A stretch of 37,857 bases of DNA from Anaerolineae bacterium (GTDB lineage Bacteria; Chloroflexota; Anaerolineae; UBA4142; SHND01). The position numbers were made by a program, and so were the translations under genes. Location of the stretch: positions 1 to 37,857 of the forward strand of contig JAJVIA010000006.1 in the NCBI GenBank assembly GCA_022072245.1. The letters are read 5' to 3'. The notes under the pieces are model-generated. The model was not told the DNA's origin. It made no database searches and saw only the letters and a list, made by a program, of their open reading frames with translations. Shown in pieces: positions 1 through 37,857 of this stretch; position 1 is the stretch's first letter, and each line of letters opens with the position of its first letter.

Positions 1-871
1 TAGTCGTCGTTTCGATGCGCAGCGGAATCGGCAGCGAACCGTACTTGAGCTGCACCGCCAACGCGTTCGCTTCGGGAATCGAAAAACGGCCCTCGATGAC
101 GCCGCGTCCGCCGGTAATGGGCGAATTAATGGACGGCGACGAAATCACGCGCTTGTCCAACACAATCGCCAAATACTTGCCGACATTGTTTGTCGTGTGG
201 TCGGCAAAAATGGTGGCGCCGCCGCTGCGTAATTCAAAATCAATCACGGGCGTATTTGTATTTTGCTGAAAACTGACCACCGCGTTCTGCAAACAATCGC
301 CGGTCATAACGGTCGTAAAAACTTGGCTCGCCGTAACCGGATTCGTTTCGGTCACTGCGCCCGTCGAAGTGATGGGCGCAGAAGGCGCGACGGTCGGCGT
401 CGCGCTCACTGGCGACACGGCGCGCGCGCACGAATTCGCCGCCGAGGGCCCCGTCGTTTGAATGATGGCGCCTTCTTGCAATGGCGTACTACCCGCGTCC
501 ACAAATTCCAGCAAACCGGTATTGCCAAAGGCCTTGACCGCATCTTCGGGATTTTCAATCCCGGGCAATTCCACCACAATGCGGTTGGTCCCCTGAACCT
601 GAATCAACGGCTCTGACACACCCAACGCATTGATACGTTTGTCAATAATACTGCGCGCCACTTGCATTTGTTCAGCCGTAATGGCTGTGCCTTCCGGCAA
701 ATCCGCCTGAAGCAAAACGCGCAACCCGCCCTGCAAATCCAAGCCCAGATGGACTTTGACTTCGCGCGTAACATCGCCCAGTTGAATTTTGGGATTGCTC
801 AACGCAATCCAGCCCGCAAAAATGGCAAGCAAAACAATCAGGGCGAGCGAAATATAAGTTCGTTGACGCAT
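1..871 (-). CDS. secD: Protein translocase subunit SecD (3' part cut by window edge)
   Basis: SecD is an inner-membrane subunit of the SecDF accessory complex, which uses the proton-motive force to complete protein export through SecYEG. The frame is open from ATG at 869-871 to position 1, giving 290 residues without a stop. Visible features are one N-terminal membrane segment (about residues 6-24), the SecD signature LGLDLQGGLRV soon after it, and the P1-type motif ending VELPGIENPEDA. Further on are DKRVISSPSINSPITGG and a segment ending LPIPLRIETTT, which matches the region just before the remaining membrane helices of the family; those helices lie off the window. A Thr/Pro/Ser/Ala-rich stretch (about residues 147-177) interrupts the periplasmic part. 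AAAGG at 876-880 is a plausible ribosome-binding site. A consensus promoter and a leader hairpin lie just upstream. Identification is secure; only the 3' end is missing. Confidence 0.95.
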   Translation of the reverse strand, partial: MRQRTYISLALIVLLAIFAGWIALSNPKIQLGDVTREVKVHLGLDLQGGLRVLLQADLPEGTAITAEQMQVARSIIDKRINALGVSEPLIQVQGTNRIVVELPGIENPEDAVKAFGNTGLLEFVDAGSTPLQEGAIIQTTGPSAANSCARAVSPVSATPTVAPSAPITSTGAVTETNPVTASQVFTTVMTGDCLQNAVVSFQQNTNTPVIDFELRSGGATIFADHTTNNVGKYLAIVLDKRVISSPSINSPITGGRGVIEGRFSIPEANALAVQLKYGSLPIPLRIETTT

Positions 872-895
872 GTGACCTTTCAAACTCCACGAATT

Positions 896-922
896 AAAAA
901 GCATTAGCCGTAGGGCTAACGC
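896..922 (-). terminator. Hairpin with T-tract between cca and secD
   Basis: On the minus strand, GCGTTAGCC (914-922) pairs with GGCTAATGC (901-909) across a CTAC loop, with one G-U pair, and is followed by five T residues (896-900). It has the form of a rho-independent terminator for the cca transcript. It also lies about 12 bp downstream of the predicted secD start point, so it would be transcribed in the secD leader too. A second small stem (GCTTTG/CAAAGC, 921-937) overlaps its first two bases and could compete with it. Confidence 0.65.
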
Positions 923-940
923 TTTGGCAAGCAAAGCAAG

Positions 941-968
941 ATTATAGGTGAATCAACGGGCATGTCAA
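941..968 (-). promoter_or_regulatory. Consensus sigma-70-type promoter of secD
   Basis: The minus strand reads TTGACA (963-968), a 16-bp spacer, then TATAAT (941-946), matching both consensus hexamers exactly. The -35 box overlaps the cca stop codon. Transcription would begin near 934, leaving a leader of about 62 bases before secD that contains the terminator-like hairpin. Confidence 0.8.
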
Positions 969-2401
969 AGTTTTTGTTCGTCAGCCCAATGCGTTTTTAG
1001 GAACGCCAGCGCCTCGTCGCGCGTCGTAATTTCGCCCAACGCTTGCGCTTCCAGCGCCGCCTCTAACGCCGCGCGCACGCGCGGGCCCGGCGCCAATTCC
1101 AAATGCGCCATCACCTCATTGCCGTTCAAAAGCGGCGGCGGCGCAATCTGCTGCGCGTGCGCGTTAAAATACGCTTCGAACATGCGCGTCATTACGGTTT
1201 GCTGCGCGGCGGCGACGGCGGACGGCAAAGCGTCGCCATACGTCGCGCGTTGGTCGCACCACGCGTGCGCCGCCGTATCCACGCCCGCGTCGCCCGTATC
1301 GCGAAAAAAGCGATACATCGCGCGTTTGCTCATGCCGTTTTGCGCCAGCAATATCGGGCGCAAGTGATTGGCAATAATGGTTTTCACCCAATGCACCTGT
1401 TCGTTGCTGAATCGCAAACGCCGCAGCGCGGGAATCGCCAGCGCGACGCCTTGCTCTGCGTGACCCAAAAAGCGGATGCGGCCCGACGGCTCGACGCTGC
1501 GCGTCGCCGGTTTGCCAATGTCGTGCAGCAAGAGCGTCAAGCGCAGCATTTCACCGCGCGTATAGCCGCCCATTGGACGCGCGGCAAAATGCGCGGCGAG
1601 TTGCGCGGCGAACGCGCCATCCGCCAAATCGGCATACTGCGCGCGTTCCGTTTCAGCCGCCGCCGCGACAGCGCGCAGCGAATGTTCCCACACATCGTAA
1701 ATGTGCGGCGGCGATTGCGTGACGCCGCGCAGCGCCTCCACTTCGGGCAAAATGGATCCGAGCAATGCGAACGCGTCGAGACGGCGCAGCGCCGCCAAGA
1801 CATTGTCCGCGCTGAGGATTCGCATCACCTCATCGCGCACGCGTTCCGACGGCGCGTGCGCGAGCAGCGGCGCGTCGCGCCGCAGCAATGCCGCCGTCGC
1901 ATCGTCCGCGACCAAGTTCAATTCTGTTTCCAAACGCACCGCGCGCGCCAAACGCACCGCGTCATTGCGAAAAATTTCATCCGACACGGCGCGCAAACGC
2001 TTGGCGGCTAAATCGTCCAAGCCATTCAACGGGTCAATCACCGCCGCGGCAGCGCCTTGCCAATGCACCGCGTCCGCCGCCATCGCGTTCACGGTAAAAT
2101 CGCGCGTTTGTAAATCTTGGGCAATGTCTTGGCCGCGCAAGCGCGCAAAATCAACCAGCGCGCGTGTCGTTCCACTATCCCAAATCACGCGCGCCACGTC
2201 GAACGATTCATCCATCACGTAAAACGCCGCGCCGATTTCGTCCGCAAATGCGCGCGCCAACGCGGACGCGTCGCCCGCCACGACCACATCTACATCGTGA
2301 ATGGCGCGTCCGAGCAGCAGGTCGCGCACTGTGCCGCCGACCAGATACGTTTGCGCGGCGCGCGTTCGCAAAAACGCGCGCAAGCGTTCAAGCATTATCA
2401 T
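965..2401 (-). CDS. cca: CCA tRNA nucleotidyltransferase / poly(A) polymerase family, with HD domain
   Basis: This 478-residue protein is a class II nucleotidyltransferase that adds or repairs the 3' CCA end of tRNAs in the cytoplasm. The N-terminal domain shows GGTVRDLLLGR (22-32) and the metal-binding HDVDVVV segment (Asp36 and Asp38), then the TRDFTVNAMA motif near 99-108. The RNA- and nucleotide-binding middle region follows. Near residue 290 the sequence LLLHDIGKP marks an HD phosphohydrolase domain, as in longer bacterial members with 2',3'-cyclic phosphodiesterase-type activity. The family cannot be split by eye into CCA-adding, A-adding or poly(A)-polymerase types. Two in-frame ATGs (residues 1 and 3) are possible starts and neither has a clear ribosome-binding site. 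The start overlaps the upstream small gene by 14 bp, suggesting translational coupling. Confidence 0.92.
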   Translation of the reverse strand: MIMLERLRAFLRTRAAQTYLVGGTVRDLLLGRAIHDVDVVVAGDASALARAFADEIGAAFYVMDESFDVARVIWDSGTTRALVDFARLRGQDIAQDLQTRDFTVNAMAADAVHWQGAAAAVIDPLNGLDDLAAKRLRAVSDEIFRNDAVRLARAVRLETELNLVADDATAALLRRDAPLLAHAPSERVRDEVMRILSADNVLAALRRLDAFALLGSILPEVEALRGVTQSPPHIYDVWEHSLRAVAAAAETERAQYADLADGAFAAQLAAHFAARPMGGYTRGEMLRLTLLLHDIGKPATRSVEPSGRIRFLGHAEQGVALAIPALRRLRFSNEQVHWVKTIIANHLRPILLAQNGMSKRAMYRFFRDTGDAGVDTAAHAWCDQRATYGDALPSAVAAAQQTVMTRMFEAYFNAHAQQIAPPPLLNGNEVMAHLELAPGPRVRAALEAALEAQALGEITTRDEALAFLKTHWADEQKL

Positions 2402-2618
2402 TCTTGGTTTTGGTTTTGGTTTGGCGTCGTCCCGCGCCAGAGTTTCGAGGTTTAACGGCGGGACTGTAGCGCAGAATCGGCTCGTCTTTTAATCGCATTG
2501 CGCGACAATGCAGCAGCGTCTCTTGCGCGCTGCGGCCCGAAGCGACAACGCGCCCGCGTACGCTGGCAATCCAAAGGCCCGCGTACAATTTTGAGCGAAC
2601 GACATCGGCGCGCGTCAT
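2388..2618 (-). CDS. Small DUF5678-like protein of unknown function
   Basis: The predicted product has 76 residues if ATG at 2616-2618 is used. Its first 55 residues contain YAGLWIASVRGRVVASGRSA and end with a DEPILRYSP segment. This pattern (Trp, then a Gly-Arg-Val-Val-Ala-Ser-Gly turn, then Glu-Pro-hydrophobic-Tyr-Pro) resembles the small DUF5678 family common in Chloroflexota and cyanobacteria, whose function is not known. The C-terminal 20 residues are Lys/Thr/Asn-rich low complexity. The frame runs 14 bp into cca. No ribosome-binding site is visible, and the sucD terminator T-tract ends only 10 bp upstream, so the start could be wrong or the gene may depend on readthrough. The protein resemblance makes it real with moderate confidence. 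Confidence 0.6.
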   Translation of the reverse strand: MTRADVVRSKLYAGLWIASVRGRVVASGRSAQETLLHCRAMRLKDEPILRYSPAVKPRNSGAGRRQTKTKTKNDNA

Positions 2619-2627
2619 GGGCGATTC

Positions 2628-2664
2628 AAAAAAAAGAGCTTGCGTTCCACAAGGAACCGCAAGC
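2628..2664 (-). terminator. Intrinsic terminator after sucD
   Basis: Minus-strand stem GCTTGC plus GTTCC (2653-2664) pairs with GGAAC plus GCAAGC (2638-2648), with one bulged G, around a 4-base loop. A T-rich tract (2628-2635) follows. It begins about 7 bp after the sucD stop codon and would end the sucC-sucD transcript. Confidence 0.8.
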
Positions 2665-2670
2665 CCGTTC

Positions 2671-3537
2671 TCAGAGAACTTTGGCAATCAGTTCCGCGCA
2701 CTCGACCGGATAGCGTGCGACGGGAACGCCGACCGCTTGGAACGCTTTGATCTTTTCTTCGGCGGTTCCGGTGCCGCCTTCAATGATGGCGCCCGCGTGG
2801 CCCATGCGTTTGCCGGGCGGCGCAGTCTGGCCCGCGATGAACGCGACCACCGGTTTGGTGACATGCTCTTTGATGTACAGCGCCGCTTTTTCTTCGTCCG
2901 TGCCGCCGATTTCGCCAATGGCGATAATCGCACGGGTGTCCGGGTCATTTTGAAACATTTCCAAAATTTCGACAAAATTCAAACCGCGCACCGGGTCGCC
3001 GCCGATGCCAACGCAAGTGGATTGCCCGTTACCTTGTCGCGTCAAAGCATCTACGACTTCGTACGTCAACGTGCCGCTGCGCGAAACCAAACCGACGGGA
3101 CCCGCCTTGCAAATGTTGCCGGGAATGATGCCGACTTTGGCTTGGTCGGGACTAATCAAACCGGGGCAGTTCGGCCCGATGAGTTTCGTGCCGCGCTTGT
3201 TAAACTCGCTCTTGACGCGCATCATGTCTTGGACCGGCACGCGTTCGGTGATGCAAACGACCAACGGAATGCCCGCCGCGCTTGCTTCGAGCATTGCATC
3301 CGCCGCGCCGCCCGCCGGCACATAAATAACCGAAACGTTCGCGGCGGTGGCGCGCACCGCCTCCGACACGGTGTTGAAAATCGGCACGTCCAAAACAGTT
3401 TCGCCGCCGCGCCCCGGCGTCACGCCCGCGACGACATTCGTGCCGTACTCGATTGAACTTTTTGTATGAAACATGCCTTCGCGTCCCGTAATCCCTTGCA
3501 CCAAGAGACGCGTATTCTGATCTACCAAAATGCTCAT
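2671..3537 (-). CDS. sucD: Succinyl-CoA ligase (ADP/GDP-forming), alpha subunit
   Basis: SucD is the CoA-binding, phosphohistidine-carrying subunit of succinyl-CoA synthetase, which makes ATP or GTP from succinyl-CoA in the TCA cycle. At 288 residues it has the usual length. Seen are the CoA-domain motif VQGITGREG (13-21), GPNCPG, GIIPG, and the active-site histidine in [11 protein letters not shown] (about His247), which is phosphorylated during catalysis. The chosen ATG (3535-3537) begins MSILVDQNT, which fits family N-termini; an upstream in-frame extension runs into the preceding gene and is rejected. Its ATG overlaps the TGA of the upstream unknown gene (ATGA), implying coupled translation. 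sucC lies two genes upstream in the same direction. A terminator follows directly. Confidence 0.97.
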
Positions 3538-4235
3538 GCTTGCCTCGTTGAATAGGATTGTTGCAGTTCGCGCGCCGCGCGTTGAATCATGCGCCGCACG
3601 CGCGCGAGATTTGCTTGAATTTCCGCAGGCGTCACGGTCAAATTCATTTGCCGCGCGCCCGCGCGGCTTTGGCCATTCGCTTCGCCCACCGTAATGGCGA
3701 TTTGACCCTGCGGCACATACACCAAAAAATCTACGCGATACCGCGCGCGCCCCTCGCGCACAAACGTTTCGCGTTCCACATCCCAAGCGTCCGCGCGCAG
3801 CGCGTCGTATAACGCTTCGTGCGCGGGCGTTCGTAAATACAAATCATTCCATTCGCGCGCGTTGGAAAATTTTTCCCAATTCGTCCACAAAAACAGGACG
3901 CGCCGTCCGCGTTTGGAAAGAATCGGCGGCACGCGCGCTTGCAACGCGCCCAACTGCAATTTGTAATACGTTTCGTCCGCGCGCGGATGCTGCGCTTCGT
4001 CCGGCAATAAATCGCGCCGCCGCGCCAATTCATGGCCCCGCACCGTCGCAAAGGTGTCAATGCTCCATTTGCGTTCCCGAAACGCGGCGGGCAAATAAAA
4101 CGCCAGCGCCTGCGCGCCGCTAAAAAAGCGCGGCGCGTGCCGCGTCGGAATGCGATACCAACGTTCGCGCGCGGCAATTTCCAAATCGCGCGGCGTTTGA
4201 ACGAGCGCGACGAGAACGGTATCGTCAGGATTCAT
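3534..4235 (-). CDS. Unknown protein, possible degenerate restriction-nuclease-like fold
   Basis: This 233-residue soluble protein has no recognised function. The N-terminal half has a conserved-looking pattern: [12 protein letters not shown], then [22 protein letters not shown] and [14 protein letters not shown] recall similar unnamed proteins in Chloroflexota and cyanobacteria but cannot name a family. The C-terminal part (about residues 150-190), [24 protein letters not shown], resembles the core of PD-(D/E)XK or DUF559-like nucleases, where a strand Asp is followed by a strand with Glu-x-Asp/Lys. Here the second strand reads ITVGE, so the usual catalytic Glu and Lys seem absent. The gene starts 2 bp after the M20 peptidase gene and overlaps sucD by 4 bp, so it is clearly part of the sucC-sucD operon. 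The nuclease-like reading is inference. Confidence 0.75.
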
Positions 4236-4237
4236 GT

Positions 4238-5569
4238 TTACGCGGTCTGCGCGAATTCGCTTACGACTTGATACAAGATGCGCGCGCCGAAACCGACATT
4301 TTCCAAACGGATGCGTTCGTCGTCGCCATGCACGCGCTCCATTTCGCCCGCTTCGTCAAACATCGGACAAAAGCCATAGACTTTGACGCCAAGTTTAGTA
4401 ATGTGCCGCGCATCCGTCGCGCCGACGACCAAATCGGGCAGCACAATCGCGGCGGGGTCGTGTTGTTTCAAGACGCGCACCATCGTATCGTACAGCGGCG
4501 ACTGCGGGTCGGCTTCGATGCCGCGCGTCGTCGGCTGATGAAATTCGATTTCGTATTCCTCGCCCAATACGGCGCGCAGTTCGTGCAAAAACGTTTCGGC
4601 GGTTTGTCCCGGCGTCAAACGCGCGTCCACCTGCGCTTCGGCGACGGAGGGAATCACATTGATTTTGCTGCCCGCGTTCAATTTCGTCGGCGTCGCGGTA
4701 TTGTGCAGCATCGCATAGAGCAAACCGCGCATCCCTTCGTCCAGCGGCAAATGGGCGAGCGCGCGCTTGCCGTTTTTGCCCTCTGCCAATTGGCGCAAGC
4801 TCGCCGCGGCAGCGCCGCCCAACGCGTTCGCCAAACCTTCAAGATAATTGCGCGCGGTCACGCTGACGTGCATCGGAAATTCCGCGCGCCCCAATGTATC
4901 CAACGCGCGCGCGAGATTCAAAACGGCATTGTCGCGCTGCGGAATGGACGCGTGGCCCGGTCGGCCGAACGCGCGCAGCGTAAAACGCGCGGCGCCTTTT
5001 TCGCCGGTCTGGATGGTGTAAATGCGTTTGCCCAAGATGGTCGAACCAAAACCGCCGCCTTCGTTAATCGCATATTCCGCGCGAATCAAATCGGCGTGTT
5101 CGAGCGCCATCCACGCCGCGCCGAAACGGCCGCCCGCCTCTTCGTCCGCGTTCGCCATGAAAATGACATCGCGCGCGAGCGGAACTTGATTGCGCTTGAG
5201 CCAGAGAAAAACCGCGAGCTCCATCGCGACCAAATCTTTGGTATCGAGCGCGCCGCGACCGTACAAAAAACCGTCGTGAATTTCGCCGCCGAACGGGTCA
5301 TATTTCCAACGCGCGGGTTCGACCGGCACCACGTCGAGATGCGCCATCAACAACAAGGGCGCGCCGCGTCCGCTGCCGCGCAAGCGCGCCACCAGATTGC
5401 CGCGCCCCGGCGCGGCTTCTAAAATCGTCGCCGCAATATCTTCGCGCGCCAAAACTTGGGCGAGATATTGGCACGCGCTGATTTCATTGCCGGGCGGATT
5501 TGTCGTATTGATACGAATCAAATCACTCAAATACCCGACCGCTTCATCACGGACCGCTGACCAATTCAT
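4238..5569 (-). CDS. M20-family metallopeptidase (ArgE/DapE/carboxypeptidase type)
   Basis: This is a 443-residue zinc-dependent hydrolase of the M20/M25/M40 group, which cleaves amide bonds in small peptides or N-acyl amino acids. The first metal ligand motif is LLLMAHLDVVP (His77, Asp79). The bridging Asp lies in YGRGALDTK (Asp109). The catalytic Glu pair is in NADEEAGG (Glu143-Glu144). A late ATDARH segment near residue 385 provides the distal His. Between the two halves of the catalytic domain lies a dimerisation lid beginning FTLRAFGRPGHASIP. Length and motif order are normal and catalysis is probably intact. The substrate cannot be deduced. It starts 43 bp after sucC and ends 2 bp before the next gene, so it is co-transcribed with the succinyl-CoA ligase genes. 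Confidence 0.93.
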   Translation of the reverse strand: MNWSAVRDEAVGYLSDLIRINTTNPPGNEISACQYLAQVLAREDIAATILEAAPGRGNLVARLRGSGRGAPLLLMAHLDVVPVEPARWKYDPFGGEIHDGFLYGRGALDTKDLVAMELAVFLWLKRNQVPLARDVIFMANADEEAGGRFGAAWMALEHADLIRAEYAINEGGGFGSTILGKRIYTIQTGEKGAARFTLRAFGRPGHASIPQRDNAVLNLARALDTLGRAEFPMHVSVTARNYLEGLANALGGAAAASLRQLAEGKNGKRALAHLPLDEGMRGLLYAMLHNTATPTKLNAGSKINVIPSVAEAQVDARLTPGQTAETFLHELRAVLGEEYEIEFHQPTTRGIEADPQSPLYDTMVRVLKQHDPAAIVLPDLVVGATDARHITKLGVKVYGFCPMFDEAGEMERVHGDDERIRLENVGFGARILYQVVSEFAQTA

Positions 5570-5612
5570 AACAAGCTAAAACTGAAAAACTTTAAGCGCC
5601 TTGCTTTTCAGC

Positions 5613-6752
5613 TTAATTTTTTCCCTTGACGATTTCGACGGCGAGTTTCGCGCCCTCTTCGAGCGACGCGGCGGTTTGCATGTGCGCGTCGGCGAGAATG
5701 CGCCGCCCCTCTTCGGCGTTCGTGCCGACAATGCGCGCCACCATCGGCACGTTGGTCTTGACCTGACCGAGCGCTTCGACGATGCCGCGCGCCACTTCGT
5801 CGCCGCGCGTGATGCCGCCAAAGATATTGAATAGCACCGCTTGGACGTTTTGGTCGGCGAGAATGATGCGTAACGCCGCCGCCACTTTGTCGGCTTTGGC
5901 GCCGCCGCCAATGTCTAAAAAGTTCGCGGGTTCGCCGCCGTAAAATTTGATTACGTCCATCGTCGCCATCGCCAAACCCGCGCCATTGACCATGCAGCCG
6001 ATGTTGCCGTCCAATTTTACAAACGAAAGGCCCGCGGTGCGCGCTTCGCGTTCGGCTTGGTTTTCTTCGTCGGCATCGCGCAGCGCTTCTAAATCGTGAT
6101 GCCGATCCAACGCGCTGTCGTCGAGAACCAATTTGCCGTCCGCCGCAATCAAGGTATTGTCGGTTGTAATGAATAACGGATTGATTTCGACGAGCGACGC
6201 GTCCGTGTCCACAAACACGCGATACAAGCCCAACGCGATTTTGACAAATTCGGCGACGAGTTTTTTATCCAGCCCGATGCCGAAACCCAACTCGCGCGCC
6301 TGATACGCTTGCAAGCCGAGCAGCGGGTCAATAGTCTGTCGCTTGATTTTTTCCGGCGTGACGCGCGCCACCTCTTCGATTTCGACGCCGCCGGCGGCGG
6401 AAGCCATCATCACCGGCGCGTCTTGCGTTCGGTCCACCACAATGCCCAAATAAATTTCCGCTTGCGCGGACACGGCGGGGTCAATCAATACTTTACGCAC
6501 GGGCAAACCTTTGATGCTCATGCCAAGGATAGCGCTTGCGTATTCTTCTACTTGGTCCGCCGTTTTGGCGACTTTGACGCCGCCGGCTTTGCCGCGTCCG
6601 CCCACCAACACTTGGGCTTTGACGACGACGGGCAAACCGATTTGTTTCGCTATTTCGCGCGCGGTTTCAGCGTCGTACGCCACTTTGCCTTTGGGCGTGG
6701 GAATACCATAGCGCGCAAACAATTCTTTGGATTGATGTTCGTGTAGTTTCAC
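5613..6752 (-). CDS. sucC: Succinyl-CoA ligase (ADP/GDP-forming), beta subunit
   Basis: SucC is the ATP-grasp nucleotide-binding subunit that partners SucD. With the GTG start at 6750-6752 it has 379 residues, close to the family norm. The start [18 protein letters not shown] matches typical SucC N-termini, and GGAGA (6759-6763) sits 6 bases upstream. This rules out a longer frame reaching 6914. Seen are [18 protein letters not shown] (about 43-60, ATP-grasp lid and phosphate contacts), the Mg-binding VEINPL segment, the FLDIGGGA segment, and [13 protein letters not shown], which contacts the succinate/CoA site. It is the first gene of the operon sucC, M20 peptidase, unknown, sucD, with a strong promoter about 30 bp upstream. 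Subunit identity is secure; nucleotide preference (ATP or GTP) is not clear from sequence alone. Confidence 0.97.
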
Positions 6753-6758
6753 CAGAGG

Positions 6759-6763
6759 TCTCC
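6759..6763 (-). promoter_or_regulatory. Ribosome-binding site fixing the GTG start of sucC
   Basis: GGAGA on the minus strand lies 6 bases before GTG. It selects this start over upstream in-frame codons that would add residues unlike SucC. Confidence 0.7.
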
Positions 6764-6785
6764 GAATCAGGGGTAACTGTAGCGA

Positions 6786-6814
6786 ATTATACTTGATGTA
6801 GCATCTCGTAACAA
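6786..6814 (-). promoter_or_regulatory. Promoter of the sucC operon
   Basis: The minus strand reads TTGTTA (6809-6814), a 17-bp spacer, then TATAAT (6786-6791). The -10 is perfect and the -35 matches 4 of 6. Transcription would start near 6779, about 27 bases before the sucC start codon. Confidence 0.75.
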
Positions 6815-6840
6815 AAAAATAGATTGGCGTCACGGTTTTG

Positions 6841-6932
6841 GGCAATGAATTCGCAGCAACGAAAACACGAAACGTTACGATGCTGGGCGAATAAATTCGC
6901 CGCAACAAGAACACAAAACGTGCCTACGCACG
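6841..6932. repeat. Degenerate hairpin repeats (REP-like), left part of cluster
   Basis: Two related stretches begin at 6841 and 6886. The second has the perfect stem GGCGAAT/ATTCGCC (6886-6901), then GCAACAAGAACACAAAACG, then stem CGTGC/GCACG (6919-6932). The first is a decayed copy of the same order (GCAATGAATTCGC, then GCAACGAAAACACGAAACG). The segment GGCGAA...CCGCAACAAGA reappears inverted in the tandem units to the right, so the whole reads as a large imperfect palindrome. No protein-coding signal is seen. Confidence 0.7.
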
Positions 6933-6934
6933 TT

Positions 6935-7136
6935 AAGTCTGCAAAGGCAGACTTGCGCTCTTGTTGCGGCGATTTCTAATCGCTTGAGCGGTCTGACATC
7001 TTGGCACGTAAGTCTGCAAAGGCAGACTTGCGCTCTTGTTGCGGCGATTTCTAATCGCTTGAGCGGTCTGACATCTTGGCACATCAGTCTGCAAAGGCAG
7101 ACTTGCGCTCTTGTTGCGGCGATTTCTAATCGCTTG
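6935..7136. repeat. 75-bp tandem repeat, about 2.7 copies, hairpin-rich
   Basis: Units start at 6935, 7010 and 7085 (the last is partial) and are nearly identical. Each contains the perfect 8-bp stem AAGTCTGC-AAAG-GCAGACTT, broken at its first bases in unit 3. Each also contains a GCGATT-TCT-AATCGC stem, which in the two full units is enclosed by CGCTC/GAGCG. Because the period is a multiple of three, several frames stay open and mimic a repeat protein, but none has a ribosome-binding site or family resemblance. It fills the space between the divergent sucC and lipoprotein promoters. It is probably a REP/BIME-like element. Confidence 0.9.
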
Positions 7137-7147
7137 CTCGCCACGCG

Positions 7148-7176
7148 TTGCGCGCGCGCGGAATGTGCGATAGAAT
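7148..7176 (+). promoter_or_regulatory. Probable promoter of the lipoprotein gene
   Basis: TTGCGC (7148-7153), a 17-bp spacer, then TAGAAT (7171-7176), where the -10 matches 5 of 6 and the -35 is weak. Transcription would start near 7183, giving a very short leader with GAGGAG. The same TAGAATCGCGCGC string occurs before the GT39 gene at 34383. Confidence 0.5.
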
Positions 7177-7183
7177 CGCGCGC

Positions 7184-7189
7184 GAGGAG
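7184..7189 (+). promoter_or_regulatory. Ribosome-binding site deciding the lipoprotein start
   Basis: GAGGAG lies 5 bases before ATG at 7195 but only 2 bases before GTG at 7192, favouring ATG 7195. Confidence 0.6.
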
Positions 7190-7194
7190 TCGTG

Positions 7195-7902
7195 ATGAAG
7201 CGCAATTATTTTTTATGGAGCGTTGGACTTGTACTTGTTTTTATTTTGAGCGCGTGCGCGGACAGCACGACGCCAACCGCGCCCGTGACGGCGACAAATA
7301 CGCCGACGCCGACGCGTCCCGCCGTCGTTTTTCCCACCGCCGCGCCCGGCTGGAAAATTTTCAAGCGCGCGGCGTATCAGTTGGCGCTGCCGGATTCGTG
7401 GCAAGAAATTCAATTGCACGCGGACGAAATCAAAAACGCCGTCGCCGCCGCCCAAGTCAATAATCCGCCGTTAGCAGAGACATTGCGCGCGCTTTTGGAA
7501 ACGGAACAGTACAAAGGACTCGATTTTTACGCGGTGGACAAAAGCGCGACGCCGCGCCCGCGGACGATTTCGATTGCGCGCGCCGCGCTGCCGCCGAATC
7601 AAAATATCGCAAGCATTGCGGCGGCGTACGCGGAAACGCTGCCGCAAGCGGTGCGCGGCGCCCAAGTGACCAAAACGCAAGCGCCGTTCCAGCTCAACGC
7701 GCTGAATGTCGCCGCGTTCGAATATACGCTTTCGTTTGTGGACGCCAACGCAAAACTCGTCACGCTGCGCGGCGCGCAATATCTTTACGTTTTGGATACG
7801 GGCGCCGCGTATCTCGTGACGATTACGGGCGACGCGGCGGATGCGACCTTGAGCGAACTCGCGCGCAGCATCGCCGCGACGTTCGCCGCCACAGCGCCGT
7901 GA
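7195..7902 (+). CDS. Predicted surface lipoprotein of unknown function
   Basis: The 235-residue product begins with a lipoprotein signal peptide: Lys-Arg-Asn, a hydrophobic run, and lipobox LSAC with Cys21 as the expected lipid-modified residue. A Thr/Pro-rich spacer (about residues 24-45) follows, as in many Chloroflexota exported proteins. The mature domain starts PGWKIFKRAAYQLALPDSWQEI. It has an alternating pattern that suggests a PsbP/LpqN-like or similar alpha-beta fold, which is only a guess. No catalytic motif is visible. It should be anchored outside the cytoplasmic membrane. It is transcribed alone, divergent from sucC, and is followed directly by a strong terminator. Confidence 0.85.
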   Translation: MKRNYFLWSVGLVLVFILSACADSTTPTAPVTATNTPTPTRPAVVFPTAAPGWKIFKRAAYQLALPDSWQEIQLHADEIKNAVAAAQVNNPPLAETLRALLETEQYKGLDFYAVDKSATPRPRTISIARAALPPNQNIASIAAAYAETLPQAVRGAQVTKTQAPFQLNALNVAAFEYTLSFVDANAKLVTLRGAQYLYVLDTGAAYLVTITGDAADATLSELARSIAATFAATAP

Positions 7903-7935
7903 AAAAAATCCGCCGCACATTGCGGCGGATTTTTT
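7903..7935 (+). terminator. Strong bidirectional intrinsic terminator after the lipoprotein gene
   Basis: The stem ATCCGCCGCA (7908-7917) pairs perfectly with TGCGGCGGAT (7921-7930) around a CAT loop. It is flanked by an A-run and a T-run, so it can work on both strands, though only the plus-strand gene ends next to it. Confidence 0.9.
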
Positions 7936-7942
7936 ATGTAAC

Positions 7943-8014
7943 TCACGTTACGCACGCATAGTAACGCGCGATGCGGTTCAGCGTCTAAAGGTCTATAGCA
8001 CGCGCGTAACGTGA
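7943..8014. repeat. 72-bp element with perfect 11-bp terminal inverted repeats (MITE-like)
   Basis: TCACGTTACGC (7943-7953) and GCGTAACGTGA (8004-8014) are exact inverted copies enclosing 50 bp without coding content. No clear target-site duplication flanks it. It lies in the convergent gap between the lipoprotein gene and the large minus-strand cluster, where it could also form a long-loop hairpin. It may be a small non-autonomous transposon remnant or the fused ends of a lost insertion sequence. Confidence 0.6.
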
Positions 8015-8065
8015 ATGATGCGATGAATTCTAGCGCGGCCAAATTTTAAATTTGTCGTACGGGAA

Positions 8066-11000
8066 TTATTTTTTCACGGCATCGTAAATCAAGAGCCGAT
8101 TGTTGCCCGCATCCGCGATATAGATTTGACCGTTCGCATCCAACGCGATGCCGGTCGGCAGCTGCATACTCGCCAAGTCGCTGCCGGGCGCGCCCCACAC
8201 CGCGCGCACTTTGCCATCGGGTCCGTATTTGATGACGCGATACCCTTCGGGGTCGGTGATATAGATATTGCCGTCCGCGTCCACCGCGATGTACGGTTTA
8301 TTGACGACCGATTGCGAATCCCACGCTTCGACCTCGATTTGGCGCACGGGATTCCAATCCGCGTCAAAAACTTGGATGCGCCGATTCCACGTATCGGCGA
8401 TATAAAAATTGCCGAGCCGGTCAATGGCAATGCCGACAGGTTCGAGAAATTCGCCAATCTCGGCGCCGGTGCCGCCGAACGCGTCCAGCGCCTCGCCGTC
8501 GGGCGAAAATTCAATCACGCGCTCGTTGCCCGTATCCGTCACCCACACATTGCCTTGCTTGTCCAACGCAATCGCGCGCGGGCCGTACAATTCCATCAAG
8601 TTGGAATCGTACTCTTCGCCCACGTCGCCGAACGCGCCCCACATGCCGAGCAAGTTTCCATCTCGGTCAAATTTTTGGATGCGATGATTCCACGTGTCCG
8701 CCACATAGACCGCGCCGTCCGCGCCAACGGCAATGCCCCACGGCTCATTGAATTGACCGGGCGCGCTGCCCTGTCCGCCCCACGCTTTGACGAAATTGCG
8801 CGCGGCGTCAAACTTTTGGATGCGATGATTGTTGGTGTCCGCCACATACACCGAACCGTCGGGACCCAACGCCATATTTTTGGGATTGTTAAAGCCGCCC
8901 TCGCTGCCGGTGAGCGTCGCGCTCGCTTGCAAATCATTTACAAATTGTTTGGTGTACGGGTCATCCTCCACCGCCGTTTGCGGCACGACGCCGGCGTACT
9001 GCCACAATTGATTTGCAATATCTTTGCGGACGTACAAGGAAAAGCGATGGACATAGGGCCAGCTGTTCAAATCATACGAGTACTTGCGATAGAACCAAAT
9101 ATCGCGCACGATTTTCTTGAAATTTTCGGGCTGCAAAAATCCTTGCGCCGGATTGCCGTTTTCATCCACGCCGCCGAATAATTTCATCCACGTCAAACCT
9201 TTGTAATCTTCGGCGGGCCACCAGACCAAACGCATCTGCCGTTTGAAATAGCGATTGCCGAGAAACGGTTTCACTTCGGCTTCGTTCGCGTCGCCCACAA
9301 TCACCACTTCGGCGTCAAACGGTCCGCCCGGTTTTTTACCGTAAAATTGCGCGTTGGAATAATCGCGCAGATACCACACAAAGGGCCACGACGAATCGTC
9401 GTCATAGGCGACTTTGATTTTGCCGTTTTCGCAATTCACTTGAATTTTGGCGTCGTTGGCGTTACCCGCGCACAAGCGCTGCGAGAGCTCTGCGATTTCA
9501 CGCATCGCCGCAGGCACATCCGGAGTCCCTTGCGCGTACACCAATACTTCGGTCGCCATATCTTTGTTGTAATACGCCGCGCTCGCGGTAGTGCGAATCG
9601 TGAACAGCGCCAGGATGCCAAATAACGTTACGAGCAGAACGCGCAGCGCGTTTTTCAGACCGAGCGTCATGCCCAAATACACGACGCCGCCCGTACACGC
9701 GCCAATAATCAAAATGGCGACGATGGCGCTCGAACGCGCGGCAAGGTCGTCCAACGGCGTGCCGGATAATGGCGCGGGTCCAAAAAAGAATTGAAACGCC
9801 AACACGAGCAAACCGAGCGTGAACAATAGCGCCATCCACAGCGCGCCCTGTTTGAATAACGCGCGCCAATCCGCGCGCAATACATCGTTCATGAAATAGC
9901 CCGCGACGAACGACAGCGGAATAGCAAGGTGCATATTGAGCCACGGCATTTTTTCGCCCGCCCACGAAAATAAAACGAGGACGCCAATGCTCCACACGCC
10001 CAACAAAGTGGGAAAGCGCGTGGATTCATCGTCGGGATTGTACGCCAACGCGAAAAAGAGGGGCATCAAAAAGCCGAGCAGCAAGACCGTAAAATTCGCC
10101 GCTTGCAAACTGTCTTTGCCGCCAAAGAGTGGAAAATTCTGCAAGAGCCAGCCCGCGTCGGCGGCGGCAGGATTGGGCTGCACGATGCCGGGCGTGAACC
10201 AGATGTACGCTTCGAGCGCCGCCAAAAACGCCGCCACGCCCGCAAAAAGCGCCGCGCGTTTCCAACTGCGCCGCCACAAAATATACAGCAGCCCCAAGCC
10301 GCCAAACAGATACGGCAGATATTCGTACATCGGCAGCGTAATCAAGAAATAATAATACTGCGGTTGACCGCCGCGCTGGACGCTCTGTTGCGAAATCCAA
10401 TATCCGAGCGAACCGACGAAACCGGAACCGATGCCTGCGGGATTGGTGAAAAAGGTGGTAAAGAGGATGAGCATGATGGGATAAAACCACACCGCGCAAA
10501 TTAACCACTTGCGCCAATTCCAAATCAAGCCCACCGCCGCCGAAGCGACAATGAAAAACACGAGCGCCAAACCGCTCGCCTGAATCGAAGCCACCGCCGC
10601 GTAATCGGTCGGGTCGGTCGTCAACGCCGCGCCAAACAACCGATTGATGCCCGCAAAACCGTACTTGATAAATAATGGCGTCGCGCCCATCGGCACGAGA
10701 AATGTGCCCAGCACGAGCAGCAAATCGAACGCCGCGACGTCAAACGCGCTCTCGCCTTCCGGAGTGTGTTTATCGCGCCACAGTCCAAATTTTTCTAGAA
10801 TAAACAGAATGACGGCTAAAAACGCGAACGGCAAACCGAAAACCGCCGCGAGCGCGGCGTTCGCCATTTTCGACGCGGGCATCCGTTGATTGAACCAATC
10901 GAACGTGAACGCAGAGGCGAGAAAATAACCAAACAACGCCATAAAGATAAACGTCGTCTCCATCGCCGTGAACGCGAACGCCAACATCGCCACCGCGAAA

Positions 11001-11527
11001 TACAACCAATTCGTTTTACGCGCGGCGAGATATTTCATGATGGCTAACGCCAGCAGCACGACAAACACTTCGACGTAAATGTCGTGGCGATCCACGCGCG
11101 AATAATGCGCGACGACGGGCGAAATCAAGAGCAGCGCGGTCGTAACGACCCAGCCGCGTTTGCCCAGCCATTGACGAAACAAGAACGGCGCCGCGAGCAA
11201 CACCAAGCCAAAGAGGACGGGCATGACGCGCGCAGAAAAATCATTGTCGCCCAAGATAAAAAACGCGAGCGCGGTCGCGTGATACAACAGCGGGCCGTGA
11301 TAAATGGGATTGTGAATATAGCCGCGCCCCATGTACAAATCATTCGACCAGTGCGTATGAATGGCTTCGTCGTGGCTCCACGCCGCGCTGCCCAAATCGT
11401 AAAAACGCGTGAGCGCCGCAATCAAGAGCAGCGCGACCAAAAGCGCCACATCCCAATTGATTTTTCCCAGCGCGCTCAATGGCGTCGCCCAGATAGATTG
11501 TCGGGGTTGTTCAACCGGTACAGACAT
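8066..11527 (-). CDS. TIGR03663/Agl23-like GT39-superfamily membrane protein fused to an NHL propeller
   Basis: This 1153-residue protein has a polytopic N-terminal part (about 1-660) of the PMT/GT39 superfamily, specifically like TIGR03663 (Agl23-like, flippase-associated). After the first membrane helix it shows SAAWSHDEAIHTHW (48-60), with the acidic His-Asp-Glu loop expected of these enzymes, then NPIYHGPLLYH. A soluble region (about 690-860) follows. From about residue 870 to the end there are six NHL-type repeats, each like NPKNMALGPDGSVYVADTNN followed by HRIQKFD, giving a six-bladed beta-propeller. The family is thought to act with polyprenyl-linked sugars; the propeller should face outside and may bind a protein or glycan. 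It is the last gene of the cluster. The start ATG at 11525-11527 follows a 92-bp AT-rich repeat. Confidence 0.9.
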   Translation of the reverse strand: MSVPVEQPRQSIWATPLSALGKINWDVALLVALLLIAALTRFYDLGSAAWSHDEAIHTHWSNDLYMGRGYIHNPIYHGPLLYHATALAFFILGDNDFSARVMPVLFGLVLLAAPFLFRQWLGKRGWVVTTALLLISPVVAHYSRVDRHDIYVEVFVVLLALAIMKYLAARKTNWLYFAVAMLAFAFTAMETTFIFMALFGYFLASAFTFDWFNQRMPASKMANAALAAVFGLPFAFLAVILFILEKFGLWRDKHTPEGESAFDVAAFDLLLVLGTFLVPMGATPLFIKYGFAGINRLFGAALTTDPTDYAAVASIQASGLALVFFIVASAAVGLIWNWRKWLICAVWFYPIMLILFTTFFTNPAGIGSGFVGSLGYWISQQSVQRGGQPQYYYFLITLPMYEYLPYLFGGLGLLYILWRRSWKRAALFAGVAAFLAALEAYIWFTPGIVQPNPAAADAGWLLQNFPLFGGKDSLQAANFTVLLLGFLMPLFFALAYNPDDESTRFPTLLGVWSIGVLVLFSWAGEKMPWLNMHLAIPLSFVAGYFMNDVLRADWRALFKQGALWMALLFTLGLLVLAFQFFFGPAPLSGTPLDDLAARSSAIVAILIIGACTGGVVYLGMTLGLKNALRVLLVTLFGILALFTIRTTASAAYYNKDMATEVLVYAQGTPDVPAAMREIAELSQRLCAGNANDAKIQVNCENGKIKVAYDDDSSWPFVWYLRDYSNAQFYGKKPGGPFDAEVVIVGDANEAEVKPFLGNRYFKRQMRLVWWPAEDYKGLTWMKLFGGVDENGNPAQGFLQPENFKKIVRDIWFYRKYSYDLNSWPYVHRFSLYVRKDIANQLWQYAGVVPQTAVEDDPYTKQFVNDLQASATLTGSEGGFNNPKNMALGPDGSVYVADTNNHRIQKFDAARNFVKAWGGQGSAPGQFNEPWGIAVGADGAVYVADTWNHRIQKFDRDGNLLGMWGAFGDVGEEYDSNLMELYGPRAIALDKQGNVWVTDTGNERVIEFSPDGEALDAFGGTGAEIGEFLEPVGIAIDRLGNFYIADTWNRRIQVFDADWNPVRQIEVEAWDSQSVVNKPYIAVDADGNIYITDPEGYRVIKYGPDGKVRAVWGAPGSDLASMQLPTGIALDANGQIYIADAGNNRLLIYDAVKK

Positions 11528-11619
11528 TTCTGAATTTAGATTTTAGAATTTCAATTTTCGATTTTCGATTCCGTAGCGCGTGACGCCCAAATCGAAAATC
11601 AGAAATCGAAAATCAAAAA
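11528..11619. repeat. AT-rich intercistronic inverted repeat
   Basis: GATTTTCGATT (11560-11570) and AATCGAAAATC (11590-11600) form a perfect 11-bp inverted repeat with a 19-bp loop. Further AATCGAAAATC- and AATCTAAAAT-like words lie on both sides. The low-GC composition contrasts sharply with the adjacent GC-rich genes. It is one of the larger gaps in the glycan cluster. It could be an mRNA processing or stability hairpin or a spreading short repeat. No promoter stands out. Confidence 0.75.
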
Positions 11620-13548
11620 TTACTTGAGCGTCGGCAGCCACAGCATCGTCGTCTGCGCGGATTCGCTGCCGCCTTGTCTAAAGACATACCATTTCCACAC
11701 ATCAAAACCGCGCGCATCGCCGAGCGTCCATTCAGTTCGGACGCGATAACGCTGTCCCATCCAATCGCCGGGCGGCGGCGCGTCGGCGGGCGAAACAATC
11801 GCTTGCGCGTCCGCCGCGCGTTCGATTTGATTCGTCCACGTCACATTCACAAAATCGCGCAGATACCATCGGCCGACCGCGCCCAATTCTTGGTCCGCCG
11901 CGATACGCATCACGTGCGCGTCGCCTTGGCGATTTTGCGAATACCATTCCAAATCGTGGACCAACGTTCGCAGATGCTGCGGCGTTTGCGTCGCCGCGAT
12001 TATTTCGCGCAGCGGTTCCGTCGTATCAAAATTCAAGAGCCAGAGCGCGCGCAATTGACCCAACAGCAAAAGCGCGCACAGCGCCAACGCGAGGAGCGTC
12101 AGCGTGCGCCCCACGCCCACCAGCGCCATGCTCAAGCCGACAAAAATCGCGAGCAAAAAAATTGCGAGCAAACCCAGCGTCGCCAGCGCGGGCCCCAGCG
12201 AAGTCGCGTCAACGCCGCCCAACTGGCGAAAAAATGCGTCCAACGCGGGCGAAAAGCGCGCTTGCTGTAAAAACGCGCCCACTTGGAAATAAAGCAGCAC
12301 GGTCAACAACAATAGCAAGAGTAACACCGGCAGTTCGCCCGACAGCGCGGAACTCGCGCCGCCGGACGCGCGAATTTCCGCGTGCGCGCGTTCCAACAGA
12401 TTGCCAATGAACCAGCCGGCGAGCAAAATCAGCGGCAGCGTTATGGCAACGACATCGGCGGGTCGCGTCTGCGCGCCGAGCGAATACCATACGAACGCAA
12501 ACATGGCGCTGACCGCCAACATCCGCAAAATGTCCAACTCGGGCGTTTTGGCGCCGCGATAGGACAACGCCAATACCGCGCCCGCCAAACCAAAGAGCAG
12601 CGCGAGCGGTTCATACGCCAACACATAATTTAACGGCGTCGTGAACGCGCCAAGACTGGATAACGCGGACAACCACGCGCCCAACAGATTGAACGCCGCG
12701 CCCATTCCGTCGCGGTTCAATAAAAAGGTCGTCGCCGCCAAAAGGTACGTCGCCGCAAACAAGAACGCGGCGCGCGCGTACGGTTTGCGCCACCATTTCG
12801 ATTCAACCGTTTCCGCAGCCGATTCCGCTGCCGCGCGTTCGCGCCGCGTCCGCAAAAAAGCAAACGTGAAATAACCTGCGCCGCCGACCAAAATAGGAAA
12901 AGCCGTCGCGTCGGCGGTCAGCGCGAGCGCGGCGAGAATCGCGCCGAGATACAAGCCGCGCGCGTTTTGCGACGCGCGAAAATTCCAAAACAGAATCAAC
13001 GCCGCGACCATTCCGCCCACCGCCGCATCGGACGCGCCCAAATGCCGTCCAAAGAAAACGAGGGTCGGCGAAAGCGTGAGCAGCAGCGCCGCCGTCAATG
13101 CGCCCGTACGTCCAAACGTATTGCGCGCCAACAAGGGGATAAACACAATGAGCGCGCTCGCCGCGGCGGGCAGCAGGCGCGCGGTGACATCGAACGCGCC
13201 AAACAATAAAAACGCGACCCAATTGAGCGTAAATAAAAGCGGACTGCTAAATTCGCCGACGGGTTGGCTCTGCAAAAACGCCCATGCCGCCGCCGCCGTT
13301 TTGGCTTCGTCCGGCGCAAGCGGACGCGCGTCCAAATTCATTACGCGCAGCAAGACGGCGCAAACGCCCAGCGCGATGTAGGCGACCGCTTCGAGCGTGA
13401 GCCAGGGCGCGACGACCGACAAGGCGTCGGGCGCGCGTTCGGCGGCGGAAATTTCAACGTCCGCAGGCAGCGTCGTTTCCAGCGGCGCATCGGTTGCGGC
13501 GACAGCGGCAGCGGCTTGATTTTGTTTGCGAGAACGAGATTTCGGCAT
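11620..13548 (-). CDS. GT39-like polytopic membrane glycosyltransferase
   Basis: The 642-residue product has a charged, Ala-rich cytoplasmic N-terminus (MPKSRSRKQNQ, then about 45 residues), then about 12 predicted membrane helices starting near residue 50. After the first helix comes NLDARPLAPDEAKTA (about 71-85); the Pro-Asp-Glu in this loop corresponds to the catalytic acidic loop of PMT/GT39 enzymes. The motif GEFSSPLLFTLNW follows. A C-terminal soluble part of about 120 residues contains LRTLVHDLEWYSQNRQG. The start at ATG 13546-13548 is chosen because a longer frame overlaps the preceding gene's 3' end and adds atypical sequence. It lies 28 bp after the DUF2298 gene. Sugar donor and acceptor are unknown. 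Confidence 0.8.
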   Translation of the reverse strand: MPKSRSRKQNQAAAAVAATDAPLETTLPADVEISAAERAPDALSVVAPWLTLEAVAYIALGVCAVLLRVMNLDARPLAPDEAKTAAAAWAFLQSQPVGEFSSPLLFTLNWVAFLLFGAFDVTARLLPAAASALIVFIPLLARNTFGRTGALTAALLLTLSPTLVFFGRHLGASDAAVGGMVAALILFWNFRASQNARGLYLGAILAALALTADATAFPILVGGAGYFTFAFLRTRRERAAAESAAETVESKWWRKPYARAAFLFAATYLLAATTFLLNRDGMGAAFNLLGAWLSALSSLGAFTTPLNYVLAYEPLALLFGLAGAVLALSYRGAKTPELDILRMLAVSAMFAFVWYSLGAQTRPADVVAITLPLILLAGWFIGNLLERAHAEIRASGGASSALSGELPVLLLLLLLTVLLYFQVGAFLQQARFSPALDAFFRQLGGVDATSLGPALATLGLLAIFLLAIFVGLSMALVGVGRTLTLLALALCALLLLGQLRALWLLNFDTTEPLREIIAATQTPQHLRTLVHDLEWYSQNRQGDAHVMRIAADQELGAVGRWYLRDFVNVTWTNQIERAADAQAIVSPADAPPPGDWMGQRYRVRTEWTLGDARGFDVWKWYVFRQGGSESAQTTMLWLPTLK

Positions 13549-13576
13549 GGCAATACAATCAGATTGCGCGGCGTCG

Positions 13577-16048
13577 TCAATGCGACGCGTCCACGCGATA
13601 AATGCGGATGGAATTTTGTTCAAAAACCAGCGCGCCCAATTTGCTAAACTTGTCAATCAAGGATTGATTCAGCTGATATTTTTCGCGTTCGATGCCGCCG
13701 ACAATCACATAACTCACGTTATATTTATCCAGCAGCGCGCGCGCCGCAGCCACGTCGCGCGTACGATAAAGCTGTTCCAAATCGCGCTCGCGCGGGCCCG
13801 CCTGGTCATAATTGCCGCGCCACTGTAATTCATGGCCGCCCCACCCCAACACGCTTTGCAAACCCGTCGCCACCGCGACGCGATTGTCAAACGAATACTC
13901 GCGTCCCGCCGCTTCGACAATCACCGCGTCGGAGGGAATGTTTGAACGCGCCCATTCAATCGCCGCGTAATCGTCCGGAAATGCGCCGCGCACCCACACC
14001 CAACCGTCCAACGTCGGCGTGCCGGCGCGCGCGTCGGGCTTGAACGCGTTGGCGCGACTCGGCAGCGCGAAAAATGGATACAGCAAACTCAGGAACGTCA
14101 AACCGCCCAGCGCGCTGAACCACACATATTTGCCCGCGCCGCGCGTGGTCTGCCAAATATAAAACACGCCGAACGCCGCCGCGACGCTAAACAAAAGCCA
14201 CGCTTGATAATACAGCTTGAACACCGTATTCATGCGCGTTTCAAATGTATCGCGAATGTACAAAAATTCGACGCCAAAGGTCAGAATCAACGCGGCCAAC
14301 GCGAGCAGCAGCGCAAACGTCACGGCATTGCGCCGCGCCGCGTTTTCTGGTTCGGAATTCGTCAAATTCAAACGCCCCAGAGCGGCGACGGACGCAATCA
14401 AGAGCGTCAATAAAATAAACGTGCCGGGACTCGCAACGAACGTTCCCGCGAACGCGCGCACGACGCCGAACGGCGTATCTTGCGGCGACATATTCAAAAC
14501 GCCCGCCAACATATTTTGCAATTCGGAACTGTTCAATAGAACGACAACGCCCAACCCTGCGATAACCAACGGCACGGCGAGCAGCGGCAGCATGAATTTT
14601 GCGATTTCGCCGAGCGCGCGCTTGCGATTCGGTTGTTGAAAAAACAGGACCGCCGCGAAACTTGCGACGATGAAAATAAACAAGCCGAACATGATGAGAT
14701 ATTGCGCGAGCGGCGTGCGATTGAAAATGTTGGGCGCGATGCCGCGCGCTTGCGATGAAAAACTCGCATAGAACGGCGCGAACAAGATTACCGCGCCGAC
14801 GTACAAAAGAATAAAGTACGCCATGGCGGTCGCAAGCATCGCTCGCGACGCGCGACCGTGCGCGCGATATTGCCGTATGGCAAACGCGGCGGCAATGAGA
14901 ATGCCGTACGTCACAATGTCCCACGTATTCAACATCCCCAAGGCGCCGACAATCAACATGTTTGGCAAAATTTCCGGCGTCAGCGTTTGCGTTCGCAAGA
15001 GCGAGAGAAAATCTTTGGACGCGAGCGGCATCGTCGGCCGCAGCGTCAGATTGAGCGCGCACGCGAGCGCGAGCAGACCAAACGGCAGCGCCAAAACGTG
15101 CGGATGCAAATCGCCGAGCAGAAAACTAAAGAACGGAAATTCGTCAATCACTTCGACGTGGCCGCCGCCACTCGGATTTTGATCGTTCAAGACGCGCGAG
15201 GCGCGCCACCACCACCACCCATCTTGCGGCGCGAATGTGCCGGACGGCTCTACCTCTTCTAAACCGTGCAGGTTCAACGCCGCGTAAAAATCGCGGGACC
15301 CAAGCCCCGCGTTGTAACCCACCTCGAACGCGCCTTCCAGATTGCCAATGACCAAGAGAAACACCGCCGCCGCGAGACCGAATACGTACGGCGCGCGCGA
15401 ACCTTTGCCATTGCGCTCGTCTTTTTGGGCATAGCGCGCCAAATTATAGACCAAGCCGAACGCGCCCACCGCCGCGAGCGCGAACGTCATGACCAAACCG
15501 AGATTGAACGCGTACGCGGAGGGGATATTGCCCAGCTTGGTCAGCGCCGCCACAATCACGTAACCGAGATAATAATAACTGATGGCAAACCCTGACAGCC
15601 ACGCGTCATGCGGCGGAAACGTTTGGCTCTGCAAGATGGAATTGAGAAACATAAATTCCATCGGTTTTTCGGTCGCGTTGATTTCGGGATTGAACGCGCG
15701 GAAATAGCCGAACGCGAGATACGCGACCAAGAAAATAATTTCGACGACCAAGACATATTTCCAGCGCGCGCGCAGCCACGCCCACACGGAATGTTCGCCG
15801 CGTCCGCGCAGCAAGCCCCAACTCGCCGCCGCGAGCGCGACGAGCAGAAACGCCAACACGCCAAAATCGTTTTGCAAAAAGCCCAGCGACGTGAGCAGCC
15901 AAAACGGATACACCCACAGCAGCAGCGCGAACGGTTTGGCGAACGCGTACCCGCGGTCCGGCAAGAAACGCAAAACGCGCAGCGTCACGGGTAACGCGGC
16001 GAAACTAAGGAGGAGGAGAAGCAGCCACCAAATAAAGAGATACAACAT
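13577..16048 (-). CDS. Stand-alone DUF2298 (TIGR03662, 'Chlor_Arch_YYY') membrane protein
   Basis: This 823-residue polytopic protein belongs to the DUF2298 family, known from Chloroflexi and archaea. Diagnostic stretches are EKPMEFMFLNSIL, GFAISYYYLGYVIVAALTKL, VIDEFPFFSFLLGDLHPHVLALPF and RMNTVFKLYYQAWLLF, all predicted at outer-face loops or helix starts. The C-terminal soluble segment (IEWARSNIPSDAVIVEA, NRVAVATGLQS) recurs in the upstream fusion protein. The family is thought to be a relative of GT-C glycosyltransferases, but biochemical proof is lacking as far as I know. AGGA (16055-16058) lies 6 bases before ATG. It sits 33 bp downstream of the GT39-DUF2298 fusion gene, to whose second half it is clearly homologous. 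Confidence 0.92.
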   Translation of the reverse strand: MLYLFIWWLLLLLLSFAALPVTLRVLRFLPDRGYAFAKPFALLLWVYPFWLLTSLGFLQNDFGVLAFLLVALAAASWGLLRGRGEHSVWAWLRARWKYVLVVEIIFLVAYLAFGYFRAFNPEINATEKPMEFMFLNSILQSQTFPPHDAWLSGFAISYYYLGYVIVAALTKLGNIPSAYAFNLGLVMTFALAAVGAFGLVYNLARYAQKDERNGKGSRAPYVFGLAAAVFLLVIGNLEGAFEVGYNAGLGSRDFYAALNLHGLEEVEPSGTFAPQDGWWWWRASRVLNDQNPSGGGHVEVIDEFPFFSFLLGDLHPHVLALPFGLLALACALNLTLRPTMPLASKDFLSLLRTQTLTPEILPNMLIVGALGMLNTWDIVTYGILIAAAFAIRQYRAHGRASRAMLATAMAYFILLYVGAVILFAPFYASFSSQARGIAPNIFNRTPLAQYLIMFGLFIFIVASFAAVLFFQQPNRKRALGEIAKFMLPLLAVPLVIAGLGVVVLLNSSELQNMLAGVLNMSPQDTPFGVVRAFAGTFVASPGTFILLTLLIASVAALGRLNLTNSEPENAARRNAVTFALLLALAALILTFGVEFLYIRDTFETRMNTVFKLYYQAWLLFSVAAAFGVFYIWQTTRGAGKYVWFSALGGLTFLSLLYPFFALPSRANAFKPDARAGTPTLDGWVWVRGAFPDDYAAIEWARSNIPSDAVIVEAAGREYSFDNRVAVATGLQSVLGWGGHELQWRGNYDQAGPRERDLEQLYRTRDVAAARALLDKYNVSYVIVGGIEREKYQLNQSLIDKFSKLGALVFEQNSIRIYRVDASH

Positions 16049-16081
16049 CCCGAATCCTGTGCGATTTTTTTTACTGACGTC

Positions 16082-19000
16082 TCATTTCACGACTTGGGCG
16101 ACTTGATTGCCGACCACATAAATTTGCACGCCGTTGTTGTCGTACACTTGGGTCAAGGCGTCCGCCGCCGCCATCGTTTCAAATTTCTCTACGCCCGCCG
16201 CGCCGTACAAGATGCGTTCCAGCGGCCCAACATAGACCAATGACACATTATAATGGCGCAGCAATTGCAGCGCTTGTTCCGGGTCCGTCGTTTGATAAAT
16301 CGTCGCCACATCGCGGATGCGGTTGTCAACGATTTCACCGGGCAAAAGCGAGTATTGCTGTTTGGTGTGCCAATCCCAACCGATGGGCGTCGGCAGGCCA
16401 GTGTTGATGGAAACGCGATTGCCCCACCGATACAAACTGTCATTCGCTTCGAGAATGACCGGCGAACCTTTGATATTTTCGCGCAGCCATTGAATGGCAT
16501 CGTAATCTTGAATCAAGGCAAGCGCTTGGTCATGCGTGTTGTACACCGCCTGCTTCATGTAATCCAAACCGTTCAGTCCGGGCGCGGAACCCGCCACAAA
16601 ACGGTCGTTCACTTTTGCCCACGCGGCGAACGCGGGATACAACAGTCCAGCGAAAATCAACACCACCGCCAGACCCCACCACGCGGCTTTGACCGTTTGC
16701 AGCGTCGGAGAATCGCCGCCGCTTTTTTGACCCGTTGCGGCATCGGCGACAGGTTGGCGGAACCACAAGGAACGGAATACCAACGCCAAGCCCGCGACAT
16801 TCGCCACCGCGAAAAAGACCCACGCTTGCAGATAAAATTTAAACACCGTATTCATGCGCCCGATGTCGCCCTTGAGCGTAATGACTTCGACCATCACCGT
16901 CAATAGCAATGCCGCAAGCAAAACGAGCGCGAGAAAACGATGAACGAAATGCGTTTCGCGTTCAAATAAAATCCACGCGCCGACGGCAAGAAATGGCACA
17001 GCCAGCGCAAAGACGTACAACTCGAGAAAAAGCAAGCCGACTTCTAGAACCGCCACCGCCGGCACGAAATAAATCCACCACCCTTCCGCGAACGCTTGCA
17101 GCGATATAGTTTTGTTTGCGGCGCGCAATGTGCGCGCGGCGGGATTCAACGCCAAGACGCCGAAATAGGTCGCGGTGAGAAACAAGAAAATGCCATGCAC
17201 GACCAAGTAATCGCTCAAGGTCGTCCGCGCGTCATGCCACAATTCCACGCTCGTGTACGCCGTGCCGTAATTGAGAATGTACGGAAGATAAAACGCCACC
17301 GCCAGCGCAATCAACGCAATCATGCGCCAGCCCAAGCGCCAACCGAACGCGCGCGGGTCGAGCCGCAAACCGTAACGCGTTATGCCCAAGACCCAAGCAA
17401 ACAACATGACGAGAATGAAAATCGCCATTTCGATTGTCACGCGCACGCCCGCCGCGTTTGTGGGCATGACAATGATTGCGATTTGGGCAAACAATAAAAC
17501 GACCAGCCACAAATAGCGTTGAATCAGTTCGCTCCAATTCAAACCGCCGGACGGCAAATCCAACGCGTCATCGCGCGCGGGCGCGCGTTGTTCCGCAAAC
17601 AAACCCACGCCGAGCGCGCAGCCCATCAGCGCGAGATACGTCGGAAAATCCCACGTATTGATGGCGCGCAGCGAACCCAGCACCAGCGCGGCGATAGCGA
17701 GGTCGTACCATTTTAATTGCGCGCGCTGCAACACTGCGTGCGCGGCAAGCCCCAACGCCGCGAGCGTGAACGGCAGAGCCATTAAATGCGCGTGCAAATC
17801 CGCATACACAAACGTAAAGAACGGAAATTCGTTAATCGTGTCGGGAATGATGCGCGTCGCCGTCCAATACCAATTGCCAATCGGCACGGGAATTTCGCTG
17901 CCGCCGAGCCACGTGAGCAGACCGGTTACGTAATTCGAGACGCCGCCCGCGCCGCCATGCGCCTGACCCAAATCGTTCAACCCTTGAAAGAATACGCCGA
18001 CTTGGCCCAGATTGCCGAGAATCAAAACAAAAACGGCGGCGAAAATGCCGGCAGCGACCGCCCGTCGCAAATGCGGGATTTCAAATTCCGCATCCGAAAT
18101 CGCATCTTCCGGCCGCGCGTCATGGGTTCGCGTTCGGGCGACCAGATTGAACGTCACGCCAAACGCGCCGCTCGCGGTCAATGCAAAAAAGGTCGGCAGC
18201 AATAAATTGTAGGCGACTTCGGGGACGACGCCGATAAATTTGGTCAACGTCGCGCTAATGACCTGCCCAAAATAATAATAATTGATGAATCCGCCTTCGA
18301 ACCACGGATTGTACGCCGGGAAATAGGTTGTCTTGATGACGGCATTCAAGTACGCAAAATCCATCGGCTTTTCGCCGCCAAACCACGGATGCCACAAATC
18401 GGGATTGCCATAGCGCAGCGCCAAATCAATGGCAAAGAACGCGAGAAACACGAGTTCGAGACCGAGCAGCAATTTCCAACGCGCGCGCACAAACCTTGAA
18501 AATTCCGCGCGCTGCAACCAGCCCAGCGCCAACGCGCCGAGCGCCAAGAGCGCCAAGACGAGCAGCATGGTCGTCCGTTCAAACGGAAGGACTTGATAAC
18601 TTGCCAGCGTCCACGGCAACCACGCGAACGCGAGGACGCCGAGCGTTTTGGCAAAGGCAAACCCGCGGTCCGTAAATTTGCGGAATGTCAAAAACGCGTA
18701 CGGAAAAGCAATCCAACCGAGCGCCCACAGCATTGCCAGCCACGCGAGCAACGGCATTTGATTTATCCAATCGCGCGGATTGAAAATATCCGACCACGTG
18801 CCGCCCGCGTAATTTGCCGCCGCCAGCGTCGGCGTCATGCGAAAACCATTTTTCGACGCCACCGCGTCAATCGGTTTCAGTTTTTCCAATTCCGACAAAT
18901 CCACGCTGTCCAAAAGTTGCGCCGTCTTGGCGGACGAATAGCGCGGACTCTTTTTGAAAATCAAAACTTTGGGATGGTCGTACACTGTGAACGCTTCATC

Positions 19001-21016
19001 CGACGCGTCGTCGTTAATGACAATGCCGAGCCATTGCGGATACGAAGTAAATTCTTGGATTTTGTCGAAACCGAGTTCGCCGTCAAATAACCATTCGTAA
19101 TATTTGGTCGTCAAGGGATACCGCCGCGGCAAACGCGGAATGGATTGATACAATCGGTTGGACGAAAGCACGATGTAATCAGCTTCGTCGAGCCACGCTT
19201 GCAGCTGCGCGCGTTTTTCGGGTCCATCCTCGCCGTAATTGTCCATCAAGCCATCGCCCGATGAAGTCAATCCTTTGTAACCGCCAAACGGCAGCGGGTC
19301 GTCCCAATGTTCATTTGCAATTACCGCGTCCGGCGGCACATTCGCTTTGAGCCAATTGGACGCGGCAATGCGCGAGACGGGACGCGTATAGATGGACGCG
19401 AACGCGTTCGCCCAGAAAAAAGTATAGCCGACCACAATGCCGATCAACGCGGCAGCGGCGACGCGCGCGCCCAAGCGCCATGGCGCGCGCACGCCCTTGG
19501 CTTGCTCCCACAACCAAAAGACAAAAAAGCCCGCGTAAATGGCAAAGAACGGATACAGCGGCAAATAGTAACGCACCACCAAGACAAATTGTTGACCGAG
19601 ATACAAAAAGAATCCGCCGACCCACAACGCCATCAATAAATGATTCCATTTGCGATAGCGCAAAATTTCATACAGTCCGACGATGAAACCGCCAAACGCG
19701 GCGAGCGCGCCGGGGAAACCCAAACCGTAATTGAAAATGTTGTACAGTGGAAAGAGATACGCGGCGCGGCCCGTCCATTGATGGCTTGGCGGATAATCAA
19801 TCTGGCCGCTAATGAGCTCGCTGATAAATTTCATGTCGTCGAGCCATTTGGGATTGAGCGAAAACAATCCTTTGAAGGCGTACGGCTGCGCGACGCGAAA
19901 CACCAACAGCGACGCGAGCGCGGTCAAAATCAATCCGCCCGCGACATATAGCAGCGCGTTCCAAAAATGCGCGCGCGCCGTCTCATCCGCCGGTGAAACG
20001 TCCGTCGCGCGCGCGCGCGATGCAATTTCAATAATCAGCGGGCCCACCGTCAGCGTCCGCGTCGACGCGTTGGACGCGGGGTCCGCGTTCGCCGCTAACG
20101 CCGCGTCAACGGAATCCGCGTCAGCCGCATACGTTTTTGGTTCGAGCGGCGCGGCGGACGCTTTGAGCGTCACGCGCTGTATCGGATTCAACAACGTCGC
20201 CAAACGCAGTAACGCCGCCAAAACAACAAGCGCCGCGAATGTCGCAAAATTGATGCGCGACGCGACGGCGAGCCCAAACGCCATGCCCGCAAAAATGTAC
20301 GCCCACCGGCCGCGTTTGCCTTCGGCAATGTCCAGCGTGAACCAGAACGCCAGGACGAGCGGCACATTGCCGAACGCGTCCACCGTCATGAAATGCGATT
20401 GTTGAATCGGTAAAACGGCGAGCGCGTACAAGAGCGCGCCAAACAATCCAACCTTTACCCCAAACAAACGGCGGCCGATGAAAAACACCATCAAGCAAGT
20501 GAACAAATCAAACAACGCCGACAAAATGCGCCCGACCATGTGGATATTCCAATAGTCGGTCATGTGTACCATTTCCGCCGTGAGGCGCACAATAAACAGC
20601 GGCGCGGTGCCGTACACAAACGAACCAAAATTATTGTTGTACGGATTCATCGGCGATTCATCCGTATCGAAATATTCGCCGATGGAAGACGGCAAACGAA
20701 TCGCGGACGAAACCATCGTCAAGAAACGTTCGTCGGGATGCAAATGTTGGTCGCCGTCCCACGAGCGAAATGTCAAAACAGTTTGTGAGGGGTCCTCTTT
20801 ATCGGGCGCAAACTCCAGCGCAGGGAAACGCAAAAATGCCGCCAACAGCAAAATGGCGGTCAATGCCAGCGCCACCCAATGGGCGCGCGCCCACGCGACA
20901 TTGCCGCCGTTGTCCGCGTGCGGCGCGGCGACGGCGGGCGCGTCGGTTGATGCGGGCAGATTGTTTTCATCGGACGCGTCGCGCGCGTCCACATTTTCAT
21001 TCCAAGAATCGTTCAT
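16082..21016 (-). CDS. Giant GT39-DUF2298 fusion membrane protein (1644 residues)
   Basis: Two normally separate polytopic modules are joined in one frame. Residues about 1-740 are a GT39/PMT-type glycosyltransferase with a charged N-terminus, a first helix near 46-64, and the acidic loop GDQHLHPDERF (88-98). A lumenal tail includes SNWLKANVPPDAVIANEHWD and ends TVYDHPKVLIFKK. From about residue 755 a DUF2298 module begins with several helices, then EKPMDFAYLNAVIK (about 882), FINYYYFGQVISATLTKF, TINEFPFFTFVYADLHAHL (about 1060), RMNTVFKFYLQAW (about 1390) and the tail QWLRENIKGSPVILEA. The first module is paralogous to the 604-residue GT39 protein at 32569-34383, the second to the next gene. 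The fusion may couple sugar transfer with a DUF2298-dependent step at the outer membrane face. No frameshift is visible at the junction. Confidence 0.92.
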   Translation of the reverse strand: MNDSWNENVDARDASDENNLPASTDAPAVAAPHADNGGNVAWARAHWVALALTAILLLAAFLRFPALEFAPDKEDPSQTVLTFRSWDGDQHLHPDERFLTMVSSAIRLPSSIGEYFDTDESPMNPYNNNFGSFVYGTAPLFIVRLTAEMVHMTDYWNIHMVGRILSALFDLFTCLMVFFIGRRLFGVKVGLFGALLYALAVLPIQQSHFMTVDAFGNVPLVLAFWFTLDIAEGKRGRWAYIFAGMAFGLAVASRINFATFAALVVLAALLRLATLLNPIQRVTLKASAAPLEPKTYAADADSVDAALAANADPASNASTRTLTVGPLIIEIASRARATDVSPADETARAHFWNALLYVAGGLILTALASLLVFRVAQPYAFKGLFSLNPKWLDDMKFISELISGQIDYPPSHQWTGRAAYLFPLYNIFNYGLGFPGALAAFGGFIVGLYEILRYRKWNHLLMALWVGGFFLYLGQQFVLVVRYYLPLYPFFAIYAGFFVFWLWEQAKGVRAPWRLGARVAAAALIGIVVGYTFFWANAFASIYTRPVSRIAASNWLKANVPPDAVIANEHWDDPLPFGGYKGLTSSGDGLMDNYGEDGPEKRAQLQAWLDEADYIVLSSNRLYQSIPRLPRRYPLTTKYYEWLFDGELGFDKIQEFTSYPQWLGIVINDDASDEAFTVYDHPKVLIFKKSPRYSSAKTAQLLDSVDLSELEKLKPIDAVASKNGFRMTPTLAAANYAGGTWSDIFNPRDWINQMPLLAWLAMLWALGWIAFPYAFLTFRKFTDRGFAFAKTLGVLAFAWLPWTLASYQVLPFERTTMLLVLALLALGALALGWLQRAEFSRFVRARWKLLLGLELVFLAFFAIDLALRYGNPDLWHPWFGGEKPMDFAYLNAVIKTTYFPAYNPWFEGGFINYYYFGQVISATLTKFIGVVPEVAYNLLLPTFFALTASGAFGVTFNLVARTRTHDARPEDAISDAEFEIPHLRRAVAAGIFAAVFVLILGNLGQVGVFFQGLNDLGQAHGGAGGVSNYVTGLLTWLGGSEIPVPIGNWYWTATRIIPDTINEFPFFTFVYADLHAHLMALPFTLAALGLAAHAVLQRAQLKWYDLAIAALVLGSLRAINTWDFPTYLALMGCALGVGLFAEQRAPARDDALDLPSGGLNWSELIQRYLWLVVLLFAQIAIIVMPTNAAGVRVTIEMAIFILVMLFAWVLGITRYGLRLDPRAFGWRLGWRMIALIALAVAFYLPYILNYGTAYTSVELWHDARTTLSDYLVVHGIFLFLTATYFGVLALNPAARTLRAANKTISLQAFAEGWWIYFVPAVAVLEVGLLFLELYVFALAVPFLAVGAWILFERETHFVHRFLALVLLAALLLTVMVEVITLKGDIGRMNTVFKFYLQAWVFFAVANVAGLALVFRSLWFRQPVADAATGQKSGGDSPTLQTVKAAWWGLAVVLIFAGLLYPAFAAWAKVNDRFVAGSAPGLNGLDYMKQAVYNTHDQALALIQDYDAIQWLRENIKGSPVILEANDSLYRWGNRVSINTGLPTPIGWDWHTKQQYSLLPGEIVDNRIRDVATIYQTTDPEQALQLLRHYNVSLVYVGPLERILYGAAGVEKFETMAAADALTQVYDNNGVQIYVVGNQVAQVVK

Positions 21017-21028
21017 GCGTTATCACAA

Positions 21029-21048
21029 GCGGGAAAATTTTATCCCGC
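21029..21048. repeat. Intercistronic hairpin in the glycan cluster
   Basis: GCGGGA (21029-21034) pairs with TCCCGC (21043-21048) around an AT-rich 8-base loop, in the 48-bp gap between two cluster genes. No T-tract follows on the minus strand, so it is more likely an mRNA processing or stability element than a terminator. Confidence 0.4.
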
Positions 21049-21064
21049 GCGTATGAATGGCAGA

Positions 21065-23374
21065 TTAGGGCGTGTTGACTTGATAAATAATAAAGAGCAA
21101 TTTACCGTCGGGCTTGTCAAAACGGCGCACCGTGCCGCCCGGAAAAGCCGCCTGGACGATTGGCAATTCTTGTTCGCGCGCCGGAACAAAGACAAAGAGA
21201 GCCGGACGCGCGGGCTGCGCAAACGCCAAATCTTTCGCGCTGGTAATCGGTTCGACAACATCTTGGCCGCGGAGCTGCGGCATCAAAAATTTCCGCGAAC
21301 CGATATTCAGATAAATGTACGGCGGCGCGACAAAATACACGCGATACTTGTCATGGCGCTGTTGCAGATATTGCGTCATTGCGCCAATGACCCAATTCGG
21401 CTCGCCGCCATACGCATAGCGCGGCGTGTACGCAATAAAGTAAAACGCCAAGCCCCACGCCGCAATCAACAACACCAGCGCCGCGACCGCCCAACGCCGC
21501 ACGCGCGTCAAAGGGCGCAAAACTTGGGCGGCTAATTCAAACAATTTATCCAAACCGCACGCGACAAAAAACAGCGCGGGAATCGTCACGATGATAAAAC
21601 TCGGACTCGTGGGCGGATTCTCCAACAAGGTACTGCCAAAAAACACGCCAAGAAATAGCCAGATAAACATCAGGGCGTAATTTTTTTTGCGCCATTGGAA
21701 CAAGCTATAAACGATTCCAAAAACAAAGAACATGCCCGACAGCGGGTCCAAAAGCGGCAAGCCCGTACCAAACCAATTGGTCGGGTCCGGCAGCGCGTTG
21801 AACGCGGAAAAAGAACGCCGCACTTGTTCCAACATTACGGCGGCGCCGGTCTTGCCGCTTTCGATTTGTTTTTCAAACCAGCCCGATTGAAAAATGCCGC
21901 GCTGCGCGAGCCGCGCCATGAAATCGTTCGGATGCAGATAAAAGAAATACAACAAAGGTCCCGCCACAATCAACGCGCCCAAAGCCAGCCAGCCAAAATT
22001 TTCAAGATTTTTTATAATCACGTCGCGCTGCGTGAGCAGCAAATAGATGCCAAACACAATCACCACAAGCGGAATCAAGCGCGCGCCGTGATAAAAATAA
22101 AGCGCCAGCCCCAGCGCCATGCCCGCCAATGCAAAATAGACGGCGCGCCGCGATTCCAAGCCCACATAGAGCAGCAGCAGTACAAGCGGCGCAAACACGG
22201 CGTCAAAGATATTGTTGAGCGCAATGCGGCTAAAGTGAATGTGAAAATCAAACACCGCGAGCAGCGCGGCAGTGAGCAGCGCGAGCCGCGCCGAAAAAAG
22301 GCGGCGTATCAAAAGGTACGCGAGCAACACGCTGAGCGTTCCCGCCAACACGCTAGAAAGGCGCAAACCAAAAACAGTTGGACCGAGAAAATGCAGCGCA
22401 AAGGATTGAACAAAAAAATAGAGCGTGCCGTGCGACAACCAACCGGTGATAAAAGGATTTTGCAGTTGCCCATTCAAAACGGCGAGCGCCTCGGCGCCCA
22501 TCTCGCCTTCATCGCCGCCAAAAATTCCGGGAATCCACGCCAAGCGCCAATAGCGCGCCACAAACGCGACCGCCATAATCACGCCCAGCAAAAACAATTC
22601 CACGCGGCGCCGCCACAGCCGCTGTCCGAACGCGCGCAAGCCGCGCCCCGCGCCCGTTCGCAAACGCGCGACGATGGCGCGCCACGGCACAAACGCGCTG
22701 CCGTACAACGCGCACGCGCCAAGCCAGAGAATGATATTTGCAGTTTGCGGCGCGTTCCAAACCGTCGTCGCGCCCACAAACGCCGCGATAACGGCGCCCA
22801 AAGCCGCCAACACAATCATCGCCAGACGGATGCGGCTCGCGCGGGGCGAATCCTTTATCGCGCTTGGAACGCGCTCGGGGTCGGGCGCGTCGGAATCCAA
22901 CGCCCATACCAACGCGCCAAAACCGAGCGCCGCGAACAAATAGGCGTACGCGCCATTCGAAAATGTCTTGTCGTTTGTAAAAGCCAGCTGCGCGTACAAT
23001 GCCAGCCCGACCGCGCCAAACAAACACCCAACCGCCAGCCAGGACACCTTGTCCGCGCGGCGCGCAAAACGCGCGCGCCAATTTGTTCGCGCGCGCTGCC
23101 GCCACGTCGCATCGTACCGCACCGCAATGCGCGTCGCGCCCAGCGTGATGCGCCAACCGCTTGGCGCTGCCGCGTCCGCCGCGCGCGGCGCATTTTGTTT
23201 GGCGCGCCAAGTCCAGCCCCCCGTCAAGAGCGCGCCAACCACGATGCCGCCGCTCACCAACAGAATCATCGTGACCAGCCCATAGCGGTCCGGCATGAGC
23301 CAACGCCCGATGAGGATGCCGAGCAACAACCCCAACGCAAGTAACCCGACCGAAATCAAATGGCGGTGATTCAT
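21065..23374 (-). CDS. GT39-type membrane glycosyltransferase with extra N-terminal helices
   Basis: The 769-residue product has about 250 N-terminal residues containing several extra membrane helices (two near 6-25 and 36-54, more near 110-235). The GT39 module follows. It is marked by WIPGIFGGDEGEMGAEALAVLNG (about 280-302), where the Gly-Gly-Asp-Glu loop corresponds to the catalytic acidic site. Next come NPFITGWLSHGTLYFF and LLAVFDFHIHFSRIALNN, which resemble the ArnT/PMT core. The soluble C-terminus contains MTQYLQQRHDKYRVYFVAPP. It should transfer a sugar from a polyprenyl-phosphate donor at the outer membrane face; the acceptor is unknown. The start at ATG 23372-23374 lacks an obvious ribosome-binding site but lies just below a possible extended -10 promoter. 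Confidence 0.87.
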   Translation of the reverse strand: MNHRHLISVGLLALGLLLGILIGRWLMPDRYGLVTMILLVSGGIVVGALLTGGWTWRAKQNAPRAADAAAPSGWRITLGATRIAVRYDATWRQRARTNWRARFARRADKVSWLAVGCLFGAVGLALYAQLAFTNDKTFSNGAYAYLFAALGFGALVWALDSDAPDPERVPSAIKDSPRASRIRLAMIVLAALGAVIAAFVGATTVWNAPQTANIILWLGACALYGSAFVPWRAIVARLRTGAGRGLRAFGQRLWRRRVELFLLGVIMAVAFVARYWRLAWIPGIFGGDEGEMGAEALAVLNGQLQNPFITGWLSHGTLYFFVQSFALHFLGPTVFGLRLSSVLAGTLSVLLAYLLIRRLFSARLALLTAALLAVFDFHIHFSRIALNNIFDAVFAPLVLLLLYVGLESRRAVYFALAGMALGLALYFYHGARLIPLVVIVFGIYLLLTQRDVIIKNLENFGWLALGALIVAGPLLYFFYLHPNDFMARLAQRGIFQSGWFEKQIESGKTGAAVMLEQVRRSFSAFNALPDPTNWFGTGLPLLDPLSGMFFVFGIVYSLFQWRKKNYALMFIWLFLGVFFGSTLLENPPTSPSFIIVTIPALFFVACGLDKLFELAAQVLRPLTRVRRWAVAALVLLIAAWGLAFYFIAYTPRYAYGGEPNWVIGAMTQYLQQRHDKYRVYFVAPPYIYLNIGSRKFLMPQLRGQDVVEPITSAKDLAFAQPARPALFVFVPAREQELPIVQAAFPGGTVRRFDKPDGKLLFIIYQVNTP

Positions 23375-23391
23375 GGCAATCGAGACGACGA

Positions 23392-23400
23392 ATTATAGCA
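23392..23400 (-). promoter_or_regulatory. Possible internal promoter (extended -10) in the glycan cluster
   Basis: The minus strand reads TGCTATAAT, a perfect extended -10 (TGnTATAAT), in the 46-bp gap before the 769-residue GT39 gene. No -35 is recognisable. The start point would lie only about 11 bases before the start codon, giving a very short leader. Confidence 0.4.
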
Positions 23401-23420
23401 CAGCCAATTTGAGCGCGCGG

Positions 23421-25448
23421 CTATTCGATGCGCGTAAAAAACGCCACAAAATCGCGGCCGGGCGTTTTGGAATCCACGCGCACCGCGACGCCTGACGGAT
23501 ATAATTTTTCCAACTGCGCCAACGAAACCGTATCTTGGTTTTTCAACACGTACAATTTTGGCGCGGGGTCGCGCGCCTGTTCTACAAATTGCCGTTCATT
23601 TTCAACCAGATGACTTTGGAAATCAAAATTGCCCAAATGAATCCCCACCGCGCGATAGTCCACCCAATGCGGCGCGGACACAACGTAAATGTGTTCCCAA
23701 TCGTTATTCTTTTCCGCAAACACGCGCAGCGCGTCCGCAATCTCGGTGGAATTCCACGCCGCGCGGCGATATTCATCGTCGTACTTGGTAAAATACAAAT
23801 TGAAATTCGTCAGCAATATGCCCACCAAAACAACGCCGACCAAAAACGCGCCGAGCGTTTCCGAACCCGCGCGCGCAAACAATTTGTAACTCCACGCCAA
23901 CGGCAACGCGGCGAGAAGCATGATCAACGGCGCGACGCCGCCCGCGCGCACGACGCTCGGATTTTCTTCGGGAAAGGCAAACGCCAGCGTGGAAGGCAGC
24001 AATAAAATAAAGACGGCGCTAAAAATCAGCGCGAAAGGATATTCGCGAAAGCGCAGCAAACGATACAGCGCATACAACACGCCCGCCAACAGACACGCGC
24101 CCAACAAAAAATCAACCGCCGGCGCGTTCGGCAGCGAATTCACCCACACCACATCGCCGCGCACATTGAACATGCCGAACGCGCGCAGATTGTTATCCAA
24201 AAAAATGAGCGGCGGATTGCCTTGCACCGGAACTTCGAGCGAAGTCAAACGCGTAGCCATGCGATACGCAAACCGGTCGGGATGCGCGGAAATATAACCC
24301 AACAACGGCGCGCACACGAGCAGCGCCGCGCCAAACAACAAGACCGCGTTCAGAACATAACGCCGCGTTCCGTTCGCGGTGACGTTGAAATCGTACAAAC
24401 GCCACACGACCAGCCACGCCAGCGTCAAACCGACGACGACGCGAAACGGACTATAGCCGTTCAAGCCGACGCCCAGCAAAATGCCCGCGAGTAAAAAATC
24501 GTTGCGCGTTTGCCGTCGCAGCGCGCGCAGCAAAAAAAATAAAGTCCACGCGACAAATAACGGCGCAAGCGGATAACGCAAGCCGATGCGCGCAATGGCA
24601 AGGGGAAAGATGCTGACGGCAAACAGGAACGCGGCGAGCAAACCCACTTTAGCGTCGAACATTTCGCGCGCGAGCAAAAACACCGCCGGAAGCGTCAACA
24701 CGCCCGCCGTCGCGCCGACAATTTTTAACGCGAGCATGTCGAGCGGCGCCAGCCCCAGCCACACCACCAGCGCGTTCGCATAAAATTGTAACGGTTCGCG
24801 CCCCGTGTTGCGCTCAAAGAAAACCGAAAACTTGCCGTGCAAAATATCGTACGTGTCGAGAATTTTTTCCGCGTGGTCGCTCGTCATTTCGGCGGGCAGC
24901 GCGTCGAGCCGATAAAAATAAAAAAACGCGCCGAGCGCCATGACGCCCAACAATGCAATGAGCAGCCACCGCGCGCGCTGACCCCGTTTGTCCTTGCGCC
25001 GCAGCGCGGCAATTTTCGCGCGCGCCGTATCCCAACCCGCCAGCGGCGAACCTTCCCAAAACGCGATAAAAAAGAGGATGAGACAAGTCGCCCACGCGGA
25101 AACGCCGAGCGGCGTAAAAACATTCGCGCGCGCCTCGAAAAACGCAATGAGCGCAAACACAAAAGCGGGCAACGCAAATAGCGCGCGCGCGGGATTCGGC
25201 GGCGGCGCCGGCGTTACCGCGCGCATCGGCGGACGCAATGCGAGCGCAAAGAGCGAACCGCTGCGACTGTACGCGGCGAGGAGCAGCAGCAGCGCGCTGA
25301 AATATGCCAGACCCGCAGCCAGCGTCGCGCCATTTTCATAAATGACGCGCTGCGTCAAAAACGCGACGAGTAACCCAACCGTGAATAACGCCAGGGCAAC
25401 CCATTCGTGACGATGGGCGGAGGTGAGACGAACGCGAACATGCGGCAT
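23421..25448 (-). CDS. GT39-type membrane glycosyltransferase
   Basis: This 675-residue protein has about 12 membrane helices. Four helices precede the GT39 core, which begins near residue 180 with RLDALPAEMTSDHAEKILDTY. The Asp in the Thr-Ser-Asp-His loop stands at the position of the catalytic acid. The motifs NTGREPLQFYANALVVWLGL and FPLAIARIGLRYPLAPLF follow, typical of the PMT/ArnT superfamily. The C-terminal soluble part (about 580-675) contains VFAEKNNDWEHIYVVSAPHW, the same kind of lumenal module as in its neighbours. It starts 45 bp after the methyltransferase gene and no promoter is seen there, so it is probably co-transcribed with the upstream genes. Donor and acceptor are unknown. 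Confidence 0.87.
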   Translation of the reverse strand: MPHVRVRLTSAHRHEWVALALFTVGLLVAFLTQRVIYENGATLAAGLAYFSALLLLLAAYSRSGSLFALALRPPMRAVTPAPPPNPARALFALPAFVFALIAFFEARANVFTPLGVSAWATCLILFFIAFWEGSPLAGWDTARAKIAALRRKDKRGQRARWLLIALLGVMALGAFFYFYRLDALPAEMTSDHAEKILDTYDILHGKFSVFFERNTGREPLQFYANALVVWLGLAPLDMLALKIVGATAGVLTLPAVFLLAREMFDAKVGLLAAFLFAVSIFPLAIARIGLRYPLAPLFVAWTLFFLLRALRRQTRNDFLLAGILLGVGLNGYSPFRVVVGLTLAWLVVWRLYDFNVTANGTRRYVLNAVLLFGAALLVCAPLLGYISAHPDRFAYRMATRLTSLEVPVQGNPPLIFLDNNLRAFGMFNVRGDVVWVNSLPNAPAVDFLLGACLLAGVLYALYRLLRFREYPFALIFSAVFILLLPSTLAFAFPEENPSVVRAGGVAPLIMLLAALPLAWSYKLFARAGSETLGAFLVGVVLVGILLTNFNLYFTKYDDEYRRAAWNSTEIADALRVFAEKNNDWEHIYVVSAPHWVDYRAVGIHLGNFDFQSHLVENERQFVEQARDPAPKLYVLKNQDTVSLAQLEKLYPSGVAVRVDSKTPGRDFVAFFTRIE

Positions 25449-25493
25449 GGAAAAAACAGGCGGAACGAACGGAGTAAATTTTTTGCTTGAACG

Positions 25494-26339
25494 TCAAGCG
25501 GGTTTGCGGAGCGCCAACGCATTAATCATGAACGACGTATCTGCGGGCAAATCCTCGTTGAAATGGTCAATCCAATTAAACAAGCGCAAACCCAAACGCA
25601 CCGGATTCAACGCCGACGGCTGGGCGGTTTCGCCGCCAAAACGGTCCGCCGCCGCGCGCATATTTTCGGGCAACATTCCCTTTTCAAACAGCGGTTTGCC
25701 CAACCCATACACCAGATTGTGCGCGAACGGAAAACAGTAATGCAGAATCGGATAAAACTCGCGCAGCTCAAAGCCGGCGCGCGCGACCAGCGCCTTGATT
25801 TCGTCGGGATAATACAAGCGTTCGTGATTCGCCCAAATGCCCGCTAAAGCGCCGCGCTGAATGTGCGTATGAAAAACAGTTTCGAGCGTTTTATTGATGG
25901 GGTCCCACCAAAACGGATAATTGTGATTCGGCACGGTGAGAAAGAGCAAACCGCCGGGTTTCAAGACGCGTTTGATTTCATTCAAGCCGCCCCAATCGTC
26001 GGGCAAATGTTCCAACACTTCGCTGAAAATAATTTTGTCGAATGTGTCGTTCGGAAACGGCAGCGGGTCAATGTAACTGCGCGCCACGCTCGCGCCGCGC
26101 GGGCGATTTTCCGCCAGCGCGATTTCCAAATGCTCGAAATCCAAATCCACGCCAAACAATTTGCACGGCGCGAGTTCGCTCACATATTTCATGAAAAAGC
26201 CGCGCCCGCAGCCCGCATCCAACACCACATCCGTCGGCTGAAAATCCAACGCGCGAAACAGATAGCGCACGCGGCGTTTGAAACCCATGTCCGCTTCGTT
26301 TTGCAGCAGGCGCATCAAGCGCGCTTGGTCAATGCTCAT
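25494..26339 (-). CDS. Class I SAM-dependent methyltransferase
   Basis: The 281-residue soluble protein has a Rossmann-type methyltransferase fold. Motif I is VVLDAGCGRGFFMKYV (38-53), the acidic residue after strand two lies in GVDLD (63-67), and a later FSEVLEHLPDDWG plus LKPGGLLFLTVPN complete the Methyltransf_11/25-type core. The C-terminal 100 residues (YPILHYCFPFAHNLVYGLGK) are hydrophobic and may touch the membrane. Its ATG overlaps the TGA of the GT4 gene by 4 bp, so the two are probably translated together. Within this cluster the likely substrate is a sugar on a lipid carrier or a lipid precursor, but that is inference from context. N-, O- or C-methylation cannot be told from sequence. 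Confidence 0.9.
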   Translation of the reverse strand: MSIDQARLMRLLQNEADMGFKRRVRYLFRALDFQPTDVVLDAGCGRGFFMKYVSELAPCKLFGVDLDFEHLEIALAENRPRGASVARSYIDPLPFPNDTFDKIIFSEVLEHLPDDWGGLNEIKRVLKPGGLLFLTVPNHNYPFWWDPINKTLETVFHTHIQRGALAGIWANHERLYYPDEIKALVARAGFELREFYPILHYCFPFAHNLVYGLGKPLFEKGMLPENMRAAADRFGGETAQPSALNPVRLGLRLFNWIDHFNEDLPADTSFMINALALRKPA

Positions 26340-27478
26340 TGTGTATTTACCAATGTTTCAAATAATTTTTCGTATTCATCCAACGTTTTTTCGGTATTGA
26401 AAATTTCGCGAATCTGCGCGCGCGTTTTCATGTACGCATGGCGGTTCGTCAAAACCTCAATCAAACCTTCCGCCAGCGCGCGGGGGTCGCGGGGCGCGAC
26501 GAGCTTGCCCATTCCCGTCACGCGCACCACCTCACGCGCGCCGGGAATGTTTGTGGCGACGACAGGCGTACCGGACAACATGGCTTCGATTTGCACGCTC
26601 GGAAAACAATCGGTGCGGCTCGGCAGCGCAAACACATCATTGAGCGCGTAAAAATTCGCAAGCCGCTGCGGGTCCAGCAGCAAACCCAGCGTTACGATGC
26701 TTTCGCGTTCTTGTTCCACCAAATGTTTCCACCGGTCGAAAAAGCGTTCGTACACCACATTGATTTCGCCCGCGTACACAAATTTTACGTCGGGAATTTT
26801 CGCGCGCACGAACGGAATGGCTTGCAATAAATAATCGAAACCTTTTTCCTCCACAAAACGTCCGGCGAAACCGACAAGTTTATTTTGGGTTAAACCCAAT
26901 TCCGCGCGCCACTGCGCGACCTGTTCTAGATTCGGTTCGGGAATTTCAACCGGCGGATAAATGCAATCGAGTTTGGCGCGAAACGGCGATAGAAATTTAC
27001 TGTGGTCGGCGTAATCGCAGCTGTGAACGGTGATGCGCGTCGCCTCGCGTTCGCCCTGCACCATCAGCGCGGTCATGGCGCGTTCGATAAATTGGTCGCG
27101 GGAATTTTGCGGCATCACCAAATCGCCATGATGCGTAAGCACGGTCGGTTTGCCGCGCATCAAACCGACGCGTGTCACCAGATTCGTTTCCAGCATTGGC
27201 GTATGCACTTGGAGCAAATCGTGTTCGCGCGCGAGCCGATAGAGCGTCGGCAGAAACGCGGGCATCACCACGCCGCGACTCAGATGCAACGCGGTGGGCA
27301 AACGCACGATGCGTACGCCATTGTGCATTTCCGTGCGCGCCAATTCTTTTTTGTATTGCGATGTGAGAACCGTCAGCTGATGGCCCCGTTTAGCGAGACC
27401 TTCCGCCAAACGCAGCGCGTAGGCGGTCAAGCCCGTCCAGTGAGGATAGTAATACGTTAAACTGACCAGAATTTTCAA
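26336..27478 (-). CDS. GT4-family (GT-B fold) glycosyltransferase
   Basis: This 380-residue cytoplasmic enzyme has the two Rossmann-like domains of GT-B transferases. The N-terminal domain opens MKILVSLTYYYPHWTGLTAY, with a Gly-rich acceptor loop. The C-terminal donor domain starts LVGFAGRFVEEKGFDYLLQAI (about 200-220) and contains ALPSRTDCFPSVQIEAMLSG. In that stretch the family's Glu-x7-Glu nucleotide-sugar motif appears as Asp-x7-Glu, a conservative change. It should add a sugar from a nucleotide donor, with retention, to a membrane-bound acceptor. It overlaps the YfhO-like gene upstream and the methyltransferase gene downstream by 4 bp each. It is the only nucleotide-sugar-dependent glycosyltransferase recognised in the window. 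Confidence 0.93.
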   Translation of the reverse strand: MKILVSLTYYYPHWTGLTAYALRLAEGLAKRGHQLTVLTSQYKKELARTEMHNGVRIVRLPTALHLSRGVVMPAFLPTLYRLAREHDLLQVHTPMLETNLVTRVGLMRGKPTVLTHHGDLVMPQNSRDQFIERAMTALMVQGEREATRITVHSCDYADHSKFLSPFRAKLDCIYPPVEIPEPNLEQVAQWRAELGLTQNKLVGFAGRFVEEKGFDYLLQAIPFVRAKIPDVKFVYAGEINVVYERFFDRWKHLVEQERESIVTLGLLLDPQRLANFYALNDVFALPSRTDCFPSVQIEAMLSGTPVVATNIPGAREVVRVTGMGKLVAPRDPRALAEGLIEVLTNRHAYMKTRAQIREIFNTEKTLDEYEKLFETLVNTQ

Positions 27479-29547
27479 ACGACGCTCCGACTAGGAATAT
27501 CTTGAACTTGTTCGGCGTTCACCGCCGCGAAATTATTCGGTTTGCGCCACAAAAAAATCGCCCACACACAGCCCAAACCTAAAAGCGCAAAACCGAGCAT
27601 CCCTTCCCAGGGCCGATAGCGCAATTGAATGAGATGTTTGCCAGCCGGCAGCGCCAGCGCAATCCATCGTTCATTTTCAATTTGCGCCGCTTTGCCATCC
27701 ACCGTTACATTCCATCCCGACCAATTATTTTCTTTGACCACCAACTCGCCCGCTTGACGCGTTTCACAGGCAACGTCAATATCGCCCGCGTCGCCTTGCG
27801 CCGCGCAGATGGTCGGCTCGGCGGAAGCGTATTCCACTTGGGCATATTCTTGATTTGTCGCCGCGCGATACAGCTTGATGCCATCCACCTCAGGAATCGA
27901 ACCTGCCTCAACGGTCTCTTTGGGCGCCCACTTGCCTTCCGCCTGAAGCGCGGGCGCGGGCGACGGACGATCTTTCCAACCCCATGCGAACGGATACCCC
28001 GCAATTTTCAAGCCGCGCGCCATCGCCGACTCTAAATATCCCACTTCGCCCCAAGGAAAATTAACCCATTCGAGCGTGGGCGTATGCAGCGCCGCAATCA
28101 CGCGCGGCACGTTCGGCGATAACGCATCCATCCGAATCCATCCCTGCGTAACTTGTTTCACATTCCACACGCCCCAAATTAAAGGAAGCACAAGCAGCCA
28201 ATTCAAAGTAAAAGCCAGCGGTTTCGCGCCGTTCGCGTTCTGAATACCGATTTGCAACTGAACCGCAAGTTTGGCAAACAAGCGATCCACCCCAATCGCG
28301 CCGAGACCCAAGATCGGCAGCACGGCGAGACCGGCAATGACGGGCGAACTCCGCAAACTCATAATTTGATAACCGAGCCAAGATTTTGGAAACTGCTGAT
28401 TGATAAATTGACGCGGCTCTAAACTCGCCACAATCACCGCCGTCATTGCCGCCAAAAGCAAAAACAACATGACGCGCGTTTCCGTTCCAGCGCGCGCCAT
28501 ACGCACGCCCACCAATGCCAAGAGAATCGCCATCCAACCAATATAATTTACATAGAGCGCCGGAAACGGCGCCATCGCCAAAATCGGCGTCCCATAAAAG
28601 CGCGGGTCATTCACCACAAAACTCAAGGGAATAAACGTGAACGGTTGGATGCCGCCAAAATTCACGTCCGCCGCTTTGGTGACTTGGGAAAAATTGAGCG
28701 CGAACGACAAGACAAACGGCGCGGCGAGCAAAAACGCCAGCGCAAACGCTTGCGCGTACCGCCGCGCCACCAATCCAAAATTTGGTTTGCCCCACGGCAA
28801 GAGAATCAAGGTCAATGGCAGCAAAAGAATAAACCCAAACTGAATGTATCCTTGCCCCGCCACCGCCGCGCACGCCAACAAAATACCCGACAGAACCGCC
28901 GCGCGACGCGAACCCGTCAACGCCACGCGAATAAATGGCGGAAAAATGAGCGCGACCGACGCCGTCGCCAAGGCGACGCCAAACCAACCCATCTGCATCC
29001 GCCCCGCGATATTGCCCGCGACCACCGCGAGCAGCGCGCTCCACATACGCGCCAGCCAACCCAAACCCAACACGCGCGCTAACCACCACTGCGCCAAGCC
29101 CGCCATGAAAAAAATTCCCACCAAAGCGATTTTGCTGCCATTGATAACGCCCCAGCCCAAAGTGGTGACGATTACCAATGGATGCAAACTACTGGGAAAT
29201 AAATCTGCCAGAGCCGGCGCGCCGCCATTCAAACCGCCATTCCAAAAAAAACAGAGACCACATTCGCGCCAACGCGTCCAGAGGTGATGAAAATTAACCG
29301 TGAGAAAAAAATCTACGCCCGCCGGTTGAGTGAGCGGGTCAAAATTTAAATAGGGCGACGCAAACCAAATTGTCCAAATCGCCAAAAGCGTCAATTCGAG
29401 CAGCGCTGGAAGCTGCTTTCGCAGCGCTGCCGCGCCGCGCCCAAACGCGGCGGCGAATTGTTCCGCCGTAGGAATGTGCGCCGAGAGTTTTATCCAAGCA
29501 GCTGTACGGGACGTTCGAGACAGATCGGAGCGGGAATGAATGGACAT
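27475..29547 (-). CDS. YfhO-like polytopic membrane protein (GT-C-like)
   Basis: With ATG at 29545-29547 the product has 690 residues and about 12 membrane helices. GGGAGG (29555-29560) lies 7 bases upstream, which decides this start over a TTG five codons earlier. The first outer loop holds PAGVDFFLTVNFHHLWTRW and then CFFWNGGLNGGAPALADLFPSSLHPLVIV. This matches the YfhO/DUF6541 pattern, where a Trp-Asn-Gly-Gly loop is followed by a Pro-rich helix start. The C-terminal soluble part contains WSGWNVTVDGKAAQIENERW and a final helix, as in YfhO C-termini. YfhO proteins are implicated in glycosylating lipoteichoic acid and related polymers in Firmicutes; the substrate here is unknown. Its stop overlaps the GT4 start by 4 bp. 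Confidence 0.85.
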   Translation of the reverse strand: MSIHSRSDLSRTSRTAAWIKLSAHIPTAEQFAAAFGRGAAALRKQLPALLELTLLAIWTIWFASPYLNFDPLTQPAGVDFFLTVNFHHLWTRWRECGLCFFWNGGLNGGAPALADLFPSSLHPLVIVTTLGWGVINGSKIALVGIFFMAGLAQWWLARVLGLGWLARMWSALLAVVAGNIAGRMQMGWFGVALATASVALIFPPFIRVALTGSRRAAVLSGILLACAAVAGQGYIQFGFILLLPLTLILLPWGKPNFGLVARRYAQAFALAFLLAAPFVLSFALNFSQVTKAADVNFGGIQPFTFIPLSFVVNDPRFYGTPILAMAPFPALYVNYIGWMAILLALVGVRMARAGTETRVMLFLLLAAMTAVIVASLEPRQFINQQFPKSWLGYQIMSLRSSPVIAGLAVLPILGLGAIGVDRLFAKLAVQLQIGIQNANGAKPLAFTLNWLLVLPLIWGVWNVKQVTQGWIRMDALSPNVPRVIAALHTPTLEWVNFPWGEVGYLESAMARGLKIAGYPFAWGWKDRPSPAPALQAEGKWAPKETVEAGSIPEVDGIKLYRAATNQEYAQVEYASAEPTICAAQGDAGDIDVACETRQAGELVVKENNWSGWNVTVDGKAAQIENERWIALALPAGKHLIQLRYRPWEGMLGFALLGLGCVWAIFLWRKPNNFAAVNAEQVQDIPSRSVV

Positions 29548-29554
29548 GACGCAT

Positions 29555-29560
29555 CCTCCC
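29555..29560 (-). promoter_or_regulatory. Ribosome-binding site deciding the YfhO-like start
   Basis: GGGAGG is 7 bases before ATG 29547 and overlaps the alternative upstream TTG start, which therefore cannot be used efficiently. Confidence 0.75.
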
Positions 29561-29571
29561 AAACAAAAAAT

Positions 29572-30582
29572 TTACTCTGCCGTTCGGTCAACCGCCGCAT
29601 TCTGCGTGCTAATGTCTTGAATTTTTGCCAAATCAATCCCTTGGCGCGCCGTCGAAATAATTCCCAAAAGCATCAACATCAAATATGAAATGCCGTGAAT
29701 CACAAACGCGTATGCCAGCGCGAGATTTTTGTCCGCGCCAAAAATGGTCGTCAAGATAAAAACCGCCGCCAAATGAAAGACGCCCAATTGCCCCGGCGAT
29801 GCCGCCACCGTTACCACCAATGCGGTGGCGACCTGCACCCAAAAACCGGCAATCAACGGCAGCTGCAAACCCATCGCCAACATCACCAGCCACGCCAAGA
29901 CGGACGCAAAGAACCAAATTTCAATGGACCATGCGATAGCTTTGAGCAAAGGGCGCGGCGTGCGAATCACCGCAAAGCCCGCAATCAAATGTTCGATGAA
30001 ACGCCACAAACCTTCGCGCTGCAAAAAGGGAAACGGCGCCGCGAGTCTTTTGAGAAACGCCACGCCGCGCGCTTGCTGGTACGAAATGACCGCCAGCGCA
30101 ATCAACAACGCCAAACCGATGACGCCCAACGTCAAACCGGCGCGCACATAATCTTGCGGCACGTTGGGCGTAAACGGCAGCATGAGAACCAAAAACAAAA
30201 CCACCGTCAAACCGTCCAACGTGCGTTCGACCACCACTGTGGACAGGGCGCGCGCCACCGGAATTTTTTCCAGCGTGCCGAGCAAATACGCACGCGCGAA
30301 ATCGCCGATGCGCGCGGGCGTGACATTGCTCAACAAATAACCAATGTTGAGCGCATCAAAGGTGCGACTCCAGCGCGGATGGTACGGAAAAAAAAGCGCC
30401 TGCCAACGAAACGCGCGGCCCACATAGCTAATCATAAAGACGCCAATCAATACCGGCAGCCACCACCAATTGAATTGCGCGAGCGACGCCAATAATTTAT
30501 CGAATTGGATGCCCTGAAACGCCAAGACGAGCGTGACGATGGTAAGGATGAGACCAATCCAGAAGCGTTTGGATTTGAGCAA
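29572..30582 (-). CDS. LPG-synthase-TM / AglD-like flippase-domain membrane protein
   Basis: The 336-residue product has about 8 membrane helices and belongs to the UPF0104/lysylphosphatidylglycerol-synthase transmembrane family, often called flippase-like. Seen are the early FMISYVGRAFRWQALF segment, the conserved NIGYLLSNVTPARIGDFARAYLL motif (about 80-102), and TVVVERTLDGLTVVLFL. The later AASPGQLGVFHLAAVFIL segment is the second family signature. No C-terminal synthase (DUF2156) domain is present, so it is not an MprF enzyme. Such proteins are thought to act on lipid carriers or lipid-linked sugars. The start is TTG (30580-30582), supported by GGAG 8 bases upstream. It is the first gene of the minus-strand glycan cluster, divergent from the YkgJ-like gene. 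Confidence 0.9.
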   Translation of the reverse strand: MLKSKRFWIGLILTIVTLVLAFQGIQFDKLLASLAQFNWWWLPVLIGVFMISYVGRAFRWQALFFPYHPRWSRTFDALNIGYLLSNVTPARIGDFARAYLLGTLEKIPVARALSTVVVERTLDGLTVVLFLVLMLPFTPNVPQDYVRAGLTLGVIGLALLIALAVISYQQARGVAFLKRLAAPFPFLQREGLWRFIEHLIAGFAVIRTPRPLLKAIAWSIEIWFFASVLAWLVMLAMGLQLPLIAGFWVQVATALVVTVAASPGQLGVFHLAAVFILTTIFGADKNLALAYAFVIHGISYLMLMLLGIISTARQGIDLAKIQDISTQNAAVDRTAE

Positions 30583-30590
30583 CTATTTTT

Positions 30591-30594
30591 CTCC
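30591..30594 (-). promoter_or_regulatory. Ribosome-binding site supporting a TTG start
   Basis: GGAG lies 8 bases before TTG 30582; no ATG or GTG in frame is better placed. Confidence 0.6.
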
Positions 30595-30609
30595 GCAAGA
30601 ACACGCGCG

Positions 30610-30628
30610 GCGTCAATCAGGTTGACGC
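30610..30628. promoter_or_regulatory. Palindrome over the -35 box, candidate operator
   Basis: GCGTCAA and TTGACGC form a perfect 7-bp inverted repeat with a 5-bp spacer (TCAGG). The right arm contains the -35 box of the plus-strand promoter. Its position suggests a repressor site or a promoter-blocking hairpin in the divergent gap. Confidence 0.5.
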
Positions 30629-30649
30629 TGCGCGCGACGCTATTATAAT
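30622..30649 (+). promoter_or_regulatory. Promoter of the YkgJ-like gene
   Basis: TTGACG (30622-30627), a 16-bp spacer, then TATAAT (30644-30649): 5 of 6 and 6 of 6 matches. The start point would be near 30656. The complementary strand also reads TATAAT at 30642-30647, so the -10 region may serve the divergent glycan cluster as well, although its -35 is weak. Confidence 0.75.
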
Positions 30650-30679
30650 GCCGTTATTTGGAGAAACGAAACGAACCCG

Positions 30680-30937
30680 ATGAATTGTCGCAGCGGCTGC
30701 GGCGCGTGCTGTATCGCGCTTTCAATTTCTTCGCCCATCCCCGGGATGCCCGACGGCAAACCGGCGGGCGTGCGCTGCGCGCAATTGACCGCCGACAACC
30801 GCTGCGCCATCTTTGATTCCCCCGAACGGCCCCCAGTTTGCGCGCGCCTGCGTCCCACGCCAGAAATGTGCGGCGAAACCTTTGAACACGCAATGGCGTA
30901 TTTGGAATGGTTAGAGCGCGAAACCGCCAGCGCGTAA
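30680..30937 (+). CDS. YkgJ-family (UPF0153) cysteine-cluster protein
   Basis: This 85-residue protein closely resembles E. coli YkgJ. It has [20 protein letters not shown] (Cys3, Cys7, Cys10, Cys11), then [37 protein letters not shown] and the final [17 protein letters not shown]. The conserved cysteines suggest a zinc or iron-sulfur binding cluster; the biochemical role of the family is unknown. Length is normal for the short bacterial form. The start ATG lies about 24 bases below the predicted start point; the GGAG 16 bases upstream is too far to be an ideal ribosome-binding site. It is on the plus strand, just before glnA. Confidence 0.9.
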
Positions 30938-30956
30938 TTTTTCTTTTTCCCCAACC

Positions 30957-30966
30957 TGCATATAAT
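30957..30966 (+). promoter_or_regulatory. Possible -10 element of glnA
   Basis: TATAAT (30961-30966) is perfect, preceded by TG two bases upstream. No -35 is recognisable at 16-18 bp, where a pyrimidine-rich tract lies instead. This may mean activator dependence. The start point would be near 30973, with a leader of about 69 bases. Confidence 0.4.
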
Positions 30967-31029
30967 TGGCTCTGCCCCACCGCGACGTGAAAAATTTTAT
31001 AGAGCGCCAAAGACGGAATGCTCAACCAC

Positions 31030-31034
31030 AGGAG
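31030..31034 (+). promoter_or_regulatory. Ribosome-binding site deciding the glnA start
   Basis: AGGAG lies 7 bases before ATG 31042. It falls inside the reading frame if the upstream ATG at 31018 were used, so 31042 is the true start. Confidence 0.85.
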
Positions 31035-31041
31035 TGTTAGT

Positions 31042-32475
31042 ATGAGCGCTCAACTGCGCGACTTTTTGGAAATCCCGTACGCCGAGCTGGAAGAGCTGAA
31101 TCTGGCAGCCAAAGCGCAACGGCTCGGGCGCGTCGCAACCGATGTGGTGCGTGAAGAACGCGCCCGATACCTCACCGACGAAAAGCGCATCAAAGCGGTG
31201 ACGGTTTGTTTCACCGACCTCGAAGGCCGCCTCCACATGCTGGACTATGACAAGAAATTTTTGCTCCAGTCCGCAGACAATCTCACGTTCGACGGCTCTT
31301 CGGTGCGCGGTTTTTCGCGCCAAGCCGAATCCGATTTGCGGCTCGGCATTGATTGGCACGCCTTTTACTGGCTGCCCGCCGATGTTTTTGGGCCCGGCAA
31401 AATTCTCGTCTTTGGCGATGTGCAGGAACGCAATGGCGTCGCGTATCCCGCCGACATGCGGTCGCGTCTCAAAAGCTATTCGCAAGAATTGTGGGCTCGC
31501 GACGAGACGGTGTGCAATGCCGCAACCGAAATCGAAGGCTTCCTCTTCAAGGGCCGCGATGCGGAACGGCATCATTACGAAACCGGTCATTTCGAATTCG
31601 TCAGCATCGGCGGCTATTATCATTCCCTGCCCGGCGATACGCTGCGGCAGTTTATTGACACCGCCGCCGAAGTGCAGCGCGCGATGGGTTTCGCCAATGA
31701 AAAAGATCATCCCGAAGTCGCGCCCTCGCAATTCGAAATGAATTACAGCTATACCGAAGCGTCCGTCGCCGCCGACCAAATTCAATTGTATAAATTGATT
31801 TGTCGTCAGGTGGCAAGCAGTCTGGATACCACCGCGTCGTTTTTGCCCAAACCCGTCACCGGCGTCAACGGCAATGGGATGCACACGAATCTTTCCGTTT
31901 CGCGCAAAGGCAAAAATTTATTCTGGGACGCGCGGGGCGAAGAGAACCTCAGCAAGTTCGCGTGGAATTTTGTGGACCGCCTGCTCACAAGCGGCGACCA
32001 GCTTTGTCTCCTCTTGAACTCGAGCGTCAATTCGTACCGCCGCCTCGACCCGCATTTTGAAGCGCCCAATCAAATCAAAGCGTCGCCGATTGACCGCGGT
32101 TCGATGGTGCGAATTCCAATCGGCAACGAAAAATCCGCGCGCATCGAAGTCCGTTCGATTGCGCCCGACGCCAATCCGTACATGGCAATTTTTGCGCTGC
32201 TCAAAACGGGTTTGGAAGGTCCGCGCGCCGCAGACGCCGCCGCGTTACGCGACCAAAAGCGTTATCTGCCCGACAATATCTATGACGCCATCGCAAAATT
32301 TTCCGCCAGCAAATATCTCGCGACGGCGCTCTCGCCCGACATTGTAAATAAATACGCGGAATTAAAACTCGCGTCCGCCGAACGCTGTCCCAAAGCGCTC
32401 GGCTCGCGCATCAAACGCGCCGAAATCATGTTCCACCACGAAGTCACCAATCAATATCTGTGGACGCAGTTTTAA
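31042..32475 (+). CDS. glnA: Glutamine synthetase, divergent type I
   Basis: Glutamine synthetase condenses glutamate and ammonia with ATP in the cytoplasm. The 477-residue protein has the beta-grasp N-terminal motif LTFDGSSVRGF (81-91), metal ligands in TEIEGFLF (about 162-169) and HPEVAPSQFE (223-232), and the ATP/glutamate loop GVNGNGMHTNLS (274-285). Further on are NSYRRLDPHFEAP, MVRIPI and ARIEVRSIAPDANPY (about 366-380). Some motifs differ from textbook GS-I: Pro-His-Phe-Glu-Ala-Pro instead of Pro-Gly-Tyr-Glu-Ala-Pro, His-Thr-Asn instead of His-Thr-His, and EIEGF for the usual E-x-E-F-F/Y. A Tyr in DNIYDA (about 414) sits near the adenylylation-loop position of enterobacterial enzymes, which is only suggestive. 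It is followed by a strong terminator and appears monocistronic or paired with the YkgJ-like gene. Confidence 0.93.
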   Translation: MSAQLRDFLEIPYAELEELNLAAKAQRLGRVATDVVREERARYLTDEKRIKAVTVCFTDLEGRLHMLDYDKKFLLQSADNLTFDGSSVRGFSRQAESDLRLGIDWHAFYWLPADVFGPGKILVFGDVQERNGVAYPADMRSRLKSYSQELWARDETVCNAATEIEGFLFKGRDAERHHYETGHFEFVSIGGYYHSLPGDTLRQFIDTAAEVQRAMGFANEKDHPEVAPSQFEMNYSYTEASVAADQIQLYKLICRQVASSLDTTASFLPKPVTGVNGNGMHTNLSVSRKGKNLFWDARGEENLSKFAWNFVDRLLTSGDQLCLLLNSSVNSYRRLDPHFEAPNQIKASPIDRGSMVRIPIGNEKSARIEVRSIAPDANPYMAIFALLKTGLEGPRAADAAALRDQKRYLPDNIYDAIAKFSASKYLATALSPDIVNKYAELKLASAERCPKALGSRIKRAEIMFHHEVTNQYLWTQF

Positions 32476-32499
32476 CGCTTTACCAGAGGCAGCCAATCA

Positions 32500-32551
32500 A
32501 ACTTGCGAAATTTTCGCGGCAGACCGCGCCGCAGTTTCGCAAGTTTTTTTT
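32500..32551 (+). terminator. Intrinsic terminator of glnA
   Basis: AACTTGCGAAA (32500-32510) pairs perfectly with TTTCGCAAGTT (32535-32545). The loop contains a further GC-rich stem (CGCGG/CCGCG-like), and eight T residues (32544-32551) follow. It lies in the convergent gap to the minus-strand GT39 gene. Confidence 0.9.
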
Positions 32552-32568
32552 CGCGTTCGCGCGCGCGG

Positions 32569-34383
32569 TTAGCGCGGCGGCTGCAATTGTTTTTCGATTT
32601 CCGCCGCGCTCAGCGCGCGCATTTTTTGAAAAATAATCGGCTGCGGATGGTCGTACACCGAGAAACTTTCGTCCGCGTAACCCCAATTCCAAGTACATTC
32701 ATTGGGCAATAACGCGCGCACGCGCGCGGCGTCAAAGGACAAACCCGCAAAAGGGTCATCGCATACCGTGACGCCGAATAAATTCAAATCGCGGCGCGCC
32801 GTCATGACCGGTTCAAAACCCAACTGACCGTCGAATAATTTTTCGTAATAGCGATTGCTCATGGGATAGCGCGCTCGATTGCGCCCGATGCTGCCGTACG
32901 CGCGCGAACTGGCTACCACGACAAAATCCGCGCGCGCCAACGCGTCCGCCAAGGTCGCGCCTTTCGCCGCTGAATCCTCGTCATACAGAGCCGGCGCGAC
33001 TTGCGTATAATCCGAGCCAAACCGTTTTGTCCCGCCGACCTCCAACTGCACCGGCAACGCATCGTCCCATTCTTCGACCAACAGCGTTTTGCCGGGGGGA
33101 ACGTTTTCGTACAACCAGCGCGACGCGACGAGCCACGGATGTTCGCGCGCATAGATTTGCGTAAACGCGCTCGCATAGAAAAACGCGGAACCCAACACGA
33201 CCGCGCCCAACGCGTACGCGAGCGCGCGCCGTTCGGATAAAACGCGCGCCCACGCGCACGCGGCAATCATGTACAAGACCGGCAGCAGCGGCAAAAGATA
33301 ACGCAAGTATTTGGCGTACTGGAACGCGATGGCGAAAAAATACGCGAGCGCGAACGACAACAGCAAAGTATCGCGCCAAGCGCGCGTTCGCCGCCACTGC
33401 CCTACAAACAACGCCGCGCCGCCCCACGCGTAAAGCCCCAACGGCAAACCCATCCCCCAAATTGAACCTTGTGTAACTTGATAGACGATGGGCAGCGTGC
33501 CAGCAAATTGACGCGTGTACGGGTAATCCAGCCAGCCGCGCGCGACGAGCGTTTCGCGCAGCACATCGCGGCCGAACGCGTACCAATCCAGCGCCGCGTA
33601 CGGCTGCGTCATGAGAAATACCAGCAGCGCAATGCCAACGCTTTGCAAAAAGGGTCGTCGCACGCCGCGCCAAATTTCGCCCAGCCGCGCGCGCGAAAAA
33701 TGCCACGCTGGCGCGCGCGCCGCGCGATAACACGCGTAAAAAATCGGCGCGAGCAGCGGCAGCGCGGTGATTTTGACGGCGAGCGCAAGCCCGAACAAAA
33801 TGCCGCACAGCGCGCGCCAGTTCCGCGCATCGCGCGCGTTTTCAGTTTCGGCGAGACGAAACGCCGCATACAGCGTCGCCATGACGAAAAAAGTGAGCAG
33901 CGTATCCACCGCGTAAAAATGCGCGAGTTGAATGTGCAGCGCGGTGAACGCTACGCACGCCGCCGCAAACAAGCCGACGCGCGCGCTATAAGCGCGACGG
34001 CCCAGCAGGAACGTCAAGACGATTGTGCCGAGGTCAAACAGCCCGGATAACCAGCGCCCGAACAATATGCCGCGCGCGAGTTGGTCGTCCGCCCAGGGCC
34101 CCACAATTTGCGTTGGCGGCGCGAACGGAATTAGCGCGCGCAGCAAATAGATTGGCAGCGAGCCATAGGCGAAAAATTTGGGATTGAGCGAACTGTCGGG
34201 AGAAAAAAAAGCGGCGAGCGTATCGGGCGGTTGAAGTTTGGAAATGATGAGCGCGATTTGACGCTCGTCGGGATGAAAGAGATAACCATTGTCCCAAGCC
34301 AAACCCGTCCAACGAAAATACGCGGCAAGGAGAAGAATGAGCGCGAGAACGAGCCAAGCCCAAAACCGGTTAAAAAATCGCAT
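32569..34383 (-). CDS. Stand-alone GT39-type membrane glycosyltransferase
   Basis: The 604-residue product has a first helix at about 8-24, then the acidic loop GYLFHPDERQIAL (33-45). About 11 further helices and a C-terminal soluble tail follow. The tail reads SRWLYENVPPGKTLLVEEWD, then ARYPMSNRYYEKLFDGQLGF and SVYDHPQPIIFQK. Tail and acidic loop match the first half of the 1644-residue fusion protein almost motif by motif, so the two are paralogues; this one lacks the DUF2298 half. It should use a polyprenyl-phosphate sugar at the outer face of the membrane. It stands alone, between the glnA terminator and the enoyl-CoA hydratase terminator, with its own possible promoter. Confidence 0.9.
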   Translation of the reverse strand: MRFFNRFWAWLVLALILLLAAYFRWTGLAWDNGYLFHPDERQIALIISKLQPPDTLAAFFSPDSSLNPKFFAYGSLPIYLLRALIPFAPPTQIVGPWADDQLARGILFGRWLSGLFDLGTIVLTFLLGRRAYSARVGLFAAACVAFTALHIQLAHFYAVDTLLTFFVMATLYAAFRLAETENARDARNWRALCGILFGLALAVKITALPLLAPIFYACYRAARAPAWHFSRARLGEIWRGVRRPFLQSVGIALLVFLMTQPYAALDWYAFGRDVLRETLVARGWLDYPYTRQFAGTLPIVYQVTQGSIWGMGLPLGLYAWGGAALFVGQWRRTRAWRDTLLLSFALAYFFAIAFQYAKYLRYLLPLLPVLYMIAACAWARVLSERRALAYALGAVVLGSAFFYASAFTQIYAREHPWLVASRWLYENVPPGKTLLVEEWDDALPVQLEVGGTKRFGSDYTQVAPALYDEDSAAKGATLADALARADFVVVASSRAYGSIGRNRARYPMSNRYYEKLFDGQLGFEPVMTARRDLNLFGVTVCDDPFAGLSFDAARVRALLPNECTWNWGYADESFSVYDHPQPIIFQKMRALSAAEIEKQLQPPR

Positions 34384-34391
34384 TGCGCGCG

Positions 34392-34421
34392 ATTCTACAA
34401 GACCTTGCGGGTTTTTGCGAA
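34392..34421 (-). promoter_or_regulatory. Possible promoter of the stand-alone GT39 gene
   Basis: The minus strand reads TTCGCA (34416-34421), an 18-bp spacer, then TAGAAT (34392-34397). The -10 matches 5 of 6 and the -35 matches 4 of 6. Only 8 bp separate it from the start codon, so translation would be leaderless or nearly so. Confidence 0.4.
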
Positions 34422-34433
34422 CAGAGCGCGGCT

Positions 34434-34467
34434 AAAAAAAACTGCGCCCGCGTTACGCGCGGGCGCA
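34434..34467 (-). terminator. Intrinsic terminator of the lepA-osmC-hydratase operon
   Basis: Minus-strand TGCGCCCGCG (34458-34467) pairs perfectly with CGCGGGCGCA (34443-34452) around a 5-base loop and is followed by a T-run (34434-34441). It begins 10 bp after the hydratase stop codon. Confidence 0.93.
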
Positions 34468-34477
34468 AGGTGGATTT

Positions 34478-35269
34478 TCATTCGGGCGTCTCGCCCAGCC
34501 GTTCCAACATCATTTGCGCCGCCGCCGCGCCAAATTCTTCCGAACCAATCAATTGCAATTGCGCGTATTCGGCGGCTTTGAGCGCTTGCGCCAACTGGAC
34601 GTCGAACGTGGCATTGATGAGTTTTTTGGAATGAGAGAGCGCTTTGAACGGCAGTTTGGCAAATTGCTGCGCCCAATTGCGCGCAATGCCGGGCATGTCG
34701 CCGGGGTCGGCGACGCGATTCACCAAGCCGACGCGCAGCGCTTCCATCGCGCTCACGTTGCGCCCGCGCAAAATAATCTCTTTCGCCCATGCGGGGCCGA
34801 CCAGCCGCGTGACGCGCGTGATGCCGCCGAGGTCGGGCAAGATGCCGTATTTTACTTCGGGCAAACCGAACGTGGCGCGCGAGGACGAAATGCGAAAATC
34901 GCACGTCACAATCATTTCGACCGCCATGCCCAAACAAACGCCATTCACCGCCGCAATCGTAATTTGCGGCAGCGCTTCGATTTTGTTAAAAGTCTCTTGC
35001 CAGCGGCGAATCATGGCGCGCAAATCGTCCGGCGTCCATTCGGACAATAACTGCATGAACAGATTCAAATCTACGCCCGACGAAAAACTTTTGCCGACGC
35101 CGTTAAAGATGACGACGCGCGTCGTTTGATTTTCTTGCAACTCGTCGCAGAGCGCGGACAAATCGTCCATCATGTCCGGCGTGAACGCGTTGAGCGTTTG
35201 GGGACGATTCAATGAAACGGTGAGCAGCGCCTCGTCCGCTTGCAGTTTGAGATGCTTGTATTGATTCAT
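34478..35269 (-). CDS. Enoyl-CoA hydratase/isomerase family protein
   Basis: This 263-residue crotonase-fold enzyme probably hydrates enoyl-CoA thioesters in fatty-acid or related catabolism. Oxyanion-hole segments are SFSSGVDLN (61-69) and NGVCLGMAVEM (109-119); in the latter, Gly-Met-Ala-Val-Glu replaces the commoner Gly-Gly-Gly-x-Glu. Both catalytic glutamates of hydratases appear present: Glu118, and Glu138 in FGLPEVKYGILPDLGG. The length is typical. Substrate chain length is unknown, and isomerase or other crotonase activities are possible. It starts 9 bp after the OsmC gene and ends with a strong terminator, so it closes the lepA operon. No ribosome-binding site is evident. Confidence 0.9.
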   Translation of the reverse strand: MNQYKHLKLQADEALLTVSLNRPQTLNAFTPDMMDDLSALCDELQENQTTRVVIFNGVGKSFSSGVDLNLFMQLLSEWTPDDLRAMIRRWQETFNKIEALPQITIAAVNGVCLGMAVEMIVTCDFRISSSRATFGLPEVKYGILPDLGGITRVTRLVGPAWAKEIILRGRNVSAMEALRVGLVNRVADPGDMPGIARNWAQQFAKLPFKALSHSKKLINATFDVQLAQALKAAEYAQLQLIGSEEFGAAAAQMMLERLGETPE

Positions 35270-35278
35270 GGACGTTTG

Positions 35279-35701
35279 TTATTCGTTCACCAATTCAAAA
35301 TCCGACGAAAGTTCGACGCCGTGTTTGAGCGTATTGTACACCGAACAGTATTTGGTTTCCGAAAGTTCAATCGCGCGCCGCAACCGTTCCGCTTTCAAGC
35401 CGTGCGCGACGACGTGATAATGTACGTGAATTTCTTGGAACGCGTGGGGCGGGCGCGCTTGCTGTTTGCTCGTCGCGGTCACGCGAAACGAGTGGAGCTG
35501 ATGTTTTTGCTTGACGATAATTTTGACCACATCGTACGCCGAACAGGCGAGCAGAGAAAGCAATAATAAATCGGACGGTTTGGCGCCTTTGAATTCGATT
35601 TGATCGCCGGGCGTCGAACCAATCACCAGCGCATTGCCATAACAATCGCGCGCCGCAAACATTTCGCCGCGCACCCAATTGATTTCTACATTCTCGGACA
35701 T
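35279..35701 (-). CDS. OsmC/Ohr-family protein
   Basis: The 140-residue product has the OsmC fold with its two reactive cysteines, in LLLLSLLACSAYDVV (Cys53) and SETKYCSVYNTL (Cys119). Related OsmC and Ohr proteins reduce organic hydroperoxides by a thiol mechanism in the cytoplasm. The central GAKPSDLLLLSL and HYHVVAHGLKAERLRRAIEL match the YhfA-like branch, whose substrate is less certain. The ATG directly abuts the lepA stop codon (no spacer), so translation probably depends on lepA. Catalytic competence is likely because both cysteines are kept; the physiological substrate is unknown. Confidence 0.92.
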   Translation of the reverse strand: MSENVEINWVRGEMFAARDCYGNALVIGSTPGDQIEFKGAKPSDLLLLSLLACSAYDVVKIIVKQKHQLHSFRVTATSKQQARPPHAFQEIHVHYHVVAHGLKAERLRRAIELSETKYCSVYNTLKHGVELSSDFELVNE

Positions 35702-37507
35702 TTAATCCTCTCCCAATTTCAAAACTGCCATAAACGCTTCTTGCGGCAGTTCCACCGTACCCAGCTGCTTCATGCGTTTCTTGCCCTTTTTCTGTTTTTC
35801 CAACAATTTCTTTTTGCGCGTAATATCGCCGCCGTAACATTTTGCCAGCACATCTTTACGCATGGCGCGAATCGTTTCGCGCGCAATGATGCGTCCGCCC
35901 AATGCCGCTTGCACCGGAACGGGAAACATTTGCGGCGGAATTACTTCTTTGAGTTTTTTCGTCAACGCCGCGCCGCGTTGATACGCATAATCTTTATGCA
36001 CAATCATTGCCAGCGCGTCCACCGGTTCGTCGTTCAGCAGCAAGGTCATTTTTTGCAGCGGCGCGCTGCGATACCCGTCGAAATGATAATCCATCGAAGC
36101 GTACCCGCGCGTACGCGATTTTAATTGGTCGTAAAAATCAATAATCAATTCCGACAGCGGCAGGAAAAAATCCATTCGCACGCGTTCGGGGTCGAGATAT
36201 TCAAGGCGGCTCTGTTCGCCGCGCCGCGCGCGCGCCAAATCCATCACCGCGCCGATATATTGCGCGGGCGTATAGACCGACACTTTCATCCACGGCTCTT
36301 CGATTTGCTCAATCACGTCGGGGTCAGGCAGCGCGGCGGGATTATCCACCGTCACAATTTCGCCGTCGGTTTCCAAGACGTGATATTCCACGCTCGGCGC
36401 CGTCGCAATCAAATCCAAATCGTATTCGCGTTCGAGCCGTTCTTGGATAATCTCCATGTGCAGCAAACCGAGAAAGCCGATGCGAAAACCGAAACCGAGC
36501 GCGGCGGACGTTTCCGGCTCGTACGTCAACGCGGCGTCGTTCAATTTCAATTTATCCAACGCGTCGCGCAGCAACGGATAATCATTCGTCGCCACCGGAT
36601 AAAATCCCGCAAACACCATCGGTTTCGCGGGTCGAAAACCGGAAAGCGGAAATTCAGCCGGACGCGTGGAATGGGTGAGCGTATCGCCCACCTGAATTTC
36701 GCGGACGCTTTTCAAGCCCGTCGCCACATAGCCCACCTCGCCCGCCGACAGGACATCCGTCGAAATGAGTTTGGGACGAAAGATGCCGACTTCGAGCGCG
36801 TCAATATCTTTGTGGTTGGACATCATCCGCAGTTTGTCGCCCTTGCAGAGTTCGCCGTCCACCACGCGCACGTACGCCACGACGCCCTTGTACGCGTCGT
36901 AATGCGAATCAAACACAAGCGCGCGTGTGGGCGCGTCGGGATTGCCGCGCGGCGCGGGTACGCGCGTCACCACCGCTTCTAAAATCGCGTCGGCGCCGAT
37001 GCCCTCTTTGGCTGAGGCGCGAATAATTTCGTCGGCGGGAATGGATAACAGATTTTCCAAATCCTGCGCGATTTCATCGGGCCGCGCCGAGGGCAAGTCA
37101 ATTTTATTAATGACCGGAATAATGACGAGATTGTTTTCGAGCGCGAGATACAGATTCGCCAGCGTTTGCGCCTCGACGCCTTGCGTCGCGTCCACGACCA
37201 GAATCGCGCCTTCGCACGCGGACAGCGCGCGCGAAACTTCGTACGTGAAATCCACATGCCCGGGCGTATCAATCAAATTCAATTCGTACGTGTTGCCGTC
37301 GTTCGCCTGATACAACATGCGGACGGCTTTGGCTTTGATCGTAATGCCCTTTTCGCGTTCCAACTCCATCTGGTCCATCACCTGCTCGACCATTTCGCGT
37401 TTGGCGACGGTGCCGGTGACTTCCAAAAGACGGTCGGTCAGCGTGGATTTGCCGTGGTCCACATGCGCCACGATGGAAAAATTGCGGATGAGTTTTTCGG
37501 AAATCAT
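35702..37507 (-). CDS. lepA: Elongation factor 4 (LepA), ribosomal GTPase
   Basis: LepA is a ribosome-associated translational GTPase. At 601 residues it has the usual length. Seen are the P-loop AHVDHGKST (14-22), switch GITIKAKAV (54-62), DTPGH (80-84) and NKID (134-137). The EF-G-like domains II, III and V follow, with [20 protein letters not shown]. The LepA-specific C-terminal domain reads [20 protein letters not shown]. The start ATG overlaps the stop of the upstream unknown ORF (ATGA), suggesting coupling, and no separate ribosome-binding site is clear. It heads a compact operon with the OsmC-type protein and the enoyl-CoA hydratase. Confidence 0.98.
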
Positions 37508-37857
37508 TGTTGGCGAATCAAACTTTTAGGGCGAGCTTGCGTTTGGCGAGATTTGCGCGAACGCTTTGCCGAGCTCGGCGCGCGTAACGAACGATTTGTT
37601 TGGCGCCGCGCCGCGCCCGGCGCAGCGACAGATTCAATCATCAAATTAGAAGTATGAGGCAAAACAATCGCAATCATTTCGAGTAAATCCGCCTGACCAA
37701 AGCGTCGGCTTGCATTGACAAAAAACTCGCCTTGCGCGTCATCACACCCGCCCGCCACATCCGACTTGGTTCGCTCTGCAATGCCAATCAATTGCCGCGT
37801 CATATCCTCGAGCTGGGGCAGATTCGTCGTAAAATTGAATTTCAAGAGATAATTCTT
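37504..37857 (-). CDS. Unknown ORF coupled to lepA (5' end outside the window)
   Basis: The frame is open from the window edge to TGA at 37504-37506, 117 residues without a certain start. A TTG at 37843-37845 is possible, but no ribosome-binding site precedes it and the frame continues upstream, so the true start probably lies outside. The visible N-terminal part contains [20 protein letters not shown] and [18 protein letters not shown], a mixed helical and strand pattern. The last 45 residues are Arg/Ser/Gln-rich ([20 protein letters not shown]) and look disordered. I recognise no family. The 4-bp overlap with lepA is the main argument that it is a real gene. Confidence 0.5.

Follow-up and report, generated by a model that had tools for sequence, protein, structure and literature searches.

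The question raised by this locus is what a run of large membrane proteins, encoded side by side in one Chloroflexota genome, builds together. The window (the whole stretch of DNA analyzed, 37,857 nucleotides of contig JAJVIA010000006.1 from an Anaerolineae bacterium) contains ten neighboring minus-strand open reading frames, which fill positions 8066-30582. The block is probably an operon for building a surface glycan stepwise, with polyprenyl-phosphate sugars as donors, at the outer face of the membrane. We know of no activity, product or mutant for any of its members.

In the order of transcription, the first gene, J (29572..30582), encodes a flippase-like membrane protein of the LPG_synthase_TM/TIGR00374 type (Pfam 171 bits, TIGR00374 91.5 bits). 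After a gap of 9 bp follows I (27475..29562), a protein of about 10 transmembrane segments with a weak, sub-threshold resemblance to YfhO. I overlaps by 4 bp with H (26336..27478), a soluble GT4 glycosyltransferase (Glyco_trans_1_4, 100.8 bits), and H overlaps by 4 bp with G (25494..26339), a SAM methyltransferase (Methyltransf_11, 72.8 bits). F (23421..25448; 675 aa; PMT_2, 37.9 bits), 45 bp downstream of G, and E (21065..23374; 769 aa; PMT_2, 62.2 bits; TIGR03663, 44.2 bits against a cut-off of 126.25), 46 bp downstream of F, are both PMT_2 GT-C proteins. D (16082..21016), after 48 bp, is a 1,644-aa fusion of a PMT_2 module (44 bits) and a complete DUF2298/TIGR03662 module (368/526.7 bits). 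It is separated by 33 bp from C (13577..16048), an 823-aa DUF2298/TIGR03662 ("YYY") protein (381/518.8 bits; the curated cut-off of TIGR03662 is 300.25). B (11620..13656) overlaps C by 80 bp, so its start is uncertain and the listed TTG may be too far upstream. It passes PMT_2 (27.4 bits, cut-off 26.1) and is related to TIGR03663 below the cut-off (99.0 bits). The last gene, A (8066..11527), 92 bp after B, encodes a TIGR03663/Agl23-type GT-C protein (232.3 bits) with a C-terminal NHL propeller. Hydropathy gives an estimate of 11-21 transmembrane segments for each of A to F. Downstream of A, a terminator-like hairpin with a T-rich 3' arm is located at 7903..7935 on the minus strand. It is absent from the pattern-scan list; the fold of 7895-7950 has -27.5 kcal/mol with z = -6.16.

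The block contains seven GT-C modules, namely five PMT_2 modules (A, B, D, E and F, all over the gathering score) and two complete DUF2298/TIGR03662 modules (C and D). The initial annotation had described ten consecutive minus-strand genes, which the ORF positions bear out, with gaps of 2-100 bp. The spacing is indeed short, but three adjoining pairs (I-H, H-G and C-B) overlap. Its census of membrane and accompanying proteins holds for PMT_2, TIGR03663-NHL, the flippase type, GT4 and the methyltransferase. It does not hold for a single DUF2298 protein, as there are two full domains, or for a YfhO-like protein, as I reaches only 25.0 bits to YfhO (PF09586; cut-off 28.5) over 46 residues. The family threshold of I is passed in only 2 of 33 regions (the window and G003), so I is considered accessory. 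As had also been claimed, no polymerase, O-antigen ligase, STT3 or donor synthase reaches the cut-off among the ten proteins in Pfam and NCBIfam. These databases likewise revealed no Wzy/ligase or Wzx among them, and Pfam no Wzy_C, LCP or ABC export family. F has a 21.6-bit match to archaeo_STT3, far under the cut-off of 450. The tRNA and Rfam scans gave no match.

The model of C is largely helical and GT-C-like (pLDDT 93.8, pTM 0.95). The Foldseek search of this model against PDB yielded four matches at E <= 0.001, all GT-C enzymes; DPY19 accounts for three of them (E 3.9e-6 to 5.0e-6) and AftA for the fourth (1.2e-5). Part of the model weakly matches AglB C-terminal domains (E 0.011 to 0.042; a second AglB, 0.64). 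The TM-scores are low (0.26-0.37, rmsd 16-20 Å), and the match to GT-C is therefore at the family level and not close. At the sequence level, the best PDB match of DUF2298 was LMBD1 (8e-4), judged a hydrophobic artefact, and no significant homology between DUF2298 and the Agl23 family was found by profile comparison (hhalign probability 8.8).

In all seven modules, an acidic residue is kept in the presumed catalytic loop after the first GT-C helix, where "first" is an assignment by reading in C, E, F and the second module of D, in which other helices precede. In A, D53/E54 are acidic in 25/26 family members; among 29 sequences D53 is invariant, and E54 and H57 are conserved in at least 90%. 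E127 of C is invariant in a 20-sequence alignment and conserved in at least 90% of a 67-sequence alignment. Family members are also acidic at E117 of B (20/20), at D95, E96 (PMT_2 module) and E882 (second module) of D (31/31), at E289 of E (8/8), and at D191 and E218 (16/16) and E194 (15/16) of F. The proposed catalytic Glu71 of DPY19 sits in the corresponding loop after the first helix (PMC10154233). The fold match and the conserved acidic residues together suggest that DUF2298 is a GT-C-type enzyme family. DUF2298 may already belong to the GT-C clan of Pfam. The accessible part of the open-licence PMC literature (including PMC8756737) yielded no function for YYY (DUF2298/TIGR03662/PF10060), and the locus gives this domain of unknown function a testable one, that of an outer-face glycosyltransferase. 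A copy of DUF2298 on a Halarchaeum plasmid lies at the end of its record, where the context says little.

Whether the gene order is conserved outside the source genome was a check raised by the initial annotation, and relatives of different genera and families do show it. The DUF2298/YYY signature family is present in all 60 close genomes searched, in or near Anaerolineae, and is over the cut-off in 58 of them. Neighborhoods were inspected in 30 of the 59 other close genomes, mainly those with long contigs. The order PMT-YYY, YYY, PMT, Agl23-NHL is widespread among relatives. The PMT-YYY fusion is likewise found in other genera and families, where the identity of C is ~33-63%. The most conserved part is D-C-B. 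A adjoins it in many, not all, relatives, and is directly after B in only 16/37 loci of the second locus set. The two locus sets overlap in genomes (e.g., L093, G005) and are not independent, and the comparison covers regions with a C call, which leaves out G022a, G029a and G056 (3/33) and locus L115 (1/80). E is variable and, like I, comes and goes; B, E and F share the PMT_2 family, and HMMs built from phmmer matches to the window proteins may exchange these three labels among relatives. A J-type gene is also found near the block in relatives. In two Pfam-checked relatives (L137; G008/L045), an NAD-epimerase-family gene lies between J and H.

The YYY and Agl23 families are coupled beyond the close relatives. 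Among 121 Chloroflexota genomes, TIGR03663 is over the cut-off in 79 of the 81 with over-cut-off TIGR03662 and in none of the 40 without it, as tallied by hand from per-genome profile-search tables; the genomes are related, so these are not independent events. The pair lies within 10 kb in at least 41 of the 81, a lower bound because the count used the over-cut-off matches listed from partly broken assemblies, G085, G093 and G139 had no usable YYY match, and G145, where the pair is present, was scored as unlinked. STT3 (PF02516) matches occur in 32 of the 121 genomes, over the cut-off in 14. Long, high-scoring matches are confined to one genome (G130, 93 bits); the other listed matches, at most 32.3 bits, are read as PMT_2 cross-matches. 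G130 has neither YYY nor Agl23. On these counts, N-glycosylation fed by an oligosaccharyltransferase is rejected. The best STT3 match in the source genome is 20.2 bits against a cut-off of 24.5, although this absence is not certain as the genome is 79.75% complete.

For the stepwise assembly of a surface glycan, the following steps are proposed. The polyprenyl-phosphate sugars would be made in the cytoplasm by GT2 enzymes of the GtrB/DPM type, whose genes lie outside the block. H and G would build or cap a lipid-linked primer at the inner face. J and/or A would carry the lipid-linked sugars to the outer face; this direction of flipping, like the topology, is one that we infer. Sugars would then be added singly and in succession by the GT-C modules of B, C, E and F, by both modules of D and probably by A, much as in the stacked GT-C enzymes of mycobacterial arabinan and mannan assembly. 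Outer-face stepwise addition had been proposed in the initial annotation; PMT_2, the DUF2298 fold, the acidic loop residues and the kept order agree with sugar addition by GT-C enzymes, and the proposal was incomplete on donor and ligase. The donor had been left open there; no synthase reaches a cut-off among the ten proteins, but a GT2 protein outside the block (L173, contig C29) is similar to sll0501 (316.8 bits), which we take to be GtrB, and is by sequence a likely polyprenyl-phosphate sugar synthase. Six Wzy_C matches are found elsewhere in the source genome.

Several alternatives differ in the putative acceptor or in the role of the genes. There is a real chance, if somewhat below even, that the product is a lipid- or wall-attached glycopolymer, a lipoglycan or secondary wall polysaccharide comparable to lipoarabinomannan or arabinogalactan, transferred by a Wzy_C-type ligase or another enzyme encoded elsewhere. 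The resemblance to the mycobacterial GT-C stack and the Wzy_C matches outside the block are consistent with it. So is the DUF2298 gene on the Pseudobutyrivibrio plasmid pNP95, which has polysaccharide genes around it (WecB, epimerases, GT2s and a member of the O-antigen ligase family), encoded on the other strand. The lack of Wzy_C, LCP and ABC export families among the ten genes argues against it, as does the distribution of MurG (TIGR01133, E <= 1e-3). Of the 15 genomes among the 121 with no MurG match, three (G106, G145 and G169) keep YYY and Agl23, and over-cut-off YYY is missing from 28 of the 106 with a match. Peptidoglycan as a strictly required partner is rejected on these grounds. MurG absence is firmer than presence here, because only 38/121 genomes pass the curated cut-off and archaeal controls match at E <= 1e-3.

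It may also be, more tentatively, that surface proteins (such as S-layer or giant proteins) directly receive single sugars or a short chain from the GT-C modules, in the manner of PMT or DPY19 and with no oligosaccharyltransferase. The nearest folds of DUF2298 are protein C-mannosyltransferases, but AftA, a polysaccharide GT-C enzyme, matches nearly as well. NHL and PA14 domains on GT-C proteins of the block or its neighborhood could dock proteins; no obvious acceptor-protein gene lies within the block. The three genomes that keep the pair without a MurG match fit protein acceptors, and so do the archaeal controls with TIGR03662 (Haloferax and Methanosarcina), which also match STT3. The polysaccharide context on pNP95 argues in the other direction.

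It is rather doubtful that A and J do no more than flip polyprenyl-phosphate sugars, with A not being a glycosyltransferase. Purified Haloarcula Agl23 flips lipid-linked oligosaccharide in vitro and rescues a yeast rft1 deletion (PMC11182771), so A could be a transporter, and TIGR03663 is named after Agl23 in NCBIfam. However, Haloarcula Agl23 is likened to A by this family name, A passes the PMT_2 cut-off, and its D53, E54 and H57 include an acidic pair of the kind in GT-C catalytic loops. The model of A (pLDDT 86.5, pTM 0.75) has a largely helical GT-C part and a propeller with matches in PDB; all 50 fold-search matches listed were taken by the propeller and none by the GT-C part. The stretch between A and SucC was searched for remains of a second flippase gene by tblastn with 24 J-like proteins, with nothing better than E 0.16. 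Finally, it is highly improbable that the block is a chance cluster in genomes so rich in PMT_2 (36 match rows in the source genome) that such a run is expected, given the same order and PMT-YYY fusion at ~33-63% identity of C in other genera and families, the coupled YYY and Agl23 distribution, and the downstream hairpin (z = -6.2).

A broader version of surface glycan assembly can be offered as speculation and is unlikely as a whole. DUF2298/YYY would found a GT-C family and, with Agl23 and the LPG_synthase_TM flippase, form an old bacterial and archaeal core that needs no oligosaccharyltransferase to glycosylate surface proteins directly at the outer face, with a seven-module assembly line in the class of the window.

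Comparison with known systems shows that "undescribed", as the initial annotation called the system, was too strong. The families TIGR03662 (Chlor_Arch_YYY) and TIGR03663 (Agl23) are curated, and C, D and A score over their cut-offs. Their co-occurrence is, we assume, already stated in the family notes. The block differs in that the pair is embedded in a ten-gene run of kept order with a PMT fusion, an NHL propeller, and GT4, methyltransferase and flippase-like genes. Several GT-C enzymes act in sequence on polyprenyl-phosphate donors in the assembly of mycobacterial arabinogalactan and lipoarabinomannan, and AftA of that stack ranks fourth among the fold matches of DUF2298. No sequence relation is evident, and the block lacks the LCP family and is not tied to peptidoglycan.

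The published flippase activity of archaeal Agl23 (PMC11182771) also makes "undescribed" an overstatement. The Agl22/Agl23 pathway of Haloarcula hispanica shares the Agl23-named family with the block, whereas the source genome, which is incomplete, has no over-cut-off STT3/AglB and A carries an NHL propeller. The locus is a bacterial setting in which to ask whether Agl23 flips, transfers sugar, or does both. Surface decoration in a phylum with long STT3 matches in only 1/121 sampled genomes might likewise be understood from it. The accessible open-licence PMC texts hold little on Anaerolineae envelope glycans (including PMC10608941), and those of PMC10284905 and PMC10920833 contain nothing on this locus. 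Gtr-type three-component systems (GtrA/GtrB/GT-C) combine a GT-C enzyme with a polyprenyl-phosphate sugar synthase (PMC11127046). The source genome likewise has the sll0501-like GT2, by similarity only. In contrast to the Gtr type, this GT2 is encoded on another contig, J belongs to the LPG_synthase_TM family, and there are seven GT-C modules instead of one.

It is quite likely that the block is a conserved Chloroflexota locus, in which stacked C-type glycosyltransferases (GT-C) assemble an outer-face glycan. As the initial annotation had claimed, the block consists of ten minus-strand ORFs in succession, with J (29572-30582) first and A (8066-11527) last. Its gaps of 2-100 bp hold only in part: where gaps are present they are 9-92 bp, but three neighbouring pairs overlap. 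A hairpin whose 3' arm is T-rich (-27.5 kcal/mol, z -6.16) lies immediately downstream of A, and a divergent glutamine synthetase gene lies upstream of J. Pfam and NCBIfam profile searches assigned A to TIGR03663 (Agl23) with NHL repeats, B to PMT_2 (27.4 bits, barely over the cut-off), C to DUF2298/TIGR03662 (YYY), E and F to PMT_2, G to a methyltransferase, H to GT4 and J to LPG_synthase_TM. F also matches archaeo_STT3 with 21.6 bits, far under the cut-off of 450. D contains PMT_2 and a complete DUF2298/TIGR03662, a second copy overlooked when only one DUF2298 was counted. The YfhO label given to I falls short (25.0 bits against a cut-off of 28.5), and I has no family over its cut-off.

The flanks of the block also contain genes of interest. 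A 236-aa ORF with no Pfam family (7192-7902) occupies the plus strand, opposite to the block, between A and SucC. It looks like a real gene, because it is 44-58% identical to ORFs in five genomes of the same genus. Just past the glutamine synthetase gene is another GT-C gene (32569-34383, minus strand), with PMT and PMT_2 over the cut-off and a faint TMEM260-like match. Four of five genomes of the same genus also have it close to the block, and the fifth contig stops before there. LepA (35702-37507), upstream of the block, is an old neighbour; it is found near J or D in the distant genomes G036, G046 and G049 and in locus L129.

In the relatives search, TIGR03662 matched in all 60 genomes (own genome included), over the cut-off in 58. 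Neighbourhoods were compared for 33 regions from 31 genomes, the window included; two genomes have two regions each, and the sample covers 30 of the 59 other genomes, picked mainly for long contigs. Relatives repeatedly carry the run (F)-(E)-D-C-B-A, in many cases preceded by H, G and J. Conservation of gene order outside this genome, which the initial annotation had proposed to check, is seen for D-C-B, with A adjoining in many relatives. Adjacency was counted among genes on the same strand that encode 250 aa or more. In the first set (30 regions with C), D is immediately before C in 18 of 30, and the gene immediately after C is B in 23 of 29 and A in 2 of 29; A immediately follows B in 22 of 23. 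In the second set, which shares genomes with the first and covers 79 of the 80 loci from named GTDB records, D precedes C in 44 of 66, B follows C in 45 of 62, A immediately follows C in 10 of 62, and A follows B in 16 of 37. Named records with the locus include Ornatilinea apprima, Thermoflexus, Brevefilum and many uncultured Anaerolineae. In Ornatilinea (locus L140), acyltransferase and cytidylate kinase genes, not A, come after B.

Family-threshold counts among the 33 regions were A 26, B 20, C 30, D 31, E 8, F 16, G 7, H 17, I 2 and J 12, where G is under-counted because weaker methyltransferase matches occupy its position in further regions. E and I are variable among relatives. Genes of 269, 540 and 625 aa are inserted between D and C at L095:6757-8631 and L096:6356-8766, with no Pfam family at E <= 0.001. 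PMT_2 proteins with a C-terminal PA14 (L097:17709-21338, L105:17797-20604, L216:3-2963) are encoded by the next gene after A or by the one following it; the L097 protein also has NHL and an STT3 N-terminal family match of 49 bits.

Across 121 Chloroflexota genomes (own genome plus 120 drawn at completeness >=90), TIGR03662 was over the cut-off in 81 and TIGR03663 in 79. Compared by hand from tables, all 79 fall inside the 81, of which G147 and G171 have no over-cut-off TIGR03663, and TIGR03663 was over the cut-off in 0 of the 40 genomes without over-cut-off TIGR03662; 79/81 against 0/40 are not independent events, because the genomes are related. Among the matches used, Agl23 is within 10 kb of YYY in at least 41 of 81 genomes, a lower bound because G145 has the pair yet was counted as unlinked. 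Agl23 is downstream of YYY on the same strand in all 41 close pairs; by the same matches, five further genomes have distant pairs on one contig and 35 have no one-contig pair. In genomes G106, G145, G169 and G140, which belong to another class of the phylum, and at loci L118, L121, L147 and L169, YYY is followed by Agl23 and then by a J-type gene. This trio is the deepest conserved unit seen. An FAD amine-oxidase-family gene (L118:15192-16481, L209:5562-6869, L210:416-1753, L213:6148-7473) is next after the trio in four of four cases checked with Pfam (L118, G106, G169, G145); that it takes part in oxidising polyprenol or sugars is a guess. An SRP54/FtsY-like GTPase gene (L118:9063-9989) immediately precedes YYY in one locus, and in G165 a single protein of 2,498 aa combines TPRs with two stretches of DUF2298.

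The model of C (67 sequences; mean pLDDT 93.8, pTM 0.95) had only four PDB matches at E <= 0.001, all with probability 1.00: three C-mannosyltransferase DPY19 entries and the arabinosyltransferase AftA. Their TM-scores are low (0.26-0.37), and therefore the match of DUF2298 to GT-C is at the fold-family level. A sequence search of PDB with DUF2298 gave no convincing relative, and its profile comparison with the Agl23 family was not significant. In the model of A (pLDDT 86.5), the C-terminal propeller matches NHL domains, and propeller matches take up all the matches listed. Each GT-C module conserves an acidic residue in the loop that follows the helix we took as its first GT-C helix: A D53/E54, B E117, C E127, D D95/E96 and E882, E E289 and F D191. 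By our reading, their counterpart is Glu71 of DPY19, the catalytic residue proposed in PMC10154233. DUF2298 also keeps D313-x-H315-x-H317 (H315 invariant, D313 and H317 at least 90%) and RxNT..K (R605, N607 and T608 invariant, K611 at least 90%), putative donor or metal contacts. The acidic residues argue that the GT-C modules are probably enzymes. They do not settle the role of A, because purified Haloarcula Agl23 acts as a flippase; according to PMC11182771, it flipped lipid-linked oligosaccharide and rescued a yeast rft1 deletion.

The own genome (3.99 Mb, 79.75% complete, 141 contigs) has a large glycosyltransferase load for an incomplete 4-Mb genome, with 36 PMT_2 and 35 GT2 matches. The GT2 protein L173 is closely similar (316.8 bits) to sll0501, a GtrB polyprenyl-phosphate sugar synthase. 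A weaker DPM-like protein, L176 (65 bits), is encoded on the same contig outside the window. Donors are therefore probably made, though by genes outside the block. The acceptor may be a protein, a lipid or a polymer. Peptidoglycan is no strict requirement, since of the 15 genomes in which MurG had no match, 3 hold both YYY and Agl23. PF02516 was over the cut-off in 14 of 121 genomes, with long strong matches only in G130, which is without YYY; the own genome, at its 79.75% completeness, has a single match under the cut-off (20.2 bits). Oligosaccharyltransferase is not an evident partner in these Chloroflexota. A glycan role of DUF2298 has separate backing from the rumen Pseudobutyrivibrio plasmid pNP95 (NZ_CP043029.1): its DUF2298 gene lies, on the opposite strand, among polysaccharide genes including WecB, epimerases, GT2s and an O-antigen ligase family gene.

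A literature search of limited depth found no published product for the locus; such a product, for a block present in many genomes, is what the initial annotation had set against its proposal. The signature families TIGR03662 and TIGR03663 are already named, and their co-occurrence is presumably stated in the family notes. The present analysis extends the conserved run, places the PMT-YYY fusion in the core of that run, matches the fold of DUF2298 to GT-C enzymes and shows conserved acidic residues with it, and speaks against STT3 or peptidoglycan being strictly required. Unlike the Chloroflexota, the archaeal controls Haloferax and Methanosarcina match both TIGR03662 and STT3.
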